Source: a virus. From it: DNA of 43,559 nt. Positions within the stretch are counted from its first letter, which is position 1. Each line of letters begins with the position of its first letter. Shown one piece after another: positions 1 through 43,559 of this stretch. The stretch lies in the IMG/VR virus record IMGVR_UViG_3300042373_001113, positions 1 to 43,559 of that record. One strand, 5' to 3'. The notes below the pieces were generated by a model. It was not told the origin of the DNA. It made no database searches and saw nothing but the letters and a program-made list of their open reading frames with translations. A program made the position numbers and the translations under genes.

Positions 1-107
1 CGCTCGACTGCGCGGGCAAGGTCTCGGTCCGTGTTGCCACCGTAGCCTGCACCTAGCAGTCGCATTCCAATCGCGTCAATCTCGTCGTCGGTCAGGATCT
101 CATCCAT
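1..107 (-). CDS. Small early protein, 3' end outside window
   Basis: The frame opens at ATG 107 behind an AAGGGCA ribosome site and runs off the left edge, so only about 35 residues are visible. They begin MDEILTDDEID. The N-terminus resembles the protein at 42203-42607 (MSEILSDDDH), and both contain a later R.VER segment, so I infer that the two are homologues in parallel accessory modules. The start overlaps the stop of the zinc-ribbon gene upstream. Function is unknown; it is one of the small leftward accessory genes. Confidence 0.55.
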   Translation of the reverse strand, partial: MDEILTDDEIDAIGMRLLGAGYGGNTDRDLARAVE

Positions 108-237
108 TGCCCTTCCCCATTGCAAATGCACACTCAAGGCACACGCTCACCCCGTCGCCTAAGTACCGCTCGCCGCACGACGGGCAAGTCGGTAGCGGTG
201 CAGGCGGTCTCTCAACCCGCTCTCCGGGGAGTCGCAT
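100..237 (-). CDS. 45-aa zinc-ribbon protein
   Basis: A short frame starts at ATG 237 and ends at TGA 102-100, overlapping the next gene's ATG (107). The product is 45 residues with two CxxC knuckles, CPSC and CLEC, about 15 residues apart, which is a typical four-cysteine zinc ribbon. The N-terminus is Pro-rich. Such mini zinc ribbons are common in phage early operons; no specific role can be assigned. Codon use and the coupled overlap support it as real. Confidence 0.6.
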   Translation of the reverse strand: MRLPGERVERPPAPLPTCPSCGERYLGDGVSVCLECAFAMGKGNG

Positions 238-275
238 GAACGCGTTAAACCATTCCTAGATGTGCGGAGGCTCAG

Positions 276-638
276 TCATCGTCTCCTCCCGTCGCGCGAC
301 AACGTGATCGTTCCGTCGCCGCAGCCGTCGCCGTAGCCGTAGCCGTAGCCGTCGCCGTAGCTGTAGCCGTAGCCGTAGCCGTAGCCGTAGCCGTTGCCGT
401 TGCCGTTGCCGTAGCCGTAGCCGTTGCCGTCGCCGTAGCCGTTGCCGTTGCCGTCGCCGTAGCTGTAGCCGTAGCCGTAGCCGTTGCCGTTGCCGTTGCC
501 GTTGCCGTAGCCTTTGCCGTAGCCGTTGCCGTTGCCGTTGCCGTCGCCGTAGCCGTTGCCGTAGCCGTAGCCGTTGCCGTAGCCGTAGCCGTAGCCGTAG
601 CCGTAGCCGTTGCCGACCGGTCGCATCACTGCATCCAT
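276..638 (-). CDS. Gly-Tyr/Asn/Asp dipeptide-repeat protein
   Basis: The start is ATG 638, which shares its A with the stop codon of the upstream gene (TGATG). The product is about 120 residues. After a short leader (MDAVMRPV) almost the whole protein alternates glycine with Tyr, Asn or Asp (GYGYGNGDG...), ending in a basic tail (SRDGRRR). No enzymatic motif is present. A gene at this position, in frame with its neighbours and without stops, argues for expression, but a low-complexity repeat can also stay open by chance. The opposite strand reads (LR)n/(RQ)n, which I treat as a shadow. It could be a disordered, self-associating or surface-binding protein; that is speculation. Confidence 0.55.
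   Translation of the reverse strand: MDAVMRPVGNGYGYGYGYGYGNGYGYGNGYGDGNGNGNGYGKGYGNGNGNGNGYGYGYSYGDGNGNGYGDGNGYGYGNGNGNGYGYGYGYGYSYGDGYGYGYGDGCGDGTITLSRDGRRR
312..616. repeat. Imperfect hexanucleotide tandem repeat, CCGTNG
   Basis: About 50 consecutive hexamers of the form ccgtag, ccgttg or ccgtcg. Nearly all variation is at one base of the unit, the first base of the TAC/AAC/GAC codon on the minus strand. The fourth option (CAC, His) is not seen. Rare exceptions are AGC (Ser) and one Lys codon. Unit length is a multiple of three, so slippage would change length but not frame. Confidence 0.9.
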
Positions 639-931
639 CACAACCCCCAATTGTCCGCCACCGGGACGCAGAAAATCTCAGCGCCCTCTGGCATGTCGAC
701 GTCAGCGATTGGGCGCAGATCCGCCTTGGCCGTCTCAACCATTTTCGCGAATCCGATGGACTCCCACTTGAAAACATGCAGCGCACGGCTGATGCGGATG
801 CGTCCGTTCTCTCTCGTGACATCGCCTGCAAAAATCCAACCGCGATCCACCACGACTACCGCGCGGGTGCCGGCGGGCTTGACCGAAACAGGAACGTATT
901 CGATGCCATTGATCGTGATCTTGTCGCTCAT
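638..931 (-). CDS. Small conserved-type phage early protein
   Basis: The product is about 97 residues from ATG 931 (MSDKITINGIEYVPV), placed behind a strong GGGAGG ribosome site. An in-frame ATG at 964 would add eleven residues and has its own AAGGAG site at the junction with the upstream gene, so either start is possible. The sequence looks like a small mixed alpha/beta protein; no family is recognised with confidence. It sits in the leftward accessory operon, its stop overlapping the start of the Gly-Tyr repeat gene. Confidence 0.6.
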   Translation of the reverse strand: MSDKITINGIEYVPVSVKPAGTRAVVVVDRGWIFAGDVTRENGRIRISRALHVFKWESIGFAKMVETAKADLRPIADVDMPEGAEIFCVPVADNWGL

Positions 932-953
932 GGTGACCTCCCGAGTCGTTGGG

Positions 954-1190
954 TTAATCGTCATTGCTCTGCTCCTTCGCCCCGAGGGCGGCGTCGATAA
1001 GTTTGATCAGTCGCTCAGACGCATACTCTGTAGAGTCATGCGTTGCCTGTGACTCGGCGTCGAGCGGTGCGTGGCGGCTAATGTCGGCCATCATCATGAC
1101 GTCTTGCTCAACGTACCAGCGGGCTATCCACAGCAGCGAGGCCAGCGCGTCCCGCTCCCGCTCGGCTTTCTCCAGTCGGTCGTCAGCCAT
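954..1190 (-). CDS. Small accessory protein with RLE..RERDAL coiled segment
   Basis: 78 residues from ATG 1190. It begins MADDRLEKAERERDAL, a helical charged segment also found in the genes at 1183-1530 and 42744-43190, and ends AKEQSNDD. The last codons carry the AAGGAG ribosome site for the following gene. A membrane location is not indicated. Function is unknown; it is probably part of a family of small Ea22-like accessory proteins. Confidence 0.6.
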   Translation of the reverse strand: MADDRLEKAERERDALASLLWIARWYVEQDVMMMADISRHAPLDAESQATHDSTEYASERLIKLIDAALGAKEQSNDD

Positions 1191-1530
1191 TGCTCTGCTC
1201 CTGCGCCGTTATGGCGGCTTCGATGCGTTCCAGCGTGTCCCGGACTTCAGGGGCCATGCGGCTGCCGTAGCCAGCCAGCGTGATTGCGTCACGCGCTTCC
1301 TGTAGCAGCGCGTCCCGCTCCCGCTTGGCCGCTTCCAGCCGGTCGATCAGCCGCGTCACAACGTCGGGCGAGGCGCGCAGCGCATTCCGCTCGGCCGCTC
1401 CCCGTCGCTCCATCAGCGCCAAGCACTCATCCGCGTGGATCGTGTGTATCCACTGCCCGCGCATCCGCGAGATCAGCCCCTCGGCAAATTCCAGCCGGTC
1501 GAGCAGCACCTTGATGTCGTCGTCGATCAT
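1183..1530 (-). CDS. Accessory early protein, coiled-coil type
   Basis: 115 residues from ATG 1530. It shares with its neighbours an RLEAAKRERDAL segment near residues 65-80 and a C-terminal QEQSNG that overlaps the next start by 8 bases. The N-terminal part (MIDDDIKVLLDRLEFAEGL) is also predicted helical. No enzymatic motif is visible. The start overlaps the stop of the 56-aa gene upstream (ATGA). Confidence 0.6.
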   Translation of the reverse strand: MIDDDIKVLLDRLEFAEGLISRMRGQWIHTIHADECLALMERRGAAERNALRASPDVVTRLIDRLEAAKRERDALLQEARDAITLAGYGSRMAPEVRDTLERIEAAITAQEQSNG

Positions 1531-1697
1531 GCTGCCTCCCTCTGCGCGTCTAGCGCGTCCTCGACCAGCGCCAGCGCGTCATCCCACTCCACGTCGGTGA
1601 CCTGCTCGCAGTCGTGCAGCAGGCACCAAGTCGGGTCGCTGCGGCGCATCGCGTCGCACGCGGCGGCGAGGGCGGTGATGAGGTCGAGGGGCTTCAT
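1527..1697 (-). CDS. 56-aa early protein
   Basis: The true start is most likely ATG 1697 (MKPLDLITALAAACDAM), 4-6 bases after a GGGAGG ribosome site; the longer upstream frame is Arg-rich shadow. The short acidic protein contains WCLLHDCE and a VTDVEWDDAL stretch. It is coupled to the HTH gene upstream by ATGA. Function is unknown. Confidence 0.55.
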   Translation of the reverse strand: MKPLDLITALAAACDAMRRSDPTWCLLHDCEQVTDVEWDDALALVEDALDAQREAA

Positions 1698-2068
1698 GCT
1701 GCCTCCCGCACCGGCTCGACGAACCGAGCCGTCACCGCGATCTTTCCCGCGCCAATCGCAACCAAAATCTGCACGCTGTTGGCCGCCTTGAGATACGTCG
1801 CCGCGCGCCCTGCGTAGCGGCCGCCGACGATCTGCACCGCCTGGCCGCGCGTGAGCCCCCATCGCCCGATACGCGGGCGAATCACGACCGCGCAGTCCTG
1901 CAGCGCGGCGGCTAGCTCGCGGCGGCCCTCGACGCCCAGGCGCTTCGACGCGGCGCGGATGTGTTGGTCGATGCAGCTCGGCGTGACGCCGAGTCGGCGG
2001 GCGGCCTCGGCGCGCGTGGTGCCGGCCGCGATGAGCCGCGCGGCTTCGTACTGGCGTGGTGTGAGCAT
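1694..2068 (-). CDS. LuxR/sigma-region-4-like HTH protein, copy 1
   Basis: 124 residues from ATG 2068. The N-terminal 45 residues (MLTPRQYEAARLIAAGTT, then AEAARRLGVT) match the GerE/LuxR-type or sigma-4-type helix-turn-helix: LTxRQ, AxG, then EAARRLGVTPSxIDQHIRAA as the recognition helix region. The C-terminal half (residues 60-120) has a KOW-like beta pattern (GQAVQIVGGRYAGRAATYLK), so the protein may bind nucleic acid twice. It lies just downstream of ninB. A second copy with a nearly identical protein lies at 43187-43559. A DNA-binding early regulator is a reasonable inference. Confidence 0.75.
   Translation of the reverse strand: MLTPRQYEAARLIAAGTTRAEAARRLGVTPSCIDQHIRAASKRLGVEGRRELAAALQDCAVVIRPRIGRWGLTRGQAVQIVGGRYAGRAATYLKAANSVQILVAIGAGKIAVTARFVEPVREAA
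1940..2066. repeat. 127-bp exact direct repeat, left copy
   Basis: Identical base for base to 43433-43559, the last 127 bases of the window. The base just left of it differs (G1939 against A43432). It lies inside the N-terminal coding part of the HTH gene. The exact match ending precisely at the window end suggests an assembly-graph join rather than a biological terminal repeat. Confidence 0.95.
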
Positions 2069-2070
2069 GG

Positions 2071-2469
2071 TCACTGCGGGACTCCTAGTTCGATGCCAAG
2101 CTCGCTCGTGGCGTATGCCTCGATACGATCCATGTAGGCGGTGAAATCGGCCACCGACAGCGTGGTGGTGCTGATCGGCACGCTCGCGCCCGACGGCGTC
2201 TCGCTCCAGCCGATGAAGCGCCCGGCAAACTCGGCGTGCCACACGTCCGCCGTGTACTGCCGACCGCCGACCCACGCCGATGACGAGATGTCGTTCAGCA
2301 GCGCCCAATACCGGCGGTTCTGGTCGCCGCTGCGCTTGGCCTTCGCCTCGCACACCGTGACCGCCAGCGGCCGACCGGCCTGCGCCATCTCAAGCCAGTT
2401 GGCCTTGAGGAACGCCCAGAGCTGGCGGGCCTGCGGGGCCGAGCGGAGGATGAAGACGCGCTGCATCAT
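2071..2469 (-). CDS. ninB: NinB-like recombination mediator
   Basis: 132 residues from ATG 2469 (TGATG overlap with erf); GTG 2472 or ATG 2466 are alternative starts. The segment KAKRSGDQNRRYWALL, followed by a WHAEFAGRFIG block and a C-terminal YMDRIEAYATSELGI, is the hallmark of the lambda NinB (Orf) family. These proteins bind single-stranded DNA/SSB and substitute for RecFOR in phage recombination. Its position directly after an Erf-type annealing gene fits a recombination module. Function is from family knowledge. Confidence 0.88.
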   Translation of the reverse strand: MMQRVFILRSAPQARQLWAFLKANWLEMAQAGRPLAVTVCEAKAKRSGDQNRRYWALLNDISSSAWVGGRQYTADVWHAEFAGRFIGWSETPSGASVPISTTTLSVADFTAYMDRIEAYATSELGIELGVPQ

Positions 2470-3143
2470 CACGCGATGGCTTTGGACTTCTCAGTCGCCG
2501 CATACCCCGCGTATTCCTTGATCGCGGCACGCACCGCGCTGTGCTTGGACAGCATGTCCCACAGGATCATCCGGTCCTCGCCCATCACGCGCGACGCAGC
2601 GCGGTGCAGCTCCCAGAACCCGCTTGCGTCGTTCTCGCGCTCCATCTGCGACACGGCGGCGGCATGCGTAGCGATGCAGGCGTCAGCAACCTCGCGGATG
2701 GCCCGATGCTTGTCCGCCTCTGCGTCGGGCTGCTGTGCGCCGTTCTGCCGCGCGCCGTGGGGCTTGCTGGCTGCGTTGCCGTCGTCGTCCTCGGCGGGCA
2801 CGCCGAACGCGGTCATCAGCGAGTACCGACGACAGTACGTCAGCGCGCTGCCGAAGCCCTGCGCGTCATGCTTCGTCGCCGGGACGAACAGTGGCCCGCA
2901 CGGCAGCGACTGGCCGCTCTCGTGGTGGATCACGGTCTCGACGCAGACGCCACCCTCGACGCTGTGCGTGACCTGGCGGAACCACAACCCGTGGTCCGCA
3001 AGCGCCGGCTTGATCGCGTCAACCACCGACGACAGGTCCGCGTACTTGCTGCGGAACGCCGGGTTCGCTTTGCCCTTGATCGCGCCCTCGATCGCCGGGA
3101 ATGCTTTCGCCATCGCCGCGCTGAGTTCCTTGATGCTGTCCAT
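2469..3143 (-). CDS. erf: ERF-family single-strand annealing protein
   Basis: 224 residues from ATG 3143, behind GAGGAAGAGC. The N-terminal 120 residues carry the ERF family signature: MAKAFPAIEGAIKGKANPAF..KYADLSSV, the HHESGQSL block, and the GSALTYCRRYSL motif. This family anneals complementary single strands during recombination and genome circularisation. The C-terminal part (after residue 125) is variable and charged. It is coupled to ninB, giving a compact recombination module. Confidence 0.92.
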   Translation of the reverse strand: MDSIKELSAAMAKAFPAIEGAIKGKANPAFRSKYADLSSVVDAIKPALADHGLWFRQVTHSVEGGVCVETVIHHESGQSLPCGPLFVPATKHDAQGFGSALTYCRRYSLMTAFGVPAEDDDGNAASKPHGARQNGAQQPDAEADKHRAIREVADACIATHAAAVSQMERENDASGFWELHRAASRVMGEDRMILWDMLSKHSAVRAAIKEYAGYAATEKSKAIA

Positions 3144-3204
3144 GCTCTTCCTCGTGTTGTTGGAGTTCTGCCATCACTTCCGCGTGGAACCGCTGCTCGC
3201 TCAT
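3019..3204 (-). CDS. Possible 61-aa overlapping ORF or leader of erf
   Basis: A frame starts at ATG 3204, coupled (TGATG) to the stop of the preceding gene. It begins MSEQRFHAEVMAELQQHEEEH and then runs inside erf in another frame. The first 20 codons have natural composition; the part inside erf is Gly/Gln-rich and looks like shadow. It may be a translated leader that couples erf to the upstream gene, or a small real protein. Confidence 0.3.
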   Translation of the reverse strand: MSEQRFHAEVMAELQQHEEEHGQHQGTQRGDGESIPGDRGRDQGQSEPGVPQQVRGPVVGG

Positions 3205-3449
3205 CAGGCCGCCAGCAGGTTGACGGCCCACCACAGCAGCAGGCCGAACAGCGCCCACACGGCGATGCCGCCCACCACCGCGTTGCGCAGCATCCGCAGC
3301 CCGTCGCCGTCGATGTCGTCGTGCTGCTGGTCCTTCCAGCCCTGTGCGTGTCGGGCGCTGATGCCGCGCGCGACCTGCGGGTCGACCTGCAGCCCGGTGC
3401 GGCGCACGCCCGAGAGCAGGCGGCGGTGACGCATCGATTGCGCGTTCAT
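3204..3449 (-). CDS. Small membrane-anchored early protein
   Basis: 81 residues from ATG 3449 (ATGA overlap with the gene upstream); the longer frame is Arg-rich shadow. The N-terminal two thirds are basic and soluble (QSMRHRRLLSGVRRTG). The C-terminus has one transmembrane helix (VVGGIAVWALFGLLLWWAV), so it is a tail-anchored inner-membrane candidate. Small early membrane proteins in lambdoid operons often act in superinfection exclusion or host takeover; no specific role is shown here. Confidence 0.6.
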   Translation of the reverse strand: MNAQSMRHRRLLSGVRRTGLQVDPQVARGISARHAQGWKDQQHDDIDGDGLRMLRNAVVGGIAVWALFGLLLWWAVNLLAA

Positions 3450-3745
3450 GCCGCCCCCTGCGCGTTGACTGCCGCCGCGATCTCGCTTGCGGCCTGCTCG
3501 GTGGCGAACGTCATCCGCACGCCGTCGCTGTCGCACAGCGCCACGTAGACGCCCTGCGACACGCGGCGCGTCACGCCGTAGCCGGTGACACGCGCGCAAT
3601 CGACGTCGCTGCGCATGATCGGCGTCGGCACCCAGTCGCCGCGCATCTCCGCGCGGTGCTCGGCGCGCTCGCGGCGGATGTTGTCCGCGACGTCCGACGC
3701 ATGCGCCTCGGCGCGCTCCTGCTGCTCGAACGCGGCGCGGCTCAT
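3446..3745 (-). CDS. Early protein of unknown function
   Basis: 99 residues from ATG 3745 (ATGA overlap with the pentapeptide gene). It begins with a charged helix rich in Arg/Glu (AFEQQERAEAHASDVADNI), followed by a beta-rich half (GVYVALCDSDGVRMTFATEQAASEIAAAV) resembling a small modulator fold. No family is recognised. Confidence 0.55.
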   Translation of the reverse strand: MSRAAFEQQERAEAHASDVADNIRRERAEHRAEMRGDWVPTPIMRSDVDCARVTGYGVTRRVSQGVYVALCDSDGVRMTFATEQAASEIAAAVNAQGAA

Positions 3746-4644
3746 GCGGCCTCCGAAACAACGGCAGCCGGAGTCCAGCACTCCGCGTGCATCTCGATCA
3801 GTGCAATCGCTGCGGCGTACTCGCGGGCGTGGATTGACTCGCCGTGCGTCTTGATGACAGCGGCGCGGAACTTGTCCAGCGAGCCGAAGAAGCAACCCGC
3901 GCGCACCCGCACGCCCGCGTCGGTCAGGTACGCAACGACGTACGAGCTGCGCGATCCGATGGGGCCAATTTGAATAATCGGGCGCTTGCCGATCAGCTTG
4001 GCCCCGGCGAGGTTGGCCCCGGCGAGGTTGGCCCCGGCGAGGTTGGCCCCGGCGAGGTCGGCCCCGACGAGGTTGGCCCCGGCGAGGTTGGCCCCGGCGA
4101 GGTCGGCCCCGACGAGGTTGGCCCCGGCGAGGCTGGCCCCGGCGAGGTCGGCCCCGACGAGGTTGGCCCCGGCGAGGCTGGCCCCGGCGAGGTAGGCCCC
4201 GTCGAGCTTGGCCTCGGCGAGGTCGGCCCCGGCGAGGTCGGCATTGGCGAGGTCGGCCCCGCCGAGGTAGGCCCTGGCGAGGTCGGCCCCGGCGAGGTTG
4301 GCCCCGGCGAGGTCGGCCCCGACGAGGTTGGCCCCGGCGAGGTTGGCCCCGGCGAGGTCGGCCCCGACGAGGTTGGCCCCGCCGAGGTAGGCCCTGGCGA
4401 GGTCGGCCCCGGCGAGGTTGGCATTGGCGAGGTCGGCCCCGCCGAGGTAGGCCCTGGCGAGGTCGGCCCCGGCGAGGTTGGCCCCGCCGAGGTTGGCCCC
4501 GGCGAGGTAGGCCCCGTCGAGCTTGGCCCCGGCGAGGTAGGCCCCGTCGGATACCGCCGCCTCCACCACGTCTCGCAGCGACTCACCGTCGCCCGTGTAC
4601 AGCACGGCGCCCGTGTTGCGGTGCTTAATCGTGTGCTCAGCCAT
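3742..4644 (-). CDS. Pentapeptide-repeat protein
   Basis: 300 residues from ATG 4644 (TGATG overlap). After about 32 residues, some 35 uninterrupted pentapeptides of the A(D/N)LxxA type ([20 protein letters not shown]) fill about residues 33-205. They predict a right-handed quadrilateral beta-helix. The C-terminal 90 residues are a separate domain containing [25 protein letters not shown] and an [12 protein letters not shown] helix. That tail is similar to the small domain found after pentapeptide repeats in other phage proteins. Known pentapeptide proteins such as MfpA and Qnr mimic DNA and bind gyrase; whether this one does is untested. The DNA repeat is near-exact, suggesting recent expansion. 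Confidence 0.85.
4006..4545. repeat. 15-bp tandem repeats encoding pentapeptides
   Basis: Units of the type ggccccggcgaggtt/gtc repeat about 35 times, with a few recurrent variants (gacgaggtt, gccgaggta, attggcgag). Longer 45-90 bp blocks are also duplicated, for example the block ending in gccgaggtaggccctggcgagg, seen three times. This explains the spurious PGEVG and TSPGP frames in other readings. Confidence 0.9.
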
Positions 4645-4733
4645 CAGAACACCCGCCCGGCGATGAGTTGGTACATGAGCGCCGAGCACAGCGCCCACGC
4701 GGTCAGGTACGCGACAATTTTGGCGGCGGTCAT
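4644..4733 (-). CDS. 29-aa membrane peptide
   Basis: ATG 4733 overlaps the upstream stop by ATGA, and the stop overlaps the pentapeptide start by TGATG, so the reading frame is bracketed by coupled neighbours. The peptide is MTAAKIVAYLTAWALCSALM followed by YQLIAGRVF: a single transmembrane helix with a short basic end. Function is unknown. Confidence 0.5.
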   Translation of the reverse strand: MTAAKIVAYLTAWALCSALMYQLIAGRVF

Positions 4734-5083
4734 GCATCGCTCCAGTGCGATTCCGGAAGCGCGCCGCACTCGATCGACGCAGCGTCTGCGGCAAACATGC
4801 GATGCAAGCGGTGGCGCGCGGTGGGCGAGTAGATCGCCTCGGCCAGCGTGCGGGCCGCGTCGCCGCTGGTGTGCATCACCCACTCGACGAGCTCGACGCT
4901 GACGGGCGGGGCGGTCTCACGGCTCCAGTGCGCCGTCATGCACGCCAGCAGCGGGCGCGTCTCAAGGTCCGCGACGATCGCGGTCTCGCGCGTCGCACGC
5001 CAGGCTTGTTGCTTGGCGGTCTTGTCGGCAGCGCGGTCTTCGTACGCTGCGGCTGCGTCGGTCAGGTAGTCCCGGAATCCCAT
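4730..5083 (-). CDS. First gene of leftward early operon
   Basis: 117 residues from ATG 5083, placed 5 bases after GGAGGGC; the frame continues upstream but the ribosome site fixes this start. It begins MGFRDYLTDAAAAYEDRAADK. The middle contains RETAPPVSVELVEWVMHTSGDAARTLAEAI. It is the promoter-proximal gene of the leftward operon, about 40 bases from the -10 of the predicted pL, so it should be the first leftward product after induction. No family is recognised. Confidence 0.65.
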   Translation of the reverse strand: MGFRDYLTDAAAAYEDRAADKTAKQQAWRATRETAIVADLETRPLLACMTAHWSRETAPPVSVELVEWVMHTSGDAARTLAEAIYSPTARHRLHRMFAADAASIECGALPESHWSDA

Positions 5084-5120
5084 GCTGCCCTCCGTCTGCG
5101 TCGGGTGACGCGATGGAGAG

Positions 5121-5161
5121 ACTGTACCCAAAGGTAATGCTCAGTGCAATACCCCAAGGTA
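5121..5161 (-). promoter_or_regulatory. Leftward early promoter with two operators
   Basis: On the minus strand -35 TTGCAC (5149-5144), a 17-base spacer and -10 TACAGT (5126-5121) form a plausible sigma-70 promoter. Operator TACCCAAAGGTA (5125-5136) covers the spacer and the edge of the -10. Operator TACCCCAAGGTA (5150-5161) abuts the -35. The two start points are 25 bases apart, exactly as for two of the sites at the ci-cro region. Repression by the CI-like protein is inferred. Confidence 0.75.
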
Positions 5162-5245
5162 ACGAAACATCGCGACCACCCAAGCGAGGGGGCAACCGGC
5201 GCTTTCGGCTGGTAGAGTCGCGCGATTGTGTTGTTCGGATCGAAC

Positions 5246-5680
5246 ATGAACAGAGCTGCTCTTGCGCGTGCGACCCTGGCCGCGGCCAGCGTGGTCACCG
5301 TCCTAGCCGGGTGCGCCAGCCCGCAAGGCCCGCGTGGGCCGCAGCCGCATGAGGCGAGCGACTACCTCATCTGCGTTTCGCAAATCCGGCCCGGGGTCAG
5401 CGAGAGCGATCGCCTGCGAGGCGCGGAACAGATGCGAGTGCGCAACCTCGATTGCAGGCCGTACGCCGCGAGCATCCTGACCGAGTACAACGCCCAGGCT
5501 GGCGCACAGGCGCAGCGCGACGCCGCAATGACGAACTTCGGCCTGCAGATGCTGCGGCAGGGGCAGGCGCCAATGCCTTCTTTCCCGGCGCCCGCGCCTG
5601 CGTCCGACACGCGGGTCTACAACTTCAACGGCCGCACGATGACCTGCACGACGTCGGCCGGCTACACGAACTGCTACTGA
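5246..5680 (+). CDS. Lipoprotein, possible lysogenic-conversion gene
   Basis: 144 residues from ATG 5246. A signal peptide (MNRAALARATLAAASVVTVLAGC) ends in a clear LAGC lipobox with Cys23, so the mature protein should be lipidated, probably to the outer membrane. The body is hydrophilic with further cysteines (LICVSQ, LDCRPY) and a C-terminus TRVYNFNGRTMTCTTS..TNCY. The gene faces away from the leftward operon and toward ci, on its own strand, together with the next gene. This is the position and orientation of a moron expressed in the lysogen. Function is unknown. Confidence 0.75.
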   Translation: MNRAALARATLAAASVVTVLAGCASPQGPRGPQPHEASDYLICVSQIRPGVSESDRLRGAEQMRVRNLDCRPYAASILTEYNAQAGAQAQRDAAMTNFGLQMLRQGQAPMPSFPAPAPASDTRVYNFNGRTMTCTTSAGYTNCY

Positions 5681-5684
5681 CGCC

Positions 5685-5972
5685 GTGAACGGGAGCGAAG
5701 GGCTGCGTCGCATCGCGGCGGTAATCCGGTGGATCGGGATAGGGTTGGCCGCGGCTTCCCTGTTGTTCGGGCTTGCCATGACTGTGACCGTTCTTGGCGA
5801 CCACTTGTCGTGCGTGCCGACTATTGCCCGCGACGGATCGGTCTTGGAATGTCGAAGCCGGCTAGGCGAGATGGCAGGTGGCGTGGCCGGAGGCCTCGGC
5901 TTCGCCGCGTTCTTCTACATCGGCGCTCGAGTAACCGCCTGGATCATCGAGGGGTTCGCCGCGCCGAAGTAG
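5685..5972 (+). CDS. Two-helix membrane protein, moron partner
   Basis: 95 residues from GTG 5685, 4 bases after the lipoprotein stop. Two hydrophobic helices (about 10-40, IGLAAASLLFGLAMTVTVL, and 65-88, GGVAGGLGFAAFFYIGARV) flank a short loop with two cysteines (LSCVPT, LECRSR). It is convergent with ci. With the preceding lipoprotein it forms a two-gene envelope unit; superinfection exclusion or a host-surface change are possibilities, not demonstrated. Confidence 0.65.
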   Translation: MNGSEGLRRIAAVIRWIGIGLAAASLLFGLAMTVTVLGDHLSCVPTIARDGSVLECRSRLGEMAGGVAGGLGFAAFFYIGARVTAWIIEGFAAPK

Positions 5973-5991
5973 GGCGGGCGAATCCCCTCGG

Positions 5992-6768
5992 CTACAGCAC
6001 CTTCGCCGTCCAGGCCAGCAGCGCGCGGCCGTGCACCTGGTACGCCGCGCGGTCGCCGCGGGCGATTCGCCGATCGCGATACCGCGGGTTGTCGCTGATC
6101 ACCGTCAGCGAGCCATCGTCCTCGCGCTGCAGGCGCTTCACGAGCAGCTCGCCGTCGCGCGAATAGACGTAGACGCCGTCGCGGTCGATCGCTGACACGC
6201 CCGAGTCGACGAGCAGCACGTCGCCGTCCTCGAAGGTGCCCGCCATGCTGTCCCCGTAGGCCGAGAGCAGCTTCAGGTTCTTCAGGCTGGTGAACGTCGT
6301 GCGGATCAGCCGCCGGCGCAGCCCCTCTTTGGACACCCGCACGAGCGTCACCACGTCGCTCGCGCCGTCACTGCCTTCGCCCATCATCGCCCGGACCCCT
6401 TCGTACTGCGGAAGCCACATCTCACCGGGGCGCAGGCTCAGCATCTGAGCTTGGGTGTGGGGCTCGCCCAAGAGGGTCAGGTTGCCGGCTGAGGAAGCGG
6501 TCGTCTTCGCCTGAATGACGGCTGCGGTATGCCCGCTCGAGTCGATCAGCACGACATCGGGCCGATCCAGCCACCCAACCGGCATCTCCGTCTGCTGCTC
6601 AACGAAGCGCGCGAAGTCCTCTCCTATCCGCTTCGTGCCCTTGAGGCAACGCGAAATGTAGTCGGGCTGGCGCTCGATCGCCGTTGCCAGGCCGACCTGC
6701 TTGCCGCCGAACTTTGTGTCGATCAGTTCGCGCAGGCGGGCGCGTCTGGTTTCGTAGATATCCACCAC
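5992..6768 (-). CDS. CI-like repressor, S24 self-cleaving type
   Basis: 258 residues from GTG 6768; GTG 6765 is an alternative. N-terminal helix-turn-helix at about residues 22-55 (KQVGLATAIERQPDYISRCLKG). The C-terminal S24/LexA-like domain has YGDSMAGTFEDGD with nucleophile Ser174 and the general-base Lys211 in ELLVKRLQ. This is the classic prophage repressor that keeps the lytic promoters off and cleaves itself with RecA after DNA damage. It faces a cro-like gene across an operator cluster. Operators at both the leftward promoter and this site support its role. Confidence 0.92.
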   Translation of the reverse strand: MVDIYETRRARLRELIDTKFGGKQVGLATAIERQPDYISRCLKGTKRIGEDFARFVEQQTEMPVGWLDRPDVVLIDSSGHTAAVIQAKTTASSAGNLTLLGEPHTQAQMLSLRPGEMWLPQYEGVRAMMGEGSDGASDVVTLVRVSKEGLRRRLIRTTFTSLKNLKLLSAYGDSMAGTFEDGDVLLVDSGVSAIDRDGVYVYSRDGELLVKRLQREDDGSLTVISDNPRYRDRRIARGDRAAYQVHGRALLAWTAKVL

Positions 6769-6790
6769 GACCGGAGCATCTTCCGCCGAG

Positions 6791-6846
6791 TACCCGCGAG
6801 TAAATGGCCCGCGGGTATTGACCGGAAGTGTACCCACGGGTAATCT
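6791..6846 (+). promoter_or_regulatory. ci-cro operator region with rightward promoter
   Basis: Three operator-like palindromes: TACCCGCGAGTA (6791-6802), a half-degenerate GGCCCGCGGGTA (6806-6817) and TACCCACGGGTA (6831-6842). The rightward promoter has -35 TTGACC (6818-6823), a 17-base spacer and -10 TAATCT (6841-6846). The middle site abuts the -35 and the right site covers spacer and -10. The left site overlaps a weak leftward -10 (TTTACT, 6804-6799) for ci. The layout mirrors lambda OR3-OR2-OR1. Confidence 0.78.
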
Positions 6847-6853
6847 TCGTGGC

Positions 6854-7123
6854 ATGGAACCACTGCGCCAGCACCTCAACAGCCTGCCTCCGTCGGAGCA
6901 GGCCGCGTTCGCTGACCGCTGCGGCACGACCATCGGCTACCTCCGGAAGGCTCTCAGCACTGGCGCCGTTCTGCGGCCCGAGCTGATGGTTGCGATCGAG
7001 GCCGAGTCGGGGCGGCAGGTCCGTCGATGGGCCATGCGCCCGACCGACTGGCACCGCGTCTGGCCCGAGTTGATCGGCACGCCTGGCGCCCCGGACGTCC
7101 CGAAGCAGGAAGCCGCGGCATGA
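6854..7123 (+). CDS. YdaS/Cro-like repressor
   Basis: 89 residues from ATG 6854. Residues 1-50 contain a helix-turn-helix (LPPSEQAAFADRCGTTIGYLRKAL), then ELMVAIEAESGRQVRRWAMRPTDWHRVWPELIG, the typical YdaS/Cro ending in which W-MRP-DW-WPEL is diagnostic. It is the first gene of the rightward operon and divergent from ci, as expected of a Cro that competes for the same operators. No ribosome site precedes it, and the predicted transcription start falls at or next to its ATG. Confidence 0.85.
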   Translation: MEPLRQHLNSLPPSEQAAFADRCGTTIGYLRKALSTGAVLRPELMVAIEAESGRQVRRWAMRPTDWHRVWPELIGTPGAPDVPKQEAAA

Positions 7124-7212
7124 CAGGTCTGCTGCGCTGCGTCGCGTTCGCGCGCCGCCGCCGTTCTCCGGCCGTGCGCCGCTCGCGCGCGCTCCCGTTC
7201 ATCCCCCGCTGA
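7120..7212 (+). CDS. Possible 30-aa Arg-rich peptide
   Basis: ATG 7120 overlaps the cro stop by ATGA. The peptide is strongly basic (FARRRRSPAVRRSRALPF). It may be translated by coupling, or may simply be a spacer; codon composition alone does not decide. Confidence 0.3.
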   Translation: MTGLLRCVAFARRRRSPAVRRSRALPFIPR

Positions 7213-7227
7213 ATCGAGGTCGTCTGC

Positions 7228-7695
7228 ATGGCCGCAGTCTCTCCTTTCCCGTCCACGATCGACCGTCAACCGCCGTCGAGAGTGTCGACGGCCCTTGCCG
7301 GACGCCAGCTCCCGATGGTCACGCCCGGCGATCCGATCGACGTTGACCCGGCGTTGGTCCACCGCCAGTCGTCGATGACTGCGGCGATCCAGCTCTGCCT
7401 GCAGGCGGCCGGCATCGCCGACAAGGAGGCACACCTCGCGCTCGGGATCGATGCCGGCCACTGGTCGCGGATCCTGCGCGGCGACGCGCACTTCCCGCTG
7501 CACCTGCTCGGCCCGCTGATGGATCTCGCCGGCAACGAGGCGCCGCTCGAGTGGTTGGCGCACAGCCGCGGCTACGAGCTGCGCCCGCTCGAGACCGAGC
7601 TCGAGCGCCAGGTGCGCGAGGAGCAGGAGCGCAACGCCCGGCTCGCCGACGAGAACCGGCTGCTGCGCGAGATGCTGGTCGGGAGGGGGCGGTGA
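7228..7695 (+). CDS. HTH regulator with C-terminal coiled coil
   Basis: 155 residues from ATG 7228, behind GAGG. The centre (about 50-90, MTAAIQLCLQAAGIADKEAHLALGI) reads as a helix-turn-helix like the CII or DNA-binding domains of phage regulators, followed by AGHWSRILRGDAHFP. Residues 115-150 are a long charged heptad-like helix (LETELERQVREEQERNARLADEN) that would oligomerise. Its position after cro suits a CII-type lysogeny activator, but sequence does not prove it. Confidence 0.6.
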   Translation: MAAVSPFPSTIDRQPPSRVSTALAGRQLPMVTPGDPIDVDPALVHRQSSMTAAIQLCLQAAGIADKEAHLALGIDAGHWSRILRGDAHFPLHLLGPLMDLAGNEAPLEWLAHSRGYELRPLETELERQVREEQERNARLADENRLLREMLVGRGR

Positions 7696-7973
7696 ACGAC
7701 CCGTTCGGCCGCTGCGCCGATGCGCTCGAGGTGCACGCGAGCCTGCCGCGCGGGCGCGTGGTGCCGCTCGCGGCCAGCCGCGTGGACGACGACGAGCTGC
7801 AGGCCACCCCGGGCGCCGCATCTGCGATCCGATCTCACTACCGCATGGCCGAGCACGCCAAGGCGCTCGGCATGTCGCAGAAGCAGTTTCGCGCCGCACG
7901 CCGCGCCGGGACGCTGCCGCCTGCGCTGCTGAAGCGCCACCCCCGAAGCGACAAGGGAGGCTCCCGTGCCTGA
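7692..7973 (+). CDS. Small early regulator-like protein
   Basis: 93 residues from GTG 7692 (GTGA overlap). The C-terminal half contains SHYRMAEHAKALGMSQKQFRAARRAGTLPP, which resembles the helix-turn-helix of small excisionase/MerR-like proteins, with a basic tail. The N-terminus lacks motifs. Function is unknown; DNA binding is likely. Confidence 0.55.
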   Translation: MNDPFGRCADALEVHASLPRGRVVPLAASRVDDDELQATPGAASAIRSHYRMAEHAKALGMSQKQFRAARRAGTLPPALLKRHPRSDKGGSRA

Positions 7974-8304
7974 ACAGCTTTCCATGCTGCCGGCGCTTGA
8001 CGCGCTGGTGCCTCCGCCGGCCGTCGACCCGGCGGTGAACGTGCGGTCGTTCGACCCGGTGACGAGCTTCGTCGCCGCGAAGATGGCGCGCAAGTTCGCC
8101 GGCACCCAGTGCGACACGATCCATGCGTGCCTGCGCGAGCACGGGGCGATGTCGAAGGACCAGCTCGCGTCGCGGCTGCGGCTCGACGGCGTGGCGATCG
8201 CGCGCCGGCTGGCGGACCTGCAGAAGCAGGGCCGGGCGGAGCCGACCGGAGCGACGCGGCTGTCGGCGGCGAGCCGGCCCGAGCGGGTGTGGAGGGCTGC
8301 GTGA
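7966..8304 (+). CDS. Winged-helix DNA-binding protein
   Basis: 112 residues from GTG 7966 behind AGGGAGG, overlapping the previous gene by 8 bases. Residues 45-110 show a winged-helix pattern: TQCDTIHACLREHGAMSKDQLASRLRLDGVAIARRLADLQKQGRAE then a VWR ending. It follows regulators and precedes the replication genes, so it is a candidate regulator or origin-binding accessory. Confidence 0.6.
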   Translation: MPEQLSMLPALDALVPPPAVDPAVNVRSFDPVTSFVAAKMARKFAGTQCDTIHACLREHGAMSKDQLASRLRLDGVAIARRLADLQKQGRAEPTGATRLSAASRPERVWRAA

Positions 8305-9218
8305 GCCAGCTCCCCGCGCCGCCCGTCGCGTCCGACGTCGACCTGCGCGACTTCGCGTACATGCCGCTCGACGTTCGCCGCCTGCTGACCTCCGAGACCT
8401 GGGTGCTCGGCCGGGCCGAGGAGAAGATCGCCGCGATCAACCTCTGGTGCGAGGCGTGGCACCAGGTGCCCTGCGGAAGCCTCCCCGACAACGAGCGGAT
8501 GCTCGCGCACCTGTCGCAGGCCGGCGCGGGCTGGAAGAAGGTCCGATCCCATGCCATGCGCGGCTGGGTGCTCTGCTCCGACGGGCGCTGGTATCACCCG
8601 GTGATCGTCGAGAAGGCGCTTGAGTCATGGGCCAAGAAGGTCGCGCAGCGCCAGCGCACGCAGCGCGCGACACAGGCCCGGTGGAAGGGGAAGCCCGACC
8701 CGACACCTCCCGACGGATCCTCCTCGGCGCATTCTGAGCAGTCACGTCAGCCGATCCCGACGGAGTCCGTAACGGAGAGCGCGACGGACTCCGTAACGGA
8801 CACCGTTACGTTCACCAAGGGAGAGGGAAGGGAAGGGAAGAGAAGCTCGCTATCGCTCGCCGCGAGCGCGCCCGCGCCCGACCTGCCGCCGGCGGTGAGG
8901 CTGGCGATCGAGGCGAGGCAGCACGGCGTGCAGGTCACCGGCAGCGATCCGAGGCTGATCGCCGCGGCCGAGCAGGGGGTCACGGTCGAGACGCTGCGGG
9001 ACGTGATCGCCGAGTGCGCCCGCCGCAAGGGCAGTGCCCCGGCGATCGGCTACGTCCTCGCCACGCTGCAGGGCTGGGCCACCGATGCTGGCCGGCTGAC
9101 GGTCGTCGGCGCAGCAGCACCCGCCCGAGGCGGGGTCACCAACGCCGAGCTCGACCAGCTCGTCGCCAAGCTCGAGGCCGAGGCCCGGGAACGAGGGGAA
9201 TCCGATGCAGCCGCATGA
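8301..9218 (+). CDS. DUF1376/YdaU-like replication initiator
   Basis: 305 residues from GTG 8301 (GTGA). The N-terminal 110 residues (FAYMPLDVRRLLTSETWVL, AAINLWCEAWHQVPCGSLP, VLCSDGRWYHPVIVEKALESWAKK) match the DUF1376 family found in phage replication initiators. A Ser/Thr-rich low-complexity linker (about 140-175) and a C-terminal domain with a possible helicase-binding role (ECARRKGSAPAIGYVLATLQGWA) follow. It is analogous in position to lambda O, and the replication origin may lie inside it, with the linker DNA (8745-8815, repeats of gtaacgga) as candidate iterons. Confidence 0.75.
   Translation: MSQLPAPPVASDVDLRDFAYMPLDVRRLLTSETWVLGRAEEKIAAINLWCEAWHQVPCGSLPDNERMLAHLSQAGAGWKKVRSHAMRGWVLCSDGRWYHPVIVEKALESWAKKVAQRQRTQRATQARWKGKPDPTPPDGSSSAHSEQSRQPIPTESVTESATDSVTDTVTFTKGEGREGKRSSLSLAASAPAPDLPPAVRLAIEARQHGVQVTGSDPRLIAAAEQGVTVETLRDVIAECARRKGSAPAIGYVLATLQGWATDAGRLTVVGAAAPARGGVTNAELDQLVAKLEAEARERGESDAAA
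8765..8815. repeat. Short direct repeats in initiator gene, candidate origin
   Basis: The linker region of the initiator gene reads gagtccgtaacggagagcgcg, gactccgtaacggacaccgttacg: two copies of (g)a(g/c)tccgtaacgga about 24 bases apart, plus an inverted gttacg. Lambda-like origins sit as iterons inside the O gene. This is a weak, short signal. Confidence 0.35.
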
Positions 9219-9819
9219 CGCCAAGCCGTTCGCCGAGGCTCTCGCCGGCGTGTTCGATGCCCTCGGCGGCCGAGCGCCAGGCGCCGCCGGATGCGAGGTC
9301 TGGTTCCGAACGCTGCGGGCCCATCCGCTCGGCGACGTCGTCGGCGCCCTCGACGACTGGGTCACCCGGAACAACCGCCCGCCGACCCCGTCGGCGCTTG
9401 CCGACCAGCTGCGCGACCGCGGCATCGACCGCCGCGAGAAGCAGGCCGAGGCCTGGCAGGCCGAGGAGCACAACGGGCCGTGGACCATGCGACGGACCGA
9501 GAACGGCCGCCGCGCTCTGGCGAAGATCCGGGAGATGGTCGCCGGCATGCAGCGCCCCGGCCGTGGCCTGCAGCGCGAATGGGCGCACAAGATCGTCGAC
9601 CGCTACGTCGACCACGACGTGCGCCTCACGAACGCCGCCGTCGAGCTGGCCTGCGATGCGCTCGACCTCACCCGCGAGGAACGCGAGCAGCTCGCCGTCC
9701 TGCGCGAGGGCAACGTCGTCGGCGCCGCACGCGCGGCAGCCGAGCGCGCACAGATCGCAGCCGCAGAAAACCGTCGCCTCGCCGCGATCGAAGCAGCACG
9801 CATGGGACGGGCAGCATGA
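9205..9819 (+). CDS. Helicase-loader-like replication protein
   Basis: 204 residues from ATG 9205, overlapping the initiator by 14 bases. Residues 1-60 (FAEALAGVFDALGG, VWFRTLRAHPLGDVVGALDDWVTRNNRPPTPSAL) match the N-terminal fold shared by lambda P-like and G39P-like loaders, including the PPTPSxL turn. The rest is charged and helical. Its place directly after the initiator fits a protein that recruits host DnaB to the phage origin. Confidence 0.65.
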   Translation: MQPHDAKPFAEALAGVFDALGGRAPGAAGCEVWFRTLRAHPLGDVVGALDDWVTRNNRPPTPSALADQLRDRGIDRREKQAEAWQAEEHNGPWTMRRTENGRRALAKIREMVAGMQRPGRGLQREWAHKIVDRYVDHDVRLTNAAVELACDALDLTREEREQLAVLREGNVVGAARAAAERAQIAAAENRRLAAIEAARMGRAA

Positions 9820-10055
9820 CCCTCTGCCCCGAGTGCCGCGCCGCCGAGGACGATCGGCTGCACGCGTTCTACCGCAACCAGCTGTGCTGCTACGCCCGCT
9901 CGATCATGGCCGGCGTCAAGCGCGATCGCGAAGCGAACTCCGCCGCGGTGAAACGCGCGATCCCGCCCGACGAGTGGGCGATCGTCCGGGCCCGCCTGCT
10001 GGTGCTGATCGAGCGAGAGAAGGCCGCCGAGTCGGCGCAGGAGAAGGCGGCATGA
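9816..10055 (+). CDS. 79-aa Cys-containing protein
   Basis: Starts at ATG 9816 (ATGA). The N-terminus has CPEC then LCCYARSIM, which could hold a metal, and the remainder is a basic/acidic helix. It is probably a small replication-region accessory; no family is recognised. Confidence 0.55.
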   Translation: MTLCPECRAAEDDRLHAFYRNQLCCYARSIMAGVKRDREANSAAVKRAIPPDEWAIVRARLLVLIEREKAAESAQEKAA

Positions 10056-10456
10056 GCATCCGAGACGAGATTCGCGAGATCCTGGCCGAGGGCCGGACCC
10101 GCACGACCGCGCAACTGGCCGAGGCGCTGGGCAAGCCGCTGATCATCGTGGCGCAGCAGCTGGGCGGCATGCACGACACGGTGCAGGCGGGGGAGGGGCC
10201 GGGCGCGCTGTGGCGGCTGGATCCAACGGCTTTGCCGGCGCCGCGCCCGCCGCGTGCGCCTCGCGCGCCGGAGGCGGTCGAGGAGGCCGCTGCCGAGGAA
10301 GAGGCGCCGCCCGACGAGCCGTCGTTCGACGCCTGCGTATGGCTCGACGGCACGGTCGTGATCTACGGCGCGCTGCAGGTCGACGACCGCGTGCAGCTCA
10401 CGGCCGACCAGGTGCAGCAGCTGCGCGCGCTGCTTGATCGCGTGGTGCCGGTGTGA
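10052..10456 (+). CDS. Winged-helix-like regulator with acidic linker
   Basis: 134 residues from ATG 10052 (ATGA). The first 55 residues (SIRDEIREILAEGRTRTTAQLAEALGKPLIIVAQQLGGM, then a LWRL ending) form a winged-helix pattern. An Ala/Glu/Pro linker and a C-terminal beta segment (CVWLDGTVVIYGALQVDDRVQLTADQVQQLRALL) follow. It is likely a DNA-binding protein acting between replication and packaging genes. Confidence 0.55.
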   Translation: MSIRDEIREILAEGRTRTTAQLAEALGKPLIIVAQQLGGMHDTVQAGEGPGALWRLDPTALPAPRPPRAPRAPEAVEEAAAEEEAPPDEPSFDACVWLDGTVVIYGALQVDDRVQLTADQVQQLRALLDRVVPV

Positions 10457-10818
10457 CCGGAGGCGACGAGCACGCGCACCAGGTTGCGTTGTTCGCCTGG
10501 GCCGATGCCGTTCGCCGGCAGCACCCCGAGCTGCGCTGGCTGTTCGCGGTGCCCAACGGCGGGCAGCGCAGCGCAAGGACGGCCGCCCGGCTCAAGGCCG
10601 AGGGCGTGCGCCGCGGCGTCCCGGACGTGCTGCTCGACGTGCCCCGCGGCGGCTATCACGGCCTGCGCATCGAACTCAAGAAGCCCGGCCGCTACTCCGT
10701 CACCCCAGAGCAGCGCGAGTGGATCGCCGGCTACAACGAGCGCGGCTACCGCGCTGAGGTCTGCGTCGGCTGGATCGCCGCGCGCGACCTGATCGTCGAG
10801 TACCTCGCAGCGTCATGA
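10453..10818 (+). CDS. VRR-NUC nuclease
   Basis: 121 residues from GTG 10453 (GTGA). The VRR-NUC fold is visible: an initial helix, LFAVPNGGQRS, RGVPDVLLDVPRGGYHGLRIELKKPGRYSVTPEQREWI, then a W(I)A end. The acidic/lysine core (PDVLL...RIELKK) is the PD-(D/E)XK active site. Phage members process recombination or replication intermediates, for example as Holliday-junction resolvases; family-level assignment only. Confidence 0.85.
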   Translation: MTGGDEHAHQVALFAWADAVRRQHPELRWLFAVPNGGQRSARTAARLKAEGVRRGVPDVLLDVPRGGYHGLRIELKKPGRYSVTPEQREWIAGYNERGYRAEVCVGWIAARDLIVEYLAAS

Positions 10819-11063
10819 CCCGCCGAGCGCCCCCCATCGACTGGCCTCGCGTCATCCTCGAGCTGCGGGGCGCCGGCGTCTCGCTCACCCAGATCGCCCG
10901 CTCCCTCGACGTCGGCATCGCCACCGTCCACGGCTGGCAGAACCTCGGCGCCGAGCCGCGCCACTCCGACGGCGAGGCGCTCCTCGAGCTCTGGGGCGAG
11001 CACACCGTTCGAGGGCTCGCAGCCGCCGCAATCGTTCGGGATTCCGAAAGCCAGCCAGCGTGA
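10815..11063 (+). CDS. Small HTH protein
   Basis: 82 residues from ATG 10815 (ATGA). Residues 10-40 (WPRVILELRGAGVSLTQIARSLDVGIATVHGW) are a clear helix-turn-helix of the IS/terminase-small type. It is the last gene of the early rightward unit, just before a hairpin and the packaging genes. It could be a late-gene regulator; that is not proven. Confidence 0.6.
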   Translation: MTRRAPPIDWPRVILELRGAGVSLTQIARSLDVGIATVHGWQNLGAEPRHSDGEALLELWGEHTVRGLAAAAIVRDSESQPA

Positions 11064-11105
11064 CAATCGTCCCGTCTCCTCCTCCGCGGTCCGCCAGGAC
11101 CGCTT

Positions 11106-11126
11106 AGCCCGGCCCCGCGCCGGGCT
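11106..11126 (+). terminator. Hairpin at end of early rightward operon
   Basis: AGCCCGGC (11106-11113) pairs perfectly with GCCGGGCT (11119-11126) around a 5-base loop. The following bases are tctcac, so only a weak T run is present. It lies between the early HTH gene and the packaging genes, a natural place for a terminator that late expression must pass. Confidence 0.6.
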
Positions 11127-11132
11127 TCTCAC

Positions 11133-11198
11133 ATGGGGCACGCGATGAAGGGCAAGGGCAAAGGCAAGGGAAAGGGCGGCGGTAAGCGGCCGTGCTGA
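11133..11198 (+). CDS. 21-aa Lys/Gly peptide
   Basis: A tiny frame from ATG 11133 (or ATG 11145) reads MGHAMKGKGKGKGKGGGKRPC, ending 7 bases inside the next gene. The lysine-glycine alternation is strong and probably disordered and nucleic-acid binding if translated. It sits just before the terminase genes; evidence for translation is only position. Confidence 0.35.
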   Translation: MGHAMKGKGKGKGKGGGKRPC

Positions 11199-11374
11199 AC
11201 CGCAGCTACAGCGCCGCGGTCAACGCAGTGCACCGCGAGGCCTGGGAGGACGCGGTCGTCGAAGGTCCGGAGAGCATCAACCGCTTCCGCTTCGCGCCGC
11301 AGGCCCCGTTCCCGGGCGTGCAGAAGCACCTCGCCATCGCCGTGCACCTCGCTCTGCGCGCCTGGCGCGGCTGA
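11192..11374 (+). CDS. 60-aa protein upstream of terminase
   Basis: From GTG 11192 the frame gives 60 residues (LNRSYSAAVNAVHREAWEDAVVEGPESINRFRFAPQAPFP.VQKHLAIAVHLAL). It is a compact helical protein with natural composition. No family is recognised. It precedes TerS by 4 bases. Confidence 0.5.
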   Translation: MLNRSYSAAVNAVHREAWEDAVVEGPESINRFRFAPQAPFPGVQKHLAIAVHLALRAWRG

Positions 11375-11378
11375 GATC

Positions 11379-11843
11379 GTGGGGCGCAAGTCCACGTACA
11401 CGCAGAAGATCGCGGACCTGATCTGCGAGCGTCTCGCCGCCGGGGAGTCGCTGCGGGCCATCTGTCGCGATGACGGCATGCCGACCGAGGCCGCCGTTCG
11501 ACTGTGGGCGCGCGACGACGTGCAGGGCTTCGCTTCGCAGTACGCGCACGCTCGGGCCCTGGGCTATGAGCGGCTGGCCGAGGAGCTGCTCGAGATCGCG
11601 GACGACGGCTCGAGCGACACGCATCAGGACGCGGACGGCAACGAGCGCACGAACGCCGAGGTTGTCGCCCGCTCGAGGCTGCGGGTCGACACTCGGAAGT
11701 GGCTCCTGTCGAAGATGCTGCCGAAGGTCTACGGCGAGCGATCGACGCACGAGCACGTCGGTGAGAACGGCGGCGGCATCCGCCTGCTGATCGGGCCGAC
11801 AGCCGCGGCGTACGAGCGCAAGCCCGGCGACGGCGCATCGTGA
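11379..11843 (+). CDS. terS: Terminase small subunit
   Basis: 154 residues from GTG 11379. The N-terminal helix-turn-helix (TYTQKIADLICERLAAGESLRAICRDDGMPTEAAVRLWA) is the family signature of phage small terminases, followed by a helical region (AHARALGYERLAEELLEIADD) and RVDTRKWLLSKMLPKVYG. It recognises packaging DNA and hands it to the large subunit. It overlaps terL by ATGA-type coupling. Confidence 0.9.
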   Translation: MGRKSTYTQKIADLICERLAAGESLRAICRDDGMPTEAAVRLWARDDVQGFASQYAHARALGYERLAEELLEIADDGSSDTHQDADGNERTNAEVVARSRLRVDTRKWLLSKMLPKVYGERSTHEHVGENGGGIRLLIGPTAAAYERKPGDGAS

Positions 11844-13258
11844 GCGTCCTCGCCTACCACTACACGCACTCGCCGACGCTCGCGCGGTTCAGCGACGCGC
11901 ACGGCACCTTCGTTCGCGGGCTGATGGGGCCCTTCGGCAGCGGCAAAAGCGCCGGATGCGTCATCGAGCTGGTGAAGTGGGCGGAGCGCCAGCCGGTCGG
12001 GCCCGACGGCATGCGGCGCGCGCGCTTCGCGGTCATCCGCAACACGTACCGCCAGCTCGAAGACACCACGATGCGGACCGTCGAGCAGTGGCTGCCGGCG
12101 AGCGCTTTCGGCACGTACCTGAAGTCCGAGCACCGGCTCGTGATCGACCGGCTGCTGCCCGACCTGCACCTGGAGATCCTGTTCCGCGCGCTCGACCGAC
12201 CGGACCATGTGAGCAACCTGCTCTCGCTCGAGCTCACCGGCGCCTGGGTCAACGAGGCCCGCGAGGTGCCATGGCCGATCATCCAGGCGCTGCTCGGTCG
12301 CGTCGGCCGCTACCCGAGCGTCGCGCAGGGCGGCTGCGTCGAGCCGGGCGCGATCATGGACACGAACCCGCCCGACGACGACAGCTGGTGGTACAAGCAG
12401 TTCGAGGAGGTGCGCCCGCGGAACTGGGCGCTGTTCCGCCAACCCGGCGGCCGCTCGCCGCACGCGGAGAACCTGCCGAACCTGCGCCCGGGCTACTACC
12501 AGGACATGGCGGACTCGGCCGATCCGGACTTCGTGCGGGTCTACGTCGACGCCGAGTACGGCTACGTCCGGGAGGGCAAGCCGGTCTACCCGTCGTACGT
12601 CGACAGCGTGCACTGCAGCCCGGCCGCGGAGCCGAACGAGAAGGCCGCGATGGACTCGCTGCTCTTCGGCTGGGACTTCGGCCTGCAGCCCGCGTTTGTC
12701 GCCGCGCAGCAGCTGCCGAACGGCCAGGTCGTCGCCTTCGACGAGCTCACCGCGGACTCGATCGGCATGGAGGCGTTCGCCGACGAGGTGCTGGCCATGC
12801 TCGCGCAGCGCTACCCGTGGATCGACCACGCGAAGGTCACGAGCGTCGGCGACCCAGCTGGCCACGCCACGAGCGCTCTGGCCAAGGAGAACGAGACCTG
12901 CTTCTCGATCCTGCGCGGTCGCGGCTTCCACATGATCGACGGCATTCAGGTGATCGAGATCCGGCTGGGCAGCGTGAAGCACGGGCTGAACACGCTGGTC
13001 AGCGGCCGCCCGCGCCTGGTGGTCAACCCGCGCTGCCGAATGCTGCGCCGCGGCTTCCAAGGCCGCTACACCTACAAGCGCGTGCAGATCGGCGGCGTGG
13101 AGCCGCGGTATCACGACACGCCTGACAAGAACGACTACTCGCACCCGCACGACGCGCTGCAGTACATCGCGGCGCGGCTGTTCGGCAACCTGATCAAGGG
13201 CCGCACCGAGTCGCGCAAGCGCGCCCAGATCAACTACCCTGCGCTGGGGATCGTCTGA
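11840..13258 (+). CDS. terL: Terminase large subunit
   Basis: 472 residues from GTG 11840. The ATPase has Walker A GPFGSGKS (30-37) and a Walker B-like LTGAWVNEA (132-140), in which Asn138 replaces the usual Asp and Glu139 is kept. The C-terminal RNase H-like nuclease has Asp279 (FGWDFG), Asp338 (VGDPAG) and Asp438 (HPHDALQY). It packages DNA through the portal and cuts concatemers. Similar TerLs belong to small-genome podoviruses; whether it uses headful packaging cannot be told from sequence alone. Confidence 0.95.
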   Translation: MSVLAYHYTHSPTLARFSDAHGTFVRGLMGPFGSGKSAGCVIELVKWAERQPVGPDGMRRARFAVIRNTYRQLEDTTMRTVEQWLPASAFGTYLKSEHRLVIDRLLPDLHLEILFRALDRPDHVSNLLSLELTGAWVNEAREVPWPIIQALLGRVGRYPSVAQGGCVEPGAIMDTNPPDDDSWWYKQFEEVRPRNWALFRQPGGRSPHAENLPNLRPGYYQDMADSADPDFVRVYVDAEYGYVREGKPVYPSYVDSVHCSPAAEPNEKAAMDSLLFGWDFGLQPAFVAAQQLPNGQVVAFDELTADSIGMEAFADEVLAMLAQRYPWIDHAKVTSVGDPAGHATSALAKENETCFSILRGRGFHMIDGIQVIEIRLGSVKHGLNTLVSGRPRLVVNPRCRMLRRGFQGRYTYKRVQIGGVEPRYHDTPDKNDYSHPHDALQYIAARLFGNLIKGRTESRKRAQINYPALGIV

Positions 13259-13464
13259 TGTCCATGGCTCTCGCCCAGTCCGTCGCGCTGCTCCGTGCAC
13301 AGGTCCAGATGCAGCAGGAGGCCATGCAGGACATCCTGGCCGGCTGCCGCAAGCAGAGCGAGGCGCTCGAGCTCATGCACGCCGAGATCACCACGCTGCG
13401 CACGACGCTCGCCCAGGTCGCGATCTCGCGGCAGGCCCCACGCAAGGAGGCCGTCGATGGCTAA
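13258..13464 (+). CDS. 68-aa coiled-coil protein
   Basis: Starts at ATG 13258, overlapping terL by one base (TGATG). Residues 1-55 form one long amphipathic helix (SVALLRAQVQMQQEAMQDILAGC.KQSEALELMHAEITTLRTTLAQV). Small coiled-coil proteins between terL and portal are common in podovirus genomes; the function is unknown. Confidence 0.55.
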   Translation: MSMALAQSVALLRAQVQMQQEAMQDILAGCRKQSEALELMHAEITTLRTTLAQVAISRQAPRKEAVDG

Positions 13465-15646
13465 ACCGGCCGCACGCAAAAAGAACCGCGAGATGGGCGA
13501 GCAGCGCCTGCTCGCGCTGATCGAGTCCCGCGAGTCGAAGAGCGAGAACGCGACCGTCTCCGGCGACAACGCCAAGGCGCTGTCCTACTACTTCGGCGAT
13601 GCGCTCGGCAACGAGGTCGAGGGACGCAGCCAGATCGTCATGCGCGAGGTCTACTCGACCATCGAGTGGATCAAGCCCGCGCTCCTGCGCATGTTCTTCG
13701 GCGGCGAACAGGTGGTGAAATTCACCCCGAAGGGCCCGGAGGACGTCGAGCAGGCCGACCAGGAGACGGACGTCGTCGACCACGTCGTCGTCGACCAGAA
13801 CGACGGGTTCGCGACGCTCTACGCTTGGTTCACAGACGCGCTGCTGTCGAAGAACGCCTACGTGCTCGCCTACTGGGACGAGCGCACCGAGACGACCGAG
13901 AGCCGCTACCGCAACATGACGGTCGAGGAGCTCACGCTGCTGATGGAGGACCGTGACATCGACATCGTCGAGTCCGAGCGGCAGATGGTGGCCACGGCCG
14001 CAGGCGTCGAAGAGTTCTGGGACGTCACGCTGCGCCGGCGCGAGCCGCAGGGCAAGGTCTGCATCGAGACCATCCCGCCGGAGCGCATCCGCGTCGAGGG
14101 CGGCTACAAGCACGTCAGCTTGCAGAGGGCGAACTTCGTCGAGTATTGGGAGGACAAGACCATCTCGGAGCTGCGCGAGGCGGGCTTCGACGTGCCCGAC
14201 TCGCTGGCCGACGAGGACGACGGCAGCTTCGCGACCGACGGGCGCAACGTCGAGGCCATCCGGAACCGCGTGCTGACCCGCACCGACGAGGACGGCACCG
14301 CCGACGACAACGATCCGGCCAGCCGCGAGGTGCGCGTGCGGACCGCGTTCATGCGCGTCGACTACGACGGAGACGGCATCGCCGAGATGCGCCGCGTGGT
14401 GGTGGTCGGCAAGACGATCCTCGCGAACGAGCCGTACGACCGCGTGCTGGTGGCGGCGCTCACCCCCACGATCGTGCCGCACCGGCACCAGGGCATGAGC
14501 GTGGCCGACGCGGTCATGGATCTGCAGGAGATCAAGACCACGCTGATCCGCGGCCTGCTCGACAACATGTACCTGGCCAACAACGGCCGGCACGCGATCA
14601 ACGAGGACACGGTCAACCTCGACGACCTGCTGACCGTGCGCCCGGGCGGCATCGTGCGTGTCTCGGGCGACCCGTCGACTGCGATCGTGCCGCTGGTGAC
14701 GCCCGCGCTGGGCGCGCCGATCATTCAGACGATCGAGTACATGGACAGCGTGCTCGAGAACAGGACCGGTGCCTCGCCGCGCGTGCTGCAGGGTCAGAAC
14801 TTCGACGGCAACGCGCTGAACAAGACGGCCAGCGGGATCAACCAGGTGATGAGCGCCGCGATGGCGCGCATCGAGCTGATCGCCCGCGTCTTCGCCGAGA
14901 CGGGCGTCAAGGAGCTGTACCAGATCGTCCACACGCTGCTGCTCAAGCACGGGCAGAAGAAGCTGACGATGCAGCTTCGCGGCAAGTGGACGGCGGTTGA
15001 CCCGCGCGAGTGGCAGAAGCGCAGTGACATGCGGGTCAACGTGGCGCTCGGCAGCGGCGACAAGCAGGCCCGCATCTCCCTGCTGCAGATGATCGTGACC
15101 GCGCAGCAGGGCGTGGCCGGCATGGGCCTGTCGAATCCGCAGACGATGTACAACTCGCTCGCGAAGATCACGACCGAGGCCGGCTACCGCGACCCCGACG
15201 AGTTCTGGGTGAACCCCGCGAAGCAGCCGCCCGGCCAGCAGATGGGCCCGCCGCCGGATCCGCGCCTCATGGCCGAGCAGGCGAAGCTCTCGCTCGATCG
15301 CCAGAAGGCCGCCGAGGACGTGCGGCTCAAGGAGCTCGGCATCCGCGCCGACTTCCAGAAGGCGCAGCTCGACGCCGACGTTCGCCGCTCGGCCGCATTC
15401 CTGCAGCACCAGGTCGACCTGGCCCGCGCGGCGATGGACCGCGACTCGCGCGAGAAGAGCGACACGAACGCGCGGCGCGAGCGACTGGCTGCGCAGGGCG
15501 TCAACGAGCGCGGACAGCCGCCGCTTGCCCGTCGCAAGGTGGTGCGCCACATGCGCGGTCCGGACGGGCGGATTGCGGCCAGTGAGGTGATCGAGGTCGA
15601 AGACGACGACGTGCCGGCTGAGCCAAATCAGGAGAATCAGCAATGA
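13457..15646 (+). CDS. Portal protein
   Basis: 729 residues from ATG 13457, behind AAGGAGG. The N-terminal region (ALSYYFGDALGNEVEGRSQIVMREVYSTIEWIKPALLRMF) and the central TAFMRVDYDGDGIAEM followed by VVGKTILANEPYD are typical of the long podovirus portal family. QGMSVADAVMDLQEIKTTLIRGLLDNMYLANNG is a classic portal stem/clip region, and NRTGASPRVLQG..DGNALNKTASGINQVMSAAMARIELIARVF follows. The C-terminal 150 residues are charged helical barrel sequence. It forms the dodecameric ring for DNA entry. Confidence 0.93.
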   Translation: MAKPAARKKNREMGEQRLLALIESRESKSENATVSGDNAKALSYYFGDALGNEVEGRSQIVMREVYSTIEWIKPALLRMFFGGEQVVKFTPKGPEDVEQADQETDVVDHVVVDQNDGFATLYAWFTDALLSKNAYVLAYWDERTETTESRYRNMTVEELTLLMEDRDIDIVESERQMVATAAGVEEFWDVTLRRREPQGKVCIETIPPERIRVEGGYKHVSLQRANFVEYWEDKTISELREAGFDVPDSLADEDDGSFATDGRNVEAIRNRVLTRTDEDGTADDNDPASREVRVRTAFMRVDYDGDGIAEMRRVVVVGKTILANEPYDRVLVAALTPTIVPHRHQGMSVADAVMDLQEIKTTLIRGLLDNMYLANNGRHAINEDTVNLDDLLTVRPGGIVRVSGDPSTAIVPLVTPALGAPIIQTIEYMDSVLENRTGASPRVLQGQNFDGNALNKTASGINQVMSAAMARIELIARVFAETGVKELYQIVHTLLLKHGQKKLTMQLRGKWTAVDPREWQKRSDMRVNVALGSGDKQARISLLQMIVTAQQGVAGMGLSNPQTMYNSLAKITTEAGYRDPDEFWVNPAKQPPGQQMGPPPDPRLMAEQAKLSLDRQKAAEDVRLKELGIRADFQKAQLDADVRRSAAFLQHQVDLARAAMDRDSREKSDTNARRERLAAQGVNERGQPPLARRKVVRHMRGPDGRIAASEVIEVEDDDVPAEPNQENQQ

Positions 15647-17721
15647 CGGTCCGCATCACGCAGTCAGTGACGCTCTCGCACGGGGCTTACACCATCGGGC
15701 AGGTGCTGAACCTGTCGCAGCAGATCGAGCGCGACATCGTGCAGCGCGGTCACGGGGTGGTGGTCGATCCGGGGCTCGTGTCGCCGGCCGTGATCGTCAA
15801 GGGCCTGCAGACCGGGTCGGCCCATGCCGCCGCGAATACCGTGCTGCTGCAGAACGTCGCCGACCGGATTGCTGCAAGCGGGGGCAAGCTGGAGGTCGTG
15901 TTCCCGGGCGGCGACTTCTACTACGTGCCGCCGATCCTGTGGCGCGGCCCCCCGGCGAATGAAGCGTTCTCGATGCTGTCGACGCCGGAGGGGCGGTGGC
16001 CGACCTTCCGCAGCGAGGGCGCGACGACGTTCATCTCGACGGTTGCACGCAGCGGTGCCGACTGGCTGTTCACGAACGACGGCACGCCGCAGACCACGCA
16101 CCTGCGGTTCGAGAAGATCAAGTGGGCCGGGCCGGGCGTTGTCGTGCGCGACGTTCGCGGGCTGTCTGCTGGCATCAGCGCAGGGGCGACGAGCTGCACG
16201 CTACCTGCCGGCACTGCCGTTTCGGTCGGCGATGCCATCTGCATCAGCGCGGACGCCTATGCGTCGATGGTGAGCCCTGCGCCGCACTGGGCGACGGTCA
16301 CCAGCGTCGCCGGCACCAGCCCGATCACGGTCACGTTCGCCGATCAGCCGACGATTACGAACTTCGCCGCGACGTCGGGCAACCTCGTGCAGGTGTTCGT
16401 CAACCAGCGCGCGGTGCAGCTCGGCGGTGGCGATGCCGCGAACCAGCATGTGTTCTTCAACGCCGGGTTCTCGCAGTGCTCGTGGGTCGACTACTTCTCG
16501 GCGGTGGCGCTGAACGACTGCACCACGCAGACGTTCCGCGACTGCTGGTGGAACTACTGCATGTTCTGCGTCGAGTTCGGCTACAACGTGGACGGAACGA
16601 CCTTCGAGTCGCCGTACCCGATGTGCCAACTGTCGGCGCGCACGATGACGTTCACCAACGCATCACCGCTCGTGACCATGAGCGACACGACCAACCTGCG
16701 ACGCGGCATGTCGCTGAACGACGCCAGCGCCTCAGTTGCAGCGTGCATGCCGGATCATGCGGTCATTCGGTCTATCGACAGCCCGACTCAGGTCACCATG
16801 TCGCACAACGCCGCGACGGGTGGCGCGCGCAGCACGGTGCCGACGATGGGCGCGTTCCTCTCCATCGGCAAGACCAACTCCCCGTTCTACCCACTGCAAC
16901 CGGCTGGCGTTGGCGGCAACGGCGCGCGGCTGAATGCCGACAACACGGTCATCCGCAACATCCTGGCGAGCCACCTGCGGCACCTCGTCGCGTCCGACGG
17001 CCTGGCGCACGGCACGCTGACGGTGGACGGTTACTACCCTGAGTCGTGCCAGCGGCTGTTCCTGCTCGGCGCGCAGTCGGGCGCAACCGGGAATGCGAAG
17101 CAGACGTGGCGCAACGGCAAGCTTGAGAACGGCGACAAGCTGTCCGGGCCTGCGTTCGAGATCGGCAACGGCAACGGCGCGGTGCTGCATCTCGACGGAC
17201 TGCTGCCGTCGGGCACGCCGCGCGTGCCGCTTGTGTCGTTCCGCAACTTCAACGGGCCGGTGCTGCGCTGGGAGAACGTCGCCTGGACGAACTCGGCGGG
17301 CGAGTCGGTCACCGCGCAGTTCTTCTGGCAGGGGGTTTCCCCGTCGCCGCAGGACAACTGCTTCTTCTGCATGCAGCGGCCGACGAACAGCGGCTATCTG
17401 CGTGCGAAAGGCAACGTCACGGGCAACGTGACGGAAGAGCTCAACGTCGTCGATACGCTGACGCTGACGCTCACCGGCAACACGATCATCGTCAACCCGC
17501 CGTGGAACAGCGCGGCCATCGGCAAGCGGGTCGCCGTCATCGCGCAGCAGAACGCCACGGGGGGCTTCACCCTTGCGTTCGGCTCGCAGTTCGTCGGCGC
17601 GACCGGGACGGCGCTCGGAACGACTGCGGCAGGCACCGCCAATCAGCGGCTCATCGTCGAGTTCATGTGGTCGGGCGGCGCGTACGTGCTCGTCGGTGGA
17701 TCGGTCACCTGGCAAGCTTAA
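15643..17721 (+). CDS. Tail spike/fibre protein 1
   Basis: 692 residues from ATG 15643 (ATGA with portal). Residues 1-50 (MTVRITQSVTLSHGAYTIGQVL) look like a virion-anchoring domain. From about residue 55 a pectate-lyase-like parallel beta-helix begins (HAAANTVLLQNVADRIAASGGKLEVVFPGGDFYYV), with many short Thr/Gly beta strands after it. The C-terminus (TGGFTLAFGSQFVGATGTA..ANQRLIVEFMWSGGAYVLVGG) is a common small beta cap. It likely binds or degrades a host surface glycan. Confidence 0.78.
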   Translation: MTVRITQSVTLSHGAYTIGQVLNLSQQIERDIVQRGHGVVVDPGLVSPAVIVKGLQTGSAHAAANTVLLQNVADRIAASGGKLEVVFPGGDFYYVPPILWRGPPANEAFSMLSTPEGRWPTFRSEGATTFISTVARSGADWLFTNDGTPQTTHLRFEKIKWAGPGVVVRDVRGLSAGISAGATSCTLPAGTAVSVGDAICISADAYASMVSPAPHWATVTSVAGTSPITVTFADQPTITNFAATSGNLVQVFVNQRAVQLGGGDAANQHVFFNAGFSQCSWVDYFSAVALNDCTTQTFRDCWWNYCMFCVEFGYNVDGTTFESPYPMCQLSARTMTFTNASPLVTMSDTTNLRRGMSLNDASASVAACMPDHAVIRSIDSPTQVTMSHNAATGGARSTVPTMGAFLSIGKTNSPFYPLQPAGVGGNGARLNADNTVIRNILASHLRHLVASDGLAHGTLTVDGYYPESCQRLFLLGAQSGATGNAKQTWRNGKLENGDKLSGPAFEIGNGNGAVLHLDGLLPSGTPRVPLVSFRNFNGPVLRWENVAWTNSAGESVTAQFFWQGVSPSPQDNCFFCMQRPTNSGYLRAKGNVTGNVTEELNVVDTLTLTLTGNTIIVNPPWNSAAIGKRVAVIAQQNATGGFTLAFGSQFVGATGTALGTTAAGTANQRLIVEFMWSGGAYVLVGGSVTWQA

Positions 17722-17724
17722 CCC

Positions 17725-17760
17725 ATGCCCCGTGACCTGATCGTCGAGGACGCAGCCTGA
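17725..17760 (+). CDS. Possible 11-aa coupled peptide
   Basis: ATG 17725 to TGA 17760 encodes MPRDLIVEDAA and overlaps the next ATG (TGATG). It may only be a coupling leader for the truncated fibre start that follows. Confidence 0.25.
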   Translation: MPRDLIVEDAA

Positions 17761-17861
17761 TGGCGATCGTAACGACCAGTCAGAACCTGACCAGCGTGTC
17801 CTACGCGCAGGCCGAGACCATCAAGATCCGCAACGGCGCGACGCTGCGCGGGGAGGGCTGA
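17760..17861 (+). pseudogene. Truncated copy of fibre 2 N-terminus
   Basis: From ATG 17760 the frame reads MAIVTTSQNLTSVSYAQAET then IKIRNGATLRGEG and stops at 17861. The first 30 residues match the start of the large fibre gene at 18035 (MAIVTSSTNLTGVSYAQAEI then IEIRNGATL), and the DNA is also clearly similar over about 90 bases. It is a duplicated anchor module that lost, or never acquired, its distal part. Translation is possible but function is doubtful. Confidence 0.75.
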
Positions 17862-17864
17862 CGC

Positions 17865-18035
17865 ATGGAACCCGATCCGTCCCTCCATCACATCTTCACC
17901 GACCTGGCATACGCGCAGATGCTGTACGACGCGCTGATGCAGGACACGAGCCTGTCCGACGAGCAGCGTGCCGCGCTCTCGCCGCCGCGCCAGTCGCACG
18001 GCTGGACGTGGATCGTGGATAAGGTGCGCGACTGA
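17865..18035 (+). CDS. 56-aa protein between fibre genes
   Basis: ATG 17865 follows GGGAGG by about 8 bases. The product ends VDKVRD, and its TGA overlaps the start of the large fibre gene (TGATG). It contains FTDLAYAQMLYDALMQDTSL and SHGWTWIVDKV. It is probably a small tail-module gene or chaperone-like protein; no family is recognised. Confidence 0.5.
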   Translation: MEPDPSLHHIFTDLAYAQMLYDALMQDTSLSDEQRAALSPPRQSHGWTWIVDKVRD

Positions 18036-21000
18036 TGGCTATCGTCACCAGCAGCACCAACCTCACCGGCGTCAGCTACGCGCAGGCCGAGATCATCGAG
18101 ATCCGCAACGGCGCGACGCTGACCGTGAGCGCCACGCCTGCGACACGCCCCGGCACGATCCAGTGCATCACGTCCGGCAAGCTGCGGATCGAGAACAGCA
18201 GCACCACGGTGCCTCTGATCTTCGACTTGCACGACATGGACCACGACCTGCGGTTCGAGGCAGGGGGTGTGCTGGAGATCCGTGGCGCTCCGATGTCGCT
18301 CGCGGCCGGCACGGGGGCGGCGCAGACGTGGGACTTCACCGCGCTGTTCGGCGGCGTCATCAAGACGATGACCTACGTCGAGGTCGAGGAGAGCGCGGGC
18401 AGCGGCGTGTTCATGCCGTGGCTTGTCGTCCAAGAAGACCCGAAGTTCAACCTTAACGTCGGGGCGAACACGACCGTCGGCGGCGCGGACCCGACCGCGT
18501 TCAGTGCGGGAAACACCGTCGCCGGGCAGGCGCTGTTCTGGCACGAGACCAACCGCACCCTGCGCTGCGGCGACAACACCAACGGGCGCGCGGTGCCGGC
18601 GGGCTGCGCGGTCCGCATCCCAAACATCTTCATCAGCAACCGGCTGCTGACGAACCAGACTCGGGTTCTATCCGTCTCCACGCAGGGCACGCCGACCGGC
18701 GGCACGTTCACCATCGAGATCAGCCGCGAGAATGGCACCGTGCTGGGCACGACCGCGGCGATCCCGTTCAACGCGACGAGCGCGCAGATCGACACGGCGA
18801 TCGAGGCGGTGACCGGCGTCGGCACCGTGACGCCCGGCGGTGGCCCGATTCCTACCTCAGTGTCGGTGACATGGGCCGGCGCCTACGCCAACGAGCGGCT
18901 GGGCACGCGCATCGCGAACAACTCGCTGACCGGCGGCACGAACCCGCAGGCGATCGTTTTCGAGAACGCCCCCGCCAACCTGTCGGCCATCGACCTGTCG
19001 CCGCTGGGCACTATGGACTGCGAGTGGTGCAGCATCTCGGACAAGTTCCGAATGGTCACCGACCAGTTCAAGTCCATCCGGCTGGTGAACGTCGGCATCG
19101 GCGGCGATGCGTGGCAGGCGAACAGCAGCAACGGCGGCGTCGAACTGGACGGGTTCGCGCATAGCCGGACCCCGTTCGCCAGCGTCTCGGCCTCGCAGAT
19201 CGCGTCGGTGTTCGGCCCGGTCAGCATGAAGCGCGTCGTCACCGGGGCGAAGAACCCGCTGGGCTTCAACCTCAACGTCGCCCCTGCGCTCACCGCGCTC
19301 GACCGCGTGACCACCACGTTCTACGGGACGCGAAGCACCACCGGCAACCGCACGTTGCAGGTGCTGACGATCCCGGCCGGGCTGAAGCTGACGAACCTCG
19401 TCGGCATCGGCGCCTCGTTGTCGTTCACCAACCTGACCGGATGCACGATCGCGGGCTACCAGTACGCCGACACGACCCTGAACACGCAAAGCTCCGCGAA
19501 CGCGATGAACGCCGTCCTGACGACGAACTGCACCGGCTGCACCTTCGCGGGATACGCAGACGCCGGCCCCGGCAGCGCGCGGAGCTACATCATCGCCACC
19601 GACGCGGCGTCGTCCAACCTCAAGGTGCTGGGCGGCGTGAGCGACGGCACGAACAACACCGCAGCCATGCTGTCGATGGCTTGCGGCGGGCTGGAGATCG
19701 CCAACGTCTCGCTGGCGAACGTGCGCAGCGGCCCGCTCATCGACCTACCTTCGACCTTCCTCGCGAACAACCTCATCGCGCGCAAGCTGTTCGCGACGTT
19801 CGCGACCGCGCAACTTGCGGCGGGCCTCGACGCGTGCCAGGGCGGCCAGTACGACATGGTGTCGAGCACGATCGCTGGCATCACCGAGACTTTCTCGGGC
19901 GTGAACGACTGGGTCGGCGGGAACTACACCGACCCCAGCCTGACTCCGACGACCGGGCATGTGACGTTCGGCCCCTTCGGTGCGGGCGCCTCGCTGGAAC
20001 TGACCGGCGCGGCCTACACCGACGCGCTGGGCGCGTTCCTGCTGCCCGAGGCCGGGGACACGGCGGTGATCACGATGCCGTTCGCGATGCACGGGATCAC
20101 GGGCTTCCAGAGCGTTGCGCCGTATCTGTACGTCGATGCACCGGGCGCCGCAGCGAACGTCAACATCGCGCAGGCGCCCGGTGTGCCGACGGGCGGGACG
20201 TTCACCCTCACGATCGCGAACGCGGCCGGCACGGTGCTGGGCACGACCAGCGCGCTCGCGTTCAACGCGGCGGCGGCCACCGCGCTCGCCGCGGTCATCG
20301 CGGTCGTCGGCACCGGCAACGCCACTGTCAGCGGCACGAGCATCGGCGGCGGCTACACGATCACCGGGACGGGCATCTACGCGGGGCTCGGCCTCATCGT
20401 TTCGGTCAACGGCGCCGCGCTCACGGGCGGCACCGAGCCGGGCGTCGCCTACGCCTACGGCCGGGCTCGCCTGCTGGCGGGCACCGAGACAATGGGCTCG
20501 GTCACAGTGACCGAGTTCGCCATGCGCGTGCCCGGCACCGCGTGGCCCGCCTACGCGGCGCTCACAGGCGCAAACCTCGCGAGCGCGTTCGCGGCGCTGA
20601 CTGGCTACGCGGCGGGCGGCACGGGGCTGGAGATGCGCCTGCGCGTCACCGCCGGGCAGACCAACCCGTACACCAAGCTCAATCAGATCAGCCTGCCGAC
20701 CGACGTCAACCCGAGCCTGTGGGTCGTGGGCGACGCGACAATCACGCTCCAAGGGCCGAACCCGACCGACGTCACGCGCGTCATTCGCGTGAGCGACAAC
20801 GTGGTGCTCTACTCGTTCACGGGCGGCGGCGAGAAGACGTTCACCGTTGGTGCGAACTTCGACGTCGAGGCCTACTTCCGGCGCGAGGACGCGGGTGGCA
20901 CAGTCCTGATGCGGACCCTGCCCGCGACTCAGCGGATCAACTTCGGCAACAACGGCATCGTGAGCCTGTTCTACGGCGCCGAGGTGCAGCTCGCCCAGGC

Positions 21001-21286
21001 GTCCACGCTGGCTGCGCTCGACGCGCTGATCCAGTCGCGGCTGGACGTGGCCGTCAGCACGCGCGAAGCCGAGTCCGCAGCCGCGGCTCGCGCCGTCACC
21101 GCGCAGGCCGAGCACGACGCCACGCAGACCGCCATCGCAGCCGTGCCCGATGCCGCCGAAGTCCAAGCCGCAGCAGCCGCAGCCATCGCAGCCGCAGAGC
21201 CGATCGCAGCCGACGTGCGCTACGTCAAGGGCATCGAGGTGGTCGGCACGGGCGTCGAGGCCGATCCGTGGGGTCCGGCGGCGTGA
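18035..21286 (+). CDS. Large tail fibre protein 2
   Basis: 1083 residues from ATG 18035. Residues 1-200 are an anchor/beta region. A domain of about 100 residues appears twice: about 210-310 (GTPTGGTFTIEIS.ENGTVLGTTAAIPFNA... ending SLTGGTNPQ) and about 705-805 (GVPTGGTFTLTIANAAGTVLGTTSALAF... ending ALTGGTEPG), an Ig-like beta sandwich by pattern. Beta-rich segments lie between. The C-terminal 90 residues are an Ala-rich trimer-like helix (AAAARAVTAQAEHDATQTAIA). A receptor-binding fibre is the best reading. Confidence 0.75.
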   Translation: MAIVTSSTNLTGVSYAQAEIIEIRNGATLTVSATPATRPGTIQCITSGKLRIENSSTTVPLIFDLHDMDHDLRFEAGGVLEIRGAPMSLAAGTGAAQTWDFTALFGGVIKTMTYVEVEESAGSGVFMPWLVVQEDPKFNLNVGANTTVGGADPTAFSAGNTVAGQALFWHETNRTLRCGDNTNGRAVPAGCAVRIPNIFISNRLLTNQTRVLSVSTQGTPTGGTFTIEISRENGTVLGTTAAIPFNATSAQIDTAIEAVTGVGTVTPGGGPIPTSVSVTWAGAYANERLGTRIANNSLTGGTNPQAIVFENAPANLSAIDLSPLGTMDCEWCSISDKFRMVTDQFKSIRLVNVGIGGDAWQANSSNGGVELDGFAHSRTPFASVSASQIASVFGPVSMKRVVTGAKNPLGFNLNVAPALTALDRVTTTFYGTRSTTGNRTLQVLTIPAGLKLTNLVGIGASLSFTNLTGCTIAGYQYADTTLNTQSSANAMNAVLTTNCTGCTFAGYADAGPGSARSYIIATDAASSNLKVLGGVSDGTNNTAAMLSMACGGLEIANVSLANVRSGPLIDLPSTFLANNLIARKLFATFATAQLAAGLDACQGGQYDMVSSTIAGITETFSGVNDWVGGNYTDPSLTPTTGHVTFGPFGAGASLELTGAAYTDALGAFLLPEAGDTAVITMPFAMHGITGFQSVAPYLYVDAPGAAANVNIAQAPGVPTGGTFTLTIANAAGTVLGTTSALAFNAAAATALAAVIAVVGTGNATVSGTSIGGGYTITGTGIYAGLGLIVSVNGAALTGGTEPGVAYAYGRARLLAGTETMGSVTVTEFAMRVPGTAWPAYAALTGANLASAFAALTGYAAGGTGLEMRLRVTAGQTNPYTKLNQISLPTDVNPSLWVVGDATITLQGPNPTDVTRVIRVSDNVVLYSFTGGGEKTFTVGANFDVEAYFRREDAGGTVLMRTLPATQRINFGNNGIVSLFYGAEVQLAQASTLAALDALIQSRLDVAVSTREAESAAAARAVTAQAEHDATQTAIAAVPDAAEVQAAAAAAIAAAEPIAADVRYVKGIEVVGTGVEADPWGPAA

Positions 21287-21840
21287 TGAGCGCATGGGGC
21301 AAGTCGTGGGGTGCAGCCTGGGGGGCGTCCTGGGGCGCGATCGAGACGGCGCAGCAGCCCGTCGGCGCCCCCGGTGGCGGCAGCAGACGCGGCCCTCGCG
21401 TGGCAATCCGCATCGAAGGGCGCACCTACGTCGGCCCGTACGCAGAGATCGCCGACCTGGTGGCGCGTCGGGCCGCCGAGGACGCCGCCAAGGAGGCGCG
21501 TCGCGCACCCCAGCCCGAGCCGGTCGCGCAGACCAGCCGCGAGACGAAGCGCCGCGCACGCAAGGCCGCCGGCCGCTTTGACGCCGCGCTGCAGGTCATA
21601 GACGTCGGCCTGCCGCCTACGCAGCAGCTCGCGGGCATCGACCCTGCGCCGATCGCTCAGCGCGACCTGCGTGCCGAGTACCTGCGGGCCTTTGCGACCG
21701 CGCTCATTCGCGAGCAGGAAGCCGCTCAGGCCGAGGCGCAGGCGCTGATGGAGCGTGCGCTCCAAGAGGCCGCCCGCCGCGACGCCGAGATCGAAGAGGA
21801 CGACATGGACGCATTCCTTGCCTTGGAGCTGCTGATTTGA
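21286..21840 (+). CDS. WG-repeat tail-module protein
   Basis: 184 residues from ATG 21286 (TGATG with fibre 2). It opens with SAWGKSWGAAWGASWGA, a WG-x5 repeat motif found at the start of many phage structural proteins. A basic middle contains VAIRIEGRTYVGPYAEIADLVARRA, and the C-terminal half is a charged helix ending FLALELLI. It may connect the fibre to the particle; that is inference. Confidence 0.6.
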   Translation: MSAWGKSWGAAWGASWGAIETAQQPVGAPGGGSRRGPRVAIRIEGRTYVGPYAEIADLVARRAAEDAAKEARRAPQPEPVAQTSRETKRRARKAAGRFDAALQVIDVGLPPTQQLAGIDPAPIAQRDLRAEYLRAFATALIREQEAAQAEAQALMERALQEAARRDAEIEEDDMDAFLALELLI

Positions 21841-22121
21841 GCGACGGCAACGAGAAGCTGCACGACGAGTCGAACCGCGGTGCACGCGCGGCGGCCCTGC
21901 TTGCCGAACCGATGTTCCAGGAGGCGTTCAGCACGACCGAGCGCGCCCTGATCGACAAGTGGATCAACGCCCCCATTCGCGACCGCGAGGGGCACCACGA
22001 GCTGCTGCTGATGGTCAAGGCGCTGCGGATGACGCACAAGCACGTCGTGACGGTGGCCACCACCGGGCGTCTCGCCAACCTGCAGCTCGAACAACGCCGG
22101 AAAGCCGGCAAAGGAGCCTGA
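21837..22121 (+). CDS. Small structural-module protein
   Basis: 94 residues from TTG 21837, coupled to the previous stop by TTGA. Helical and charged (GARAAALLAEPMFQEAFSTTERALIDKWINAPIRDREGHHELLLMVKALRMTHKHV). It precedes the scaffold and may be a minor head protein. No family is recognised. Confidence 0.6.
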   Translation: MSDGNEKLHDESNRGARAAALLAEPMFQEAFSTTERALIDKWINAPIRDREGHHELLLMVKALRMTHKHVVTVATTGRLANLQLEQRRKAGKGA

Positions 22122-22124
22122 CCC

Positions 22125-23255
22125 ATGGTCCAGCCCATCGCAGCCCCGGCAGCACCTGCTGCGCCGGCGGCCCCGCCTGCAGCACCCGCAACGGCGCCTT
22201 CCGCCGCGCCCGAGCCCTCCGGCCTGTCCGCGAGCCAAGCCGAGTCGCAGCTCGCCGACCTGTTCGCCCGGTCGCGCGGCGAGCCCAAGGGCGGCCGGGA
22301 GGCGAACGGGCGCTTCAAGGGCGAGGAGACCGGCGAGGCGGCCCCCGCGCCCGCGCCGGCGGCCGACGACACCGACGGCACGCCGCTGCCGGACGCCCCC
22401 GACGACAGCGCCGACGCAGCGCCCGCCGAGGACGACGACGCCCCGGGCATCCCGGGGGCCGAGGAAGACGAGCCCGCTGCGGCCGACCTGCCCGAGGAGG
22501 TCGACTACGAGCACGAAGGTCGCACGTACAAGGTGCCCAAGCCGCTGGTCGAGGGCGCGATGCGCCAGGCCGACTACACGCAGGGCATGCAGCGCGTCTC
22601 CGAGCAGACGCAACTGCTGGCGGCCCGCGAGCAGGCGATCACGCAGCGCCAGGCGCTCATGCAGGAGCTTGCGCTCCCGATCGCCACGATTCAGAATACC
22701 CGTGAGCAGATCGCATCGATCCGGGGGGCCATGCCCGACCCCGAGCAAGATCCGGTCCGCTACATGAAGCTCGACAAGCAAGCGCGCGACCTGGAAGCCG
22801 GACTCCAGCAACTGGAGCAGGCAGTCGCGAAGCGGGGCACCGAGCTCGCGCAGCAGGAACAATCGGCACGCGCCGAACTCCTGAAGGCGTCCTACGCGGC
22901 AGTCAGCCGCGCCATCCCGAAGTGGAACGATCAGGCCTATCGCACTGAGGTGGCTCAGCACGCGCTTACCCGCGGCTTCACCCAGCCCGAACTCGATGGC
23001 ATGACCGACCCGCGCGTGGTGGGCCTGCTCAACGACGCGATGCTGTACCGACGCATCCAGCAGGCGAAAGCGGACGTGCGCAAGAAGCTCACCGAGGCAC
23101 CGCCGGTCGTCCGACCGAGCGCGGCCAGCAACCGGGCAGCGACACAGCAGGCGCAGAGCAAGGCACTGAAGGACCGCGCGAAAAAGAGCGGGTCCACCGG
23201 CGATGCGCAGGCAGCCATCCGAGCACTGCTCGAATCGGCACGGAAAAAGAGGTAA
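22125..23255 (+). CDS. Scaffolding protein
   Basis: 376 residues from ATG 22125. A Pro/Ala-rich start (about 1-35), an acidic disordered region (about 70-125) and long helices with heptads (VEGAMRQADYTQGMQRVSEQTQLLAAREQAITQ) give the composition of a phage scaffold. The end is strongly basic (KALKDRAKKSGSTGDAQAAIRALLESARKKR), the usual coat-binding tail. It lies directly before the major capsid gene with a 5-base gap. Assignment is by composition, length and position. Confidence 0.82.
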   Translation: MVQPIAAPAAPAAPAAPPAAPATAPSAAPEPSGLSASQAESQLADLFARSRGEPKGGREANGRFKGEETGEAAPAPAPAADDTDGTPLPDAPDDSADAAPAEDDDAPGIPGAEEDEPAAADLPEEVDYEHEGRTYKVPKPLVEGAMRQADYTQGMQRVSEQTQLLAAREQAITQRQALMQELALPIATIQNTREQIASIRGAMPDPEQDPVRYMKLDKQARDLEAGLQQLEQAVAKRGTELAQQEQSARAELLKASYAAVSRAIPKWNDQAYRTEVAQHALTRGFTQPELDGMTDPRVVGLLNDAMLYRRIQQAKADVRKKLTEAPPVVRPSAASNRAATQQAQSKALKDRAKKSGSTGDAQAAIRALLESARKKR

Positions 23256-23260
23256 TTGCA

Positions 23261-24247
23261 ATGGCACAAGTCACCGGCACCACCGATACCTACGACCTGG
23301 TCGGCATCGCCGAAGACGTCGAGGACGTGATCTACAACATCACGCCGACCGAGACCCCGCTCTTCACGATGTGCAAGAAGGGCAAGGCCGAAAACACCCT
23401 GCACCAGTGGCAGACCGAGGCGCTGGCCGCCGCGGCGACCAACCGGCACATCGAGGGCGACGACGCCGCGTTCGTGACGGCCGCGCCGACCACGATGCTG
23501 GCGAACTACACGCAGATCAGCCGCAAGACGGTGCTCGTCTCCGAGACCGCCGACGCCGTGCGCAAGTACGGCCGCGACACCGAGCTGGCCCGCCTGACCG
23601 TGAAGTTCGGCAAGGAGCTCAAGCGCGACATCGAGATCGCGCTGAACGGCAACCAGGCCTCGTCCGCCGGCGGCTCGTCGACCGCGCGTTCCTCGGCCGG
23701 CATCGAGTCGATGATCGCCGGCAACCGGATCCTGCCGACCACCTCGGGCACCGGCACCACGCCGGGGTTCGCGGCTGGCGTCTGGGCCGCGCCGACCGAC
23801 GGCACCGCCACCGGCGCCGGCTCGACGCTGACCGAGGACTACCTGAAGTCCGCGCTCGAGGCGGCCTGGGTCGACGGCGGCGACGACAGCGTGATCATGG
23901 TCAACACGTACCAGAAGAAGACCATCGCCACGTTCAGCGGCTCGAGCAAGTTCGCGGGCAACTACATCGAGGGCGGGCGCACCCAGCAGGGCGTGCTCGT
24001 GGCCGGCGTCGACATGTACATCAGCGATTTCGGCGAGCACAAGATCGTGCTGAACCGGCATCAGCGCCAGCGCACGCTGCTGACGCTCGATCCGGAGTAC
24101 CTCGAGTGCGCGTGGCTGCGTCCGATCCAGCTCAAGGATCTGGCGAAGACCGGCGACGCCGAGAAGAAGATGCTCCGCGGCGAGTTCTGCTTGGTGGTCG
24201 GCAACCCCGACGCCCACGCCAAGGTCTCGGATCTGTTCTCGGTCTGA
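23261..24247 (+). CDS. Major capsid protein, SU10/DUF5309-like
   Basis: 328 residues from ATG 23261. Family motifs are clear: TDTYDLVGIAEDVEDVIYNITPTETP at 6-32, then LHQWQTEALAAAA, ANYTQISRKTVLVSETADAVRKYGRD, KELKRDIEIALNGNQ, and the C-terminal YISDFGEHKIVLNRHQ. This matches the SU10 major capsid family (an HK97-like fold) rather than classic P22 gp5. A short basic patch and Gly/Ser-rich loop (SSAGGSSTARSSAG) may be surface exposed. Expected to be the most abundant late protein. Confidence 0.92.
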   Translation: MAQVTGTTDTYDLVGIAEDVEDVIYNITPTETPLFTMCKKGKAENTLHQWQTEALAAAATNRHIEGDDAAFVTAAPTTMLANYTQISRKTVLVSETADAVRKYGRDTELARLTVKFGKELKRDIEIALNGNQASSAGGSSTARSSAGIESMIAGNRILPTTSGTGTTPGFAAGVWAAPTDGTATGAGSTLTEDYLKSALEAAWVDGGDDSVIMVNTYQKKTIATFSGSSKFAGNYIEGGRTQQGVLVAGVDMYISDFGEHKIVLNRHQRQRTLLTLDPEYLECAWLRPIQLKDLAKTGDAEKKMLRGEFCLVVGNPDAHAKVSDLFSV

Positions 24248-24256
24248 TGTAGCACC

Positions 24257-24282
24257 GCGGGAGCGCCCGAAGGCGCCCCCGC
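24257..24282 (+). terminator. Hairpin just after the capsid gene
   Basis: GCGGGAGCGCC pairs with GGCGCCCCCGC around loop CGAA, one A-C mismatch. It is 10 bases after the capsid stop, before the next gene's start. No T run follows, so it more likely trims expression or stabilises the capsid mRNA 3' end than fully stops transcription. Confidence 0.55.
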
Positions 24283-24297
24283 GTCACAGGAGCACCG

Positions 24298-24624
24298 GTG
24301 AAGGAACTGATCGACCACGACCCGCTGACCGGCGTCTCGACCTGGTTCGAAGCCGTCGAGAGCGAGCGCAAGTTCCGCGTGCACCACACGCAGGACGTCC
24401 AGTCGCTGCTCGAGAAGAACAAGCTGCTGCAGAACGCGCCGGAGTACAAGGCCGCCGGCATCAAGGCCGACTGGCAGCACTTCGCGCACATCCCCGACAT
24501 CATCGTCATGCGGTGGCGTCAGGAGGGGATCGACGTCTTCAACCCCGACCACATCGAGGCCGTCAAGCGCAAGCTCCGCGACCCCGACTGGCGGCACCTG
24601 CGGACGAGCCTTGGGCGCATCTGA
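24298..24624 (+). CDS. Conserved-type protein after capsid
   Basis: 108 residues from GTG 24298 (ACAGGAG ribosome site). It begins MKELIDHDPLTGVSTWFEAVESERKFRVHHTQDVQSLLEKN and ends RDPDWRHLRTSLGRI. It resembles proteins that follow SU10-type capsid genes in other podoviruses, perhaps head-completion or decoration. No confident family name. Confidence 0.55.
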   Translation: MKELIDHDPLTGVSTWFEAVESERKFRVHHTQDVQSLLEKNKLLQNAPEYKAAGIKADWQHFAHIPDIIVMRWRQEGIDVFNPDHIEAVKRKLRDPDWRHLRTSLGRI

Positions 24625-25990
24625 CCGTCACCTCTACGCTGCGCGCCTGATCGAGTCGGGCGACGAGGAACAGGCCTTCGCGGTCCTGAACGACCTGCTG
24701 CGCGACGAGCGCGACGACGCCGAGGCGCTGTTCATGCTCGGCAACGTCTACGCGAAGGCCGAACAATTCACGCCCGCGTGGCTGTGCTTCCGGCGCGCCG
24801 CCGAGCTGCGCCCGAACCAGCACCAGGTGCTGAACAACGTCGGCATGGCGCTCGAGGGCCTGGGCCACGGCGTCGAGGCCCGCGAGCACTTCATGCGCGC
24901 GCACAAGATCCACCCGACGCACGCGAACTACCCGAGCAACGTGGGCATGACCTACCTGCTCGAGGCCGACCATGCGCGCGCGATCCAGTGGGCGGAGAAG
25001 GCGCTGGCGCTGGATCCCGAGCACGGCGGCGCGCACACCTGCCGCGGCTTCGCCCGGCTGGCGCAGGCGGACTGGGCGGGTGGCTGGGACGACTGGCGCT
25101 ACGCCCTGGGCGGCAAGTACCGCGGCATCCAGGACTACGGCCTGCCCGAGTGGACCGGCGAGGCGGGCGCGCGGGTGATCGTCTGCGGCGAGCAGGGCAT
25201 TGGCGACGAGATCCAGTTCGCCTCGTGCATCCCGGACCTGCTCGCGCGGGTGGATGCGGTGGCGATCGACTGCGACGCGCGGCTCTCGAAGCTGTTCCGC
25301 CGCTCGTTCTCCGATCGGGTGACCGTCCATGGGACGCGCCGCGGCCCGAAGGCGTGGGCGGCCGAGGGCGGCTGGACGCACCAGATCATGACCGGCGAGC
25401 TGCCGCGGTTCTTCCGCCGCTCGGCCGAGTCGTTCCCGCGCCTCGCGTTCATCACGCCCAGCCCCGACCTGCGCGAGATGTACGGGGCGCTGCAGCGACG
25501 CCACGCCGGCGGCAAGATCCGCGTTGGGCTGTGCATGCACGGCGGCCAGCAGCGCACGGGCCTGAAGAAGCGCGCGATGGGTCCGGAGGCGTTCGCAGCG
25601 CTGATCGAGCGCCACGGCGAGGCGTGCGAGTTCTTCTCGCTCGACTACCGGCCGGACGCAGCCGAGCGCATCAAGGCCGCCGGCCTGCCGATCCACCACT
25701 TTCACTGGGCGGTCGGGCTTGGGGCGGACTACGACCACACCGCGGGCTTCCTGGCCGCCCTGGACGTCGTCGTCGGGGTGCACACCTCTGCCCACCACGC
25801 CGCGGGCGCCATGGGCGTGCCGACGGTCGCGTTCGTGCCGGAGCGGCCGACCTGGAACTACGGCGCGGGCCTGGGCGACGCGCTGCCCTGGTATCCGTCG
25901 GTGCGGCTCTTCCGCCAGCGCCACGGCGAGTCGTGGGCGAAGTGCGTGCGGCGCTTCTCCGATGACTGGCGCCCGGAGGCGAGCGCGTGA
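24611..25990 (+). CDS. TPR-glycosyltransferase
   Basis: 459 residues from TTG 24611. The first 150 residues are tandem TPR helices (AFAVLNDLLRDERDDAEALFMLGNVYAKAEQ; AWLCFRRAAELRPNQHQVLNNVGMALEGLG; WAEKALALDPEHGGAH). The rest is a glycosyltransferase-B-like domain. GEQGIGDEIQFASCIPDLL near 190 resembles the family-9/OGT-type nucleotide-sugar site. Later KIRVGLCMHGG, and VGVHTSAHHAAGAMGVPTVAFVPERPTWNYG, complete the fold. TPR-coupled bacterial glycosyltransferases modify proteins or glycans. Here it sits between capsid and tail genes together with another glycosyltransferase and a methyltransferase, so virion or phage-protein modification is possible. Confidence 0.8.
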   Translation: MGASDRHLYAARLIESGDEEQAFAVLNDLLRDERDDAEALFMLGNVYAKAEQFTPAWLCFRRAAELRPNQHQVLNNVGMALEGLGHGVEAREHFMRAHKIHPTHANYPSNVGMTYLLEADHARAIQWAEKALALDPEHGGAHTCRGFARLAQADWAGGWDDWRYALGGKYRGIQDYGLPEWTGEAGARVIVCGEQGIGDEIQFASCIPDLLARVDAVAIDCDARLSKLFRRSFSDRVTVHGTRRGPKAWAAEGGWTHQIMTGELPRFFRRSAESFPRLAFITPSPDLREMYGALQRRHAGGKIRVGLCMHGGQQRTGLKKRAMGPEAFAALIERHGEACEFFSLDYRPDAAERIKAAGLPIHHFHWAVGLGADYDHTAGFLAALDVVVGVHTSAHHAAGAMGVPTVAFVPERPTWNYGAGLGDALPWYPSVRLFRQRHGESWAKCVRRFSDDWRPEASA

Positions 25991-26682
25991 AGCCGCTGAC
26001 GATCTACGTCGGCTTCGACCAGCGCGAGGCGGTGGCCTACCACGTCTTCTGCCAGTCGGTGCTCGAGCGATCCTCGGTGCCGGTGGCGTTCGTGCCGCTG
26101 GCCGCCAACGCGGTCGGCCGGATGATGCGTCGCGAGCTGCCGCACGACGGCAGCAACGCGTTCACGTACTCGCGCTTCTTGGTGCCGCACCTGCAGGACC
26201 ACGAGGGATGGGCCGTGTTCGCCGACGGCGACATGGTGTGCAACAACGACATTGCCGAGCTCGCCGCGCTGGCTGACGACCGGTACGCCGTCATGGTCGT
26301 GCCGCACGAGTACCGCACGAAGCACCCGGTGAAGTACCTCGGCTCGCCGAACCCGGACTACCCGCGCAAGAACTGGTCGTCGCTGGTGCTGTGGAACTGC
26401 TCGCACCCGTCGAACGCGTGGCTGACGCCGGCCGAGGTCGCGCGGCGTCCGGGCTCGTTCCTGCACCGCTTCCAGTGGCTGGACGCCGACGAGATCGGCA
26501 CGCTGCCGGCGACCTGGAACCACCTGGTGCTCGAGCAGGAGCGCGACGACGACGCGGCGATCCTCCACTTCACCGTGGGTTCGCCGTGCTTCCGCGAGTA
26601 CGCGAACTGCGAGAGCGCCGAGCCCTGGCACCGGGCCTACCGGCGCGCCATCCACTGCGAACAAGGCCTCGCCCCATGCTGA
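25987..26682 (+). CDS. Glycosyltransferase, GT8-like
   Basis: 231 residues from GTG 25987 (GTGA). The metal-binding DxD is Asp80-Gly-Asp82 in WAVFADGDMVCNND, preceded by a Rossmann start (KPLTIYVGFDQREAVAYHVFCQSV) and followed by a C-terminal ILHFTVGSP block of the glycogenin/GT8 type. It should use a nucleotide sugar. It is coupled to the TPR-glycosyltransferase and the methyltransferase, making a three-gene modification cassette. Confidence 0.82.
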   Translation: MKPLTIYVGFDQREAVAYHVFCQSVLERSSVPVAFVPLAANAVGRMMRRELPHDGSNAFTYSRFLVPHLQDHEGWAVFADGDMVCNNDIAELAALADDRYAVMVVPHEYRTKHPVKYLGSPNPDYPRKNWSSLVLWNCSHPSNAWLTPAEVARRPGSFLHRFQWLDADEIGTLPATWNHLVLEQERDDDAAILHFTVGSPCFREYANCESAEPWHRAYRRAIHCEQGLAPC

Positions 26683-27215
26683 TCTCCGAGGCCTACCGCG
26701 CCGAGCAGCGCCGCCTGCACGAGACGACCGAGTACGGGGTCGCCTCGCTGCAGTTCGCCCCGATCGTCTCCAACCTGATCGACTCGCTCGAGGTCGACAC
26801 GGTGCTCGACTACGGCGCCGGCCGCGGCAACCTGCTGCAGGGCATGAAGACCCGGCCGCCCAGGCGCACGGTCGAGATCGAGCTCTACGACCCGGCCGTG
26901 CCCGCGATCAGCATGCCGCCGGAGCCGGCGGAACTCGTGACCTGCATCGACGTGCTCGAGCACATCGAGCCCGAGCTGCTGACGAACGTGCTCGACGACC
27001 TGCAGCGGCTCGCCCGCGCTTTCGTCTTCCTCACGGTGCACACCGGCCCGGCGAAGAAGGTGCTGTCCGACGGCCGCAACGCCCACCTGACGCAGCAGCC
27101 CGCCTCGTGGTGGCTGCCGGCGCTGCTGACGCGGTGGGAGCTGCTCGAAGCCAAGAAGATCGGCCCGGGATTCGTGTTCATCGGCCAGTCCCGCCAACAG
27201 GAAGGCACCCCATGA
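26676..27215 (+). CDS. SAM-dependent methyltransferase
   Basis: 179 residues from ATG 26676 (8-base overlap with the GT8 gene). Motif I VLDYGAGRGN at 43-52 and the acidic motif LVTCIDVLEHIEPE near 87-100 mark a class I SAM-binding fold. AFVFLTVHTGP, and a short C-terminal strand ending FVFIGQSRQ, complete it. No target-recognition domain is visible, so a small-molecule, sugar or protein target is likely rather than DNA. The three-gene cassette with glycosyltransferases suggests modification of a phage structure or host surface. Confidence 0.8.
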   Translation: MLISEAYRAEQRRLHETTEYGVASLQFAPIVSNLIDSLEVDTVLDYGAGRGNLLQGMKTRPPRRTVEIELYDPAVPAISMPPEPAELVTCIDVLEHIEPELLTNVLDDLQRLARAFVFLTVHTGPAKKVLSDGRNAHLTQQPASWWLPALLTRWELLEAKKIGPGFVFIGQSRQQEGTP

Positions 27216-27811
27216 ACTACGGCGAGCTTCGGACGATCATCGCGTCCCGCCTCGATCGGCCCGACCAGGGCACGACGATCGTCGACGCCGTGGCGGCAGC
27301 GACTGCGCGGCTGACGCGTGTGCTGAGGATCTACGAGCAGGAAGGCATCGCGGACGCGACGCTGGTCAGCGAGTACACCGAGCTCCCAGCCAACTTCAAC
27401 GGAATGCGGTCGCTGTCTTCGGGGGGTAAGAAGCTCGACTTCCGGCCGCCGCAGCAGTTCCAGGCCATCGTCAGCGGCAGCCCGTCGATCGGCACGCCCA
27501 TCTTCACGGTCGAGGATTCGTCGCTGCGGGTCTACCCGGCGCCGGCGGCGAGCAGCCCGCTCATCGTCGCCATGCTCTACAGCATGAAGCTCGAGGCCTT
27601 GGCGGCAGACAGCGACACGAACCCCGTGCTCGATGAGCACCCCGACCTGTACCTGGCGGCGACGATGTCGGAGGTGATGCTGCACATGAAGAACTACGAC
27701 ACGCATGCCGTCTGGGACAGCCGAATGAAGGAGCTCGCGATGGAGACGGTCATCGCCTCCCGGCGCAAGCGATACAGCGGCGGCAATCTGGCCGTGCGTA
27801 ACAGCAACTGA
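27212..27811 (+). CDS. Head-tail adaptor protein
   Basis: 199 residues from ATG 27212 (ATGA). It begins MNYGELRTIIASRLDRPDQGTTIVDAVAAATARLTRVLRIYEQEG, the typical gp4-like adaptor start, then LPANFNGMRSLSSGGKKLDFRPPQQFQAIVSG, SSPLIVAMLYSMKLEAL, and LDEHPDLYLAATMSEVMLHMKNYD. These are characteristic of proteins that extend the portal and join the tail. P22 gp4-like role, by family pattern. Confidence 0.72.
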   Translation: MNYGELRTIIASRLDRPDQGTTIVDAVAAATARLTRVLRIYEQEGIADATLVSEYTELPANFNGMRSLSSGGKKLDFRPPQQFQAIVSGSPSIGTPIFTVEDSSLRVYPAPAASSPLIVAMLYSMKLEALAADSDTNPVLDEHPDLYLAATMSEVMLHMKNYDTHAVWDSRMKELAMETVIASRRKRYSGGNLAVRNSN

Positions 27812-27839
27812 TGCGCATGAGCGCCAACGGAGCAACGAC

Positions 27840-29486
27840 ATGACCACTGTCTCGATCACCGGAACCGGAACCGTCACGAGCCCGAGTTTCAACGGCGTCG
27901 GCACCGTCACGGGTGAACTGACGTTCGAATTCGTCGGTTTCGACGGGAGTGGCGTGACCAACGTCACAAGCGCGATCGCAGTTGCGCTTTCGACCGGCGA
28001 CGTGTACCTGCCGCCGGGATTCATCTGGCTCGTGAGCAATCTCACGATTCCCCCGGGGCGCATGCTGTACGGCCCCGGATCGCTCAAAGTCGCCGCGGGC
28101 GCCGACTTCGGCGTCGCGCTCGGGTCGGGCTCAGTCCTTGACGGGCCGACGGTGTTCGAGTCTGCCGGTGGATTCACTGGACACGCCGTGCGAATTAGTG
28201 CGGGCAGCGCGTTTGCGCGAGTGGAAAACGCGACGGTTCGAATTAGCGGCAGCTCGTCGATTGGCGTGTCAATCGAAGCGGGGGCGACCGATCCTTACGT
28301 GTCGCGAACAAAGGTTTTCCGCACTGCAGGGACGCCGTACGCTGGAATTCTGCTGCGCGGCACGATTCGGGCCTCGGTTGTCGGGTGCATGGTAGACGGT
28401 CCGACGTACGGGGTCTTCGGCTTCGGGTATCGCGATTCGATCATCGCTAACAACAAATGCACGAACAACGTCATCGGCATCGGCGCGCTGTCGCAGCGGG
28501 CGCAGCACCCGACAATTTGCTCTGGCAATACGATTACGGGTAACGCGGTCTACAACGCGAGCGAGGAATCCATCTCGCTCGATTCGACTGGCAACGAGCC
28601 CGCCCAGTGGCCCGAGAACGGCACACTACCTGTCGCGACAGTGGCCAGCGCAGCAGACACCAGCGGCGCGCGCTGCACGATCACAATCTCGGAGACGACC
28701 GGAGCGAGTAACTGGTGCAATGGCTACATGCTGATCGTGCTGTCGGGCAGCGCGGCCGGTACATGCGCCGAGATCGAGGCCTCGACGTCGAATACGATCG
28801 GCGTCAGTCGCTCGGGTGGATTCGATGCGGCGATGATCACGGCCGGGACTAAGCTGCAGATCACGCTGCCGTTCATCAACAACTCGATTACTGGCAACAC
28901 CGTTCAGAGCGCGACCGACTCCTCGTGGGGCATCCGACTCTACGGGGCGTGCTGGCACAACGTCGTCGCGAACAACACCGTGACGACGATGCTGCCCCCG
29001 CTCTCGTGCAACAGCGTGGTCGACGACACGCTCGGCAGCTCTGGCGCTTGGAAGGCCGCAAGTTGGTCCGGCTTCAACTCGTTCGTCGGGAACACCATCC
29101 GGCAGCACAAGGCCAACACCGCGAGCACGTACGGGCCGATCTGGTCCGACGTCTACGGCCTCGGAACGCCCTGGGTCAATGTCTCCTACCTCGCGAAGGC
29201 TTACGCGCACTTCCGAAATGTCTTCCGAGGCAACCACATCGCAGGCGGCGCGCGGCCATTCTTCCGCGGAGCAGGCACGATCATCGAGGACAACATCCTC
29301 GCGGGCTCGAACGGGATCTACACGAACAACGCGATCAATTCGCGACTGTTCGGCAACATCAACTCCCCGTCGAACAACGTCGGGGTCTACTACGAAGAGG
29401 GCACGACCGGGACAAATATTCTCGACCCGAACGCCGTTGCGAACTTGGTCAAATCGGCCAGCGTCGGTACTGGCTACGGCTGGTGA
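27840..29486 (+). CDS. Beta-helix tail spike
   Basis: 548 residues from ATG 27840. A short anchor region (MTTVSITGTGTVTSPSFNGVGTVTGEL) precedes a pectate-lyase-3-like right-handed beta-helix start (FDGSGVTNVTSAIAVAL, VYLPPGFIWL), followed by repeating asparagine ladders (NNKCTNNVIGIG, TGNAVYNASEESI, NNSITGNTVQS). This is the fold of polysaccharide-degrading spikes. Compared with neighbouring genes, more third positions are A or T (for example CGA ATT AGT, GTT CGA ATT), so it may be recently acquired. A glycan-degrading or -binding role is inferred. Confidence 0.78.
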   Translation: MTTVSITGTGTVTSPSFNGVGTVTGELTFEFVGFDGSGVTNVTSAIAVALSTGDVYLPPGFIWLVSNLTIPPGRMLYGPGSLKVAAGADFGVALGSGSVLDGPTVFESAGGFTGHAVRISAGSAFARVENATVRISGSSSIGVSIEAGATDPYVSRTKVFRTAGTPYAGILLRGTIRASVVGCMVDGPTYGVFGFGYRDSIIANNKCTNNVIGIGALSQRAQHPTICSGNTITGNAVYNASEESISLDSTGNEPAQWPENGTLPVATVASAADTSGARCTITISETTGASNWCNGYMLIVLSGSAAGTCAEIEASTSNTIGVSRSGGFDAAMITAGTKLQITLPFINNSITGNTVQSATDSSWGIRLYGACWHNVVANNTVTTMLPPLSCNSVVDDTLGSSGAWKAASWSGFNSFVGNTIRQHKANTASTYGPIWSDVYGLGTPWVNVSYLAKAYAHFRNVFRGNHIAGGARPFFRGAGTIIEDNILAGSNGIYTNNAINSRLFGNINSPSNNVGVYYEEGTTGTNILDPNAVANLVKSASVGTGYGW

Positions 29487-29516
29487 TGGCCGTGGACTTA
29501 GTCGGAGGGCGCGCGC

Positions 29517-29825
29517 ATGTCTGACGAGTTCAACCTACTGGCAACGCTCGACGACATTGTTCTAACGCCGGAGCAGCAGGAGGAGTTCAACGCATCCGGC
29601 AGCGCTGTACTGACGCTGTCGATTCCGATAACCGCCGCGAATGGGTTTTCGCCCGCGGCGGTCGCAAAAGAACCCGGGATGCGGGTCATTGCGCCCACGC
29701 TGACCTACTCGGTCGACGCCACGCCAGGCGGCACCGGTCTGTCGTTCTTGGGTTACCCCGAGCAAAACGCTGCAATCCGCACCGCGATGAACTCGGCGTT
29801 TGCCGCGCTCAACAAGGAGTCCTAA
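29517..29825 (+). CDS. Small tail-region protein
   Basis: 102 residues from ATG 29517 (GGAGGGC precedes). It begins MSDEFNLLATLDDIVLTPEQQEEF and is beta-rich afterwards (AVLTLSIPITAANGFSP; MRVIAPTLTYSVDATPGGTGLSFLGYPEQNAA). No family is recognised; it may be a tail-tip or fibre accessory. Confidence 0.55.
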   Translation: MSDEFNLLATLDDIVLTPEQQEEFNASGSAVLTLSIPITAANGFSPAAVAKEPGMRVIAPTLTYSVDATPGGTGLSFLGYPEQNAAIRTAMNSAFAALNKES

Positions 29826-30050
29826 GTGTCTTTGCCGGAACCCGGAACGCTGTCTGCGACCATGTCTGGCGGCGTCATCCAGATCACCGACCCGCTGCAA
29901 TACTCGATGCTACTCGCGGGGTTCAGTTCGTTCTCGACGATCACGATGACGTGGACGCTGACCAACTCGGACACAACCGGGACCGGCGGCCCGCCGCCGG
30001 GGACGTGGCCGGTGCGCGAGCCGACGCCGACCGTGTGGGTGACGCGATGA
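29826..30050 (+). CDS. Short beta-rich tail-region protein
   Basis: 74 residues from GTG 29826, immediately after the previous stop. The centre has beta character (GGVIQITDPLQYSMLLAGFSSFSTITMTWTLTNSD) and the C-terminus is Pro-rich. It overlaps the next gene by ATGA. Function is unknown. Confidence 0.5.
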   Translation: MSLPEPGTLSATMSGGVIQITDPLQYSMLLAGFSSFSTITMTWTLTNSDTTGTGGPPPGTWPVREPTPTVWVTR

Positions 30051-31612
30051 AGGACAACCGCCAGCGGCTCGGGTTTGAACTCGGGTTCGCGCCCGACATG
30101 GACCCGCTCACGCCCGGCGTGGTAACCGACTGCCGCAACTTCATCCCGACGACGCGCGGCATGCAGGCGCTGCACGCGCCCGTGTTTGTGGCGGGTAGCG
30201 TCTTTGATGGCCCGATCTTTACGACGGAGCGCATCATCGCGTACGGGTTCCGCGCGCAGTCCGAGACGTTCGCGCAGAACGCGGAGTACGCGGCGACCAA
30301 GGACGCGCTCTACCTGCGGATGGACCGTTACTCAAACTGGGTAGACATCACGTCGGCGAGCAAGTTGTACAACTCGGGGTTCTGGACGTTCACAAACTTC
30401 GGCACCGTGATGATCGGCGCCGAGGGCGGCGAGGTGCTGCAAGCTCCGAGCCCGAACGTACCGTACGCGCTGCACACGCTACCGCTCATCAGCACCGGCC
30501 CCACGAAAGCCACGCCGATTGCCGGCGCGCCGACCTGCTGCATCGTGACGAGCGCCGAGCGGTTCGTGCTCGCGTTCAACGGGCGCGGCGGCGACGGCGA
30601 TACATGGAACTGCTCGGCGCGCGACGACCACACGTCGTGGACGCTCAGCCCGGCGACGCTCGCCGCGCAGGGTCGTCTGGTGGAGCCTTACGGGCCTATC
30701 ACCGCCGCGCTTCCGATGGGTAACGACGTAATCGCCTACAAGTCCGCTGGGGCGGTCCGGGGGCGCTTCGTGCCGGGCGACGCCGAGGTCTGGAAATGGG
30801 CCAGGCTGCCGGTGCGCATCGGCGCGGCGAGCCCGCGCGCGGCGTGCCAACTGCCTGACGGCAGGCACGCCGTGATGAACGCGGAGTCGTGCTGGATCTT
30901 CGACGGCACACAGGCTGTCGACGTGCTGGCCGGCAAGGCACGCGACTGGTTCCAGTTGAACGCCGCGAACACCAGCTACCAGTACGGCGGCATGGCTACG
31001 GTGTACGACGGGATCACCAACAGCGTCTGGTTCACCTTCAGGCAGCCGAACGAGGTGCTCGCGACCTACGCGCTCGTCTATCACCTGAGTACCGGCAAGC
31101 TCGGGCTTGTCGCGCTGCCCGCCGACCTGATCGTCGAGACGGGCGACATCTACGGCGGGTACAGCACGGTGCGCACACCGGGGTACTTCGAGTCGAACAC
31201 GCACCGAATGCTGGCCTTCGGTAACGTGACCGTCTCCGGCGGCACGATAAGCACCGCCAGCGCGCAAGGCGGTCCGAGCTACCCGGTGCCGGTGTACATC
31301 ACGACGGGCGACACGGGTGACCCCTTCGACCTGATCGACGTGACCGGCGTAAAGCTGGACTTCGTGCGCGGCAACGACGCAACCGGAACCTGCGGCGTGC
31401 AACTTCTTTCGCGAGACACGCGCGACGACGCGAGCATCGCCAACGGCACCGCCGAGATCAAGACCGCAACGCATATCGCGGGCGGTGACCGCTACGCGGC
31501 CCGGTCGAGCGCGCATTGGCACCGCGCGCGGGTGCTGCCCGGCGCCGGTCGCATGGATCTGTCGGGCGTGTGGCTGCGCGCCGCCACGACTAAGTCGGAG
31601 CGCGGGGGATGA
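30047..31612 (+). CDS. Tail nozzle/tube protein
   Basis: 521 residues from ATG 30047 (ATGA). It starts RLGFELGFAPDMDPLTPGVVTDCRNFIPTTRGMQAL, a tail-tubular-B/gp10-like opening. It continues with WD-like beta-propeller blades (FWTFTNFGTVMIGAEGGEVLQAP; ERFVLAFNGRGGDGDTWNCSARDDHTSW; MNAESCWIFDG). The C-terminus has beta-sandwich segments. Nozzle proteins of P22-type tails form the conduit for DNA; fold-level assignment. Confidence 0.72.
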   Translation: MKDNRQRLGFELGFAPDMDPLTPGVVTDCRNFIPTTRGMQALHAPVFVAGSVFDGPIFTTERIIAYGFRAQSETFAQNAEYAATKDALYLRMDRYSNWVDITSASKLYNSGFWTFTNFGTVMIGAEGGEVLQAPSPNVPYALHTLPLISTGPTKATPIAGAPTCCIVTSAERFVLAFNGRGGDGDTWNCSARDDHTSWTLSPATLAAQGRLVEPYGPITAALPMGNDVIAYKSAGAVRGRFVPGDAEVWKWARLPVRIGAASPRAACQLPDGRHAVMNAESCWIFDGTQAVDVLAGKARDWFQLNAANTSYQYGGMATVYDGITNSVWFTFRQPNEVLATYALVYHLSTGKLGLVALPADLIVETGDIYGGYSTVRTPGYFESNTHRMLAFGNVTVSGGTISTASAQGGPSYPVPVYITTGDTGDPFDLIDVTGVKLDFVRGNDATGTCGVQLLSRDTRDDASIANGTAEIKTATHIAGGDRYAARSSAHWHRARVLPGAGRMDLSGVWLRAATTKSERGG

Positions 31613-31905
31613 TCAAGGAGTTCTACGGCTCGACCCTCGACCCGCGCGACGCCTACCGCATAGACGAGCTGGCGCGCGAGCACGGCACGACGCTCGAGGC
31701 CCTGATCGCCGGCAAGATCAGCGCGACCAGCCGCGCGACCGCGCCGCCCACCGGTGGCTTCTGGTCGGCCGGCGACTTCGTGCGCAACGCAGCTCCGGCG
31801 GAACTCGGCACGGCGGCGAGCAAGTACGTCGTGCTTGGTTGGGTCTGCACGGTCAGTGGCACTCCGGGTACGTGGCTTCAGTGCCGCGCCCTCACAGGGA
31901 ACTAA
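31609..31905 (+). CDS. 98-aa tail-region protein
   Basis: From ATG 31609 (ATGA). The first half is a LysM-like or helical pattern (LAREHGTTLEALIAGKISA) and the rest is beta-rich (TGGFWSAGDFVRNAAPAELGTAASKYVVLGWVCTV) ending near two cysteines. It is probably a tail accessory; no family is recognised. Confidence 0.5.
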   Translation: MIKEFYGSTLDPRDAYRIDELAREHGTTLEALIAGKISATSRATAPPTGGFWSAGDFVRNAAPAELGTAASKYVVLGWVCTVSGTPGTWLQCRALTGN

Positions 31906-31909
31906 GGCT

Positions 31910-33799
31910 ATGACTTACGAACAGTTGATGGCGATGTACATGGACCCGCGCCAGATTGCGCCGGATGGCGCGAGTGGTGCGCCGATCTACGCGTCGACCG
32001 GCGAGGGCGGGGGCTCGTACATCGTGGGATACCAAGATGCGGGCGGGCAGCGCGACCCGTACTTCAACCTGGACGCGCAAGGCAACTACACGAAAGATCC
32101 TGGCGCGCGGAACGTCTTCTATGACTCCAGCACCGGTCAATTCGTCGTGACGCAGGGCGACATGGACAGCGGGGGTATTCAGCGTTGGAACGTCAACCAA
32201 CAGGGCGTGCAGGATCTGGGGTTCGAGGCCCCGCGTTCGTTTGGCGACCAACTGCGGAACGCAGCGCGCAACGCTGCCCCGTACCTAGCCGGCATGGGCG
32301 CAATCGGGCTTGGTGCGGCGTACCTGCCGGCGCTGCTCGGCGGCGGTGGCGGTGCTGCGGCGGGAGCGGGTGGTGCTGCGGCTGCCGCGCCGACGCTGGA
32401 AGCAGCCTTGGCGGCCCTGCCGTCCTACGGTGCTGCTCCGACCATCGGGGAGTCGGCGGCGGCCATAATGGCTTCGGGTGCCCCCGAGACGGGCGGAATG
32501 TTCAGCGGCGCGCTCGGCGGGGGCGCCACGGGCTTCCAGACGGCCGGGGGGGCGCTCAGCGGTGCAGGCAGCGCAGCAGGCCCGCTCGGCGGCTCGACCT
32601 TCGGCGGCGCGCTCGGAGCCGGCGGGGCGAGCGCCCTCGGCACGGGCGGCGGGTTCCTCGGGCCGGCGGCCGGCGGCGCAGCGGCGAGCGGCCTGTCGGG
32701 GCTGTTCAGCAACCCGCAGCTGCTCGGCGCCGGGCTCGGCGCAGCAGCCGGTGCGCTCGGCAGCGGCGACCGCACGCAGACGCAGCAGACCCTGATGGAC
32801 CCGGACGCGCGGGCTTACCTGAACTCGTTCCGCAGCCGCGCGGAGCAGGTGGCCAGCCAGCCCTACGTCGCGCCGTCGTTCAGCCTGACGCAGGGCCCGA
32901 CGGCTGAGCAGGGGCAGGGCACGGCGGCGCTGCAGGCCGCGATGGGCAGCCCGATGACCGGGCAGGCGAACAGCGTGTTTTCCGGCTTCATGGACGGCAG
33001 CCGCGACGGCACGTCCGCCGGCAACGCAGAGATGGGCGCGGTCCGCGGGCTGGTGGGGCAGGGCACGCAGGCCGGCACCGCGGCGCGCAACGAGTATTTC
33101 GGCCCGAACGTGTTCCTCGACCCGATGATCGCCGCGGCGCAGGGCGACCTGTCGCGCAGCTACGCGAACACCGTGGCGCCGAAGTTCAGCAGCGGCAGCT
33201 CGTTCGGCAACAGCGGGCTCGGGTTCGCCGAGGTCGACAGCCGCAACGACCTGATGCGCAACCTCGGGCGGATCGGAACCGACCTGCGCTTCGCCGACTA
33301 CAACCTGCAGGCCGGGCTCGGCGAGCAGTACGCGGGCCGCCAGGACGCGATGACGAACAACAACCGCAGCTTCGCGCTGCAGGGTGCGAACACGCTCGGC
33401 CAGCTCGGCGAGAGCGCGGCGGGGCGCGCCGACACGATGTTCACCGGCAACCAGAACCGCGCGCTGCAGGGCGCGCAGCTCGCGCAGCAGGGCGTGCGCG
33501 ACCAGGCCTCGATGGGGAACACGCTGTTCGGCCAGGGCGGGACGCTCTGGAATCAGGGCCAGCAGAACATCCAGAACCAGTGGCAGGGCTTCACGAACCA
33601 GCAGGACTACGCGCGCAACCAGTTGAGCGCGATGAACCCCGGGCTGGGCGTCGGCATGAACGCGGGCACCAGCGCGACGATCCCGGGCAACCCGTGGGCC
33701 GGCGCGCTCGGCGGCGCGGTGCTCGGCGGCCAGTTCGGCAACTGGATGACCGGCGGCAGCAGCACCGGCCAACGCTCCCCCACCAGCATCTTCGGGTGA
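31910..33799 (+). CDS. Internal/ejection protein 1
   Basis: 629 residues from ATG 31910. Residues 1-130 are a soluble start (MTYEQLMAMYMDPRQIAPDG), followed by a very Gly/Ala-rich hydrophobic tract (about 140-290, including LGAAYLPALLGGGGGAAAGAGG). From about 290 to 600 the sequence is Gln/Asn/Ala-rich helix (SFRSRAEQVASQPYV; NLGRIGTDLRFADYNLQAGLGEQYAGRQDAM). This composition is typical of proteins ejected with DNA to form a trans-envelope channel. No specific family name. Confidence 0.65.
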   Translation: MTYEQLMAMYMDPRQIAPDGASGAPIYASTGEGGGSYIVGYQDAGGQRDPYFNLDAQGNYTKDPGARNVFYDSSTGQFVVTQGDMDSGGIQRWNVNQQGVQDLGFEAPRSFGDQLRNAARNAAPYLAGMGAIGLGAAYLPALLGGGGGAAAGAGGAAAAAPTLEAALAALPSYGAAPTIGESAAAIMASGAPETGGMFSGALGGGATGFQTAGGALSGAGSAAGPLGGSTFGGALGAGGASALGTGGGFLGPAAGGAAASGLSGLFSNPQLLGAGLGAAAGALGSGDRTQTQQTLMDPDARAYLNSFRSRAEQVASQPYVAPSFSLTQGPTAEQGQGTAALQAAMGSPMTGQANSVFSGFMDGSRDGTSAGNAEMGAVRGLVGQGTQAGTAARNEYFGPNVFLDPMIAAAQGDLSRSYANTVAPKFSSGSSFGNSGLGFAEVDSRNDLMRNLGRIGTDLRFADYNLQAGLGEQYAGRQDAMTNNNRSFALQGANTLGQLGESAAGRADTMFTGNQNRALQGAQLAQQGVRDQASMGNTLFGQGGTLWNQGQQNIQNQWQGFTNQQDYARNQLSAMNPGLGVGMNAGTSATIPGNPWAGALGGAVLGGQFGNWMTGGSSTGQRSPTSIFG

Positions 33800-33803
33800 C
33801 ACC

Positions 33804-35354
33804 ATGATCGGCGGACTCTTCGGCGGCACAGGCGATCCGGACGCGGACGCTCGCAACCAGGCACTGACGCTCTTCGGCGCCTCGATGCTCTCGGGCGCGG
33901 GCAGCGGGCGGAACTTCTCGTCCATCCTCGGGAACAGCGTCGCGCAGGCGCAGGCCGGCTACGGGCAGGCGCTCGACGCGCGGTCCAAGCGCGACTACGT
34001 GCAGTCGCTGATGGCCGACCAGCAGGCGCAGGCCGAACAGCGGCGCGCGCAGGTGGCCGAGGTGACGCGCAAGGCCACGGCGGCCGAGGAGCTGCAGCGC
34101 GCGCAGCGGGCGTTCTGGGCGAAGGCCGGCGGCATGGGCGGCATGCCGGGCGCACCGGGCATGCCGGGCGCACCCGCCGCGCCGCAGCCGATGGGCTTCC
34201 GGGACGCGAACATCGCGATCACCGGCAACGCGCCGCCGGGATACGCGCCGCCGCAGGCCGCAGCGGGCCCGGCTGGCGGCGGTGGCATGCAGATCACGCC
34301 GCAGATGTTCGCCGAGGCGCAGATGCTCGGGATCCAGCCCGAGACGCTGAAGCAGATGGCCGAGGCGCAGGACTGGGGCCGGGCGACGGTGGCGCGGATG
34401 ATCAACACGCGCGACCCGGTGACAGGCCGGAACGTCCAGCAGGGCCTCGACAACCAGGGCCGCCCGGTCGGCGCGGGGTTCGCCACCGAGTACAAGCCGC
34501 AGCTCGTGAACCAAGGCGACCGGCAGACGGTCGTCGACCTGGAGAACGCGCGCGACGGCCAGTCGTTCGGCATGAACATGTCGCCGGGCGAGCGCGATGC
34601 GTCGGCGCGTGGGTGGGCAGGCGTTCGGCAGGCGGCCGACCGATTCCAGTTCGAGAAGGACCAGGCGAAGAACCCCGCCGCGGACAAGCCGCCGTCGGGC
34701 TACCGGTGGACGCCGGACGGTGGGCTCGCGTTCGTGCCTGGCGGCCCGGCCGACCCGGCTGTCGCGCGCCCTGCGGCGCCGACCGAAGACGAGCGCAAGG
34801 CGGCCGGCTGGCTCATGCAGGCGAACAAGGCCTACGCCGACATGCTGCGGGCGACCACCGCCAATCCGGCCGCCTCCAAGCCCGGCTGGATCGAATCCAC
34901 GCCGCTGCTGCCTGAGGGCATCAAGAACGCGAGCCGTTCGCCCGAGCGCCAGCAGTTCAACCAGGCGGCGAGCGCGCTCGCGGAAGCCGTGCTGCGCGCT
35001 GCGACCGGCGCCGGCCAGAACGAGTCCGAGGCGCGCCAGAAGGCCGCCGAGCTAACGCCGCAGTGGGGCGACGGTCCGGAGGTGATCGCGCAGAAGAACG
35101 AGTCGGCCCAGATGTACCTGAACGCGCTGGCGTCGCGCGCGGGGCGCGCTGCCCCCGGCGGCGTCGCGGCGAACGTCGGCGCGCAGCCTCCGCAGCAAGG
35201 CCCCGCCGCGCCGGCCACGCCCGCCGCCAACGCCCCGAAGCCGAAGTCCCGCGTCGTCAAGCTCGACGACGGCACGTCGGTCGGCGCAGACCTCGGGCCG
35301 GGCGGCAACTACTACGTGACCCGCGGCGGCAAGCGCTACCGCGTCGAGGAGTGA
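33804..35354 (+). CDS. Internal/ejection protein 2
   Basis: 516 residues from ATG 33804. N-terminal helices (NQALTLFGASMLSGAGSGRNFSSILGNSVAQAQAGYGQALDARSKRDYVQSL) are followed by a Pro/Gly linker (MGGMPGAPGMPGAP), then a helical Gln/Asn-rich middle. The C-terminus ends KRYRVEE after KLDDGTSVGADLGPGGNYYV. It lies between two similar virion proteins with 4-base gaps. An ejection/internal virion role is inferred from composition and position. Confidence 0.65.
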   Translation: MIGGLFGGTGDPDADARNQALTLFGASMLSGAGSGRNFSSILGNSVAQAQAGYGQALDARSKRDYVQSLMADQQAQAEQRRAQVAEVTRKATAAEELQRAQRAFWAKAGGMGGMPGAPGMPGAPAAPQPMGFRDANIAITGNAPPGYAPPQAAAGPAGGGGMQITPQMFAEAQMLGIQPETLKQMAEAQDWGRATVARMINTRDPVTGRNVQQGLDNQGRPVGAGFATEYKPQLVNQGDRQTVVDLENARDGQSFGMNMSPGERDASARGWAGVRQAADRFQFEKDQAKNPAADKPPSGYRWTPDGGLAFVPGGPADPAVARPAAPTEDERKAAGWLMQANKAYADMLRATTANPAASKPGWIESTPLLPEGIKNASRSPERQQFNQAASALAEAVLRAATGAGQNESEARQKAAELTPQWGDGPEVIAQKNESAQMYLNALASRAGRAAPGGVAANVGAQPPQQGPAAPATPAANAPKPKSRVVKLDDGTSVGADLGPGGNYYVTRGGKRYRVEE

Positions 35355-35357
35355 CCG

Positions 35358-37385
35358 ATGGCCCGTCTCGTCCCTGTCGATGACGAACCCCAGCAGTCGA
35401 CGCCCGGCGCCGCGCGGCTGGTGGAGGCCGGCCCGCGCGACAACTGGGAGCGCGCAGGGCAGGCAATTGCAGGCGCGCCAAGCATGGGCCGCCAGCTCGG
35501 CCTGACCGCCCGCGTCCCGCTCGACGCGGCGGCCGGCCTCATCTCGCCGGTGACCGACGCGATCACCTCCGGCTACAACTTGATGACCGGGCGCAACGTG
35601 CAGCGCCCGAGCCAGACGTACCAGCAGATGATCGGCAACGTCTTCCCGACGCCCGAGACCGGCACCGAGAAGTTCTCCAACGCCGTCTCGACCGGCATGA
35701 CCGGCACCGGGCTGGTCGCAGGGGCGGCGAAGGCCGCGCAGCCGGTGAGCGCCGCCGGCCGCGAGATCGCGCGCCTGCTCAGCTCGAACATGGGCGCGCA
35801 GGTCGCCGGATCCGCGTCCGGCGCCGGCGCGGCCGACCTCGCCTCGCAGGGTGGCGCCGACCCGGTGACCTCGCTGGCCCTGGGTCTCGCCGGCGGCATG
35901 GCCGGCTCCCGAGCCTGGGACGCCGGTACGAACGCCGCGCAGCGCGTGGGCGGCGCGGTCCGCGCGGCCACCGGCGCCGACACCGCCGACGTGCAGCGCC
36001 GCATGACCGGCATCGCGAAGGAGGCAGGCATCACGCTCGAGCAGCTGCCGGCCAACGTCCGCGGCGAGTTCGAGTCGCTGGTCGGCCGCTCGCTCAGCAG
36101 CAACCAGCCGCTCGGCGAGGAGCAGGCGCGCCGCTGGCTGCAGCTGCAGGCCGCCGGCGTCAAGGAGCCGACCCGCGCGATGGTCAGCCGCAACCCGCAG
36201 GACTGGGCCGAGGAGGACCGGCTGCGCAAGCTCTCCGGCATCGGCACGCCGCTGCAGGAGCGCTACGACGCCGCCGGCAACGCGATCCGCAACGCGATCA
36301 CCCCGGAGGTGATGCCCGGCGACGCGGCAACCGGCAACACCGTCAAGCGCGGGCTGCAGAGCGTTGCCGACAACCTGAAGGCCACCCGCACCAAGGCGTA
36401 CGCCGACGCCCGCAACGCTCCCGAGGTGAAGGAGGGCGTCCCGACCGAAGGCCTGCGCCAGTGGTTGAACACCACCGAGCCGCGGTGGTCGGTGCAGCCC
36501 GAGTACAAAGCGGCGCTCGCCGAGCTGCAGCGCCTGTCCGGCGATCGGCCGTCCATCACGCAGGGCAACCACGAGGAGCTGCGCAAGTTCGTGAACTCGC
36601 TGGCGGCCCGCGACGGCGGAAACGCCGGGGTGATCTCCGACATCAAGCGGCGCATCGACGGCTCGCTGCTCGACGCCGGGAAGTCGCCGGTGTTCCGCGA
36701 GGCGCGCGAGCAGAACACGATCTACCGATCGACCGTGACCGATCAGGGCATCGTCTCGGACCTGCTGGCCAAGAAGGGGCCGCTCGACCAGAAGGTCTGG
36801 ACGGACGACGTCTACAAGAAGGTGATGGGCAGCGGCGTCGACCAGATCAAGCAGCTCAAGAACGCGCTGGTGGTCGGCGGCCAGGACAAGGCCTGGGGCA
36901 CGTTCCGCGACCGCGCGCTCGAGGACCTGTCGACCACGCTGAACCAGGGCGAGACGACGGCGAACCGGGCGGCGAGCTTCATCCGGAAGTTCGACAACAA
37001 CGCCGAGCAGCTCGCGGTGATCCTCGAGCCGGCCGAGTTCCAGCGGGTGAAGGCGGCCCGCGATGCGGCCGAGTACACGATGACCGCGACCCGTGATGCG
37101 CCGACGAACCCTGCGAACACGGCATCCCAGCTCGTCGAGTACCTGCGCACGGCGCTGGCGCCGCTCGGGCGCGGCTTGAACACGCTGGGGATGGGGCTGC
37201 CGGGCGCTGTGATGGATGCCGGGCTCGGCTCGATGGCCGCGCGGCGTCAGGCGGCGGAGATCAACGCCGCCATGCGTCCGCAGATGATCGGCCCGGGCGT
37301 GCGTGCTCGCGCCGCGCCTGCGCTGACCGGCGGGCTATTCGGGCCTCTGCTCGGTGCTCAGCCCACTGACGATAGAGCTCGGTGA
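35358..37385 (+). CDS. Internal/ejection protein 3
   Basis: 675 residues from ATG 35358. After a Pro-rich start it has Ala/Gly-rich membrane-like helices (about 90-200, GTGLVAGAAKAAQPVSAAGREIARLL; GGADPVTSLALGLAGGMAGSRAW). A long charged helical part follows (PANVRGEFESLVGRSLSSNQPLGEEQARRWLQLQAAG; NHEELRKFVNSLAARDGGNAG; TYRST-like region). It ends APALTGGLFGPLLGAQP. Likely the third ejected channel protein; similarity to known families is not certain. Confidence 0.62.
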   Translation: MARLVPVDDEPQQSTPGAARLVEAGPRDNWERAGQAIAGAPSMGRQLGLTARVPLDAAAGLISPVTDAITSGYNLMTGRNVQRPSQTYQQMIGNVFPTPETGTEKFSNAVSTGMTGTGLVAGAAKAAQPVSAAGREIARLLSSNMGAQVAGSASGAGAADLASQGGADPVTSLALGLAGGMAGSRAWDAGTNAAQRVGGAVRAATGADTADVQRRMTGIAKEAGITLEQLPANVRGEFESLVGRSLSSNQPLGEEQARRWLQLQAAGVKEPTRAMVSRNPQDWAEEDRLRKLSGIGTPLQERYDAAGNAIRNAITPEVMPGDAATGNTVKRGLQSVADNLKATRTKAYADARNAPEVKEGVPTEGLRQWLNTTEPRWSVQPEYKAALAELQRLSGDRPSITQGNHEELRKFVNSLAARDGGNAGVISDIKRRIDGSLLDAGKSPVFREAREQNTIYRSTVTDQGIVSDLLAKKGPLDQKVWTDDVYKKVMGSGVDQIKQLKNALVVGGQDKAWGTFRDRALEDLSTTLNQGETTANRAASFIRKFDNNAEQLAVILEPAEFQRVKAARDAAEYTMTATRDAPTNPANTASQLVEYLRTALAPLGRGLNTLGMGLPGAVMDAGLGSMAARRQAAEINAAMRPQMIGPGVRARAAPALTGGLFGPLLGAQPTDDRAR

Positions 37386-37452
37386 CGAACCCCAGCGTGA
37401 ACGGGTTCACGCCGATGACGAACGCCCACGCGATGACCTCCCACAACTCCAC
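37261..37452 (-). CDS. Possible antisense small membrane protein
   Basis: On the minus strand a frame from GTG 37452 reads VELWEVIAWAFVIGVNPFT then LGFVTELYRQWAEHRAEAR and continues to 37261. It gives one clear transmembrane helix followed by a charged helix, with G-rich first codon positions and G/C third positions. It overlaps the end of ejection protein 3 and the gap before the lysis genes. The plus-strand alternative (37382-37516) has an unnatural Thr/Asn/Pro composition. No promoter is evident, so it remains uncertain. Confidence 0.35.
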   Translation of the reverse strand: MELWEVIAWAFVIGVNPFTLGFVTELYRQWAEHRAEARIARRSAQARREHARPGRSSADAWRR

Positions 37453-37516
37453 GCCGACCTGCCCGAAAACGATGAACGAACCGCCAGCATACGCCGGGCC
37501 GCAGGGGACCGCATGA
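37382..37516 (+). CDS. Possible 44-aa coupled ORF
   Basis: GTG 37382 overlaps the previous stop (GTGA) and its stop overlaps ATG 37513. The translation (MTNPSVNGFTPMTNAHAM then TSHNSTPTCPKTMNEPP) is Thr/Asn/His/Pro-rich without recognisable fold. It competes with the antisense frame at 37261-37452, which looks more protein-like. Confidence 0.3.
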   Translation: MTNPSVNGFTPMTNAHAMTSHNSTPTCPKTMNEPPAYAGPQGTA

Positions 37517-37788
37517 CCGACGAGGAGCGAGGGATGCGATTCAGCCGCGAGGTACGCATCGGCGAGCTGATCGCCGCACTGCTCGCGATCTCTGCGATGG
37601 CGACCGGGTACATCGAGCTGCGAATCAAGCCGCTCGAGCAGCAGATCGCCGCAGTGGACCGGGCGCGCGTAGCCGACCGCGAGTCGGCGAACGAGTTCAA
37701 GCGCGAGCTGCGCGGGGACTTGCAGCGGTTGGAGTCGAAGTTGGACCGGCTGATCGAGAACATCCCGCAGGTACGGAGGACGCAATGA
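37513..37788 (+). CDS. Small membrane protein of lysis region
   Basis: 91 residues from ATG 37513. One transmembrane helix (ELIAALLAISAMATGYIEL, about 18-36) is followed by a heptad-rich helix (LEQQIAAVDRARVADRESANEFKRELRGDLQRLESKLDRLIE). It lies just before a holin-like gene and the endolysin. It may be a holin partner or pinholin-type protein; not assigned. Confidence 0.55.
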   Translation: MTDEERGMRFSREVRIGELIAALLAISAMATGYIELRIKPLEQQIAAVDRARVADRESANEFKRELRGDLQRLESKLDRLIENIPQVRRTQ

Positions 37789-38060
37789 TCGACCCCACCC
37801 CGCCCGGCGCACGCATGCGCTGGATCTGGATCGTGCTCGCTGCCTCGACGGCGGTGCTGGTGTGGCAGTACCCGGAGCAAGCTGGCGTGCTGGCGTCCAA
37901 GATCAACCGGATCGCGCTTGGGGCGGCGCTCGGGGTCATGCTCGACCGTGCGGTGTTCCCCTACGCGCGGCCGAACGAGGTCGACGACGAGGCGGCGTGG
38001 ATGTACCGGCGGGCCGCGCTGATGATCGGCGGCATGCTCGCCGCGGCGCTCGCGCTGTGA
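37785..38060 (+). CDS. Putative holin
   Basis: 91 residues from ATG 37785 (ATGA). Hydrophobic segments at about 12-27 (RWIWIVLAASTAVLVW), 40-56 (INRIALGAALGVMLDRAVF) and 76-91 (RAALMIGGMLAAALAL) give two or three helices with short charged loops. It is immediately upstream of, and coupled to, the endolysin by GTGA. The size and setting fit a holin or holin-like membrane protein. Confidence 0.65.
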   Translation: MIDPTPPGARMRWIWIVLAASTAVLVWQYPEQAGVLASKINRIALGAALGVMLDRAVFPYARPNEVDDEAAWMYRRAALMIGGMLAAALAL

Positions 38061-38782
38061 CGACCGATCCGCGCGACCCGGTGCGGGATCTGCTGGCGCT
38101 GGTGGAGCGCGGCGGGTTCATCGAGGGTCGGCGGCACCCGACGTTGGCGGCGAAGGTGCGCTGGGCACTGCTCGGGTTTGTCGCCGGGGTGGTCGCGACC
38201 CTGTGGTGGGCGGCCGCGGCTTCGGCCCAGGTGCCGCCGGCTGCCGAGGCGTACCGACGGGATCTTGTGCGGGCTGCCCAGGACGTGTGGGGCATAGACG
38301 CGCCGGTGTCGCTGCTCGCCGCGCAGCTCCACGCCGAGTCCGGGTGGCGACCTGGTGCGGTCTCGCCGGCCGGTGCCCGGGGTCTCGCGCAGTTCATCGA
38401 CTCGACCGCCGCCGACGTCGCCAGGCGCTACGGCGGCGGCCCGGCCAACCCGTTCGACCCGCGCTGGGCCATGACCGCGCAGTCACGCTACATGCGCGAG
38501 CTGCACGCCGCGGTCGCAGGCGCCGCCAACCCGTCCGAGCGCATGGCGTTCGCGCTCGCCGGGTACAACGGCGGCATGCGGTGGGTGCAGCGCCGCCGCG
38601 CCGCGTCGCCGACGCCCGAACGGTGCTTCAACGCCGCGTGCGACATCAACCCGGGCATCACGGCGGCCAACCAGCGCGAGAACCGGGCCTACCCGCGCCG
38701 CATCATCCTGGAGCTGATGCCGCGCTACCACGCCGCCGGCTGGGGCGGCCCGGCGCTGCACGCCCGCTACCTCGGAGGCTGA
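38057..38782 (+). CDS. SLT-type endolysin with N-terminal membrane signal
   Basis: 241 residues from GTG 38057 (GTGA). A helix at about 33-56 (VRWALLGFVAGVVATLWWAAAASAQ) is either a cleavable signal (ASAQ) or a signal-anchor. The lytic transglycosylase domain begins at about 65, with catalytic Glu94 in LLAAQLHAESGW, AGARGLAQFIDSTA, and AGYNGGM. It cuts the glycan strand of peptidoglycan. Because it carries its own export signal, it could be a secreted or signal-arrest-release enzyme. Confidence 0.88.
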   Translation: MTTDPRDPVRDLLALVERGGFIEGRRHPTLAAKVRWALLGFVAGVVATLWWAAAASAQVPPAAEAYRRDLVRAAQDVWGIDAPVSLLAAQLHAESGWRPGAVSPAGARGLAQFIDSTAADVARRYGGGPANPFDPRWAMTAQSRYMRELHAAVAGAANPSERMAFALAGYNGGMRWVQRRRAASPTPERCFNAACDINPGITAANQRENRAYPRRIILELMPRYHAAGWGGPALHARYLGG

Positions 38783-38785
38783 TGC

Positions 38786-39304
38786 ATGTTTGGACTTGCA
38801 CGTCTGCAATGGGTCGGCTTTGCGCTGGCCGTACTGGTCGTGACGCACGGCGGGGCCTATGCCGCTGGCTGGTTCCGCGGCGTCGCCAGCGAGCGCGCTG
38901 TCTGGCAGACCGAGCGGTCCCGGGTCATGGCCGAGGCCGCGGCGACCGCCGAGCGCCTGCGCGGGGAGGGCAAGCGGCTGGCTGCCGAGCTTGAGCTGGC
39001 CCGGGCCGAGGTCCGTACGGTCTACGTTGACCGGCTGCGCACGATCTACAAGACGGCCAGCCCGTCCGCGCAGTGCCTGTCGCCGGACGTCACCGCGGCC
39101 CTGAACCGCGCCCCGATCCGCGAGACAGTCGAGCGCCCCGGCGAGCCGCCGCGCGCCGTCGACCCGCCGCCTGCCACCGGCGGCACGTCCGAGCTGGCCG
39201 CCGCCGAGTGGATCGCCGGGGCCCAGGCCGCGCACGCCGAGTGCCGGAACCAGGTGCAGCGGCTGGCCGACTGGATCCGATCCGTCACCACGAGCACGCC
39301 ATGA
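38786..39304 (+). CDS. Rz-like inner-membrane spanin
   Basis: 172 residues from ATG 38786. An N-terminal transmembrane helix (about 8-28, QWVGFALAVLVVTHGGAYAAGWF) is followed by a long periplasmic coiled helix (SERAVWQTERSRVMAEAAATAERLRGEGKRLAAELELARAEVRTVYVDR) and a C-terminal part with CRNQVQRLADWI. This is the Rz topology: it joins the outer-membrane partner to fuse membranes at the end of lysis. Its end overlaps the Rz1 gene by four bases (ATGA). Confidence 0.85.
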   Translation: MFGLARLQWVGFALAVLVVTHGGAYAAGWFRGVASERAVWQTERSRVMAEAAATAERLRGEGKRLAAELELARAEVRTVYVDRLRTIYKTASPSAQCLSPDVTAALNRAPIRETVERPGEPPRAVDPPPATGGTSELAAAEWIAGAQAAHAECRNQVQRLADWIRSVTTSTP

Positions 39305-39471
39305 CCCGCATCCTGATCCTCTGCGCGCTGCTCGCCGGCTGCGCCACGACCACGCCCGTCGATTGCCGCATCCCGGCGCCACCGGACGCGCTGCTCGCCG
39401 TGCCGCCGCCGCTGCCACCGGTGCCGGCAGACCTCGTTCCGCCATCAGGCGAACCGCGCCGCCAACAGTGA
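39301..39471 (+). CDS. Rz1-like outer-membrane lipoprotein spanin
   Basis: 56 residues from ATG 39301 (ATGA with Rz). The signal MTRILILCALLAGC ends in a LAGC lipobox with Cys14. The mature part is short and Pro-rich (PAPPDALLAVPPPLPPVPADLVPP), exactly as expected of Rz1. It is paired with the preceding Rz as a two-component spanin. Confidence 0.85.
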   Translation: MTRILILCALLAGCATTTPVDCRIPAPPDALLAVPPPLPPVPADLVPPSGEPRRQQ

Positions 39472-39498
39472 CGGCGCGAGCACGCTCTTTCGAGGCGA

Positions 39499-39520
39499 TC
39501 CCCGGCTCAGCCGGAGGGGA
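39499..39520. terminator. Hairpin between convergent operons
   Basis: TCCCCGGC folds onto GCCGGAGGGGA with a three-base loop TCA and one bulged A. It lies 28 bases after the Rz1 stop and just before the end of the leftward gene at 39539. No T run follows on the plus strand. Its position between convergent operons suits termination, but strength is uncertain. Confidence 0.45.
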
Positions 39521-39538
39521 ACCCGGCCGCTTGTGAGT

Positions 39539-39892
39539 TCATCCGCCGGCCGCAGGGTCGGCGGACTTCTCAGGCATCGCTCGGCCGATCTCAGCGGCGG
39601 CGCGGACGATGGCGCGGCGCTGTGCGGCGTCGGGGTCGTTCCCGCATGGCTCGGATGTCGTGCCGCCGCCCCACTCGCAAAACCTGGCGTCTACACTCCC
39701 GAAAATGTCGATGCCCAGCCGAACCGCCAGCCTCAGCGCGTCGCCGTCGTCGGTCAGCGGATCCCAGAACCACGCGCATCCGGAAACGCCCAACTCCCGG
39801 ACATACATCCGCCTTTCTACCTCCTCGTTGAACGCCAGCCACTCCAGCCCCGCCGCCTTCGCGGCCTGTTCCAGCAGCTCGCGATCCGCCAT
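39539..39892 (-). CDS. Last leftward gene, unknown
   Basis: 117 residues from ATG 39892 behind GGAGGGA; GTG 39895 is alternative. Begins MADRELLEQAAKAAGLEWLAFNEEVERRMYVRELG, contains WFWDPLTDDGDALRLAVRLGI, and ends with a basic/acidic helix. The WDPLxxDGDALRLAVRLGI pattern is typical of small phage proteins of unknown function found in accessory regions. Overlaps the upstream stop by TGATG. Confidence 0.6.
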   Translation of the reverse strand: MADRELLEQAAKAAGLEWLAFNEEVERRMYVRELGVSGCAWFWDPLTDDGDALRLAVRLGIDIFGSVDARFCEWGGGTTSEPCGNDPDAAQRRAIVRAAAEIGRAMPEKSADPAAGG

Positions 39893-40071
39893 CACTCCCT
39901 CCCTGCGCGCAGCATCGCCACATAGTCAACGTGCGGGCGCATCCGCGCAATCTCTGCGCGCAGCCGCTCGATCTCGCTCGCGGCGTAGGCCAGCGCCGCG
40001 CGGATGTCGTCCGCAGTCATCTCGCCGGCATGCTTGCCCATGTACGTCCACGTAGTGGAATCATCGCTCAT
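39892..40071 (-). CDS. 59-aa early protein
   Basis: From ATG 40071 (6 bases after GGGAG; ATG 40077 also possible). Begins MSDDSTTWTYMGKHAGEMT and continues as one long helix (DIRAALAYAASEIERLRAEIARMR). Small coiled-coil type; function unknown. First gene after the candidate attP. Confidence 0.5.
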   Translation of the reverse strand: MSDDSTTWTYMGKHAGEMTADDIRAALAYAASEIERLRAEIARMRPHVDYVAMLRAGRE

Positions 40072-40089
40072 CACCATCTCCCGTTGCCT

Positions 40090-40292
40090 GTCCAATATTT
40101 CCGCGCGACACCTCAGAAACCCCGGTGATTCCGGAGCCTATCGCCGCCGATCGTATTGGACGGCGTGCGGTGAAGATCCTTGTGCCATGCGGCGTGGCGG
40201 GCGATCGGCGCAGAACTGACCGAGTACCTGAACCGCCCGGAGACGCCCTATCCATGCGGCCCCGTCGTCCAATATTTGACGATCGTCCAATA
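40090..40292. promoter_or_regulatory. Candidate attP region with repeated GTCCAATA sites
   Basis: The 222 bases between the integrase stop and the next gene hold no gene. They contain direct copies of GTCCAATATTT at 40090-40100 and CGTCCAATATTT at 40266-40277, CGTCCAATA at 40284-40292, and an inverted copy (TATTGGACG) at 40154-40162. Repeats in this place are typical of integrase arm sites around attP. The core cannot be fixed without the host sequence. Confidence 0.6.
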
Positions 40293-40293
40293 C

Positions 40294-41283
40294 TCAGGCC
40301 GATTTCGGCCGCTTCATGACCGGCCCGGGCACGACCGGAACCACCCGGTCACGCAGGTAGCCGCGCGTCGTGCGGCGGTCGCTGTGGCCGAGCAGCGCCT
40401 GCGGGTCGATGCCCTGCGCGTCGGCGTCCGTGCCGCTCATGGCGCGTAGGTCGTGGATGTTCGCGCCGGTCACGCGGGCGCGCTTGCACGCCGCCTTCCA
40501 GCGCTTGTACGCCATCGCATAGGTCGGGGCGCGGAACCCGAATAGGTACGGCGGACGTAGCGCCAGGGGCTTGAGCGCGCGGGCTGCAGCGACTGCCTCG
40601 CGCAGCTCCTGCGTCCAGGCGACTGTGACCCGCGCGCCGGTTTTCTGCTGCTCGAAGTAGATCCCGTCGGCGCCGATGTCCTGCGTGCGGATCGCCAGCA
40701 CGTCGCCCACCCGCTGGCCGGTGGCGTAGCACAGCGCCATGACCGCGCGCAGCAGCGGGTCGGCGTTGGCATAGATCGAGTCGTACTCGTCCACGGTAAT
40801 GCGCCTGGTGCGTGGCGCGAGCTTGATCCGCTCGACGCCTGCTGCCGGGTTCGTGACGAGCAGCTCGTCGTCTACGGCCTCGGCCATGATGAGCGACAAC
40901 ACAGTGAGCGCGCGGTTCGCGACGGCGGGTGTGTCCTGCAGCTCGCGGCGCAGGTCCTTCACGTCGCGCGGCGTCATCTCGTCGGGCGACAGGTGGGCGA
41001 GCATGTCGCGCAGCAGCGCGGCGCACAGCTTGTACTGGCGCTGCGTCTCGGCCGCCTTGGGCTTGCCGGTGCGCTTGTCGCGCAGGATGCGCGGGAGCAT
41101 GGTGTCGATGAGGGCCGGCATGCGGCCAGTCGAGCGGCCGGCGAGGCGGGCATATTCGCGCAGCGCCTCAGGCAGCTCAGCGCCGAGCCGCGTCCACTTT
41201 CCGCGCTGGACGAGGTAATACGCGCTGTGCCGGTGATACACGCAGGGCGGTAGGTGCCGGTCGTGCTTGCGGGGTCGGTTCAT
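40294..41283 (-). CDS. int: Tyrosine-type phage integrase
   Basis: 329 residues from ATG 41283 behind GGAGAG. The N-terminal arm-binding region (about 1-45) is basic. The catalytic residues are all visible: Arg191 (TGQRVGD), Lys214 (EQQKTGA), His277 and Arg280 (IHDLRAMS), His300 (LLGHSD) and Tyr309 (TTRGYL). It carries out site-specific integration and, with an excisionase, excision. It lies next to the repeat-rich attP candidate and just after the DUF4224 gene. Confidence 0.95.
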   Translation of the reverse strand: MNRPRKHDRHLPPCVYHRHSAYYLVQRGKWTRLGAELPEALREYARLAGRSTGRMPALIDTMLPRILRDKRTGKPKAAETQRQYKLCAALLRDMLAHLSPDEMTPRDVKDLRRELQDTPAVANRALTVLSLIMAEAVDDELLVTNPAAGVERIKLAPRTRRITVDEYDSIYANADPLLRAVMALCYATGQRVGDVLAIRTQDIGADGIYFEQQKTGARVTVAWTQELREAVAAARALKPLALRPPYLFGFRAPTYAMAYKRWKAACKRARVTGANIHDLRAMSGTDADAQGIDPQALLGHSDRRTTRGYLRDRVVPVVPGPVMKRPKSA

Positions 41284-41422
41284 CTGCGTCTCTCCGGAAC
41301 ACCACGATAGACCCATCTGGCCTGGTGCGATACGCCACCCCGAGCGCGTCGAGGACACGCGCTTGTGCCTTGTGGCGCGTGCGGCCCGTCAGCAGCGTGA
41401 GGTCGGCGGGCGTGAGAATCAC
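41177..41422 (-). CDS. DUF4224-like excisionase candidate
   Basis: 81 residues from GTG 41422, coupled (GTGA) to the preceding gene. Residues 1-45 (ILTPADLTLLTGRTRHKAQARVLDALGVAYRTRPDGSIVV) match the DUF4224 pattern, a small DNA-binding domain usually placed just before integrases. The C-terminal Pro/Arg tail overlaps the integrase start by 107 bases. A directionality factor is the likely role. Confidence 0.72.
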   Translation of the reverse strand: MILTPADLTLLTGRTRHKAQARVLDALGVAYRTRPDGSIVVFRRDADEPTPQARPAPTALRVSPAQRVLPRPARKVDAARR

Positions 41423-41733
41423 GGCTCGCGCACCCCCAACGCCGCACGCAGTGCCGCACGCATGGCTGAACGCGCGTCGTCGTCGATGTCCGCCGCGTCG
41501 TACTTGCTGCCGTCGATTTCCGCCCACTCGCGCGTGTGTGCCTCGCACGCCGCCTTGACCATCTCGTCGGTGATATCGACTGGCGCGTCAACCTGCCGCC
41601 AGTCGAAGCCTCCCGTCTCTGCCGACCCTGCGCCGCTATAGAGACAGCCGATCCAGTCCTCGATCAGCAACTCGTCGGCCTCGTCGTCGTACTCCTCGGG
41701 ACGGTCGATGCGGATGTACACGGGCTTGCTCAT
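41419..41733 (-). CDS. Small acidic early protein
   Basis: 104 residues from ATG 41733 (ATGA overlap). It is acidic (YDDEADELLIEDWIG), contains WRQVDAPVDITDEMVKAACEAH and ends RAALRAALGVREP. Helical; no family is recognised. Part of the accessory module upstream of the integrase. Confidence 0.55.
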   Translation of the reverse strand: MSKPVYIRIDRPEEYDDEADELLIEDWIGCLYSGAGSAETGGFDWRQVDAPVDITDEMVKAACEAHTREWAEIDGSKYDAADIDDDARSAMRAALRAALGVREP

Positions 41734-42206
41734 CGCCCGCCCCCGATCTGCCCGATCTGCGCGCGGAGTGCGTCGATGGCGCGCTGCCGTAGCCGCTGCG
41801 CCGCTTCTGGCTGGTCGCTCTTAAAGATCCAGTCCGATGTCTGCTCTAGCGCCTCCAACGCCATCCGCATCGCCTCCACCGCAGCGGCAGGCAGGGCGGG
41901 CGCGGGGTGGGCGTAGAGCGCCATGCCCACCGGCAGCACCATCGCGCGGTTGATCGGCTCGACGACCGTGCGGCCTGCGTGGACCCCGGTGACGCTGGCG
42001 ATCGGCTCGCTCGGCTCCGCGACGCCCACGACGATGGCCCCGCACGTCGTGCATTCGGTCGTCTGCTCCGCGCTCGGTGCGGGCAGGTCGGTTGCAAGAG
42101 CGTCGCGCAGTCTATCGATCCACCCGCGCAGGCATTCCGCCGTGCCGTAGTGGTCCCACGCGGAAAGCACGTCGCGCGCAGCTTTGTGCAGGTCGCGGCG
42201 GCTCAT
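41730..42206 (-). CDS. Accessory early protein with CxxC
   Basis: 158 residues from ATG 42206. The N-terminal helical part (MSRRDLHKAARDVLSAWDHYG) is followed by a CTTC pair in ECTTCGAIV, a possible half zinc site, and a C-terminal helix (AAAVEAMRMALEALEQTSDWIFK, then EAAQRLRQRAIDALRAQIG). It may bind nucleic acid or protein; no family is recognised. Junctions with both neighbours are coupled. Confidence 0.55.
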   Translation of the reverse strand: MSRRDLHKAARDVLSAWDHYGTAECLRGWIDRLRDALATDLPAPSAEQTTECTTCGAIVVGVAEPSEPIASVTGVHAGRTVVEPINRAMVLPVGMALYAHPAPALPAAAVEAMRMALEALEQTSDWIFKSDQPEAAQRLRQRAIDALRAQIGQIGGGR

Positions 42207-42607
42207 CGCGTCTGCTCCTTCTCGTCGTCAGCGAGGTCGACCGCCTCGCACACCGCCACGCACCGCGCACGTTCCTGCGCCATCCCCGCCGCGACGCCTC
42301 GGGCGAGTGCATCGCGGACGTACTGCTGCGCACACACGGTTATCCACACCGCGATGTCGTTCGACAGCGGCGTGCCGTCGATGTAACGCGCCCATACCGC
42401 CTTGCCGCGAACGTACGCATCGGCTTCGCGCATCATTGCGTCGAACGTCGGCAGATCCCCGCCCATCTCCACGAGCCGCGAGAGGACGGCGCGCTCGACT
42501 GCTCGGCCATAGCGGATCAGTTCGTAGATGGGCCAGCCGGCGGTACAGGTGAGGCCGGCTTCGCGCACAAGGGCGCGGTGATCGTCGTCGCTCAGGATCT
42601 CGCTCAT
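42203..42607 (-). CDS. Accessory early protein
   Basis: 134 residues from ATG 42607 (ATGA with the small membrane gene). Begins MSEILSDDDHRALVREAGL; later GRAVERAVLSRLVEMGG and a helical C-terminus ending EKEQTR. The last codons contain the AAGGAG ribosome site of the next gene. The N-terminus resembles the truncated gene at window positions 1-107. Function is unknown. Confidence 0.55.
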   Translation of the reverse strand: MSEILSDDDHRALVREAGLTCTAGWPIYELIRYGRAVERAVLSRLVEMGGDLPTFDAMMREADAYVRGKAVWARYIDGTPLSNDIAVWITVCAQQYVRDALARGVAAGMAQERARCVAVCEAVDLADDEKEQTR

Positions 42608-42747
42608 TGCTTGCACTCCGCTGCGATGCGTGCGTTCTCGGCGTTGCGGACTTCGGACTTATGCATCATGTACGCCAGCACGCCGAACCAAATCACGCCG
42701 AGAATGATCGGCGCGGCCAGCCACGGGTCAAATTGTCGTCGCTTCAC
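42604..42747 (-). CDS. 47-aa membrane protein
   Basis: GTG 42747 follows AAGGAG by 8 bases, and the TGA (42606-42604) overlaps the next ATG. The protein starts MKRRQFDPWLAAPIILGVIW and continues FGVLAYMMHKSEVRNAENARI, one transmembrane helix with a basic start and polar end. Bracketing by coupled starts and stops supports it. Function is unknown. Confidence 0.6.
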   Translation of the reverse strand: MKRRQFDPWLAAPIILGVIWFGVLAYMMHKSEVRNAENARIAAECKQ

Positions 42748-43190
42748 TTGCTCTGCTCCTTCGCCGCGAGGGCGTCGATGCGGGCGAGGAGAGCGTCCGG
42801 AGCCCCGCTCGATCCGTGGTAGTTCGCATACGCGACCGCCCCGCGCGCCTCCGTCAGCAGCGCCGCCATCGCGTCACGCTCCCGCTCGACCGCTTCCAGC
42901 CGGTCGAGCAGCGGGAGGATGGCGGCGGGCGAGGCGGCGGCGATGTAGGCGGCGTTAGGGCTTCGCATGCCTTGAGGGCTGTCCGCATAATCAAATGGGC
43001 ACAAAGCAACACTCGCGGCGTCAGAAGTTACCGACGCGCCTGCGTATACGCATTTATTTTTGCCAGCACCGCGCACATACGTCCACTCACTGCGGTCGTG
43101 CAAATCCGTGTCAAGTGCTGATGCACGCCACGGCCCAGGCGTCGCGGCTTGCGCGGCCTCGCGCAGACGCTTGATGTCGTCGTCGGTCAT
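42744..43190 (-). CDS. Ea22-like early protein
   Basis: 148 residues from ATG 43190. The N-terminal AATPGPWRA, then NAAYIAAASPAAILPLLDRLEAVERERDA, are the pattern of Ea22-like phage proteins found in accessory early regions. An insert carries a cysteine (NKCVYAG) and DSPQGMRSP. Ends DALAAKEQSK, with the conserved ribosome-site codons. Function is unknown. Confidence 0.68.
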   Translation of the reverse strand: MTDDDIKRLREAAQAATPGPWRASALDTDLHDRSEWTYVRGAGKNKCVYAGASVTSDAASVALCPFDYADSPQGMRSPNAAYIAAASPAAILPLLDRLEAVERERDAMAALLTEARGAVAYANYHGSSGAPDALLARIDALAAKEQSK

Positions 43191-43559
43191 GCTGCTTCCC
43201 GCACCGGCTCGACGAACCGAGCCGTCACCGCGATCTTTCCCGCGCCAATCGCAACCAGAATCTGCACGCTGTTCGCGGCTTTCAGGTACGTCGCCGCGCG
43301 CCCTGCGTAGCGGCCGCCGACGATCTGCACCGCCTGGCCGCGCGTGAGCCCCCATCGCCCGATACGCGGGCGAATCACGACCGCGCAGTCCTGCAGCGCG
43401 GCGGCCAGCTCGCGGCGGCCCTCGACGCCCAAGCGCTTCGACGCGGCGCGGATGTGTTGGTCGATGCAGCTCGGCGTGACGCCGAGTCGGCGGGCGGCCT
43501 CGGCGCGCGTGGTGCCGGCCGCGATGAGCCGCGCGGCTTCGTACTGGCGTGGTGTGAGC
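43187..43559 (-). CDS. LuxR-like HTH protein, copy 2 (start cut)
   Basis: The frame lacks only the first two bases of its ATG (the last window base is the G of ATG on the minus strand). The predicted protein is almost identical to copy 1, with the same helix-turn-helix (EAARRLGVT, IDQHIRAASKRLGVEGR) and C-terminal KOW-like part. DNA identity is complete over the last 127 bases and diverges slightly upstream. It precedes the Ea22-like gene in the leftward module. Most simply it is the continuation of the circular genome, with ninB upstream. Confidence 0.75.
   Translation of the reverse strand, partial: LTPRQYEAARLIAAGTTRAEAARRLGVTPSCIDQHIRAASKRLGVEGRRELAAALQDCAVVIRPRIGRWGLTRGQAVQIVGGRYAGRAATYLKAANSVQILVAIGAGKIAVTARFVEPVREAA
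43433..43559. repeat. 127-bp exact repeat, right copy at window end
   Basis: Identical to 1940-2066 and ending exactly with the window. The base before it (A43432) differs from its counterpart (G1939). If the molecule continues from here into 2067, the ATG of this HTH copy is completed and ninB follows, giving a circle of about 41,493 bp. Confidence 0.92.

Follow-up and report, generated by a model that had tools for sequence, protein, structure and literature searches.

The early-left region of lambdoid phages (exo-xis, ea22), as outlined in PMC7093339 and PMC9836094, is a mosaic of leftward genes, exchanged between phages, that lie between the recombination genes and the integrase gene and include an Ead/Ea22-like gene. 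A second kind of precedent comes from metagenome assembly. According to the COBRA paper (PMC10914622), contigs may share ends as long as the largest k where there are repeats, regions common to several genomes or sites of local variation; the end overlap left by metaSPAdes is given there as maxK, and as n-1 in PMC7111523, which also presents one genome whose circle could be closed by either of two variant sequences. The DNA considered here is the whole of IMG/VR virus record IMGVR_UViG_3300042373_001113, 43,559 nucleotides in length (hereafter the window). As in the lambdoid region of those accounts, its recombination genes and its integrase gene have a set of leftward genes between them, an Ead/Ea22-like gene included, but its NinB gene lies inside the leftward operon-like run and its G+C content is 69%. 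Like the assembly cases described in PMC10914622 and PMC7111523, it contains an exact shared stretch of the largest k size (127 bp), but one of the two repeat copies is internal.

An earlier note on this DNA had pointed out that the end of the window repeats an internal site, and sequence comparison bears this out: positions 43433-43559 are identical to positions 1940-2066 at 127 of 127 bases, and the left-flanking base is G at 1939 versus A at 43432. This is the longest exact direct repeat of the window (one 127-mer is repeated, and no 128-mer), and a repeat of this length is not a matter of chance. In the k=127 graph of the window the left copy is the single branch node, with an in-degree of 2 and an out-degree of 1, while at k=128 the graph has none. 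Split at k=127, the record resolves into a cycle of 41,493 bp (1940-43432, with 43559 continuing at 2067) and a tail of 1,939 bp, and from the base at which these two paths last differ (1939/43432) it is 127 bases to the contig end. The figure of 127 had been called a standard maximum of assembler k, which agrees with the k of up to 127 given for metaSPAdes in PMC10914622, although the assembler used for this record may differ. A direct terminal repeat was considered and rejected: the exact end repeat was 0 over the lengths tried (20-1999), the plain end-to-end test being blank because one repeat copy is internal. Among the contigs of nine relatives examined, a repeated 127-mer was found in one, IMGVR_UViG_3300049597_000143 (G001), in which the first 127 bases recur at 39424-39550 and are followed by a SNP and 53 more bases. 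A 126-bp repeat is present near the ends of IMGVR_UViG_3300036399_000827 (G009).

The 127-bp repeat forms the right part of a longer gapless match of 373 bp (1694-2066 against 43187-43559, 364/373 or 97.6% identical), which reaches leftward to the stop codon of an HTH gene and breaks off there. The left copy of this gene (1694-2068, minus strand) encodes 124 aa with a LuxR-type HTH and a possible KOW-like C-terminal domain, whereas the right copy (43187-43559, minus strand) is without a start and runs off the window end. The predicted similarity to a KOW-like fold is no more than suggestive; the KOW domain (PF00467) scored 13.1 bits, under its Pfam gathering score of 22.3, and the HTH protein had no match among annotated phages. 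Both copies encode the same 123 residues, and their nine nucleotide differences are therefore silent. Continuing from 43559 into 2067 had been expected to restore the missing start and to place the gene right after ninB, and it would do both: bases 2067-2068 would complete an ATG identical to that of the left copy, and the NinB gene (2071-2469, minus strand), directly upstream, stops two bases before this ATG.

Closure from 43559 to 2067, giving a putative circle of about 41.5 kb, is supported by the gene order of relatives. G009 and IMGVR_UViG_3300033571_008359 (G010), both with repeated ends, keep the window gene order through the join, with one exception in G009, in agreement with the earlier proposal of a circular genome. 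In G010, which has an exact 87-bp end repeat, matches follow one another on one strand in the order 37519-39537, 40088-41446 (integrase), 367-933 and 1549-1655 (both in the tail), 3231-3454, 4642-5126, 7689-7979, 9814-10022, 10838-11198 and 11390-11482 of the window, and round its own ends come 15826-17703, 29701-29846 and 31931-32360; G010 therefore reads through the two ends of the window and has its own break at another place. In G009, too, the matches follow the closed map, except for a 127-bp match to 42087-42213, which lies beyond the integrase on the far side. A further locus, L023, carries in a row Erf, NinB, the HTH gene (a partial match), the tail gene arm108, the repeat gene and an Ead-like gene (32%).

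The spacing of two genes bears on the same point. The integrase gene (40294-41283, minus strand) lies about 2.7 kb downstream of the gene for the Erf-like annealing protein (2469-3143, minus strand) on the closed circle, as against 37 kb on the linear map. Among the best 80 of 203 Erf loci, 39 of which have at least 5 kb of downstream sequence, an integrase is present in five, always downstream, on the same strand and 1.65-4.09 kb away. Four query integrases were used in this search, three of them drawn from those same loci, and the integrase of the window as single query recovered four of the five; the 75 loci lacking an integrase match are uninformative either way. Around arm108 (best 80 of 282 loci), an Erf match was found in six, on the upstream side in five, two of which are contigs of L018 and L023, and on the other side in one (L182), and an integrase in two, downstream and on the same strand.

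Judging from its gene content, the window probably represents a tailed phage with lambda-like traits, namely an integrase, a CI-like repressor (5992-6768, minus strand) and leftward recombination genes, and the presence of genes for repressor, integrase, Erf and NinB makes it probably temperate. In lambda, ninB is located in a rightward region. The structural genes include those for the terminase large subunit (11840-13258) and the portal (13457-15646), both on the plus strand within 11840-15646, and a scaffold match was also obtained among the window proteins. The portal has matches in 304 phage records, with 32-38% identity among the 20 listed, and two other metagenomes contain base-identical pieces of the window, one of 22,397 bp (8677-31073) and one of 12,346 bp (8756-21101). 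When the first 6 kb were compared with annotated phages, six records matched, all in the pentapeptide-repeat region at 3.9-4.5 kb; an Erf scan of genome contigs returned two weak MAG loci, which were set aside.

One continuous leftward operon running from 5083 over the join to 39539 had also been proposed. The common orientation is supported, with no rightward gene called in 1-5083 or 39539-43559, but the run, which may not be a single operon, contains gaps of 222 bp (40072-40293), 135 bp (41284-41418) and 60 bp (3144-3203). Promoter scans of 39400-43559 and 1-5900 gave 2 and 0 sites, respectively, with 0.4 expected in each case, and terminator-like sites numbered 1 (1.2 expected) and 3 (2.4 expected) in the same two intervals.

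The tail (1-1939) had been taken for an alternative downstream module of a related variant, a proposal that is supported and can be refined. Its genes, all leftward, lie at 3-107 (partial), 276-638, 638-964, 954-1190, 1183-1530 and 1527-1697, followed by the 3' part of the HTH gene. In G001 and IMGVR_UViG_3300042301_001907 (G003) the tail is found between the HTH gene and a block corresponding to 41431-42305 (minus strand), which is common to both at 99.5%, flanks the swapped module and is separated from the tail by 132 bp. Because these two relatives join the tail to that block, the module at 1-1939 is allelic to that at about 42306-43432, the interval which on the cycle comprises the 5' part of gene 42203-42607, gene 42604-42747, the Ead/Ea22-like gene 42744-43190 and the 3' part of the HTH gene. 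Over 1-1764 the tail is identical to G003 bar one 18-bp indel, and up to 2066 it differs from G001 by 19 substitutions, 13 of them within 1243-1326. Gene 42203-42607 and its tail homologue, which begins with what is here the partial gene 3-107, have only their last 33 residues in common while the preceding part differs, which places one exchange point inside this gene. Tail gene 1183-1530 and the Ead/Ea22-like gene start alike (MIDDDIK versus MTDDDIK), with resemblance confined to the start and to short pieces; the Ead/Ea22-like family PF13935 scored 42.6 bits for gene 42744-43190, over the Pfam gathering score of 27, and 16.1 bits, under that score, for the tail gene. The Ead query returned one locus, at 33%.

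The likeness of G001 and G003 to the window comprises this tail allele and the 41431-42305 block, to which G001 adds 3651-5092 (89-97%) and its own 127-mer repeat. They differ from the window in that most of the structural region has no DNA-level match, and in that the place of NinB in the window is taken in G001 by another HTH gene, its second. In both G001 and a further relative, G002, homology to the window ends exactly at 2066, with the second HTH gene there in place of NinB, and the coincidence of this stop with the contig end is not explained by a simple one-exit branch. The HTH searches, which returned G001, G002 and G003 in one case and G001, G002 and G009 in the other, yielded no further record in which 43187-43559 is joined to 2067 in the manner proposed for the window, and the second, alignment-based search found no contig past G001, G002 and G009.

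Our preferred interpretation, to which we give a probability of roughly 0.9, is that the record traces a 'lasso' in the k=127 graph of a short-read assembly, produced by strain alleles that would have arisen through recombination. The sample would have contained at least two strains, the same at 1940-2066 and different downstream of the HTH gene, and the assembler would have placed the branch of one strain ahead of the cycle. The alleles may have diverged by recombination among related phages, themselves probably temperate, that exchanged DNA at two places, one at or inside the HTH gene and the other inside gene 42203-42607, and the cycle would correspond to a circular or circularly permuted form of the genome. 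What separates the strains looks like the usual swapping of genes among phages. It seems to us improbable that module exchange pivots preferentially on the HTH gene, with phages of one habitat conserving its protein and trading the genes behind it, aided by a ribosome-site/start/stop linker shared at these gene junctions, and with strains of one population differing mainly in Ea22-region genes as a result.

The most substantial rival, which we consider possible though at less than even odds, accepts the cycle as real but derives the tail from a phage of the G001/G003 type that would differ from the window in its structural region and on its upstream side, so that the path from 1939 through the 127-mer to 2067 would be chimeric. 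The near identity of the tail to G003, bar the one indel, is in keeping with such an origin, as are the position of all blocks common to G001/G003 and the window outside most of the structural region and the fact that, past 2066, G001 and G002 continue into a second HTH gene and not into NinB. Yet G001 mismatches the 127-mer at 2050 and 2060, so that a strain identical to it would not share the branch node; the first difference between tail and G001 is at 1765, just one base beyond the end of G003, as would be expected if this site had two alleles of the HTH gene; and in L018 and L023 tail genes lie downstream of Erf and NinB. We regard a tail strain having the same upstream (NinB) side as the window as somewhat more likely than a chimera, and the circle is independent of which upstream side that strain has.

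A single molecule bearing both modules and two HTH genes, whose contig ended at the repeat and whose DNA between 43559 and 1 is missing from the record, is very unlikely in our view. Tandem HTH genes do exist in G001, a full HTH gene accompanies a second, partial HTH match in G009, and tail genes are combined with Ead-like pieces or an Ead-like gene in G009 and L023. The two genes of G001, however, are paralogues with 48% identity, whereas the window copies differ only silently; in G001 and G003 no further HTH/Ead module separates the tail from the 41431-42305 block, and the model requires unseen DNA. The chance that the window is an integrated prophage, with 1-1939 as host chromosome and the repeat as attachment core, is close to negligible despite the integrase and the CI-like repressor, since the tail genes are found again in other viral contigs (one of them in 282 stretches) and, within phage genomes, between phage genes, and the repeat sits in the HTH gene about 2 kb from the integrase. 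A host flank or attachment site was likewise rejected, the tail genes being phage genes and no tRNA gene being found in the window. Just as little weight falls to a programmed module switch within one phage: the presence of two alleles next to HTH gene copies that encode one and the same protein could suggest it, but no exact 20-bp inverted repeat flanking the module was found, nor an invertase among the proteins scanned, which were those of a subset of genes.

Read as a lasso path, the record suggests a complete circular phage genome together with a strain variant, missed by the plain end-repeat test. Checking whether a contig end recurs exactly, over the length of the assembler k, inside the contig would recover such genomes and would at the same time reveal strain-level module swaps, a useful practical lesson on contig ends. 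The assembly effect is already known, and the biology is ordinary: the early region of this phage, which is probably temperate, is a mosaic.

The product of the HTH gene (1694-2068, minus strand) appears, in its predicted structure (pLDDT 84, pTM 0.47), to consist of a LuxR-type HTH and, after it, a small KOW/NusG-like barrel of five strands. The Pfam KOW score was under threshold, and a PDB fold search with the model gave no match at E<=0.001. Close relatives of this protein turned up in few contigs, and none among annotated phages.

Scanning of the window revealed a GGGAGGCAGCATGA-like linker, with 0-2 mismatches, at junctions of leftward genes, where it unites a ribosome-site-like GGAGG, a stop and the next start. 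All four copies (1527-1540, 1694-1707, 3742-3755 and 43187-43200) are on the minus strand, with none on the plus strand; G001, a relative carrying the arm allele, likewise possesses four.

Between the arm, the alternative module in front of the cycle, and its counterpart in G001, 13 substitutions are bunched at 1243-1326, inside the gene at 1183-1530, within an otherwise nearly identical stretch, possibly reflecting a small gene conversion. The Gly/Tyr/Asn-rich gene at 276-638, built of hexanucleotide repeats, differs by an 18-bp indel from that of G003, another arm-allele relative, and may often break assemblies, since the ends of two relatives, G009 and L018, fall within or beside it. The repeat region of the pentapeptide-repeat protein (3742-4644), matched by Caulobacter phages at 77-79%, is longer in the window than in G001. 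A 90-bp direct repeat (17757-17846 and 18032-18121; 83%) lies about the start of the 1083-aa gene.

Finally, two other metagenomes each yielded a contig (IMGVR_UViG_3300042327_000981 and IMGVR_UViG_3300044628_000819) with a piece that matches the window base for base, in one case over 22,397 bp (8677-31073) and in the other over 12,346 bp (8756-21101); the same phage has therefore been sampled more than once.

Follow-up and report, generated by a model that had tools for sequence, protein, structure and literature searches.

OL/OR immunity switches of the lambda kind, each with operators of its own, are already known. In lambdoid phages, OR1 is intrinsically the strongest right operator and OR2 the weakest before cooperativity acts, and in phage 933W, which has no OL3, cooperative binding is reported to be absent (PMC3317979). 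Looping between OL and OR, at distances of 0.6–2.3 kb, has been found for the repressors of lambda, HK022 and phiKO2, that is, for all three lambdoid repressors tested (PMC8053113). In CP-933P, a prophage of E. coli O157, the YdaS protein opposes a CI-like repressor, PaaR2, which has a leaderless message, and the two proteins bind overlapping regions (PMC8630535).

Here, we describe five sites close to TACC-N4-GGTA in the window, the whole 43,559-base stretch of viral DNA that was analysed. Judged from the sequence and its conservation, they are very probably the operators of the phage's own CI repressor, in an immunity region of the lambda type.

Probable operators and promoters of the immunity region

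The five sites had been listed in an earlier note on this DNA, and all are present where it placed them (Table 1). The exact motif occurs three times in the record, against 0.02 copies expected, and always within the immunity region, which is the outcome of the full-genome scan that the note had called for; "full genome" here means 43.6 kb, as the window is the entire viral record, with no larger genome behind it. If one mismatch is tolerated, copies are not rare (six found, 2.9 expected).

Table 1. Coordinates of operators, promoters and genes in the window
Feature	Position	Strand	Sequence or match	Remarks
OL1	5125-5136		TACCCAAAGGTA	exact; in PL spacer, final two bases common to PL -10
OL2	5150-5161		TACCCCAAGGTA	exact; abuts PL -35
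OR3	6791-6802		TACCCGCGAGTA	1 mismatch; overlaps -35 of cI promoter
OR2	6806-6817		GGCCCGCGGGTA	2 mismatches; weak outer half; between -35 boxes of PR and PRM
OR1	6831-6842		TACCCACGGGTA	exact; in PR spacer, final two bases common to PR -10
PL	5121-5149	-	TTGCAC (5149-5144), 17 bp, TACAGT (5126-5121)	orientation kept in relatives
PR	6818-6846	+	TTGACC (6818-6823), 17 bp, TAATCT (6841-6846)	
PRM (candidate)	6775-6804	-	TTTACT (6804-6799), 18 bp, GATGCT (6780-6775)	position kept in relatives
cI	5992-6768	-	S24 domain	258 aa from GTG 6768; HTH in residues 1-70
Cro/YdaS-like gene	6854-7123	+	phrog_35, E=2e-10	divergent from cI
CII-like gene	7228-7695	+	phrog_101, E=6e-4 (weak)	rightward operon
Leftward operon gene 1	4730-5083	-	no family match	117 aa
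ERF annealing protein	2469-3143			further along leftward operon
Small lipoprotein-like ORF	5228-5680	+		between OL and cI, convergent to cI
Small ORF containing hydrophobic segments	5685-5972	+		between OL and cI, convergent to cI

The 25-base offset that had been pointed out in both pairs singles them out, as the two best pairs at this phase in the record are the left pair at 5125 (16/16) and the right pair at 6806 (14/16), and no pair scoring at least 14/16 arose when the whole record was shuffled 300 times at the dinucleotide level. On the right, OR1 and OR2 are 25 bp apart and OR2 and OR3 15 bp. A matrix built from relatives only ranks the sites at 5125, 6831 and 5150 first, second and third in the record and the one at 6791 fifth; the site at 6806 falls outside the top 20, is weak by itself, and is accepted as OR2 because its position is common to the relatives. 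By sequence, OR2 is the poorest match among the right sites, which agrees with the lambdoid phages.

PL and PR are built alike. In both, the -35 is flanked by two operators, the outer one ending directly before the box, and the final TA of the inner operator doubles as part of the -10. The hexamers and 17-base spacers proposed for the two promoters are confirmed by the sequence, while a sigma-70 consensus scan of the record returned no promoter, the hexamers being too far from consensus. The site at 6791-6802, which the earlier note had left unassigned, is OR3 over the cI promoter: the weak PRM candidate begins between OR2 and OR3, so that OR3 covers its -35, and its -10, GATGCT, is a poor match. 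GTG 6768 lies six bases past this -10 and 37 bp from OR2. On the other side, the cro ATG (6854) follows OR1 by 11 bp and the PR -10 by about 7 bp, a layout suggesting that the cro message may be leaderless. The same arrangement is seen in two relatives (L240 and L252), most others having the cro start 24–38 bp past OR1.

Among the neighbouring genes, the first of the leftward operon showed no likeness to an N antiterminator in family searches. The same searches gave no significant match for the two small ORFs between OL and cI, which have no clear promoter either; the label "moron" attached to them earlier is a guess from position. Further left, 3742-4644 (-) encodes a 300-aa pentapeptide-repeat protein (Pfam Pentapeptide, E=4e-55) whose coding DNA is a near-perfect short repeat, and an ORF at 276-650 (-) has a long run of Gly-Tyr/Gly-Asn repeats with a sub-threshold Pfam match only.

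Relatives gathered by repressor similarity

As the loci compared earlier had been picked by motif, a second collection was made by protein alone. Repressors were gathered by their N-terminal domain only, giving 29 after dereplication, 28 of them with enough sequence. An OR pair scoring at least 13/16 lies upstream of cI in 23 of these 28 relatives, against 1 of 560 shuffles, and an OL pair scoring at least 15/16 lies within 2.5 kb past cI in 22 of 28, against 0 of 84 shuffles (best 12). These counts bear on the suspicion that the sites are chance palindromes around ordinary promoters, which draws on the merely twofold enrichment of the one-mismatch motif in the record and on the weakness of the site at 6806. 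The shuffle tests and the geometry kept in this unbiased sample rule that out, leaving chance a negligible prospect.

The likeness extends to fine details. Counting the window, 25 sets carry the triple OR1-N11/12/13-OR2-N3-OR3, 17 of them with N13, and the outer half of OR2 is degenerate in most relatives too. OR2 and the cI start are 35–37 bp apart in 19 of 23 relatives, and the window agrees if GTG 6768 is its start; this distance, together with a TTTACC -35, indicates that the cI mRNA is probably leaderless. CP-933P provides a precedent both for this proposed leaderless start and for the Cro/YdaS-like gene. With unbiased and motif-chosen loci pooled, the PR -35 points away from cI in 97 cases versus 2, and the PL -35 along cI in 111 versus 1, the -35 boxes having played no part in choosing the sites. 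When the promoters of the relatives are aligned, TTGA follows directly after the outer site, and the TA of the inner site opens TAAnnT. The earlier proposal that the logic of lambda OL and OR is reproduced here, with an operator of 12 bp that differs from lambda's, is strongly supported by this comparison, as the pairs, their 25-bp phase, and the placement and directions of the promoters recur beside CI relatives, those gathered by protein alone included.

Two relatives (L278 and L242) have no motif at OR and a third (L298) has a partial one only; L242 lacks the YxSR helix as well. A nucleotide search of phage records and a protein search of genome contigs gave no match, and a protein search of viral contigs returned one relative, L004, without the motif. 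Repressors sharing the same HTH (L062 and similar loci) differ in their C-terminal domain, some of these domains being near lambda CI (E=3e-29 to 2ho0), and such variety suggests domain shuffling within the switch.

Scans by motif give a wider view. In IMG/VR, two TACC-N4-GGTA sites 25 bp apart were found in at least 120 stretches, with at least 92 distinct 37-mers. When the gap of a TACCY..RGGTA pair could take any length from 0 to 30, N13 formed the peak, with about 75 of 120 among the matches listed, a figure counted from reused versus new loci, the pooled loci including those from the N13 scan; among the same listed matches, N14 gave 18 distinct pairs and every other spacing 4 or fewer. 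Across 84,980 GTDB species genomes, 52 stretches match, mostly from beta- and gammaproteobacteria; about 33 of the 52 lie within 2.5 kb of a CI relative, and many of the others are truncated by the limits of the retrieved sequence. In a class-wide genome scan, chromosomes seldom contained an exact 25-bp pair (2 of 369, control 0), and for this reason no host range is drawn from that scan.

Recognition helix, operator type and the proposed switch

In the predicted fold of CI, the recognition helix comprises residues 35–43, PDYISRCLK, of which Y37, S39 and R40 do not vary in either of the two alignments. The predicted HTH superposes on that of the phage SPC32H Rep with 1.1 Å over 70 residues. 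In the S24 domain, Ser174 and Lys212 are present, and Met-Gly stands where the Ala-Gly cleavage bond is expected. Residues 128–130 (near 6380), the usual cleavable spot, read Met-Met-Gly, which L004 has too, and because this replaces the usual Ala-Gly, self-cleavage of CI on DNA damage is uncertain.

Named phages link this helix to the operator. CharmingMan and PseuP_224 are close matches, the latter with OR1-OR2 one base shorter; the OR spacings of Mannheimia phage 587AP2 are 25 and 16; and JBD68 has a weaker version with AACC half-sites. In the phages compared, a helix of the form [PA]xY[IVL][SA]R goes with TACC-N4-GGTA. TACC-N5-GGTA lies beside the repressor genes of SPC32H and BUCT711 (NLVNRW) and of SfV and EPP-1 (PTQTSR/PTQISR), these four being loci L226 (SfV), L227 (EPP-1), L229 (BUCT711) and L232 (SPC32H). 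AV001 (PAHLSQ) and IFTN9 have unrelated sites. Across phages, operator type thus tracks the CI recognition helix. The window has the marks of the TACC-N4-GGTA group as we define it, namely PDYISR, which fits [PA]xYxSR, the N13 and N3 spacings, which fit OR1-N12/13-OR2-N3-OR3, and OR2 at 37 bp from GTG 6768, within the 35–37 bp of the group; an operator of the SPC32H/epsilon15 Rep type (TACC-N5-GGTA) was considered and rejected, the window having N4 instead.

This link to the helix also bears on which protein owns the sites. They might mainly be operators of the Cro/YdaS-like protein, CI binding another or an overlapping sequence; Cro and CI of lambda do have operators in common, and the Cro encoded in the window belongs to the same broad class as YdaS, whose binding region overlaps that of PaaR2 in CP-933P. 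Yet the site type tracks the helix of CI, and the sites stay unchanged beside unrelated-looking Cro proteins (MKTRHEGLLCWLR... in L246, MNELRIYLNN... in L253), which makes ownership by Cro improbable.

In the CI switch that we favour, CI dimers would read the TACC half-sites via helix 3. In the lysogen, CI on OR1 and OR2 would cover the PR spacer and -10 together with the upstream border of its -35, turning off the cro operon, and CI on OL1 and OL2 would turn off PL and the recombination operon. OR2 abuts the PRM -35, which could let CI boost its own synthesis, and OR3, lying over that -35, would shut off cI at high CI or on binding of Cro. The 25-bp pairs (about 2.4 turns) would suit pairwise cooperative binding, and the two pairs, 1.67 kb apart, an octamer loop.

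Looping between OL and OR over 1.67 kb, as suggested earlier, is plausible because every lambdoid repressor tested, those of lambda, HK022 and phiKO2, does so at 0.6–2.3 kb (PMC8053113). The operators could instead act with OL and OR independent of each other. The distance between OR and OL in the relatives ranges from 494 to 2879 bp with no preferred length, and a search for a third left operator found none in the window, such a site being seen in 3 of 111 modules; 933W likewise lacks OL3 and is the phage reported as non-cooperative (PMC3317979). Set against the looping of all three repressors, independence is a serious contender, somewhat below an even chance.

Comparison with known systems

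Many proteobacterial temperate phages share this layout, and the motif of one GC-rich virus becomes a rule by which operators, lytic promoters and cI promoters can be predicted from sequence in many prophages. This class-wide rule may be novel: no description of a TACC-N4-GGTA operator class was found in the searched open subset of the literature, where the exact operator strings gave unrelated matches only, and mEp043, a lambdoid coliphage with the identical operator class, is in databases with its operators unannotated as such. Immunity specificity and the basis of cross-immunity within the group become testable, and related repressor–operator pairs are now at hand as a set for study. More tentatively, with only just less than an even chance in our estimate, one unnamed code (TACC-N4-GGTA with [PA]xYxSR, fixed 25/15-bp geometry and built-in promoter boxes) may run across beta- and gammaproteobacterial temperate phages while the repressor C-termini vary. 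If so, the central four bases and a small number of helix residues would set immunity specificity, and otherwise unrelated phages should often be cross-immune.

With lambda, the window shares a CI with HTH and S24 domains encoded between lytic promoters that face outward, a right-hand set of three operators at PR/PRM, the same kind of operator at PL, a divergent cro and probably a leaderless cI; it differs in the 12-bp operator and the 25- and 15-bp right spacings, in having two left operators, and in an HTH of another sequence group. In 933W, too, OR and OL carry lambdoid operators with no OL3, but its operator is 15 bp long with another half-site. SPC32H Rep (epsilon15 group; PDB 5d50) has the same HTH fold at 33% identity, and TACC/GGTA half-sites adjoin its rep gene, whereas their centre has five bases, the sites are 17 bp apart, and Rep has a different C-terminal domain and is accompanied by the Ant antirepressor. 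In mEp043 (Aguilavirus), the annotated N antiterminator and CII, the normal cro leader and the absence of genes convergent to cI set it apart from the window, but the TACC-N4-GGTA sites, the 25- and 15-bp OR spacings, the 25-bp OL pair around an annotated putative PL upstream of N, and a CI helix, PSYVSR, resembling PDYISR are all alike.
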